DNA of 26,773 nucleotides from a virus (IMGVR_UViG_3300014913_000063:1-26773); one strand, 5' to 3'; counted from the first letter of the stretch, positions 1 through 26,773 are shown. The notes: generated by a model not told the origin, from the letters alone. Program-made: numbers and translations.

Positions 1-142
1 ATTTTTATTAATAAAAAAAAATAAATAAAAACCTTTAGTTTTTTTTTATTTTTTTTTTTTTACTTACAGATAAAAAAAACAAAAAGAAAATACATTATAA
101 ATAAAATAAGGAAAAAGATTAACTTGAAAAATCATCAAAAAC

Positions 143-190
143 TATAGGAATATGATTGTTGTGGTATATACAACTTATAGGAATATGATT
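143..190. repeat. 15-bp direct repeat pair
   Basis: TATAGGAATATGATT occurs at 143-157 and again at 176-190, 33 bp start to start, about three helical turns. The segment between them contains a small dyad, GTTGT and ACAAC, around GGTATAT. The same-face spacing suggests paired protein-binding sites such as regulator or replication iterons, but two copies are few and the function is inferred. Confidence 0.5.
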
Positions 191-240
191 CTTTTTTATC
201 TTTGATAGTTACTATTTTTGACTGTTTTTTAAGAAACCCC

Positions 241-262
241 GCGACTTTTTCTCGTCGTTTTT
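241..262 (+). terminator. Weak hairpin with T-run
   Basis: CGAC (242-245) and GTCG (254-257) can pair around an 8-nt loop and are followed by six T residues. The stem is only 4 bp, so this is a weak rho-independent terminator candidate for plus-strand transcription coming from the left. Confidence 0.25.
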
Positions 263-274
263 TAACAATATTCT

Positions 275-357
275 GTTAGGGATGGTGACGTGTTACAATT
301 CACATGAAGGGTGAATTTTCAAATTTACCCATTTACTATCTATTCATCCCCCCTAAC
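275..357. other. Nested inverted repeat, possible structured RNA
   Basis: GTTAGG then GATG at 275-284 can pair with CATC (345-348) and CCTAAC (352-357), leaving three bulged C residues. Inside lies a perfect 7-bp hairpin, AATTCAC (297-303) with GTGAATT (311-317). Nested pairing in a gene-free stretch suggests a structured RNA or a protein-binding cruciform. No promoter was identified for it. Confidence 0.3.
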
Positions 358-410
358 TTGTTTTCTTATCATTCAAAGAAGGGGGCGATGATGTCTTGAT
401 TTTAGGTATT

Positions 411-448
411 AAAAAAGGCGCCTAGGTGCATTATTAAACCTAGACGCC
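411..448 (-). terminator. Rho-independent terminator of the minus-strand lysozyme unit
   Basis: Read on the minus strand, GGCGTCTAGGT (448 to 438) pairs with ACCTAGGCGCC (427 to 417) around a 10-nt loop, with one G-U pair, and runs into six T residues (416 to 411). It lies 18 nt past the stop codon of the minus-strand transglycosylase gene, the right place to end that transcript. Confidence 0.8.
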
Positions 449-465
449 ATCTTTAGTCTTTTATA

Positions 466-1194
466 TTACCACATGTTTTTGCATCCGTACCATGCCGCCC
501 ATCCTCTGTTTTTGTATATATCGTATCCTACTCTTATATTATTCTCTGGATTTTCTAGCCATTTCGCGAATTCCTCGTTATCTGTAAACCCGTACTTGGT
601 TTTGTGAATGCTGTTGATTTGCATTACTCCGCTGTCGATTGATCCATTAGTGTTATAATTTCGCGCCTTGTTCGATAGCTTGGCATTCTCCCCAACTCCT
701 CCGTCTCCTGTGATGCACTTTAACGCATCTTTAGCATCTGAACCGAAGTAGTCATATATGATTTCGGTTGGACTTCGCCCAGCTACTACTATTTCTTTGT
801 TTCGATATATTACATCCACTATTTTATGCTCGTACTTTTTAGCTGATAGATTAACTGTATCTACACTAGCGCCCAGCACCGAACCTTTGGGGATTGGAGA
901 TACTGCCGTATACGTAGGTTTTCCACCGAACCAATATATTGCAGACATCAATGACAACATTATTACAAGTTTGAAAGCCACCAAGAATTGATGCTCAACC
1001 CATTGCATAGGAGTCCTTCGTTTTACGCGATATTCTTTCAAATAAAACCAATCGCTTATTTTGGTTTTTAACTTTCGGTTTTTAGGCATAATAGGTAACG
1101 CTTTTCTTTTCTTCTCTTGTTTCCACTGTTCACGTGGTGATGGGAAGATAAGTTTAGCGAATTTACTTATTGTTATGTTTATATAGTTTTTCAT
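466..1194 (-). CDS. Membrane-anchored lysozyme/lytic transglycosylase-like protein
   Basis: A 242-residue protein. A basic N-terminal region (residues 1-65) precedes one hydrophobic segment at about 69-89, predicting an anchor in the cytoplasmic membrane. The C-terminal part from about residue 155 resembles goose-type lysozyme/soluble lytic transglycosylase domains that cut peptidoglycan glycan strands: GEN with candidate catalytic Glu169, then KARNYN, GVMQIN at 189-194, NNIRVGYDIYKNRGWAAWYG near the end, and two cysteines (160, 238) that could form a disulfide. The Glu assignment is inferred, because the spacing to the following Ala-Arg-Asn-Tyr-Asn differs by about one residue from the pattern I know. 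It is the last gene of a minus-strand unit ending in a terminator at 411-448. It could serve in DNA entry or release. No Shine-Dalgarno site is visible; the A-rich leader is identical to that of the preceding gene. Confidence 0.75.
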   Translation of the reverse strand: MKNYINITISKFAKLIFPSPREQWKQEKKRKALPIMPKNRKLKTKISDWFYLKEYRVKRRTPMQWVEHQFLVAFKLVIMLSLMSAIYWFGGKPTYTAVSPIPKGSVLGASVDTVNLSAKKYEHKIVDVIYRNKEIVVAGRSPTEIIYDYFGSDAKDALKCITGDGGVGENAKLSNKARNYNTNGSIDSGVMQINSIHKTKYGFTDNEEFAKWLENPENNIRVGYDIYKNRGWAAWYGCKNMW

Positions 1195-1211
1195 TTTATT
1201 TTTTAAATTAA
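1192..1211 (-). promoter_or_regulatory. A-rich 20-nt start leader, copy 1
   Basis: On the minus strand the 20 nt ending in the start codon read TTAATTTAAAAAATAAAATG. Exactly the same 20 nt end in the start codon of the upstream gene (1625-1644). The element lacks a Shine-Dalgarno sequence. It may be an A-rich translation initiation signal or the remnant of a duplication. Confidence 0.55.
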
Positions 1212-1246
1212 ATTACTTTTGCGGAGATACGCTCCCCGCGGGCGGT

Positions 1247-1627
1247 TTAGAAAAATCTTTCGTTCATAGGTACCCCATCAAGAGCTATTATGTAGCTTTC
1301 TATGCGTTCATATTCTTCATAATAGTCTCGATATCCGTTAGTGTGGCTATGTGCCTGGTTTGTGTCACCCGTGTATGTGTATGTATTATCTCCTTTCCCT
1401 TTGTTTTGGTTTATTAATTCTCTTGTTTTTTTCCTTATTATAATTTTTTTATCATTTTCATCATCGGGCATACAAAATCGGTTGGTATATTCTTTTATTA
1501 TTTCGTCATTGTTTAAATAAATCGCTTCCACTGTTTTTCTTTTATATCCATATTCATTTTTTGGTTGATATTGTATTTTAATTTTAACTATGTCACCTGT
1601 TTTGTAATTTTTCATTTTTGTTTTCAT
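1247..1627 (-). CDS. Hypothetical protein, 126 residues
   Basis: I do not recognise this protein. The N-terminal third (YKTGDIVKIKI) looks like the first strand of a small beta-barrel. The middle is lysine-rich, the region near residues 75-100 is polar and rich in Thr, Tyr and His, and the end is acidic and tyrosine-rich. There is no membrane segment or signal peptide. Met5 is an alternative in-frame start. It is the first gene downstream of the minus-strand promoter at 1741-1769 and lies 52 bp before the transglycosylase gene, so the two are probably co-transcribed. Codons look natural and no gene overlaps it on the other strand. Confidence 0.65.
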   Translation of the reverse strand: MKTKMKNYKTGDIVKIKIQYQPKNEYGYKRKTVEAIYLNNDEIIKEYTNRFCMPDDENDKKIIIRKKTRELINQNKGKGDNTYTYTGDTNQAHSHTNGYRDYYEEYERIESYIIALDGVPMNERFF

Positions 1628-1644
1628 TTTATTTTTTAAATTAA
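1625..1644 (-). promoter_or_regulatory. A-rich 20-nt start leader, copy 2
   Basis: Identical base for base to the leader ending at the start codon of the next gene (1192-1211 on the minus strand). Two perfect 20-nt copies at two start codons argue for a conserved initiation element rather than chance A/T richness. Confidence 0.55.
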
Positions 1645-1666
1645 CTATTTTTCATAGATCCAGAAG

Positions 1667-1721
1667 GCAGATTTGCTTTTTTATCTTTTAACCCGAGATG
1701 TTTCGGGTGGGCTTTATCTGC
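1667..1721 (-). promoter_or_regulatory. Nested stem-loop in the minus-strand 5' leader
   Basis: Read on the minus strand, an outer 6-bp stem GCAGAT/ATCTGC (1721-1716 with 1672-1667) encloses an inner stem ACCCGA/TCGGGT (1708-1703 with 1696-1691). It lies between the promoter at 1741-1769 and the start codon at 1627, so it would be in the mRNA leader. It could be a stability element, a protein-binding site or a switch. No known riboswitch class is recognised. Confidence 0.4.
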
Positions 1722-1740
1722 TTTCCTTATCTATATGTAT

Positions 1741-1769
1741 AATGTAACACTTATGTATTAAAGTGTCAA
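1741..1769 (-). promoter_or_regulatory. Sigma70-type promoter for the minus-strand genes
   Basis: On the minus strand a perfect TTGACA (1769-1764) is followed after 17 nt by TACATT (1746-1741), a 4/6 match to TATAAT. Transcription would begin near 1735, giving a leader of about 105 nt. A dyad, ACACTT (1748-1753) and AAGTGT (1761-1766), overlaps the -35 box and spacer, a common position for a repressor site. Confidence 0.6.
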
Positions 1770-1773
1770 CAGG

Positions 1774-1792
1774 TAATTACATATTGTAATTA
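1774..1792. promoter_or_regulatory. Perfect 19-bp dyad, candidate operator
   Basis: TAATTAC (1774-1780), a 5-bp centre, and GTAATTA (1786-1792) form a perfect inverted repeat. It sits five bases upstream of the -35 box of the minus-strand promoter and about 70 bp upstream of the -10 box of the plus-strand structural operon, a good place for a regulator controlling both directions. No regulator gene is visible in this window. Confidence 0.45.
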
Positions 1793-1859
1793 TACCCCAA
1801 GTCGCATACACAATGGTGCTGTTTTTTCAAACAAATTGCTTAGGATTGATCTGGTGGCA

Positions 1860-1868
1860 TGATATACT
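1860..1868 (+). promoter_or_regulatory. Extended -10 promoter TGATATACT, start-proximal
   Basis: TATACT (1863-1868) carries the TG extension and ends exactly 6 nt before the ATG at 1875. A bacterial -10 box in this position places the transcription start at or next to the A of the ATG, predicting a leaderless mRNA for the head operon. Confidence 0.65.
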
Positions 1869-1874
1869 TTATAT

Positions 1875-2051
1875 ATGAACAACATTCTACTAATTATTAC
1901 AATAGTTATTACAATAACTTTACTTTTTACACACTTATACATATCTATTGTAGTCAAGAGTACGCTATATAGCAGAATACGAAGATTAGAAGACCGGTCA
2001 GATGTGTTAGAATCTGCAATTAACAAGTTAATTAAAATTGATAAAAAATGA
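1875..2051 (+). CDS. Small membrane protein, 58 residues
   Basis: A very hydrophobic N-terminal stretch (about residues 4-27, Ile/Leu/Thr/Val-rich) is followed by a basic-acidic segment (about residues 28-58) that should form a cytoplasmic helix. The layout is that of a single-span membrane protein. The stop overlaps the next start (ATGA at 2048-2051), as in a translationally coupled operon. The start-proximal -10 box 6 nt upstream supports this ATG. The function is unknown. A single-span protein at the head of the packaging operon could be a small holin or a membrane factor. Confidence 0.6.
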   Translation: MNNILLIITIVITITLLFTHLYISIVVKSTLYSRIRRLEDRSDVLESAINKLIKIDKK

Positions 2052-2263
2052 TTACGCATTTAGAAATATCAGATGGTAGGTTGTTTATTGTATATAACGG
2101 GAGGCTGTTTCATAGGAACATTAAAGCTGGACGATGGAATGAGATAAAACCTCCTAAGTTAATATCGAAGAAGAAGGGCGCAGGAATTTACAAACAATTA
2201 GATAAGAAACAAGAAACAAAGAAACGTGAGGAGGAATTTGATAATATGTTAAAAAATTTGTAA
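2048..2263 (+). CDS. Hypothetical protein, 71 residues
   Basis: I do not recognise this small basic protein. The first ~38 residues alternate polar and hydrophobic positions (LEISDGRLFIVYNGRLF) and probably form a beta-hairpin. The C-terminal half is highly charged (Lys/Glu) and probably helical. It starts inside the stop codon of the preceding small membrane protein and ends 6 nt before the small terminase gene, so it belongs to the same transcript. Its position just before the terminase genes suggests a packaging-associated role, but nothing in the sequence proves this. Confidence 0.6.
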   Translation: MITHLEISDGRLFIVYNGRLFHRNIKAGRWNEIKPPKLISKKKGAGIYKQLDKKQETKKREEEFDNMLKNL

Positions 2264-2269
2264 AAGATT

Positions 2270-2698
2270 ATGGAGCGTATAAAAGCTTTAACCAAGAAAA
2301 AAACAGGAATAACAAAAAACGGTAAAAAGATAGGAAGACCTACAAGGATAGACGCTGCGTGTGAAAGAAAATTGATCGACGCATTCAAAACGGGTGCATC
2401 GGCTGAACAAGCGTGTGCGTATGCTGGAATAACTTCTAAGACATTTAGAACCAAAAAGCAGAGTGATGAGCGTTTTTACCGTGAGATAAAAATTGCACAA
2501 AGTTATCCCGCTATGCTTGCTAAGAATCTCATCTTTAAAAAAATCCGCGATGGATCTGATGTTAACGCTCGTTGGTGGCTAGAAAAAAACGAGTACAATA
2601 ATAACAACAATAATACAAACGTGCAAGTTAATATCACAGGACACCATAAGCATATAGAGACAAATTTTATAGAAGACAGGGAGAATGGGGACAATTAG
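2270..2698 (+). CDS. terS: Terminase small subunit
   Basis: A 142-residue protein recognised by its N-terminal helix-turn-helix region. GRPTRIDA near residue 23 starts the DNA-binding domain, and the turn between helices is in GASAEQACAYAGITSKTF (about 37-54), a pattern common in phage small terminase subunits. The middle (about 60-95) is helical and could mediate ring assembly. The C-terminus after a run of Asn (about 105-111) is polar and may contact the large subunit. The subunit recognises the packaging site on phage DNA and stimulates the ATPase. It overlaps the large-subunit ATPase gene by 14 nt, the usual terS-terL order. Confidence 0.8.
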   Translation: MERIKALTKKKTGITKNGKKIGRPTRIDAACERKLIDAFKTGASAEQACAYAGITSKTFRTKKQSDERFYREIKIAQSYPAMLAKNLIFKKIRDGSDVNARWWLEKNEYNNNNNNTNVQVNITGHHKHIETNFIEDRENGDN

Positions 2699-3572
2699 AA
2701 CTATCAAGTACAAGGAGTTCATAGAAGAATATTTTTTGATAAGAAATAAAAAGTCGGAAGTTGTACCTTTTAAGTTCAATGTTGTCCAGCATACATATTA
2801 CAATATGCTTAACGAAGAACACCCGAATATGCAAGGTGCAAGGCAAATCATACTCAAGGCACGCCAAGAAGGGTTTACATCGTTTATTTCTGCTTTGTTT
2901 GCTACTGATTTTCTTTTTAGACCGAATAGTGTTTCTGTGATAATTGCCCATGATAGAGAGACAACCAAGAAGATTTTCAAGAAAATACATTTTTATCTTG
3001 ACTCGTATTGTCATAAAGCATTTGGGCAGGATCGTAATGTAATTTTAAAGACAAACTCGGATACGTCGCTTGAAAACAATATAAATGGTGCACAATTTTA
3101 TATTAGAACAGCTGGGGCAAAGGTAGGTGCTAGGGGTGATACGGTTAACAATCTGCATTTTTCTGAGTGTGCTTTTTACCCTGATACTGATATTATTACA
3201 GCAAAAGAAATTGTAGAAGGATCATTACAACAGGTGCCACTTGGTACAGGTATGGTATTTATAGAGTCGACGGCAAACGGTGTAGGTAATTATTACCAAA
3301 AGACATGGGAGCTTGCTAAGGCTGGTTCTAGTACATATACACCACGTTTTTTTAGCTGGCATGATTTTCCTGAATATACAGACGAATACATGGAAAGAAA
3401 ACGCAAGGAGTTTTCGAGTGAGGCAATGTTCAAGCAAGAATATCCTGCGACGGAAAAAGAAGCTTTCATATTATCAGGGTCTGGGTTCTTCGATTCCGCT
3501 ACACTATTTGCAATGCAAGATGATATAATCGACCCGATCTATTCAGGTGATTTATTATCTATTAATATATGA
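2685..3572 (+). CDS. terL: Terminase large subunit, ATPase half
   Basis: This 295-residue protein contains the whole DNA-packaging motor ATPase and nothing after it. Visible motifs: Walker A-like KARQEGFTS at 58-66; Walker B-type LHFSECAF at 157-164 with Glu161; the coupling motif IESTANG at 193-199; and GFFDS at 267-271, typical of the junction to the nuclease. The protein stops at residue 295 in the linker. The expected nuclease is encoded by the next gene, which begins in the overlapping ATGA. Typical large subunits are 450-600 residues with both domains on one chain, so this one is split. The two products together match a normal large subunit in length and order. The start at 2685 lies inside the small-subunit gene, as is common. 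Confidence 0.88.
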   Translation: MGTIRTIKYKEFIEEYFLIRNKKSEVVPFKFNVVQHTYYNMLNEEHPNMQGARQIILKARQEGFTSFISALFATDFLFRPNSVSVIIAHDRETTKKIFKKIHFYLDSYCHKAFGQDRNVILKTNSDTSLENNINGAQFYIRTAGAKVGARGDTVNNLHFSECAFYPDTDIITAKEIVEGSLQQVPLGTGMVFIESTANGVGNYYQKTWELAKAGSSTYTPRFFSWHDFPEYTDEYMERKRKEFSSEAMFKQEYPATEKEAFILSGSGFFDSATLFAMQDDIIDPIYSGDLLSINI

Positions 3573-4261
3573 CAAAGCCGTACAGACTGTATAGGATACC
3601 GAAAAAGGGGGAGAAAATAGTAGTTGGCGTAGACACTGCCGAGGGTGGTGATTTGTCAACCGCCGTTTTCAAATCTGTTAATAAATATGACTCATTCATG
3701 GTATTGTCTGGACATTTTTCTAGTGCTGAGTTCTCGCCATTACTGATGCGTGGTTGTAGATTTATACAAAAATTGGTAGGTAGAGCGCCACTTGTTGCTA
3801 TTGAAAGGAATATGGGAATGTCAACGATTAACTATTTTATGGAGACAGATTATCCGAACCTGTACCGACAAGAGGCGTATGATTCAACGGTTAAAAGATA
3901 TGTGTCACGTGTTGGATGGGTTACGACAACTCCGACGCGCCGTAAAATGTTAGACGAGCTTTCGATGGCATACAATGAGAAGCAAACAAGGGTATACGAT
4001 CAGGCTACGTTAGATCAATTGTTAACATTTATAAGAAAGCGGAAAACGGGCAAGCCTGAAGCAGAGGTTGGATGCTATGATGACTTGGTTATTGCAGAGG
4101 CAATAGCACACCAAGTAGCTTTGACAGCAAGAACGACCGATTTTGCTGGTGTAATAAGTACAGCTGTGCCGACTGTAAAGATACATCATACACTTGACAC
4201 ATACAATTTGGACGCCTTGGCGAAGGACACACAAAGAAAAGTTAATTGGAAAGGTATTTAA
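3569..4261 (+). CDS. terL: Terminase large subunit, nuclease half
   Basis: A 230-residue protein with the RNase H-fold nuclease of the large terminase and no ATPase motifs. The acidic residues expected for two-metal catalysis are visible: Asp22 in VVGVDTAEGGD, Glu79 in VAIERN, and Asp171/Asp172 in GCYDDLVIAEAIA. This domain cuts concatemeric DNA at the start and end of packaging. It starts in a 4-nt overlap with the ATPase gene. The new frame is open only from 3566 (TAA at 3563-3565), and no slippery sequence precedes it, so programmed frameshifting is unlikely. Either two subunits assemble, or a one-base sequencing error has split an intact gene exactly in the domain linker. Confidence 0.88.
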   Translation: MTKPYRLYRIPKKGEKIVVGVDTAEGGDLSTAVFKSVNKYDSFMVLSGHFSSAEFSPLLMRGCRFIQKLVGRAPLVAIERNMGMSTINYFMETDYPNLYRQEAYDSTVKRYVSRVGWVTTTPTRRKMLDELSMAYNEKQTRVYDQATLDQLLTFIRKRKTGKPEAEVGCYDDLVIAEAIAHQVALTARTTDFAGVISTAVPTVKIHHTLDTYNLDALAKDTQRKVNWKGI

Positions 4262-4270
4262 TGATATACT
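4262..4270 (+). promoter_or_regulatory. Extended -10 promoter TGATATACT, start-proximal
   Basis: The box begins just after the terL nuclease stop and ends 6 nt before the ATG at 4277, the same spacing as at 1860, 10737, 14370 and 17413. It predicts a leaderless transcript beginning with the zinc-ribbon gene. Confidence 0.65.
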
Positions 4271-4276
4271 ATTGAT

Positions 4277-4537
4277 ATGTCAGATATAAGCTCTACCGAT
4301 ATGTGGTTGTCATTTGATATAAATGATGACAGCATAAAGATAATTCATTGTTGGAAATGTTCAAAGATTCTTTTTAAGACTGTAAAGGGTGTAAGATTAC
4401 TTGTACCGTCATATTCGATATCAGCATCAGAGAACAAGAGACAAAATGACATTGTAGAAGCGTCAATCATTGACAAGAAAGAAGACCCGATCATTTTAAG
4501 ATGCAAGCAGTGTAAACATCAGTTTAATATAAGATAA
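4277..4537 (+). CDS. Com-like zinc-ribbon protein
   Basis: An 86-residue protein with two Cys pairs, CWKC (25-28) and CKQC (76-79), which together should bind one zinc ion. The segments around them (IIHCWKCSKILFK and IILRCKQCKHQF) resemble the two knuckles of small phage zinc ribbons such as Mu Com, but the spacer of about 47 residues is longer than in Com. Com stimulates translation of a neighbouring gene by binding its mRNA. Whether this protein does so is inference. It has its own start-proximal promoter and overlaps the next gene by one base (TAATG). Confidence 0.6.
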   Translation: MSDISSTDMWLSFDINDDSIKIIHCWKCSKILFKTVKGVRLLVPSYSISASENKRQNDIVEASIIDKKEDPIILRCKQCKHQFNIR

Positions 4538-5430
4538 TGTTAAGTTTTCAAGATTTATGTACAAGATGCCAAGAGATGTTAGGTGATAATGCAACTGCTG
4601 ATTTGACAATAATAAAAGACTACATCAACCAGGGTAAAGATGAACTATTTGAGATGTTTGGTAAAACAGTACAAGAAAAGTCAGCATCGTTAACATCAGT
4701 AGCAAGCCAAAAATCTTATGACCTGCCAATTAACTTTTTACGTGTTAATACTGTGACTTATTATGATGGCAGTACAACATATCCAGTCAACTATATAACA
4801 GACAGAGAACTATGGAATGCATTGTTCATTACGGAACATACAAGTTCAATCCCAACATCATATTTCATAGATCTTGGATTCGGACCTGCTGACGCTACAA
4901 TAGAATTACATCCAATACCAGCGGAATCTGGTCAAACAATAACAGTCCAATATACATCAATGGCAAAGGATATGACAAAAGATGACATAACGGATGGTAC
5001 AGTTACAGTAACAAACGGGTCGACAACTGTTACAGGTGCTGGAACGTCATTTGAATCATTATCAATTGGTGATTATTTTACGGTAACAAGTGACGGAGAT
5101 TATTATAAAATATTAAGCGTAGACTCAACAACACAGATCACATTGACTAGAAGCTACGAAGGAATGGGGCAAAGTGGTGTGTCATATAGAATAATAGAAA
5201 TACCACCAGTGCCAAAAGGGTTACAGATTGCTTTGGTGTATTATGCTACAGCACACGTTGCAATGATAAACAACACTACAAAGAGATACACTGATTTTAT
5301 TAATTTGTACAATACACAGGTTGAGAAATATAAGGCAGAATATAGCAAAAGGAATGTATCATCGATTATATCAGGTAATACGGGTTATTCATTGCAGAAC
5401 CCTAACTATACGCCACGTGTTATTACATAG
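4537..5430 (+). CDS. Head-tail connector/adaptor protein with inserted beta domain
   Basis: A 297-residue protein. The first ~130 residues (helical start, then DLPINFLRVNTVTYYDGS and NPIPAES-type strands) and the last ~90 resemble phage adaptor or tail-tubular proteins that bind the portal ring and seal the head. Between them, at about 147-215, sits a Thr/Val/Gly-rich beta domain (NGSTTVTGAGTSF, LSIGDYFTV, ITLTRSYEG). A similar domain occurs in the tailspike at 15217. The C-terminal helix (YATAHVAMINN through YKAEYSKRN) is typical of the adaptor family. The next transcription unit is separated by a terminator at 5476. The exact family is not certain, but a connector role fits its place between terminase and virion genes. 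Confidence 0.65.
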   Translation: MLSFQDLCTRCQEMLGDNATADLTIIKDYINQGKDELFEMFGKTVQEKSASLTSVASQKSYDLPINFLRVNTVTYYDGSTTYPVNYITDRELWNALFITEHTSSIPTSYFIDLGFGPADATIELHPIPAESGQTITVQYTSMAKDMTKDDITDGTVTVTNGSTTVTGAGTSFESLSIGDYFTVTSDGDYYKILSVDSTTQITLTRSYEGMGQSGVSYRIIEIPPVPKGLQIALVYYATAHVAMINNTTKRYTDFINLYNTQVEKYKAEYSKRNVSSIISGNTGYSLQNPNYTPRVIT

Positions 5431-5475
5431 CTTGCGTAGAGTCAAATAGTGCGATAGACTGTGTATAAGTCAATC

Positions 5476-5504
5476 AGACACCTTTATAGTTGGTGTCTTT
5501 TTTT
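5476..5504 (+). terminator. Rho-independent terminator
   Basis: AGACACC (5476-5482) pairs perfectly with GGTGTCT (5492-5498) around a 9-nt loop and is followed by seven T residues. It ends the zinc ribbon-connector transcript 46 nt after the stop codon and directly precedes the next gene. Confidence 0.85.
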
Positions 5505-5513
5505 ATATATATT

Positions 5514-6662
5514 ATGGCAAGATTTGGATTATCACAACCTAGCGGGTATGAACAGTTTGGCGGTCCCAGTGGACCTATATTCGAAAAAAAGAAGAAAAAA
5601 GTAGCTTCGGTTCCAAAACCCCCTTCTGTTCTTGGAACATCGACAACACGGCAAGTAGGTCCAGTATATGGACCACAACAACAATTTGGTCCACAACCAG
5701 CACCGAAAACAGCAACTCAAACAAGTGGCGGAGTTTCAACATATCAAGGAGGTCCAACTACAGATTTTGACAAATACAGGGCATTGATAGAATCAAGAGA
5801 CGCACAACAAAGAAAGGATCGTGAAAGGATGTTAGAGGCAGACAGAAAAAGTAGAGAAGAAGCAGAAGAAAGAGCACAACGAATTTTTGATGAGCAACAG
5901 AACCAATTGGGGTCAGCACAACAAAATCTTTTATCTCAATTATCTGGGTTAGAATTGCCAGAAAATATTTTAAGTTCGTTGAGTGAAGAAATGGGATTAG
6001 AGAGTGCGCGAACAGGTGTTCAAGGGTTACGGGAGCAAATAAGTAGGATACAAGGACAATTAAGAGGGTTGCCAGAAAATTTACAATCACGAATAAGTAG
6101 ATCAGGATTGACAGAAGGACAAAGACAAGCATTGTTAGGAAAAGAAGAAAATGTATTTAGAAAGAGATTGGGAGATGTTTCTGGAGTTTATGAAACTGCC
6201 GTTGCAGGTTTAGGAGATATAAGAGGTGACGTTCAGAGTCAATACCAAGCCGCATTAAGAGGGCAAGAACAAAAACTACAACCATTTAAAACGGCTGTTG
6301 ATTATGCGAGAGAAAATGCTGGTAATGTATTTAACCAAGCAAATGAAAGGATTGCAAGGCAATTAGCTAACTTTGATGTGAACAGAGAAGCTAGCTTAAA
6401 CGCTTTAGCTGATAAGTTCACAAGGCTTGGGGCTTTGGATAATGCAGAGTTACAAGAATTATCGGATTTAGCTGTTTCAGAGAGGAAGTTTATAAACGGT
6501 GGAGCAACAGGAGGAGTTGCTGGAGGTATATTTAGTGATCCTGAGATGCAGGCTTTGTTAAGAGGGCAACAACAAACATTGGGTGGGGCAGGACAAACCT
6601 TCGCAGTACAAGAAGCACAACAGCCAAAAGGAACTATAGATGAGTTTATCAGTACTTACTAG
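5514..6662 (+). CDS. Helical virion protein, probable internal/ejection protein
   Basis: A 382-residue protein from the ATG at 5514. An upstream in-frame TTG at 5490 lies inside the terminator and is an unlikely start. The first ~90 residues are Pro/Gln/Gly-rich and disordered. From about 95 to the end the protein is almost entirely helical, with long charged coiled-coil-like stretches (RDAQQRKDRERMLEADRKSR) and many Gln residues. There is no enzymatic motif. Together with the next gene it stands where many short-tailed phages encode proteins stored inside the head and ejected with the DNA. That role is inferred from composition and position. A TATATATATT stretch immediately precedes the ATG and may be its promoter. 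Confidence 0.55.
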   Translation: MARFGLSQPSGYEQFGGPSGPIFEKKKKKVASVPKPPSVLGTSTTRQVGPVYGPQQQFGPQPAPKTATQTSGGVSTYQGGPTTDFDKYRALIESRDAQQRKDRERMLEADRKSREEAEERAQRIFDEQQNQLGSAQQNLLSQLSGLELPENILSSLSEEMGLESARTGVQGLREQISRIQGQLRGLPENLQSRISRSGLTEGQRQALLGKEENVFRKRLGDVSGVYETAVAGLGDIRGDVQSQYQAALRGQEQKLQPFKTAVDYARENAGNVFNQANERIARQLANFDVNREASLNALADKFTRLGALDNAELQELSDLAVSERKFINGGATGGVAGGIFSDPEMQALLRGQQQTLGGAGQTFAVQEAQQPKGTIDEFISTY

Positions 6663-6667
6663 ACAAG

Positions 6668-8776
6668 ATGGGATACACACCAGACATACAAGCTAGAATA
6701 GATAAAGCGACTGTTGATGCTCGTAGGGCTGGATATGATGAGCAAGAAATTAAAACGGCAATAGTAAAGCGTTTTGGCTCGGAGCCCACTAGATTCCAAG
6801 GACAAAAAATGCGTGCGGATCAAGGTCTTGTTAAGAACATCTTAACTGGAATAAAAGAATCAGTAGCACAGCCAGCCAGATTAATAGGTGGAGCAGGTTA
6901 CGAACTTGGGCGTGCTATTAGTGGTGCTGTAGGTCGGCCTATGGCTCAGCAAAATCCATTTTTAAGAGAAGAACAATTAGCAAACCCAATGGCAGAAACA
7001 GGCAGAGCACTAGCTAATATTGCGTCATTTATACCAATTGGTGGTGGTGTTAGTGCTGTTGGCAAGGTAGGTAAGTTTGTGCCAGGAACAGCACAATTAG
7101 CAAAAACACTTGGAAAAGGTGGAGTAAAGAAATTGGCAATGGGTGGTGCACTAGGTGCGGGATTCGGAGAAGCTGGATTAGAAGACTCAAGTGTTGAAAG
7201 TATATTAAAAGCTGCTGCATTTGGTGGGGTTACTGGTGGTGTGTTGGGGAAACTGGGACAATCAAAGTCTTTGATACGTCAGACTGGTAAAAAAGCTGAG
7301 AAGATTGGTGAAGACTTAGCTACGCGTAGTTTTAGATTTAGCCCAACACAGAAAACAAAATTTGAGACAAAGGTGTTAAGAGGGAGAAGTAGCATGGGAA
7401 AATTCATACAGCAAGAGAATTTGGCAGGTAAATCCTCAGATGATATAAGAAGAACGGTTATAGATCCGTTGCAAGGTGAATTTGATAAGCGTGTAATTGA
7501 GTCGGGGAAAACAGTAAAACCACAAAGAGTATTTCATGAATTCGATACATCAATTAACAAGTTAGAAGATGCAGGCGCGATGAATTCGCCACAGGGACGT
7601 AAATTGATAAACTATATGAAAGATGAAAAAGAAATATTTTCAAAAATGCATGGGGCTAGAGACTCAATACCAATTTCAGAAATAACACAAATACGCAGAC
7701 AACTTGATAAAGCAATCCCAGATGCTAGATTCGCTGATCCTGTATTAGATTCACAGTCTAGAGCACATGCTGATGTATTCAGAAAAATACAGAGCGATGT
7801 TGGTGGGACGCGTAAGATAGGGCAGAGATTAAGCAAATTGAGGTCATTTGAGAAGATTGCAAGACAGCAGGAAAATCTAGGAACAGGAACAGGGTTGACG
7901 CCTTTGAGAAGTACCATGGCAGCAAATGCCGGTGGAGTTTCAGGATTTGTTGCAGCAACGGCAGCTAATGCGCCAGGTGTGCAAAGTTTGGTAGGAAAAG
8001 GACTTGTAAAAGGCGGACAGAAATTGCAACAAGCTGGAGTAAAAGAAGCAGGACAACAAATCCCAATACCACTATTACAAGCACTTGGAAGGACTGGTGG
8101 GCAAGTATCAACACAAGGTGTGTCGAGACAAACACCACAACAGTTGCAAGAACAGCAGAGACGGTTTGAAGAAACAGGAGAACGAGACGGACAGATTTTT
8201 AGAGGAGCTGGTTTACCTGGTACTACAGCACAAGCAAACATATTTACGCCACAAGTGATACAACAGATGGTAATGCATGATTTGCAAACCACTGGTGGAA
8301 AGAATCTTAGTAAAATAACAGCAATACAAAAGCTGGTTGGTACAACTGAGGGAAAAAAGGGTGTGCAGTCACAGATGGACATGAAATTCGCACTTGCAAA
8401 GGGTGCAGCACGTGATGCATTAAAGATAATCGAAACTACTCCTGATCTTAAAACAGGAGAACTTGGCACGAGAATCGATATAGCTAAGGGCAAAATACTT
8501 GGGAAAGCTACCCCAACGTCAGGTTTCCGCGCTCAAGTTGGATGGGTAAGGAGTATGATACAGAGTATAATTTCTGGAGCAGCGCTTAGCCCGATTGAAA
8601 TGGAATCATTAAGACCGTCGGTACCGCAGGACTTAGATAGTCCAGCATTAATTAAACAGAAAATGGAAACGCTTGTAAAACGATTAGATGATATACAACA
8701 AGCACGTGGCGGAAGCATTCGAGATGAAGCTATAACGGGTGAACAAAGTTTAATAAATACAGCAAGTGGTTTATAA
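6668..8776 (+). CDS. Large internal virion/ejection-like protein, 702 residues
   Basis: The N-terminus (about 10-35, ARIDKATVDARRAGYDEQEI) is a small helical domain. Residues 95-200 hold Gly/Ala-rich hydrophobic stretches (IASFIPIGGGVSAVGKVG, LAMGGALGAGFGEAG) that could insert into membranes. Residues 220-400 are a charged helical region, 405-470 are again Ala/Gly-rich, and the C-terminal half is Gln-rich and helical. Such Gly/Ala hydrophobic patches in a long helical protein are common in phage ejection proteins and membrane-penetrating minor virion proteins. A short tape measure is the main alternative. It starts 5 nt after the preceding stop and is presumably co-translated with it. No catalytic motif is visible. 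Confidence 0.55.
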   Translation: MGYTPDIQARIDKATVDARRAGYDEQEIKTAIVKRFGSEPTRFQGQKMRADQGLVKNILTGIKESVAQPARLIGGAGYELGRAISGAVGRPMAQQNPFLREEQLANPMAETGRALANIASFIPIGGGVSAVGKVGKFVPGTAQLAKTLGKGGVKKLAMGGALGAGFGEAGLEDSSVESILKAAAFGGVTGGVLGKLGQSKSLIRQTGKKAEKIGEDLATRSFRFSPTQKTKFETKVLRGRSSMGKFIQQENLAGKSSDDIRRTVIDPLQGEFDKRVIESGKTVKPQRVFHEFDTSINKLEDAGAMNSPQGRKLINYMKDEKEIFSKMHGARDSIPISEITQIRRQLDKAIPDARFADPVLDSQSRAHADVFRKIQSDVGGTRKIGQRLSKLRSFEKIARQQENLGTGTGLTPLRSTMAANAGGVSGFVAATAANAPGVQSLVGKGLVKGGQKLQQAGVKEAGQQIPIPLLQALGRTGGQVSTQGVSRQTPQQLQEQQRRFEETGERDGQIFRGAGLPGTTAQANIFTPQVIQQMVMHDLQTTGGKNLSKITAIQKLVGTTEGKKGVQSQMDMKFALAKGAARDALKIIETTPDLKTGELGTRIDIAKGKILGKATPTSGFRAQVGWVRSMIQSIISGAALSPIEMESLRPSVPQDLDSPALIKQKMETLVKRLDDIQQARGGSIRDEAITGEQSLINTASGL

Positions 8777-8782
8777 TACAAT
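8777..8782 (+). promoter_or_regulatory. Candidate start-proximal -10 box TACAAT
   Basis: TACAAT ends 6 nt before the portal start at 8789 and overlaps a second box, TATAAT, at 8772-8777. It lacks the TG extension of the strongest examples, so it is weaker evidence for a promoter, but the spacing is the same. Confidence 0.4.
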
Positions 8783-8788
8783 ATTATA

Positions 8789-10744
8789 ATGTACAATAAT
8801 TCAGGTTTACATAGAAACCAAGCAAACACATTTGATACAAACCAACAAGATCAACAGATTGATGAAATACCAGAATTGAAGATAGATATTAGTGACAGAG
8901 ATTTTCTGTCATATATGAATAGAATAACATCACAAGCAAAAGCTGAATGGTCTAAACAGCGTATTGACCAGAAAAGGAAACAGAGTAAAGCTTATTGGCT
9001 CGGTCAACAACTAGGGGAAGATAACAGAGATGGGTTGTTGAATTGGCAACCGACTTACATGGATAACATTATATTCAGGAACACGGAGACGATAATCGCA
9101 AACGCGCTTAGTAGATTACCTACTGCAGTAGCAATCCCACCATCAGGGACAATTGAAAGTAAAAAACTAGCAAAGATAATAGAGAGAAAGTTAAACAAAG
9201 AGATAAAGGGTGCTAATATGCGACATGTTTTAAGACAAAGTACAAGGCATCTGTTGGTGTTTATGCTTGGGGTTATCAAATACAGGTGGGACCCTACACA
9301 AGATCAAGGCGGAGAAATTGAATATGATTATGTTCACCCAGAAGATATATTAATAGATCCACGAACAAACGGAAAAGATAACCCACGTTTTGTTATTCAG
9401 TATCTTGAGGAACCGTTAAAGGTGATATTAGCTAAGTTCCCAAAGAAAAAAGATGAGATGTTTAATGTTCTTGGAATAAAAGCAGGAACACAAAACCAAC
9501 TTATGTCAAACATACGGTATGAAGAGATATGGTTTACATGGTATGACGACGACGGGACGCCATTCGAAGGTGTAGCTTGGAAATACCAACATGTTGTATT
9601 AGCTAAGATAAAAAACCCTAACTGGGATTACATGGGTGGAGAGAAAGCTAATTTGGTAGGTGATGTTGAATTTAAATATAACAACTTCTTGCCACGACAA
9701 GCAAAACCATTTATATTCATGAATTATCTAAACCTTGGTAGGAGAACAATAGATGACACGTCATTAATACAACAAAATATATCTTTGCAAGATACAGTAA
9801 ATAAACGAGGTCGACAAATAACGCAACTTGCTGATACAGCAAATGGTAAGTGGGTTGCAAGTGTTAGTGCATTTGATTCACAAGATATGGCAAGACTTGT
9901 CAATGATGACCCGACTCAAACAATATTGGTTAATGGTAGACCAGCGGATTCCATAACAAGAGTACCGGGACGTGGTCCAGACAATTCATTGTTTACAGCT
10001 ATGCAGGGTAACATAAACTCAATGAATGAAGGATTTGGTACGCATGGAGCTATAAGAGGAGCGGTTGAAACCGATGTTGCAACAACGGCGCAAATATCAA
10101 GGGAAGGGGATATTACCAGAGTTGATGATCTTGTATTTGAAGCTATAGAGAGAGCGGTAAATAGTATTGCAAATACTATGGTGCATATGATGAAGATTTA
10201 CTATACAGAAGATCATTATATTAGAGATATTGGTCCAGACGGCAGAATAGTACATAATTCTATATCTAATGACAAGATAGAAGATGGTGTTGAAATATTT
10301 GTAAAGGCATCTACAACGGATAAACAGACAACAGGGGCAATAGCTAGGGAGCTAATTGGTGCTGGTCAAATTGATCCGTTGACATTGTTTGAAGATTTGG
10401 ACATGGAAAACCCAATGGAAAGAGCAAAGCGATTGATGTTATTCCAATCTGACCCGCTGAAATATATGGAGGAAGTACTTGGAATGAACACAGGGCAAGC
10501 AGGGCAGGCTAAGAAAGATATTGACATGTTAAAAGAAGGCAAAATGCCAAAACTGCCTGACCCTGTAGATGAAGAATATTTGTCATTGTTAGGTGATTTC
10601 GTTGAATCTACTGAATTTAAACAGTTGGAACAAGAGATACAAGCAAATGTAATAGAATATATGCAAAGTGCAATTGAAGCTGGACGTTCAAATGTTGGAG
10701 TAGAACAGCAATCACAAGAGGAAGAACAAGAACCTGTGATATAA
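8789..10744 (+). CDS. Portal protein
   Basis: A 651-residue protein with features of podovirus/P22-like portals: a helical N-terminus with a basic stretch (about 45-70, WSKQRIDQKRKQSKAYWLG); a beta-rich wing region (TRHLLVFMLGVIKYRWDP, YDYVHPEDILIDPRTN at about 150-205), where the DPRT/HPED pattern is typical; WFTWYDDDGTPFEG at about 250; and a long helical stem and clip (about 325-480, NKRGRQITQLADTANGKW and following). A Gln/Glu-rich C-terminus may form a barrel or tail. The portal is the dodecameric ring at one capsid vertex through which DNA is pumped by the terminase. It precedes scaffold and capsid genes as usual, but it follows the ejection-type genes, which is less usual. Confidence 0.82.
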   Translation: MYNNSGLHRNQANTFDTNQQDQQIDEIPELKIDISDRDFLSYMNRITSQAKAEWSKQRIDQKRKQSKAYWLGQQLGEDNRDGLLNWQPTYMDNIIFRNTETIIANALSRLPTAVAIPPSGTIESKKLAKIIERKLNKEIKGANMRHVLRQSTRHLLVFMLGVIKYRWDPTQDQGGEIEYDYVHPEDILIDPRTNGKDNPRFVIQYLEEPLKVILAKFPKKKDEMFNVLGIKAGTQNQLMSNIRYEEIWFTWYDDDGTPFEGVAWKYQHVVLAKIKNPNWDYMGGEKANLVGDVEFKYNNFLPRQAKPFIFMNYLNLGRRTIDDTSLIQQNISLQDTVNKRGRQITQLADTANGKWVASVSAFDSQDMARLVNDDPTQTILVNGRPADSITRVPGRGPDNSLFTAMQGNINSMNEGFGTHGAIRGAVETDVATTAQISREGDITRVDDLVFEAIERAVNSIANTMVHMMKIYYTEDHYIRDIGPDGRIVHNSISNDKIEDGVEIFVKASTTDKQTTGAIARELIGAGQIDPLTLFEDLDMENPMERAKRLMLFQSDPLKYMEEVLGMNTGQAGQAKKDIDMLKEGKMPKLPDPVDEEYLSLLGDFVESTEFKQLEQEIQANVIEYMQSAIEAGRSNVGVEQQSQEEEQEPVI

Positions 10745-10745
10745 T
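10737..10745 (+). promoter_or_regulatory. Extended -10 promoter TGATATAAT, start-proximal
   Basis: A perfect TATAAT with the TG extension, ending 6 nt before the ATG at 10752 and overlapping the portal stop. It predicts a separate, leaderless transcript for the scaffold gene, which would let scaffold be made in larger amounts than portal. Confidence 0.7.
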
Positions 10746-10751
10746 ATTTGC

Positions 10752-11447
10752 ATGTCAGAAAACACCAATCAGGGGATGACAGAAACCCCACAACCACAGC
10801 AACCACAGCAACCACAGCAAGATATGTCTGAATACGATAACCGGATATCACATCTTAATGCACAACTTGAATCACAGCAATCGACCATAGACGAGTTAAA
10901 TGAAAGGATGTCTAATCAACCAGTGATAACATATCCAAGTCAACCGAAAAGTAATGATGAACGATGGAATGATAACCCTGAGATGCAGGAAATTAAAGAT
11001 TGGATAGCGAAAGACATTTATTCTACTTTAGATCAGAAACGCCAGGATGCTGACAATAAGATAGCAGAACAGCAGGCTGAGATGACAAAAATTGAAAAGG
11101 CAAGGGCAAGCAAAGCAATGAGCGAGTTTGATGTTCTTGAAAAAGCAGGCAAGATACCAGCATTGCCAGCAGATGCAGGTACAGACCATGAAGGTTATAA
11201 GGTGAGAACTGAAATAATAGAGCGAGCCAAAGAGTTTAGAACAGCGAGTGGTGAACTACCAGATTTATCTGTTGTATATGATAAAGTCATGAATAACAAA
11301 AGACAACCAGTAGGTGCAAGAGCACCAATTGGTGGTGGAAGTAACGCAACAAAGATGGGGGCAAGTGAGAAAACAAATGGATACAATCCAAAAGAAAGTA
11401 TAGAAGATGCAGAGGCGAGATGGTTTCCCGAGATACATGGTGGTTGA
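10752..11447 (+). CDS. Probable capsid scaffolding protein
   Basis: A 231-residue, hydrophilic, mostly helical protein between portal and major capsid, the normal place for a scaffold. The N-terminal 25 residues are Gln/Pro-rich, encoded by three exact CAACCACAG units (10791-10817). Residues 27-60 form a coiled coil (YDNRISHLNAQLESQQSTID), and a second helical region follows at about 75-125. The C-terminal part is Gly/Asn-rich before a final acidic-aromatic tail. Scaffold proteins line the inside of procapsids and are lost before packaging. The function is inferred from position and composition, since scaffolds are poorly conserved in sequence. Confidence 0.65.
   Translation: MSENTNQGMTETPQPQQPQQPQQDMSEYDNRISHLNAQLESQQSTIDELNERMSNQPVITYPSQPKSNDERWNDNPEMQEIKDWIAKDIYSTLDQKRQDADNKIAEQQAEMTKIEKARASKAMSEFDVLEKAGKIPALPADAGTDHEGYKVRTEIIERAKEFRTASGELPDLSVVYDKVMNNKRQPVGARAPIGGGSNATKMGASEKTNGYNPKESIEDAEARWFPEIHGG
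10791..10817 (+). repeat. Three 9-bp tandem units
   Basis: CAACCACAG is repeated three times exactly, encoding the Pro-Gln-Gln run near the N-terminus of the scaffold-like protein. In-frame repeats of this kind can change copy number by slippage without breaking the gene. Confidence 0.8.
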
Positions 11448-11473
11448 CTTTAGCACAAAAATCCATTTATAAT
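11444..11473 (+). promoter_or_regulatory. Sigma70-type promoter of the capsid gene
   Basis: TTGACT (11444-11449), an 18-nt spacer and a perfect TATAAT (11468-11473) form a strong standard promoter. It overlaps the end of the scaffold gene. Transcription from about 11480 gives an ~87-nt leader, unlike the leaderless units elsewhere in this block. Confidence 0.65.
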
Positions 11474-11498
11474 ACATATAAGCTTTATTAATAAGTTG

Positions 11499-11554
11499 AC
11501 AAATTGCAAATAGCAAACAGAAATGTGAGCTATTTATATTGCAAGTAAATTTGT
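11499..11554 (+). promoter_or_regulatory. Bulged stem-loop in the capsid mRNA leader
   Basis: The left arm, ACAAATT then GCAAATAGC (11499-11514), can pair with GCTATTTATATTGC followed by AAGTAAATTTGT (11529-11554), with a few bulged bases on the right arm and a 14-nt loop. It ends 12 nt before the ATG. A leader stem on the most abundant virion mRNA is plausibly a stability or translation element. Confidence 0.45.
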
Positions 11555-11566
11555 ATTAGAAATAAT

Positions 11567-12640
11567 ATGTCAACATCATTAACTGAACGAGTCTTATCTT
11601 TCACACAAACAGAATTATTGCCTAGAGTAGTCGATAATATTTTAAGTACTTCCGTATTAACTGGAAGATTACTATCACAATCAAAACCATGGGTAGGTGC
11701 ACAAATGTACCGACCAGTTAAGTATAAAACAACAGGACAAGGTGGTTCTTTTAGTGGGATGGGTAATTTCGATACCGCAGCAACAGATACTACAGTAAGA
11801 ATGAGCTATGATTTAAAAGCTTATGAGCAACCAATTGTAATTCCTGGATTAGACAGGTTACTAAACACTGGTGCAGCACAAATGACTGACTTAGTAAAGT
11901 ACAAGATGGAAGAAGTAGCACAGGAATCTGCGCAAAACATTACATCAATGCTTTATGGTGATGGTACAGGAAACAGTGGTAACGATTTCAATGGATTAGA
12001 AAACCTAATTGATGATGGAACGATTGCAAGTACAATTGGTGGATTATCAAGAGCTACTTATCCAGTATTAAGTTCTACTGTTGTAGACAGTGGAGGAACA
12101 ATCTCGCTAGATAAGATTGGTACAATGATTTCAACAATTTCGGCAGGAACTGTTGGAGCACAAAGACCAACACTTATCATTACTACAACAGAGATTTATG
12201 ATTTACTAGAAACACTATTTGCTCCAACAATTCAAGGGAATTATGATGCGTTAACGTATGTTAAGGTAACAAATACTTCTAAAGCTCCTATTAAGAGCGC
12301 AGAATTCAGCGGGGGAATGGGATTTGAAGGTTTAATGTATAGAGGAATCCCAATTGTAAGAGACCCTTCTTGTACACAAGGAACAATGTACTTCGTCAAT
12401 GAAAATTACATAGAATTCAGAGCAAAGAGCGACCCAAGCATGAAACAGATTGGTATTAAGAATGTAGCGTTGGATTCAGCGGTAACACCAGAGAGTACAA
12501 GAAACATAGGATTTAACTTCAGTGGCATGTTAAAACCTACCAACTCATACGGTGAAGTAGGACATCTATACTTGTTTGGTGAATTAATGACTTGGCAACC
12601 ACGTAGACATGGAAAGATTACAGGTATTACAAGTGTATAG
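11567..12640 (+). CDS. Major capsid protein
   Basis: A 357-residue protein of the size expected for an HK97-fold coat. It follows the scaffold and precedes a decoration-type gene. The N-terminal helix (SLTERVLSFTQTELLPRVVDNI), the strands around RPVKYKTTGQGGSFSGMGNF, and the segment YEQPIVIPGLDRLLNTGAAQMTD are typical of coat E-loop and spine regions. The middle has a Gly-rich peripheral domain (YGDGTGNSGNDFNGLENLIDD), and the C-terminal half contains GGMGFEGLMYRGIPIVRDPSC and a strand-rich end (GHLYLFGELMTWQPRRHGKI). About 400 copies build the shell. It has its own promoter and a structured leader. No delta domain or cleavage site is evident at the N-terminus, in agreement with a separate scaffold. 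Confidence 0.85.
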   Translation: MSTSLTERVLSFTQTELLPRVVDNILSTSVLTGRLLSQSKPWVGAQMYRPVKYKTTGQGGSFSGMGNFDTAATDTTVRMSYDLKAYEQPIVIPGLDRLLNTGAAQMTDLVKYKMEEVAQESAQNITSMLYGDGTGNSGNDFNGLENLIDDGTIASTIGGLSRATYPVLSSTVVDSGGTISLDKIGTMISTISAGTVGAQRPTLIITTTEIYDLLETLFAPTIQGNYDALTYVKVTNTSKAPIKSAEFSGGMGFEGLMYRGIPIVRDPSCTQGTMYFVNENYIEFRAKSDPSMKQIGIKNVALDSAVTPESTRNIGFNFSGMLKPTNSYGEVGHLYLFGELMTWQPRRHGKITGITSV

Positions 12641-12660
12641 TTTTTTAAATAAAAGAAAAA

Positions 12661-13395
12661 ATGGCTAAAGCAAAAGCACCACAACAAATAGTAACAATTC
12701 ACGCACACGAAACGGAAGTTTCTAGGAGTATGCCTCTTGGAACAAAAGTTTACGGAGCAGATGGAACAATCTACAGATACGCGAAAGCAGGAGCTAGCGC
12801 AATTTCTGCAGGGAAACTACAACTAGCACCAGCGCCGAAGACAAATCATCACAATATTGCAGTTGCAGTATCAGCAGAAGTTAACGATGTTTATGTAACA
12901 GTAACGTTAGGAGCAACATTAGCAGTAGCTAACGAATATGCAGAAGGATGGTTGATAATAAGTGATGCAGCAGGTGAAGGATACAGATACCAAATTGATT
13001 CGCATCCAGCAGCAGACGCAAGCGCAACATTGAAATTGAAGTTAAAAGATTCCGTAATGGTTGCATTAACAACTAGCTCAGAAGCAACACTAGTTCACAA
13101 TGCATGGAATGGAACTGTAGAAGGTACAAGCACAACACGACAACCAGCAGGAGTAGCAGAAGTTGCAGTAGAAGCAGAACACTACTACTTATCATTGGTA
13201 AGAGGTGTTGTAGGGGTATTAGCAGATTCGACTATAACATTAGGGGATACTGTGGTAGCAGGAAGTGCAACAGCAGGAGCAATTGATTCCATGTCAGATA
13301 CACCTGCAACAGCGATAGCACAAATAGCCGTTGGAGAAGCAATTGTTGCAGGAGTTGATACAGAATACAGACCAGTGTTAATTAATATTGATTGA
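12661..13395 (+). CDS. Probable capsid decoration protein
   Basis: A 244-residue, Ala/Val/Thr-rich beta protein directly after the coat gene. After a short N-terminal arm, HAHETEVSRSMPLGTKVYGADGT (about 14-36) resembles the start of head decoration or head-stabilising proteins. Then follow repeated beta-strand stretches (AVSAEVNDVYVTVTLGATLA, EGWLIISDAAGEGYRYQID, AEVAVEAEHYYLSLVRGVVG), ending in EYRPVLINID. No catalytic or membrane feature is visible. It could bind the outer shell and stabilise it against DNA pressure. It begins 20 nt after the coat stop on the same transcript, which suits a product needed in near-equal numbers. Confidence 0.55.
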   Translation: MAKAKAPQQIVTIHAHETEVSRSMPLGTKVYGADGTIYRYAKAGASAISAGKLQLAPAPKTNHHNIAVAVSAEVNDVYVTVTLGATLAVANEYAEGWLIISDAAGEGYRYQIDSHPAADASATLKLKLKDSVMVALTTSSEATLVHNAWNGTVEGTSTTRQPAGVAEVAVEAEHYYLSLVRGVVGVLADSTITLGDTVVAGSATAGAIDSMSDTPATAIAQIAVGEAIVAGVDTEYRPVLINID

Positions 13396-13431
13396 TAAAA
13401 CGTAAAGTCGTCTAGTTAAGTACAAAAAAAC

Positions 13432-14313
13432 ATGTTAAATATTAAACATTATATACCGTTATTCGCGTTCAACAACGAGTTAGAGATTCCAAATGACATT
13501 ACATTTTCAGGGAGTTTAACCCTTGAAGGTGGGATAGATCTTACAGATTCATTAGGTAATACAAAAGCTGGTGAAGGTGCTGGTGAATCTATTACTACTG
13601 GAACTAATAACAGCGCTTTTGGTAAGAATTCACTATATTATAATACGACTGGTGATGACAATTCAGCTATAGGTATTAATTCATTGTTTTCGAATACATC
13701 AGGTAGTGAAAACTTGGCAACGGGTGCAAACGCCCTATTTGCAAATACGACAGGAAGTTATAACTCAGCGATTGGTTTATACTCATTACGATATAATACT
13801 TCTGGTGTAAGAAACTCAGCATCAGGATATTTAACATTGGCTGCTAATACTACTGGCGGATACAACTCAACTTTCGGTGGATTGGGGTTGTATACGAACA
13901 CCCAAGGAAGTTATAACTCATCATTGGGTTACAACTCTGGAGCTGGTATTACAACTGGAAGTAATAATACAATATTAGGAGCAAGGGTTACTGGTTTGGA
14001 TGCTGCACTCTCAAACAATGTAATATTGGCAGATGGAGCAGGAAACATCAGGTTCCAAGCAGATGATACTGGAGCAATGGTATTGAATGGAACGGTTAAC
14101 ATTGATGCTGAAACAGCAGTAACAGCAGGAGGAGCAGTAGCAGGAACAATCGGAACGTCAGGACCACAAATAGCATTTGGATCGGGAGCGCCAACCGTGT
14201 CAGCAGCGCAAGGATCTGTTTATTTCAGAACAGATGGTAGCGGAACAGCAGACAGAATGTATATAAATACAGACGGAGCGACTACTTGGACAAACGTAAC
14301 TACAGCAGCATAA
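13432..14313 (+). CDS. Head or tail fibre with 17-residue beta-roll repeats
   Basis: A 293-residue fibre-like protein. After a short N-terminal part, about seven to eight units of 17 residues run from about 45 to 185, with consensus SL-x-x-NT-(T/S)-G-x-x-NSAIG. These units resemble the repeated loops of trimeric adhesin heads and of many phage fibres, which stack as a left-handed beta-roll in a trimer. Residues 190-235 form a second beta region. The C-terminus (QGSVYFRTDGSGTADRMYIN, then a Trp-Thr-Asn ending) is a small cap domain often found at fibre tips. Its place after coat and decoration genes suggests a head fibre, but it could equally belong to the tail. The start is supported by a weak TACAAA 5 nt upstream. 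Confidence 0.7.
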   Translation: MLNIKHYIPLFAFNNELEIPNDITFSGSLTLEGGIDLTDSLGNTKAGEGAGESITTGTNNSAFGKNSLYYNTTGDDNSAIGINSLFSNTSGSENLATGANALFANTTGSYNSAIGLYSLRYNTSGVRNSASGYLTLAANTTGGYNSTFGGLGLYTNTQGSYNSSLGYNSGAGITTGSNNTILGARVTGLDAALSNNVILADGAGNIRFQADDTGAMVLNGTVNIDAETAVTAGGAVAGTIGTSGPQIAFGSGAPTVSAAQGSVYFRTDGSGTADRMYINTDGATTWTNVTTAA

Positions 14314-14327
14314 GAAATAATCTAAAC

Positions 14328-14362
14328 AACTAGTGTCACGCCATTGTCATGTGACACTAGTT
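14328..14362. terminator. Perfect 12-bp inverted repeat before a promoter
   Basis: AACTAGTGTCAC (14328-14339) and GTGACACTAGTT (14351-14362) pair perfectly around an 11-nt loop. It follows the fibre gene by 14 nt. There is no true T-run after it (ATTATTG), so termination is likely but not certain. The next start-proximal promoter begins 8 nt downstream, so it may instead act as an operator or insulator. Confidence 0.55.
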
Positions 14363-14369
14363 ATTATTG

Positions 14370-14378
14370 TGATATAAT
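14370..14378 (+). promoter_or_regulatory. Extended -10 promoter TGATATAAT, start-proximal
   Basis: A perfect TG-extended TATAAT ending 6 nt before the ATG at 14385, following directly after the 12-bp inverted repeat. It predicts a leaderless transcript for the next two genes. Confidence 0.7.
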
Positions 14379-14384
14379 ATCGAT

Positions 14385-14618
14385 ATGACAAAAGATCAAA
14401 AAGATCAACCAACCAATCAACCTAGTTCAAATACCCACAAAGAAGATGCAATGGCAGTAAAAGATCAAGAAGCTAAGCAGAAACTTGCTGAAGCGACTCA
14501 ATTGTTACGAAATGAACAGCAACTAAGGATAAAGCAATGTGAAATAGAGGTTAATGCAGTTTTACAGAAATATGGTTGTAGATTGCAAACAACTACAACA
14601 ATAGGTGTAACAAGATGA
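14385..14618 (+). CDS. Small hypothetical phage protein, 77 residues
   Basis: The first ~25 residues are polar and disordered (Gln/Asn/Lys). Residues 30-65 should form one long helix (KQKLAEATQLLRNEQQLRIK), followed by CEIEVNAVLQKYGCRLQTTT at about 52-71. A helix ending in a VLQKYGCRL-like motif is a pattern I associate with small phage proteins of unknown function. Two cysteines lie near the end. It overlaps the next gene by ATGA and has its own start-proximal promoter, so the pair is a small separate unit between the fibre and tailspike genes. No function can be assigned. Confidence 0.65.
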   Translation: MTKDQKDQPTNQPSSNTHKEDAMAVKDQEAKQKLAEATQLLRNEQQLRIKQCEIEVNAVLQKYGCRLQTTTTIGVTR

Positions 14619-15151
14619 CAGATCTCGAAATAGAAAAAACGATCCCGTTTTGGGATGGGGATGAACGAGATTTGATTCTTATTAAAAATATAACCCAACA
14701 AACAATCACATCATACTGGGATATATCTAATAACAAAAATCAAAGACCAATCAAGATAGAACCTGATGGCACAAGTGTGTTGCCAAGGTATAAAGCACGT
14801 AAAATAGCGACAGAAATAGTTAACGCAGAAAAGAACAGAATTGTTGAAGAGAAAAAGGTAATGTTTGCGTCATTATCGGGTGAAGAACGAGACATGTATA
14901 AAAGAACATTTGTTAAGGTATGGGATGCTGATAATGTAGAGCAACATGAGAAAGAAGTAAGTGACGAGCGTGAAGAATTACTTGGAAACCTTGGAATAAC
15001 AGAAAGCATTGTAAAACCAAAAGTAAAGAAGTTGTCGTCAATAGAGATAGGAAAACGAAAAAAACTACTTAGAAAGCAATTGGAAGACTCAGGTATTCCA
15101 TTGCCACAGAAAGTAACATTAGAGGACATGGAAAGAATGATAAACCCTTGA
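14615..15151 (+). CDS. Hypothetical protein, 178 residues
   Basis: The N-terminal part (about 18-60) holds a run of beta-strands (RDLILIKNITQQTITSYWDI) and RPIKIEPDGTSVLPRYKARK, resembling a small beta-barrel. Residues 60-135 are charged helices. The end (about 145-178) is basic with GIPLPQKVTLEDMERMI. No enzymatic or membrane motif is present. It is translationally coupled to the preceding small gene. Genes of this kind often encode tail-completion or chaperone-type proteins next to fibre genes, but that is a guess from place only. Confidence 0.6.
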   Translation: MTDLEIEKTIPFWDGDERDLILIKNITQQTITSYWDISNNKNQRPIKIEPDGTSVLPRYKARKIATEIVNAEKNRIVEEKKVMFASLSGEERDMYKRTFVKVWDADNVEQHEKEVSDEREELLGNLGITESIVKPKVKKLSSIEIGKRKKLLRKQLEDSGIPLPQKVTLEDMERMINP

Positions 15152-15177
15152 AACTCCGCCAAGATACATAAATATTA

Positions 15178-15197
15178 TGATATACTTTTAGTATAAT
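15178..15197 (+). promoter_or_regulatory. Double -10 promoter with palindromic core
   Basis: TGATATACT (15178-15186) is followed by TATAAT (15192-15197). The two share a palindrome, TATACT-TTT-AGTATA (15181-15195). They lie 30 and 19 nt before the tailspike ATG at 15217, so unlike the other units this mRNA would have a short leader (roughly 12-25 nt). Confidence 0.5.
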
Positions 15198-15216
15198 ATT
15201 TGTATTTCAATAATCT

Positions 15217-17397
15217 ATGGCAAACGGAATGTATGATGCAAGGCTTAATAAATATCGTGATAAGGAACTGTCCTCTGTGAAAGGATGGGCAGAAGGTCAT
15301 GGATTCACTACGGGAGTAGACCCAAAGATGCCATTTGTCACTGTTGGTAGGTCAAATGCAGATTACATAACTGATGGCGTTGATGATCAAGTCCAGATCA
15401 ATGAAGCGATAAATTTCATGTATGATAACCATGGTGGTGGAGTTGTTTATTTGAAAGATTTAGGCCATTATTCGATATCAGCATCAGTGTTATTGCGCAA
15501 CGATATAGGATTGCGTGGTAATAATAAACAAGAAACCTACATTATAGTTGCTGAAGACCCATCAAATCCAGGATATTTGTATGACATCAACGGTATAGAG
15601 GTGTCACGACATGGTGCTGGTGTTTTGCGTACCAAAACAGGGTACGGGAAGATCAGTTCAAGTGGAACAACTGTAACAGGTGCTGGTTCGCAGTTCATCC
15701 GTCAAATGTCACTTACAGGAGAAAGCACGATAATTGCTGATGGACAGACCAAAACTGTGGTGTCAATTACTTCTGACACAGAGTTAACTATTGATTCTGC
15801 ATTCACTACGTCATTATCTAATGAAAATTACCAAGTAACTGCTAGAAAACGTACTGCTAATGGTTGTTCCATTCGTGATTTGTGGGTTATTGCATCTAGC
15901 TATGGTAGCTTTACACACCCAGCAGACTTGCATATATATGGACACACAGGAAACGCATTGTGGGGATGTATGGACTTATTGCATATCTCGGAGTGTAACT
16001 TTGCAGGTAGAAACTCGGGAGTAGCATGGCAACCGTACTGTCTAGGCGGTGGTGGATTCATGGGATACATTTCTAGTAGTACAGTAAGCGGATATGTTGG
16101 CGTTAATGTTGGTGGACAATATGACTCATGGATCACGGACAGTTTCATTTCTGGGCTTAAGGCTGGGGTAGGTAACTACGACGGTGCTACAGAATTAAGG
16201 GTTTCAGATAACCACATTAACGCTGTTGGACATTGTATATATTCGCTTGGTGGTTCACGTGTGCGTGCGACAGGAAATGTGTTCGAAAATCCCCAATCAA
16301 CTGCTGTTGTGTTATATGCGTGTAATACTTCGCAGATTACTGGAAACAAGTTCTACCAAACGAAAACATGTGAAGTGGGTACTGGAGATGTTTTATCGAT
16401 ATATGCAGGTGACGCTTGCACTGTAACAGGCAACATTTTCACAGTTATAAATCCTAACTCTTTTAGATCTATAGTATCATATGATGGTGTTGACGGTTTG
16501 GCGATAACAGGTAATACATTTTATTACTCGAATGACTTTGGCTACCGTGGTGATGTAGCAGATAAATCGATCAAAGATATCAATTCAGTTGCTAGTGTCA
16601 ATGTGTCAATAATGGGTAACACGTACAAGAACGTGCAAACTTCGGCGTCTGAAACCATAACACGTGTAGGGATTAATACAAGTAGATCTAAATATCAGCT
16701 TGGGATTGCTTCGCAGGAAATTGATTCACCAGTATGTGAACCAGCATGGTTACTTGTAAACAAGCGCGTAACGACTAGCGGAACATCAGTTACAAGTACT
16801 GACACAGACGCACCGTTTTCTGGGTTAGTTGTTGGTGATTTTATTGAGGTAGTACATGGAAGGGCACCAGATCCAGACATACACCTATATGGAACAGCAA
16901 GAAAGATTGTGACTAAGACAGATGATAACAACATTGTATTAGACGCAGTAGCAGTAGCATATACTGATGCCGACGGAATACATGACAAGTTCTACACTCA
17001 AAAAACATCATACAGAACAAAAGTTTTAACCTCTGGATCGAGTACAACGGTTACAAGTGAAACCGCAGGGGATGCGTCTTTTAGAGACATAGTAACAGGA
17101 AGCGAAATAACAGCTAACTCGCTGACAAGAACAGTGGTAGCAAAAGCAAGTGATGATTCTATTACAGTGGATACCGCTGTAGACTGGAGTTCTGGATATG
17201 AATTTACATACAAAAATCCTTTTATGAATATGGGAGGATTTGAAACAGGGGTCAACGGTGAACTACGTATCCCAGATGGGATTACCGAACCTCCAGCAAT
17301 AGCAGGAAATGCACAGCTTTATGTTGATACAGCTGACGGAGATTTGAAGGTTAAGTTTGGAGACGGGACCGTAAAAACAATTGTAACTGACACCTAA
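15217..17397 (+). CDS. Tailspike with right-handed beta-helix
   Basis: A 726-residue protein. Residues 38-100 (MPFVTVGRSNADYITDGVDD through GGGVVYLKDLGHYSI) are the usual entry into pectate-lyase-like beta-helices of tailspikes. Helix rungs with repeated short strands and Asn/Gly turns continue to about residue 480 (LRVSDNHINAVGHCIYSLGG, CTVTGNIFTVI, LAITGNTFYY). Beta modules at about 144-210, 521-595 and 598-665 resemble one another and the insert in the connector protein. The C-terminus (about 670-726) has ELRIPDGITEPP then LYVDTADGDLKVKFGDGTVK, a common phage fibre tip. Such spikes bind and often cut surface polysaccharide. Which residues are catalytic cannot be told. It stands alone behind its own promoter. 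Confidence 0.78.
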   Translation: MANGMYDARLNKYRDKELSSVKGWAEGHGFTTGVDPKMPFVTVGRSNADYITDGVDDQVQINEAINFMYDNHGGGVVYLKDLGHYSISASVLLRNDIGLRGNNKQETYIIVAEDPSNPGYLYDINGIEVSRHGAGVLRTKTGYGKISSSGTTVTGAGSQFIRQMSLTGESTIIADGQTKTVVSITSDTELTIDSAFTTSLSNENYQVTARKRTANGCSIRDLWVIASSYGSFTHPADLHIYGHTGNALWGCMDLLHISECNFAGRNSGVAWQPYCLGGGGFMGYISSSTVSGYVGVNVGGQYDSWITDSFISGLKAGVGNYDGATELRVSDNHINAVGHCIYSLGGSRVRATGNVFENPQSTAVVLYACNTSQITGNKFYQTKTCEVGTGDVLSIYAGDACTVTGNIFTVINPNSFRSIVSYDGVDGLAITGNTFYYSNDFGYRGDVADKSIKDINSVASVNVSIMGNTYKNVQTSASETITRVGINTSRSKYQLGIASQEIDSPVCEPAWLLVNKRVTTSGTSVTSTDTDAPFSGLVVGDFIEVVHGRAPDPDIHLYGTARKIVTKTDDNNIVLDAVAVAYTDADGIHDKFYTQKTSYRTKVLTSGSSTTVTSETAGDASFRDIVTGSEITANSLTRTVVAKASDDSITVDTAVDWSSGYEFTYKNPFMNMGGFETGVNGELRIPDGITEPPAIAGNAQLYVDTADGDLKVKFGDGTVKTIVTDT

Positions 17398-17412
17398 AAG
17401 TTTAAACAATTA

Positions 17413-17421
17413 TGATATACT
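17413..17421 (+). promoter_or_regulatory. Extended -10 promoter TGATATACT, start-proximal
   Basis: The box ends 6 nt before the ATG at 17428, immediately after the 8-bp palindrome GTTTAAAC near the tailspike stop. It predicts a leaderless mRNA for the next two small genes. Confidence 0.65.
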
Positions 17422-17427
17422 TTAAAT

Positions 17428-17790
17428 ATGACAAATGCAAAAAGAGACGGTAATCATGTACCAGCATTAACGGCAGTATCTACTACAGATGGTGCAATAG
17501 TTAGAGTAACAGCAGACCCTACTACAGGGGCCTTGCAAACATCAACATCAGTTGGCGGGATTGATTCATACGCAATAAATGACACTGAAAACGCAACAGA
17601 TACATTAGAATATATAGGGAGAGAAAAAAGTGGCGGGAATTATCTAATACAGTCAATTGACACATCATCTGGATCAGGAACTGAGGTTAGATATGCAACA
17701 ATAGTTAACAACCCAAGTGTAAATACATATGCCACAGCATGGGCGGGGAGAGCTGGGTTAACTTATGACCTATATAGTATTGCGTTCTAA
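17428..17790 (+). CDS. Small tail/fibre-associated protein, 120 residues
   Basis: A beta-rich protein with a pattern frequent in metagenomic phages: VRVTADPTTGALQTST near residue 25-40, then EYIGREKSGGNYLIQSIDTS (about 52-71), and AWAGRAGLTYDLYSIAF at the end. Such proteins are usually encoded beside tail fibres and may be fibre-base or tail-tip proteins. The role is inferred from neighbours. The stop overlaps the next start by one base (TAATG), so the following small gene is probably translated by reinitiation. Confidence 0.65.
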   Translation: MTNAKRDGNHVPALTAVSTTDGAIVRVTADPTTGALQTSTSVGGIDSYAINDTENATDTLEYIGREKSGGNYLIQSIDTSSGSGTEVRYATIVNNPSVNTYATAWAGRAGLTYDLYSIAF

Positions 17791-17981
17791 TGTACCACGT
17801 AATAATAAATTTCTACGATTCACAAGACACAGTAACTAAGGCATATAATGGTGTTATTACTATTGATTTAACTGATACTGACATTGATCATGCAGTTAAC
17901 AGGGCTAAGACAATAGCTAAAAAAGATTACATAAACAAATCACTGTATTATGTTGTCTCAATAATAGAAAAAAGCGACTAA
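17790..17981 (+). CDS. Hypothetical protein, 63 residues
   Basis: A small protein of alternating strand and helix: YHVIINFYDSQDTVTKAYNG, then ITIDLTDTDIDHAVNRAKTI, and a final YYVVSIIEKS strand. I do not recognise a family. A beta-alpha-beta fold of this size could be an assembly factor. It shares its transcript with the preceding fibre-associated gene through a TAATG overlap, and 22 nt separate it from the next gene, within which lies the next promoter. Confidence 0.6.
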   Translation: MYHVIINFYDSQDTVTKAYNGVITIDLTDTDIDHAVNRAKTIAKKDYINKSLYYVVSIIEKSD

Positions 17982-17986
17982 AATAA

Positions 17987-18005
17987 TGATATACTAAAAG
18001 TATAT
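17987..18005 (+). promoter_or_regulatory. Extended -10 promoter in a palindrome over the start codon
   Basis: TGATATACT (17987-17995) ends 8 nt before the ATG at 18004. ATATACT (17989-17995) and AGTATAT (17999-18005) form a perfect inverted repeat with a 3-nt centre that runs into the start codon, so a dimeric repressor could cover both promoter and start. Confidence 0.55.
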
Positions 18006-20181
18006 GAACCTACCAAGCAACGCAATTATCATATGGGGTGGGACTAATGCATCTATACCTGCTGGAACAACAAGAGAAACACAGTTAGATGGTAAATTCA
18101 TAAAGGGTACTGCAACAGCTATAGATCCAAATGTAACTGGCGGTAATGCAACACATACACACACAACACCATCACATACACATACACTTGTCGCACATAC
18201 ACATTCAACTTCATTGAGTGCTGCATCTGGAGGGAATAAGGATAGTGGGTTCTCTTCACAAGGTGGCGCGCCACATAATCATACGCATGCAGATATAACA
18301 TCTGGAGCAGTTAGTAATGCGACAGTAAGCAGTGAAACGCCAACAACTGGAACAGAATCTAATAATCCTCCATACTACGAGGTTATTTTCGTCAAGAGCG
18401 ATGGTACAACTGGAATCCCAAATGATTGTATTGTGTATCAGCAAAGCACAACAATACCATCAGGGTTTAATATAACTGATGGAACGAGTGGAACAATCAA
18501 CTTAATAGGAAAGTATTTAAGAGGTGCACCAGCGTCTGGAGATGCCGGTGGTACTGGTGGTAGCACTACAAACACGCATACTTTACCACATGGGCATAAT
18601 ACTTCGCATCAGCATGTGTCAGCAAGCACAGGCGGGATAAATAGTGTAGAAAATGACACTGATACTGGAACTAATGATATGGTCAGTTCTTCGCATACAC
18701 ACACAGTCAGCTACAATGCATACGCGACAACAACAACAGACACACCAGCAATTATTACATCTGAAATTGTAGAACCAGAACATACAGAAATGATAGCCGT
18801 GCAGAATATATCTGGTGGAGTAATAAGTGTGCAACCAAACGCAATTGTTATGTGGCTTGGAACGTTGGCATCGGTCCCTACAGGGTGGTCATTATGTGAT
18901 GGTACAAGTGGTACACCAGATTTACGTGACCAGTTTATAAAGATCAATTCAACATCAGGTTTGACTGGTGGAAGCAATATACATACACATGAATTATCAC
19001 ATGCACATACAGCTATATCACATACACATACAACACCCAATGTTACTCACGTAAACAGTGTAGCACATGACAATCATGGCTTTGGAGGTGCAACATCCAC
19101 ATCTATACATACAGTTACAGCGTCTAATTCTGACCAAACATTGGCTAGTTCAACTATGACATCGGGATCAGCTAATAATGAGCCTGAGTATGTGACAGTA
19201 GCGTATATAATGAATGTGACACCTAAGTTTGAGAAACATGTATCGTTATTATCAACTGAAGAAAGCACAAGCTCAGCATCATATACAGTAAATGCTGACG
19301 GTAAGTTACTGTATCAATACACTGCGGGAAATTATTCGGACATAGAAGCAGTATATCTTGAATGTATGATAAAAGATGATAGTGGAACAGCAACGGTTGG
19401 ATTACATACAGACGCTGATGTTCTTGTAACAGGTGCTGAGGTAGCAACGACAAATACTACGTCAACGCGTGTCAGGAGTGGAAACATATTAGGTGCTTTA
19501 GTAAGCGGTACGGATTATCATATAAAGTACAAATCTTCAGGGACGTTGACAGTAAGGTCAGCTAAATTAATATTTGTACAACAAGGCAGTGGAATAACAA
19601 CAGAAACACAGGTTGAGTTGTCACAATGCTTGAATAGTACAGCGACATATACATTGCCAAACAATTATGGTGTATGGAAGTATGACGCAAGCAGGTTTGA
19701 TGGTACTGTAACTGTGTACACAGAAGCCACTCTAAAAGCTAGTAACGCAGCAAGAACCGTATATGCACAATTATATAACCTAACAACAAGTACTGCTGTA
19801 ACTGGGTCTGAGGTTACACATACTGGCGATACAAAAGTAACAAGGGTAAGAAGTTCTGATATACTAGGAAACCTTGTAGATGGTGATGAATATGCATTTC
19901 AGGTTAAAGGTGATAGTGGTGAATTGGAAGATGTTATCTGTTGCAGGGTGATTATAGTACAATCAGGCACAGTAACAAAAACTGATTGTTATTTGCCTAC
20001 TAATACTATCGACAGTTCTACGACATCAACTGTTGTACAAAGTTTGAACCAGATATTTAATTATGACAATTCTAATTGGACGGCAAGTAGTATTAGTTAC
20101 AGTTTTGAGTCAACAGCTAAGATAGTATCAGACGAGAGTACAATAAGTAGATCGTTTGTGATTGGACAAGTGGATTTTTAG
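18004..20181 (+). CDS. Tail fibre with three collar domains and beta-sandwich tail
   Basis: A 725-residue protein. Three phage tail-collar-like modules follow one another (about 3-125, 135-265, 275-405). Each starts with a strand like NAIVMWLGTLASVPTGWSLC, continues with a core such as LRDQFIKINS, and ends in HTH-x-H clusters (for example HTHTTPSHTHTLVAHTH at 51-67). In T4 short and long tail fibres such His-x-His motifs bind metal ions along the trimer axis. Two similar beta-sandwich domains (about 415-535 and 545-665) follow, with the pattern TRVRSGNILGALVSGTDYHI and TRVRSSDILGNLVDGDEYAF, and a related C-terminal piece. This is probably a trimeric receptor-binding fibre. The collar and sandwich modules appear duplicated within the gene. 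Confidence 0.75.
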   Translation: MNLPSNAIIIWGGTNASIPAGTTRETQLDGKFIKGTATAIDPNVTGGNATHTHTTPSHTHTLVAHTHSTSLSAASGGNKDSGFSSQGGAPHNHTHADITSGAVSNATVSSETPTTGTESNNPPYYEVIFVKSDGTTGIPNDCIVYQQSTTIPSGFNITDGTSGTINLIGKYLRGAPASGDAGGTGGSTTNTHTLPHGHNTSHQHVSASTGGINSVENDTDTGTNDMVSSSHTHTVSYNAYATTTTDTPAIITSEIVEPEHTEMIAVQNISGGVISVQPNAIVMWLGTLASVPTGWSLCDGTSGTPDLRDQFIKINSTSGLTGGSNIHTHELSHAHTAISHTHTTPNVTHVNSVAHDNHGFGGATSTSIHTVTASNSDQTLASSTMTSGSANNEPEYVTVAYIMNVTPKFEKHVSLLSTEESTSSASYTVNADGKLLYQYTAGNYSDIEAVYLECMIKDDSGTATVGLHTDADVLVTGAEVATTNTTSTRVRSGNILGALVSGTDYHIKYKSSGTLTVRSAKLIFVQQGSGITTETQVELSQCLNSTATYTLPNNYGVWKYDASRFDGTVTVYTEATLKASNAARTVYAQLYNLTTSTAVTGSEVTHTGDTKVTRVRSSDILGNLVDGDEYAFQVKGDSGELEDVICCRVIIVQSGTVTKTDCYLPTNTIDSSTTSTVVQSLNQIFNYDNSNWTASSISYSFESTAKIVSDESTISRSFVIGQVDF

Positions 20182-20187
20182 GATATC

Positions 20188-22875
20188 ATGAGCAAAAAAG
20201 TATTAAGTCAAAGTAGGTTTTCCGGTGGTATAGCCCCGTCTGAAAAGGAAGGGTTGAAAAGCTCATATTTGTTTGGTAGGTCATTGGATTATAGAAATGA
20301 CCCATCAAAGTTAACTGTTTTACCAAGGACGGTGCAAGAAACTGGATCAGGTGTCAATGCTAATATACAGCTTATAAATGAAACAGATGTTGTCATATTG
20401 TCGACTACAGCGGTAACAGCTAATACGTTTACACGTATACGAAATGCTATTACAATGCCAACTGATGATGGAAATGAACTTGATATATCGATTAATCTAG
20501 GAACACAACCTGTTAGTGACTTAATACTGTGGGGTGAGAATATTAATAATTTATTGTATTTTTACGGTAATGGTGGCGGATTGTACACAAGAGACACAGG
20601 TACTTCTTGGAACAAAATACGCCAATTCACTGAATCTTCTGGCAATGGTTTGAAATATTTCCCTGAAGATGATTACTTGTATATTCCTAAAGATAAAACA
20701 ATTGCTAGGTATGGTCCGATAGGTGGTGATCCTATATTTTATGAAAATTTCTTGGATACAATAGGTGTGCCAACTAACACATTTTCGTGGGAGTTAGATA
20801 GTAGTAGTTCACAATATGCAACTGTTGCAGATAGTGCATCATTATCACCCACTGGTAGTGTTACATTCGAAACTAACATAAAAATAGATTCAGCACTCAC
20901 GGGCGGTGAATCAAGATATATACTGGAGAAATCAACATCATACGCTTTGTATTTGAAAGACAACGGAGCTGGAAGCGCTAATGTTATATTGGAATTAACG
21001 AACTCAGGCTCGGTTATGGAGACTACCACATTGGTTCCTGGGACGTTGATTGTAGGGAAGTGGTATCATTTAGCAGTAAGTTTTGATTCTACTTCATCTG
21101 CGTATACGTTATATAAAAACGGTGAAAAGGTGGACACATCAACTGGAGTATTAACAGATATACAAGATTCTTCTACAACGTTGTATATCGGCACAGATTC
21201 ATCTACAAGTAATTATTTTGATGGTCAACTTGATGATATAAGGATTTGGTCAGATGTTAGAACACTTGGTGAAATTGTTAAATTCTATCAGTTAGAGCTT
21301 AACTCTGCTGATGTTTTAGATACAGCTCTAAATGCGTATTGGAAACTAAATAATGGGTACACTGACTCATCTGTTAATAGTAATACACTCACACCAGTTA
21401 ACACGCCAACATTCAACACTAATGTTCCATTTGCTGGGTTGCCAGTGGGAGAAGATAGGGTTGATATTGATCAATATGAAAACTTGTCAGGTAACACATA
21501 TACAACTCCACTTGTAATAAGCGAAGCGAGCACGGAAATTAGATCATTTGTACCGGAAAAAGATCCAAACAAATCAGTGGAAGTTAACATTGCTGCCAAA
21601 GGTACAGGTGACTGGACAATAACAGTACATGACAATCAAAATGTGCTTGTTGTGACAAAAACTATTGCGAATGCAGATTTGCCTGTGTCAGGTGATTATG
21701 AATTTGTATTTGATACATCATGGCGTCCTGTTGTTGGCAAGACATATCATTTCCATCTAACATCAACTGTTGCAGATGGCACTGTTGTTACTGGGACAGC
21801 AAGTGATTTGAGCACGGCTGATTACCATACATATTACCAATATTTGGTTAGTGATATAGATTATCATCCTGCCATGACATTTTTAAATTATGTTGCCTTT
21901 GGAAATGAAAGATATGTAGCTACTTGGGATGGTATTAGTTACGATCCACATACACTTATATTGCCATCTGAATATAAGATAAGATCTTTTGCTGTTGTCG
22001 GTGAATATTTGGCTATTGGTACATGGAAAGGAACTTCAATCACTGATTTTGAGGAAGGTAAAATATTCTTTTGGGATGGTGTTTCTAGTAATGCTAATGT
22101 GATCATTGATATTCCTGAGGGTGGTATAAATGCGATGACAAGCTTTAGAAACAAACTATATTTTATCGCAGGATCAGAAGCGGATACATTCATTTGGAAC
22201 GGTTCTATTAGAAAGGTTACACGTACACCTAAACTTACAAACGACACACATGTTGAAATATTCCCTGGAGCGTTGTCTATCTGGAAGGCATTGGTTAGGA
22301 TTGGTGTAGCAGGTAATTCTAACAATACGCAAATAGAGAAAGGTGTTTACACATATGGGTCAAAAGACCCTTTGTACTCTGAATCTATAAGTTATGACTA
22401 CCCTATATCTTCTGGAACCAGAACAGGGAATGATCTACAAATTGGATGTGTATATCCAACTGGTACTGAGTTGTTTGTTTCGTGGCGAGAAGGTGCTAGG
22501 TATGGTGTGGATTCTATTACTCCAGGTGGAGTGCCATATGACACGGCAACGATGGAGTTCTTAATATTTGATAATAACAAGACATTCAAAGATAAACTCG
22601 CAATTGGTATAAAAGCAATATTTTCACCATTACTAACTGGTGAATCAATTACATTGAAGTATAAACGCAATCGGCAATCGAATTGGGTTTATAGTACAGC
22701 CAAAGTAGGTGACAGTGAAATACAATTGTCATTTAATGTCACAAAAACAAACATGAGGTTTAAAGAATTCCAGTGGGCACTTGATGTAGAAACCAGTGGT
22801 ACCACACCAGAGATATATAATGTGTCTTTCTTTTTTGATGATCTTGAACAGGAGACATCTGTAATGGAACTATAA
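20188..22875 (+). CDS. Large tail protein with LamG-like domain
   Basis: An 895-residue protein. The start (SRFSGGIAPSEKEGLKSSYL, RSLDYRNDPSKLTVLPR) is typical of podoviral tail proteins at the tail-tube/needle junction. Residues about 205-385 are a concanavalin/LamG-like sandwich (YATVADSASLSPTGSVTFET, GKWYHLAVSFDSTS, LYKNGEKVDTSTG, DGQLDDIRIWSDVRTLGEI), a fold that usually binds sugars. It looks inserted into the host protein. The segment about 425-560 is another beta domain. The C-terminal half (about 575-895, with NYVAFGNERYVATWDG, FFWDGVSSNANVII, LYFIAGSEADTFIWNG) has repeats suggestive of a beta-propeller. The function is tail structure with possible receptor binding. It begins 6 nt after the collar fibre stop and ends by a TAATG overlap with the next gene. 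Confidence 0.68.
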   Translation: MSKKVLSQSRFSGGIAPSEKEGLKSSYLFGRSLDYRNDPSKLTVLPRTVQETGSGVNANIQLINETDVVILSTTAVTANTFTRIRNAITMPTDDGNELDISINLGTQPVSDLILWGENINNLLYFYGNGGGLYTRDTGTSWNKIRQFTESSGNGLKYFPEDDYLYIPKDKTIARYGPIGGDPIFYENFLDTIGVPTNTFSWELDSSSSQYATVADSASLSPTGSVTFETNIKIDSALTGGESRYILEKSTSYALYLKDNGAGSANVILELTNSGSVMETTTLVPGTLIVGKWYHLAVSFDSTSSAYTLYKNGEKVDTSTGVLTDIQDSSTTLYIGTDSSTSNYFDGQLDDIRIWSDVRTLGEIVKFYQLELNSADVLDTALNAYWKLNNGYTDSSVNSNTLTPVNTPTFNTNVPFAGLPVGEDRVDIDQYENLSGNTYTTPLVISEASTEIRSFVPEKDPNKSVEVNIAAKGTGDWTITVHDNQNVLVVTKTIANADLPVSGDYEFVFDTSWRPVVGKTYHFHLTSTVADGTVVTGTASDLSTADYHTYYQYLVSDIDYHPAMTFLNYVAFGNERYVATWDGISYDPHTLILPSEYKIRSFAVVGEYLAIGTWKGTSITDFEEGKIFFWDGVSSNANVIIDIPEGGINAMTSFRNKLYFIAGSEADTFIWNGSIRKVTRTPKLTNDTHVEIFPGALSIWKALVRIGVAGNSNNTQIEKGVYTYGSKDPLYSESISYDYPISSGTRTGNDLQIGCVYPTGTELFVSWREGARYGVDSITPGGVPYDTATMEFLIFDNNKTFKDKLAIGIKAIFSPLLTGESITLKYKRNRQSNWVYSTAKVGDSEIQLSFNVTKTNMRFKEFQWALDVETSGTTPEIYNVSFFFDDLEQETSVMEL

Positions 22876-23396
22876 TGACAAAATCAAGCGGAGTAGTTAC
22901 ATTCCCATCAGTAGGAGGTAAAAGTAAAGGTGGGGCACTTGATGAGAAGATTTTAGAAGAGTTGCGCACACGTCTAACAAGAGAATTAGAAACTACATTA
23001 ATAGTACCGCTGAAATCACAATACTTACCAAAAGAATTGCAGTTCCAATTGCAATGTGCACCAGACACAACTTCTAGTACAACATTTGTTGATGTTGCGA
23101 ATTCATTGGCAGAGATAAAAATGAGTGATTGGTTATATTATTCTATGTATCTTGAGGTAATAGGAAAAACAACTGCCAACACAGCAGAGTTTAGATTATA
23201 CAATATCACTGATGGCAGTTCAGTATCTGTTGGACAAATATCTACGTCTTCCACATCTACAACATTGATTAGATCATCAGCAGTCACAAAGCCTACAATA
23301 GGAAATAAAAAAGAGTTCAAGTTACAGTTTAGAATGATAGGTGCGGGTACTGCTACAGCGTTTACATCTAGGATTGTATTTAGATTAAATAATTAG
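22875..23396 (+). CDS. Tail protein sharing the fibre's sandwich domain
   Basis: A 173-residue protein. The N-terminal ~55 residues are basic/helical with LDEKILEELRTRLTRELETT, perhaps a coil that docks to the tail. The rest (about 60-173) is beta-rich: YYSMYLEVIGKTTANTAEFR, then SVSVGQISTSSTSTTLIRSS, and KEFKLQFRMIG near the end. This reads like one unit of the sandwich domain repeated in the collar fibre at 18004. It could be a cap, chaperone or separate receptor-binding subunit of the tail. It starts inside the stop codon of the previous gene. Confidence 0.6.
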   Translation: MTKSSGVVTFPSVGGKSKGGALDEKILEELRTRLTRELETTLIVPLKSQYLPKELQFQLQCAPDTTSSTTFVDVANSLAEIKMSDWLYYSMYLEVIGKTTANTAEFRLYNITDGSSVSVGQISTSSTSTTLIRSSAVTKPTIGNKKEFKLQFRMIGAGTATAFTSRIVFRLNN

Positions 23397-23402
23397 TACA
23401 AT
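23397..23402 (+). promoter_or_regulatory. Candidate start-proximal -10 box TACAAT
   Basis: TACAAT ends 6 nt before the ATG at 23409 and immediately follows the preceding stop codon. It lacks the TG extension, so it is weaker than the main examples. Confidence 0.4.
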
Positions 23403-23408
23403 GTAATT

Positions 23409-23720
23409 ATGGCTATCGATTTTCAAGCAATACAAGAAGCAATGGCACGCAGACAACAACAAGGTGGTCAGGCACCGCAACAGAGTGCAGATGCTCAAAT
23501 GTTACAAGGACAAGCTGACGCAGGTGCACAAGTACAACCATTGGAACAGTTACCTCCTCGACCAACAGCACCGCCAGTTGATCCAATCATAAAACGCGGA
23601 AATGATATTGTTAAAGGGCTTGTACGACATTTGAGGGATATAACAAGACCACAAGGAGCCGAACAGCAACAACAACCACAATCACCAGTATCGGTACAAG
23701 AAGCCCCTGTAGGTTTATAG
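23409..23720 (+). CDS. Gln/Pro-rich hypothetical protein, 103 residues
   Basis: A hydrophilic protein in which Gln, Ala and Pro dominate both ends (residues 9-60 and 83-103). Between them lies one predicted helix, IKRGNDIVKGLVRHLRDITR (about 61-80). It is probably mostly disordered. Low-complexity Gln-rich proteins are common as minor virion proteins or assembly factors in this window (compare the scaffold and the protein at 5514). It stands between the tail and lysis genes and ends 4 nt before the next small gene. No function can be assigned. Confidence 0.55.
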   Translation: MAIDFQAIQEAMARRQQQGGQAPQQSADAQMLQGQADAGAQVQPLEQLPPRPTAPPVDPIIKRGNDIVKGLVRHLRDITRPQGAEQQQQPQSPVSVQEAPVGL

Positions 23721-23724
23721 AATC

Positions 23725-23820
23725 ATGATAGAAGGGTTAATAACATTTTTCTTAGGATTCCTGACTGGTTATGTATCTGCGGGAATTACACATCATTTAG
23801 ATAATAGAAAAGGTGAGTAA
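23725..23820 (+). CDS. Small single-span membrane protein, 31 residues
   Basis: A short gene reading MIEGLITFFLGFLTGYVSAG with a positively charged polar end (HHLDNRKGE). One predicted membrane span covers residues 4-22. It lies 4 nt after the preceding gene, and its stop overlaps the next start by one base (TAATG), so it fits the operon well. It may be a holin, antiholin or spanin-like factor in the lysis cassette. The small size limits confidence. Confidence 0.5.
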   Translation: MIEGLITFFLGFLTGYVSAGITHHLDNRKGE

Positions 23821-24071
23821 TGACAGCATCAATCATTGTGATGCTGTGTGGTGTCTTTTTCTTCACAGGGATAATAATTCAGAAAATCTTTTGTAGGAAG
23901 AAACCAGTTCCATCTATATTCATAATGTTTGTAATAGGGTGTGTTTGGGCAATCTCTACTATGGCAAGTGTTGTTGACAAAGAATACGTTACCCCATTAC
24001 CAATACATGGATTAATGAGTGCCCTTGTTGGGTACTATTTCTACAGACCCCCAGCTAAACAACCTGTATGA
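23820..24071 (+). CDS. Holin-like membrane protein, 83 residues
   Basis: Three hydrophobic segments (about 3-22, 33-51 and 64-76) with basic residues between the first two (CRKKP at 25-29) give a small multi-span inner-membrane protein of holin size. It lies directly before the C39-like peptidase gene. Holins form membrane holes that let endolysins reach the wall. The family is not recognised, and it could instead be an antiholin. Translation is probably coupled to the small gene upstream. Confidence 0.55.
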   Translation: MTASIIVMLCGVFFFTGIIIQKIFCRKKPVPSIFIMFVIGCVWAISTMASVVDKEYVTPLPIHGLMSALVGYYFYRPPAKQPV

Positions 24072-24077
24072 TATAAT
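24069..24077 (+). promoter_or_regulatory. Extended -10 promoter TGATATAAT, start-proximal
   Basis: A perfect TG-extended TATAAT overlapping the preceding stop codon and ending 8 nt before the ATG at 24086. It predicts separate, nearly leaderless expression of the lysis peptidase. Confidence 0.65.
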
Positions 24078-24085
24078 TTTACTAC

Positions 24086-24886
24086 ATGAAAATATTCTGT
24101 CAGACCAACGAAAAATACAAATATCAGAAGCTTGGCAACAGCCAGTTAACGTTATACGATTATGGTTGTTATTTATTTAGTCTTGTTAATGGGCTAAATA
24201 AATTATTTGGTTGGAGGTTTACCCCAGAATCGTTTTCAGACTTATTAAGAGCGAAAAATCTGTTTCTCGAATCAAACCCAGCATATATTAATGTAGACAA
24301 GGTGACTATATTAGAAGATGTTTTCACAGGATATGATTATACTGAACCTGTGGGAGGATCTAACAAACTCCGAAAGTATGGGGAGGGTGCTGTAGTTTTA
24401 GGGCGAGTTTCTGCTATATACATAGGTGGGACTGGTTCGCATTTTGTTTTGGTGCTTACCAAGACAGCAACACCTAGAACAGTAACGGTTGTTGACCCGT
24501 GGGATGGTAAAGAAAAACAGTTTGGGATTAACAGGATCAAAGGGATACGTGTTTACAAATGTAAAAGATATGGAGGTACAGACACAGCAGAGGTTGAGGC
24601 ATTGAAAGAGAAAGTTGCTAAACTTTCTAAGGAGAAAGGGGAAACAATACAAAAATGGATGAAAGTATCAAAGGATGTTGAAGCAACAAAAGAAGAGAAG
24701 AAAGAATTGGAAGAGAAAGTAAGTGATATGACAGAACGATTCAATAATGCAAAAGGTGAAGTAAATGCATTGAAAAAGGAAACGGCGGTAACTAATACAG
24801 ATGTTGAGCATGTATCAAACTTTGTTTCGGTCTTGGTCAAGTTTTTTGTCAACCTTTTTGTTAAGTTATTTAAATTAAAAAGATGA
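24086..24886 (+). CDS. C39-like cysteine peptidase, probable endolysin
   Basis: A 266-residue protein. Residues 1-155 look like a papain-fold C39-type peptidase: Cys28 in YDYGCYLFSLVNGLNKLFG, His119 in GTGSHFVLVL, and Asp137 in VVDPWDG give a plausible catalytic triad in the right order. From about 165 to 235 follows a charged coiled coil (EALKEKVAKLSKEKGETIQK and on), and the last ~25 residues are hydrophobic-amphipathic with a basic end (VKFFVNLFVKLFKLKR). Such C39-like domains are found in phage endolysins that cut cross-links in peptidoglycan. The coiled coil and hydrophobic end are unusual and might anchor the enzyme to membrane or virion. It overlaps the following holin-like gene by ATGA. 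Confidence 0.72.
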   Translation: MKIFCQTNEKYKYQKLGNSQLTLYDYGCYLFSLVNGLNKLFGWRFTPESFSDLLRAKNLFLESNPAYINVDKVTILEDVFTGYDYTEPVGGSNKLRKYGEGAVVLGRVSAIYIGGTGSHFVLVLTKTATPRTVTVVDPWDGKEKQFGINRIKGIRVYKCKRYGGTDTAEVEALKEKVAKLSKEKGETIQKWMKVSKDVEATKEEKKELEEKVSDMTERFNNAKGEVNALKKETAVTNTDVEHVSNFVSVLVKFFVNLFVKLFKLKR

Positions 24887-25047
24887 AGAAATTCTATGTA
24901 TCTAAAATATTTTGGGTAAACATAATAACCCTGTTATGGATTATCACTGGAGATACTGCGGTTGTATCAGATGAAGTTATGATTGGTGCATTAGCGGTAA
25001 TAAACGTAGCGTTAAGGATAATAACACACGAGAAACTTGAATGGTAA
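24883..25047 (+). CDS. Holin-like protein, 54 residues
   Basis: A short membrane protein that begins in the ATGA overlap with the peptidase gene. Its two hydrophobic segments (about 9-22 and 32-47) and the ending VINVALRIITHEKLEW match a pattern I know from small phage holins (an N-V-x-LR-x-x-T motif before a charged end). It probably makes the hole that releases the peptidase, completing the lysis cassette. Neither the family name nor the topology can be proven here. Confidence 0.65.
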   Translation: MKKFYVSKIFWVNIITLLWIITGDTAVVSDEVMIGALAVINVALRIITHEKLEW

Positions 25048-25052
25048 TTTAT

Positions 25053-25139
25053 GTTTAACACATATCGATTAGGTGATATCTGACATACTTATTTTCCTGT
25101 CCAGGGAATCAGGTATCACTTAATTGATATGCGTTAAAC
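25053..25139 (+). ncRNA. 31-bp imperfect stem-loop RNA element
   Basis: The arms 25053-25083 and 25109-25139 pair over 31 positions: 27 Watson-Crick pairs, three G-U pairs and one A-C mismatch when read as plus-strand RNA. The minus-strand RNA would have three mismatches instead, which favours a plus-strand RNA function. The 25-nt loop contains a second small hairpin (TTCCTG with CAGG-AA, one bulge). It lies between the holin gene and the gene for a 26-residue peptide. It may be an RNase III processing site or a translation-control element, or a small mobile inverted repeat. Confidence 0.65.
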
Positions 25140-25152
25140 TATATTCATTAAA

Positions 25153-25158
25153 AAGGAG
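25153..25158 (+). promoter_or_regulatory. Shine-Dalgarno site AAGGAG
   Basis: AAGGAG lies 9 nt before the ATG at 25168. It is the only well-placed full Shine-Dalgarno sequence I find in the window and supports the tiny gene that follows. Confidence 0.75.
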
Positions 25159-25167
25159 AAATATAAA

Positions 25168-25248
25168 ATGAAACACGGTAAGAAAACTAATGACGGCACA
25201 AAACGAAGGGGTGGAAGTCAACATGGGCAAAACACACATCCTAAATAG
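25168..25248 (+). CDS. Tiny basic peptide, 26 residues
   Basis: Starting MKHGKKTNDGTKRRGGSQHG and ending in Lys, this peptide has 12 Lys/Arg/His and no aliphatic or aromatic residues, so it is unfolded and strongly positive. A good Shine-Dalgarno site precedes it, and a hairpin with a T-rich end follows, so it is likely a real, well-translated gene. It could bind DNA, RNA or the cell surface, or be a minor virion peptide. Its function is unknown. The 31-bp stem-loop upstream probably controls its mRNA. Confidence 0.55.
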   Translation: MKHGKKTNDGTKRRGGSQHGQNTHPK

Positions 25249-25267
25249 GTGAAATCCTATTCTAACA

Positions 25268-25315
25268 AACACCTGCGTGTGTGTATAAAAACACATGCGT
25301 GGGTTATATTTTTTA
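25268..25315 (+). terminator. Terminator after the small peptide gene
   Basis: TGCGTGTGT (25274-25282) pairs with ACACATGCG (25291-25299) with two G-U pairs. The stem is extended by AAC and CC (25268-25273) against GGGTT (25301-25305) with bulges. ATATTTTTTA follows. It ends the plus-strand structural transcript. Confidence 0.6.
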
Positions 25316-25317
25316 TC

Positions 25318-25326
25318 TGGTATAAT
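25318..25326 (+). promoter_or_regulatory. TG-extended TATAAT promoter without a gene
   Basis: TGGTATAAT is a perfect extended -10 box placed directly after a terminator. No ATG follows at the usual distance, so its product should be non-coding. Confidence 0.6.
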
Positions 25327-25332
25327 ATACAA

Positions 25333-25464
25333 ACAACACATTGTTGATACGCGAGGGGGTTGTTGGGCAGATTACTTGGCGTTGCTTTGTGTTGTATATT
25401 CAGGTATACATTTCGGTGTTGTACCTACACATTCAAGAGTGTCATTTCTGTGTCACTCTTTTTT
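25333..25464 (+). ncRNA. Candidate small non-coding RNA, ~130 nt
   Basis: The start is set by the promoter at 25318-25326 and the end by a hairpin terminator at 25435-25464. ACAACACA (25333-25340), at the predicted 5' end, can pair with TGTGTTGT (25388-25395), closing a domain that contains a G-rich loop (GCGAGGGGG). Two small hairpins follow, for example TGTATA-TTCAGG-TATACA. No reading frame with a plausible start is found. It may be a regulatory or packaging-type RNA. It resembles no tRNA and no RNA family I can name. Confidence 0.5.
25435..25464 (+). terminator. Rho-independent terminator of the small RNA
   Basis: AAGAGTG (25435-25441) pairs perfectly with CACTCTT (25454-25460) around a 12-nt loop, and with the four following bases a run of six T residues is formed. 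It also separates the plus-strand unit from the convergent rusA gene, whose stop lies 6 nt away. Confidence 0.75.
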
Positions 25465-25469
25465 GGTGT

Positions 25470-25871
25470 TTAGTTGATGCCAACTATTTTAACAACTGTA
25501 ACATTTTCTTTCCCGTGAACTATTTTGGCATATACCTCATATATATATTTATCATTCTCAATCACGTTTGCCTCTTCTAGTATGTCATTAATACTAGCCA
25601 TTAGGTTGTCTATATCACCTGTTATTTTCCCTTTTCGATTGAATGTATAGGTAACAGAGTATGGGGCTTTAAAGGGAAGCTCAAGACCTCTGGTCTGTGA
25701 TTTTAGTTGCCACAACATATTGGTTTTGAACTCTTCGTATGGCTTTGATGGGAGAGACATAATTGTTTGCCCTCGTTTGAACAATCTCCTGTTGTTTTTC
25801 TTTACAATTACCCGTCCTTTGATTGTTAGTTCTAGTGATTCTTTTTTAATGTCATTTTTTTTGTTTTCAAT
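25470..25871 (-). CDS. rusA: RusA-like Holliday junction resolvase
   Basis: A RusA-family endonuclease that resolves Holliday junctions during phage recombination and packaging. Key features: LTIKGRVIVKKNNRRLFKRG near the N-terminus, PSKPYEEF, PYSVTYTFNRKGK, and the catalytic-type motif GDIDNLMASINDILEEANVI followed by ENDKYI, in which acidic residues bind Mg. The usual start codons leave only 104 residues from a TTG at 25784 and remove the conserved N-terminal strand. The same frame is open upstream to a TAG at 25887-25889, with no ATG, GTG or TTG. I therefore propose an ATT start at 25871 (133 residues), 4 nt after a TATAAT box (25881-25876). The coordinates reflect that choice; the start is uncertain. 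Confidence 0.75.
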   Translation of the reverse strand: MENKKNDIKKESLELTIKGRVIVKKNNRRLFKRGQTIMSLPSKPYEEFKTNMLWQLKSQTRGLELPFKAPYSVTYTFNRKGKITGDIDNLMASINDILEEANVIENDKYIYEVYAKIVHGKENVTVVKIVGIN

Positions 25872-25875
25872 AATA

Positions 25876-25881
25876 ATTATA
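25876..25881 (-). promoter_or_regulatory. TATAAT box before rusA
   Basis: On the minus strand TATAAT ends 4 nt before the proposed ATT start of rusA, similar to the start-proximal boxes on the plus strand but without the TG extension. It could make a leaderless rusA mRNA. Confidence 0.35.
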
Positions 25882-25882
25882 G

Positions 25883-26035
25883 CTAACTAAAAAACATTTT
25901 CTGTAGAATCATGCCAATTAGTACATGTATGATCACCGTCATAACATATATCACAATGAATAGTCTATTATTGGTTTTTGGCACTTTGGTTACTGGATGC
26001 ATTTCGGGTGCTATTGTTGTTATTACTTTTTTCAT
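25883..26035 (-). CDS. Small membrane protein, 50 residues
   Basis: The protein begins with a polar, basic segment (MKKVITTIAPEMHPVTKVPK), then has one membrane span (about residues 24-45, RLFIVIYVMTVIIHVLIGMI). It starts 3 nt after the stop of the repeat protein at 26039, the same spacing as between the two repeat-protein genes, and its first codons (ATGAAAAAA) match theirs, so the start region may have been copied with the repeat gene. Its stop lies 11 nt before the proposed rusA start. The function is unknown. Confidence 0.5.
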   Translation of the reverse strand: MKKVITTIAPEMHPVTKVPKTNNRLFIVIYVMTVIIHVLIGMILQKMFFS

Positions 26036-26038
26036 AAT

Positions 26039-26443
26039 TTATTTAGCTTTAGGTAAATACTTTTTGGGACAGAACTTGAGTAGTTCAGGGCAATGTTCTG
26101 CAACAGCCCAACCAGATACTTTCCAGTTAAATAACTTAGGGTCAAAATGTTCAAGGCAATGTTCTGCAACAGCCCAACTATCTTCTTCCCAGTTAAATAA
26201 CTTAGGATCAAAATGTTCAGGGCAATGTTCTGCAACAGCCCAACCAGAGTTCTTCCAGTTAAATAACTTAGTGTCAAAATGTTCAGGGCAATATTCTGCA
26301 ACACTACCACTTTCCTTTTCCCAGTTAAATAACTTAGGGTCAAAATGTTCAGGGCAACACCTTGCAACACTACTACTATAGTTTTCCCAATCGAAGTCAG
26401 GTGATTTAATTATTGTTTCCCAATCTATTATCTTTTTTTTCAT
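26039..26443 (-). CDS. 22-residue tandem repeat protein, copy 1
   Basis: A 134-residue protein. After an N-terminal cap (MKKKIIDWETIIKSPDFDWE) come four nearly identical 22-residue units with consensus PEHFDPKLFNW-x-x-x-SxxVAEHC, then a fixed C-terminal cap (PELLKFCPKKYLPKAK). Each unit is probably two short helices, stacking as a solenoid, and ends with His-Cys-Pro-Glu-His, so metal binding is possible. The repeats remotely recall short helical repeats of the DUF4116 kind, but I cannot place them. The units are nearly identical at DNA level, showing recent expansion or gene conversion. The neighbouring gene encodes a second copy. A long frame also runs on the other strand, but it looks like a shadow. 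Confidence 0.7.
   Translation of the reverse strand: MKKKIIDWETIIKSPDFDWENYSSSVARCCPEHFDPKLFNWEKESGSVAEYCPEHFDTKLFNWKNSGWAVAEHCPEHFDPKLFNWEEDSWAVAEHCLEHFDPKLFNWKVSGWAVAEHCPELLKFCPKKYLPKAK
26086..26370. repeat. 66-bp tandem repeats, array 1
   Basis: About four 66-bp units (for example each contains TTAAATAACTTAGG and TCAAAATGTTCA) stand head to tail with few differences. They encode the 22-residue units of the minus-strand protein. Since 66 is divisible by three, copy number can change without frame loss. Confidence 0.85.
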
Positions 26444-26446
26444 AAT

Positions 26447-26773
26447 TTATTTAGCTTTAGGTAAATACTTTTCGGGACAGAACTTGAGTAGTTCAGGGCA
26501 ATGTTCTGCAACAGCCCAACCAGATACTTTCCAGTTAAATAACTTAGGGTCAAAATGTTCAGGACAATATTTTGCAACAACCCAACTTTCCTTTTCCCAG
26601 TTAAATAACTTAGGATCAAAATGTTCAGGGCAATATCTTGCAACACTACCACTTTCCTTTTTCCAGTTAAATAACTTAGGGTCAAAATGTTCAGGACAAT
26701 ATTTTGCAACATACCAACTTTCCTTTTCCCAGTTAAATAACTTAGGATCAAAATGTTCAGGACAATATTTTGC
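26447..26773 (-). CDS. 22-residue tandem repeat protein, copy 2 (partial)
   Basis: The gene runs off the right edge, so its start is missing. The 108 residues seen hold four or more units such as CPEHFDPKLFNWEKESWYVA followed by the same C-terminal cap as copy 1 (PELLKFCPEKYLPKAK). Its stop lies 3 nt before the ATG of copy 1, so the two are tandem duplicates in one operon. Units here resemble each other more than the outer parts, and the cap differs from copy 1 by about one residue, so duplication is recent. Confidence 0.7.
   Translation of the reverse strand, partial: AKYCPEHFDPKLFNWEKESWYVAKYCPEHFDPKLFNWKKESGSVARYCPEHFDPKLFNWEKESWVVAKYCPEHFDPKLFNWKVSGWAVAEHCPELLKFCPEKYLPKAK
26496..26773. 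repeat. 66-bp tandem repeats, array 2 (continues past edge)
   Basis: At least four units of the same 66-bp repeat as in array 1 run to the window end. Together with the flanking cap sequence (26441-26500 matches 26033-26092 almost exactly) they show duplication of a whole gene plus its intergenic start region. Confidence 0.85.

Follow-up and report, generated by a model that had tools for sequence, protein, structure and literature searches.

Extended -10 boxes at a fixed distance from start codons point to leaderless transcription units in a phage lineage related to Saccharibacteria phage

Introduction

The classic example of a leaderless phage mRNA is the cI message of lambda made from PRM, for which transcription starts at the AUG, and the Thermus phage phiYS40 was reportedly found by Sevostyanova in 2007 to have leaderless middle and late transcripts. 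Among bacteria, TA-led (leaderless) genes have been predicted widely by Zheng et al. 2011 (PMC3160421), and in Deinococcus radiodurans a -10 motif located 6-7 bp before the ORF was shown by experiment to function as a promoter (PMC12340547). A promoter with an extended -10 element can dispense with the contact at -35 (PMC7403470).

Here we analyse one IMG/VR contig of 26,773 bases with 38% GC (62% A+T), in the following called the window, whose plus strand carries a block of packaging, portal, capsid and tail genes. Several of these genes resemble those described for Deinococcus-Thermus, with a -10 box that lies 6-7 bp upstream of the ORF, a very short or missing leader and no Shine-Dalgarno (SD) site (PMC12340547); in the window the leader length is a prediction. 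In the literature that we searched, this arrangement was not found described for this phage group, nor did we find anything joining leaderless mRNAs with Patescibacteria, Parcubacteria or CPR phages.

Results

Boxes upstream of start codons in the window

A first-pass annotation had listed seven TGATATA(C/A)T boxes 6 or 8 nt before ATG codons of the window. All seven were found in place as perfect copies, five of them with a 6-nt and two with an 8-nt spacer (Table 1). The following parameters were used to judge them against chance: 27 curated starts were taken, each upstream distance was scored against TGnTATA(A/C)T, and, as control, the upstream regions were shuffled 2000 times with preserved dinucleotide content. 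A perfect box at 6-8 nt precedes 7 of the 27 starts, with a shuffle mean of 0.016 and a maximum of 1, and at exactly 6 nt there are 5 starts compared to 0.0065 in the shuffles, so that frequency and spacing are clearly above what the A/T content leads one to expect. Counted on both strands, TGATATAMT occurs 11 times in the window (1.15 expected in shuffles, maximum 5), and 7 of these 11 copies abut start codons. The remaining window starts reach at most 6/8 matches at any distance, with the exception of 15217 (7/8 at 19 nt). The two TACAAT hexamers that the same annotation had placed before 8789 and 23409 are present as well, but they lack the TG and match at most 6/8 positions; as a variant box TACAAT was rejected, being at chance level in relatives (1 at 6 nt, 0.34 expected).

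Several boxes (4262, 10737, 24069) abut or share bases with the stop codon of the gene before them, and at 24069..24077 the TGA of the box is itself that stop codon. Recoding of TGA was set aside, TGA terminating 7 of 24 plus-strand genes. Unboxed window genes mostly show ATGA or TAATG overlaps or start a few nt past the previous stop codon; this is the usual arrangement of translational coupling. The hairpin upstream of the box at 14370 is the probable end of the preceding transcription unit, although a clear U tract is absent.

Table 1. Coordinates of boxes, candidate genes and contrasting promoters in the window
Feature	Position	Strand	Remarks
Extended -10 box TGATATACT	1860..1868	+	6 nt before ATG 1875; spacer TTATAT, -1 base T
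Leaderless candidate gene, 58 aa	1875..2051	+	N terminus hydrophobic; upstream of terminase small subunit
Extended -10 box TGATATACT	4262..4270	+	6 nt before ATG 4277; directly preceded by terminase ORF stop codon
Leaderless candidate gene, 86 aa, zinc-ribbon-like (two CxxC)	4277..4537	+	Downstream of terminase
Extended -10 box TGATATAAT	10737..10745	+	6 nt before ATG 10752; overlaps portal gene stop codon
Leaderless candidate gene, 231 aa	10752..11447	+	Between portal and capsid (scaffold position)
Canonical promoter TTGACT-18-TATAAT (11/12), contrast	11444..11473	+	Predicted ~86-nt leader for capsid gene 11567
Strong hairpin	14328..14362	+	dG -17.2 kcal/mol, z -5.3; few nt upstream of box 14370
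Extended -10 box TGATATAAT	14370..14378	+	6 nt before ATG 14385; GTGACA 16 nt upstream
Leaderless candidate gene, 77 aa	14385..14618	+	
Two tandem boxes (TGATATACT, TAGTATAAT), contrast	15178..15197	+	Ends 30 and 19 nt before ATG 15217; putative short-leader promoter
Extended -10 box TGATATACT	17413..17421	+	6 nt before ATG 17428
Leaderless candidate gene, 120 aa	17428..17790	+	
Extended -10 box TGATATACT	17987..17995	+	8 nt before ATG 18004; T/A initiator step 7 nt after box
Gene with predicted 0-2 nt leader, 725 aa, tail/tail-fibre-like (phrog_5795)	18004..20181	+	
Extended -10 box TGATATAAT	24069..24077	+	8 nt before ATG 24086; T/A step 7 nt after box
Gene with predicted 2-nt leader, 266 aa, C-terminal coiled coil	24086..24886	+	

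Some further features of the window were noted. The predicted leader of the capsid gene (11474-11566) folds moderately (z -2.0), a portion of the fold covering the start codon, and has no SD site. The large terminase appears as two ORFs in different frames, 2685-3572 (295 aa) and 3569-4261 (230 aa), which share an ATGA overlap; most relatives have it as one ORF of about 460-550 aa, and the division may be a real split, a programmed frameshift or a sequencing error. On the minus strand, 26039-26773 holds two ORFs of tandem repeats like CPEHFDPKLFNWEKESWAVAE, one of which runs off the contig end. These repeat ORFs gave no match in phage records or in a scan of genome contigs, and the first none in Pfam. 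The two minus-strand genes that start at 1194 and 1627 are preceded by nearly the same sequence, AATTTAAAAAATAAAATG, which may represent another type of start signal. No Rfam elements were found in the window.

Distance between box and start codon in relatives

Searching viral contigs with the capsid or portal protein as a single sequence gave no match. Relatives were found with capsid and portal alignments to the TM7 phage and the Manatee Spring phage and subsequently to their kin, which resulted in a set of about 100 IMG/VR loci, of which a few come from the same contig. By tblastn the nearest sequence for capsid and portal is the TM7 phage MG269973 (33% and 28% identity over >90%), and the Manatee Spring phage MW202566 is also among the nearest for both. 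With homologous capsid and portal the window belongs to the Saccharibacteria (TM7) phage group of MG269973, although that phage stands in a different subclade, in which SD sites prevail. These two named relatives (L006 and L007) have strong AGGAG-type sites and encode chaperonins. Scans of bacterial genomes with the portal alignment and the terminal repeat protein found no relative.

The first-pass annotation had proposed plotting the box-to-ATG distance in related phages. We did so for 1593 non-redundant gene starts, counting at least 7/8 matches as a box and deriving the expectation from how often a box precedes the remaining ATG/GTG triplets of these contigs. A box exactly 6 nt before the start was found 92 times where 1.8 were expected; the counts for 7 and 8 nt are 23 and 13, and most other distances are near background. 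The peak persists when each portal cluster (60% identity) contributes a single record (52 six-nt sites, 1.2 expected, in 24 of 50 clusters). Counts of the exact pattern in whole records amount to 31 vs 0 and 62 vs 1 for the reversed pattern, with the box matches of each record confined to a single strand. No box peak was found in the unrelated phages lambda, T4, sk1, 80alpha, HTVC011P and crAss001 (32-50% GC, AT-rich ones included). A smaller second rise of the box 20-25 nt before starts was seen in the pooled relatives and likely reflects ordinary promoters with short SD-bearing leaders.

Form of the promoter and predicted RNA start

The logo of 101 six-nt sites reads TG(A/G)TATAATNNNNNYATG and gives the rule TG(A/G)TATAAT-N5-Y-ATG. 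It contains no -35 element (information <0.1 bit). The T of the TG is present in 96 and the G in 93 of the 101 sites, as in extended -10 promoters with a dispensable -35 element; the sites had been picked with a TG-containing pattern, yet TATAAT without TG at 6 nt is rarer in relatives, with 20 sites, although itself enriched (1.0 expected).

Regarding the base before the start codon, a pyrimidine (T or C) occupies -1 in 87 of 95 six-nt sites (92%), compared to 385 of 727 (53%) where a start has no box and no SD site (Fisher p 1e-14) and 48% at SD starts. Such a bias is the signature expected where transcription begins at the A of the ATG. Of 15 sites with an 8-nt spacer, 11 still have a pyrimidine-A step 7 nt after the box, and both examples in the window (AAAAGT/ATATG and TTTACT/ACATG) have it as well. 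This constancy is expected if the box dictates where the polymerase begins, always the same number of nt downstream, and the ATG has been placed on that position. The YR initiator step points to a primary 5' end on the start codon or no more than a few nt away from it.

Shine-Dalgarno sites

None of the seven boxed window genes has an SD site, as the first-pass annotation had noted. In the whole contig, however, SD sites were found at only 2 of 32 genes, with 3.3 in displaced control windows and hence no excess; since most window genes lack an SD site, its absence is a contig-wide trait and not special to boxed genes. In the relatives an SD-like tetramer precedes 3 of 154 boxed genes and 622 of 1502 unboxed genes, an exclusion that is partly forced because a box 6 nt from the ATG takes the position of the SD site. 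Across 68 loci, the box fraction of a contig falls as its SD excess rises (rho -0.47, p 5e-5).

Genes that carry the box

A short zinc-ribbon-like protein with two CxxC-type motifs is encoded between terminase and portal in most of the lineage (window, L007-L111). In the relatives this gene, located between the large terminase and the portal gene, is the most consistently boxed, in 29 of 73 phages; its counterpart in the window is 4277-4537. A box was found at the portal gene in 14 of 88 phages and at the capsid gene in 0 of 67. Besides the window (10752..11447), L008, L009, L019 and L025 also have one at the gene that separates portal and capsid. On the portal tree, the box of the zinc-ribbon gene shows about 20 changes, and it is absent in the TM7-phage subclade. 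A box gained and lost this often at orthologous genes is not indispensable.

Discussion

The best explanation for these observations is, with high confidence, a set of leaderless units transcribed from extended -10 promoters and mixed with ordinary leadered genes. The box would serve as the extended -10 element in promoters of the sigma-70 type that have no -35 element, and RNA polymerase would start 7 nt downstream of it, at a pyrimidine-purine step. The purine at which it starts would be the A of the ATG in five window genes and lie 2 nt upstream in two, giving mRNAs with a leader of 0-2 nt and no SD site that would be translated by the leaderless route, in which the ribosome engages a 5'-terminal AUG. 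Along the structural-gene strand the boxes would open several separate, compact transcription units. Genes inside such a unit would be reached via translational coupling and the capsid gene via its leadered promoter. In the window phage and in dozens of relatives, translation of the boxed genes probably proceeds with no ribosome-binding site. Against this reading stand the frequent gain and loss of the box at the zinc-ribbon gene, the prevalence of SD sites in the TM7 phage, as the closest named relative, and in its subclade, and the partly forced exclusion of box and SD site; transcripts reading through from upstream could also supply the boxed genes with leaders.

The first-pass annotation had gone further and proposed a deliberate leaderless regime. 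Leaderless starts are well supported by the 6-nt spacing in dozens of relatives, the YR initiator, the absence of SD sites and the recurrence at orthologous genes. The word regime overstates the case, as about 7 of 27 window starts are boxed, the rest being coupled or leadered, and in many relatives boxes occur side by side with SD sites.

The boxes could in principle be a chance or composition effect of AT-rich, tightly packed DNA, spotted for their nearness to ATGs. The window is indeed 62% A+T and both TACAAT sites are at chance level, but the shuffles give at most one box and the reversed-pattern controls are near zero, there is a 50-fold excess at exactly 6 nt over other ATG/GTG triplets of the same contigs, AT-rich unrelated phages show no peak, and composition leaves the initiator pyrimidine unexplained. 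The spacing peak refutes a chance origin of the TGATATAMT sites, and we regard this explanation as extremely improbable. Also quite improbable, though less so, is a reading that accepts the boxes as true promoters and gives the transcripts short leaders of 5-15 nt in place of none. Initiation would then be of a non-SD type, by recognition of an A/U-rich leader or by coupling from read-through transcripts, and the spacing would reflect compact packing only. Most genes of the contig have neither SD site nor box, so the host can evidently start translation without SD sites, and the tandem boxes 19-30 nt upstream of gene 15217 agree with short leaders; packing alone, however, predicts a spread of distances and not a 6-nt peak with a pyrimidine at -1 and a purine at +1.

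Which polymerase reads the box is a separate matter, compatible with leaderless starts. A phage-altered polymerase could switch the late programme to extended -10 promoters, either by way of a phage sigma factor or, as with gp39 of P23-45, through displacement of sigma region 4 by a phage protein. The sites lack a -35 element and have kept the TG, and the middle and late promoters of P23-45 are of the extended -10 class, favoured by gp39 (PMC7403470). Extended -10 promoters are nevertheless read by host sigma-70 unaided, and the TG is also frequent in leadered boxes of the same contigs (65 of 135). A Sigma70_r2 domain was not found in 23 related records, while control genomes do match, and the window itself is a fragment; this result counts against a phage-encoded sigma-70-type factor and is silent on a sigma-remodelling protein, small proteins of this kind being beyond sequence-based recognition here. 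An altered polymerase seems unlikely to us, the simplest reading being a host-type sigma-70 polymerase acting on the extended -10 element. As a tentative idea, this lineage, kin of Saccharibacteria phage, might run part of its programme on leaderless mRNAs as its hosts (perhaps other Patescibacteria) rely little on SD sites, with leaderless and SD starts swapped gene by gene upon a change of host; or the phage might steer the polymerase to extended -10 promoters.

For this uncultured phage group, TGnTATAAT-N5-Y-ATG provides a clear and testable rule for transcription and translation starts, which helps to correct gene starts and predicts operon boundaries. Leaderless and other starts have replaced each other many times at one and the same orthologous gene, so that comparative work can address what leaderless initiation costs and what it gains.

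Compared to the described systems, the motif of Deinococcus-Thermus is TANNNT (often TACACT), whereas here a full extended -10 box TGnTATAAT is found together with a Y(-1)R(+1) step. As in the phage lineage, the genes concerned occur alongside SD-led ones in Deinococcus-Thermus genomes; that system was tested by experiment, while ours is a phage of an uncultivated host read from sequence alone (PMC12340547). In TA-led genes a TATAAT-like signal with its first T ~12 bp upstream is taken as a leaderless -10 box; similarly, the first T of the TATAAT-like box lies about 10-12 bp upstream of the start here, above chance. Zheng et al. 2011 surveyed host genomes, and this phage lineage was outside their coverage (PMC3160421). 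P23-45 has extended -10 middle and late promoters (PMC7403470), the promoter class predicted for the window, and in phiYS40 DNA we found a weak box excess at 5-9 nt (5 vs 0.3); transcription in these two phages was studied by experiment, and both they and their hosts are unrelated to the window lineage. In lambda, leaderless expression of cI concerns a single gene, and the phage overall shows no box peak. What we describe is thus a new phage lineage for a known mechanism, that of the Deinococcus-Thermus '-10 motif' and the TA-led genes.
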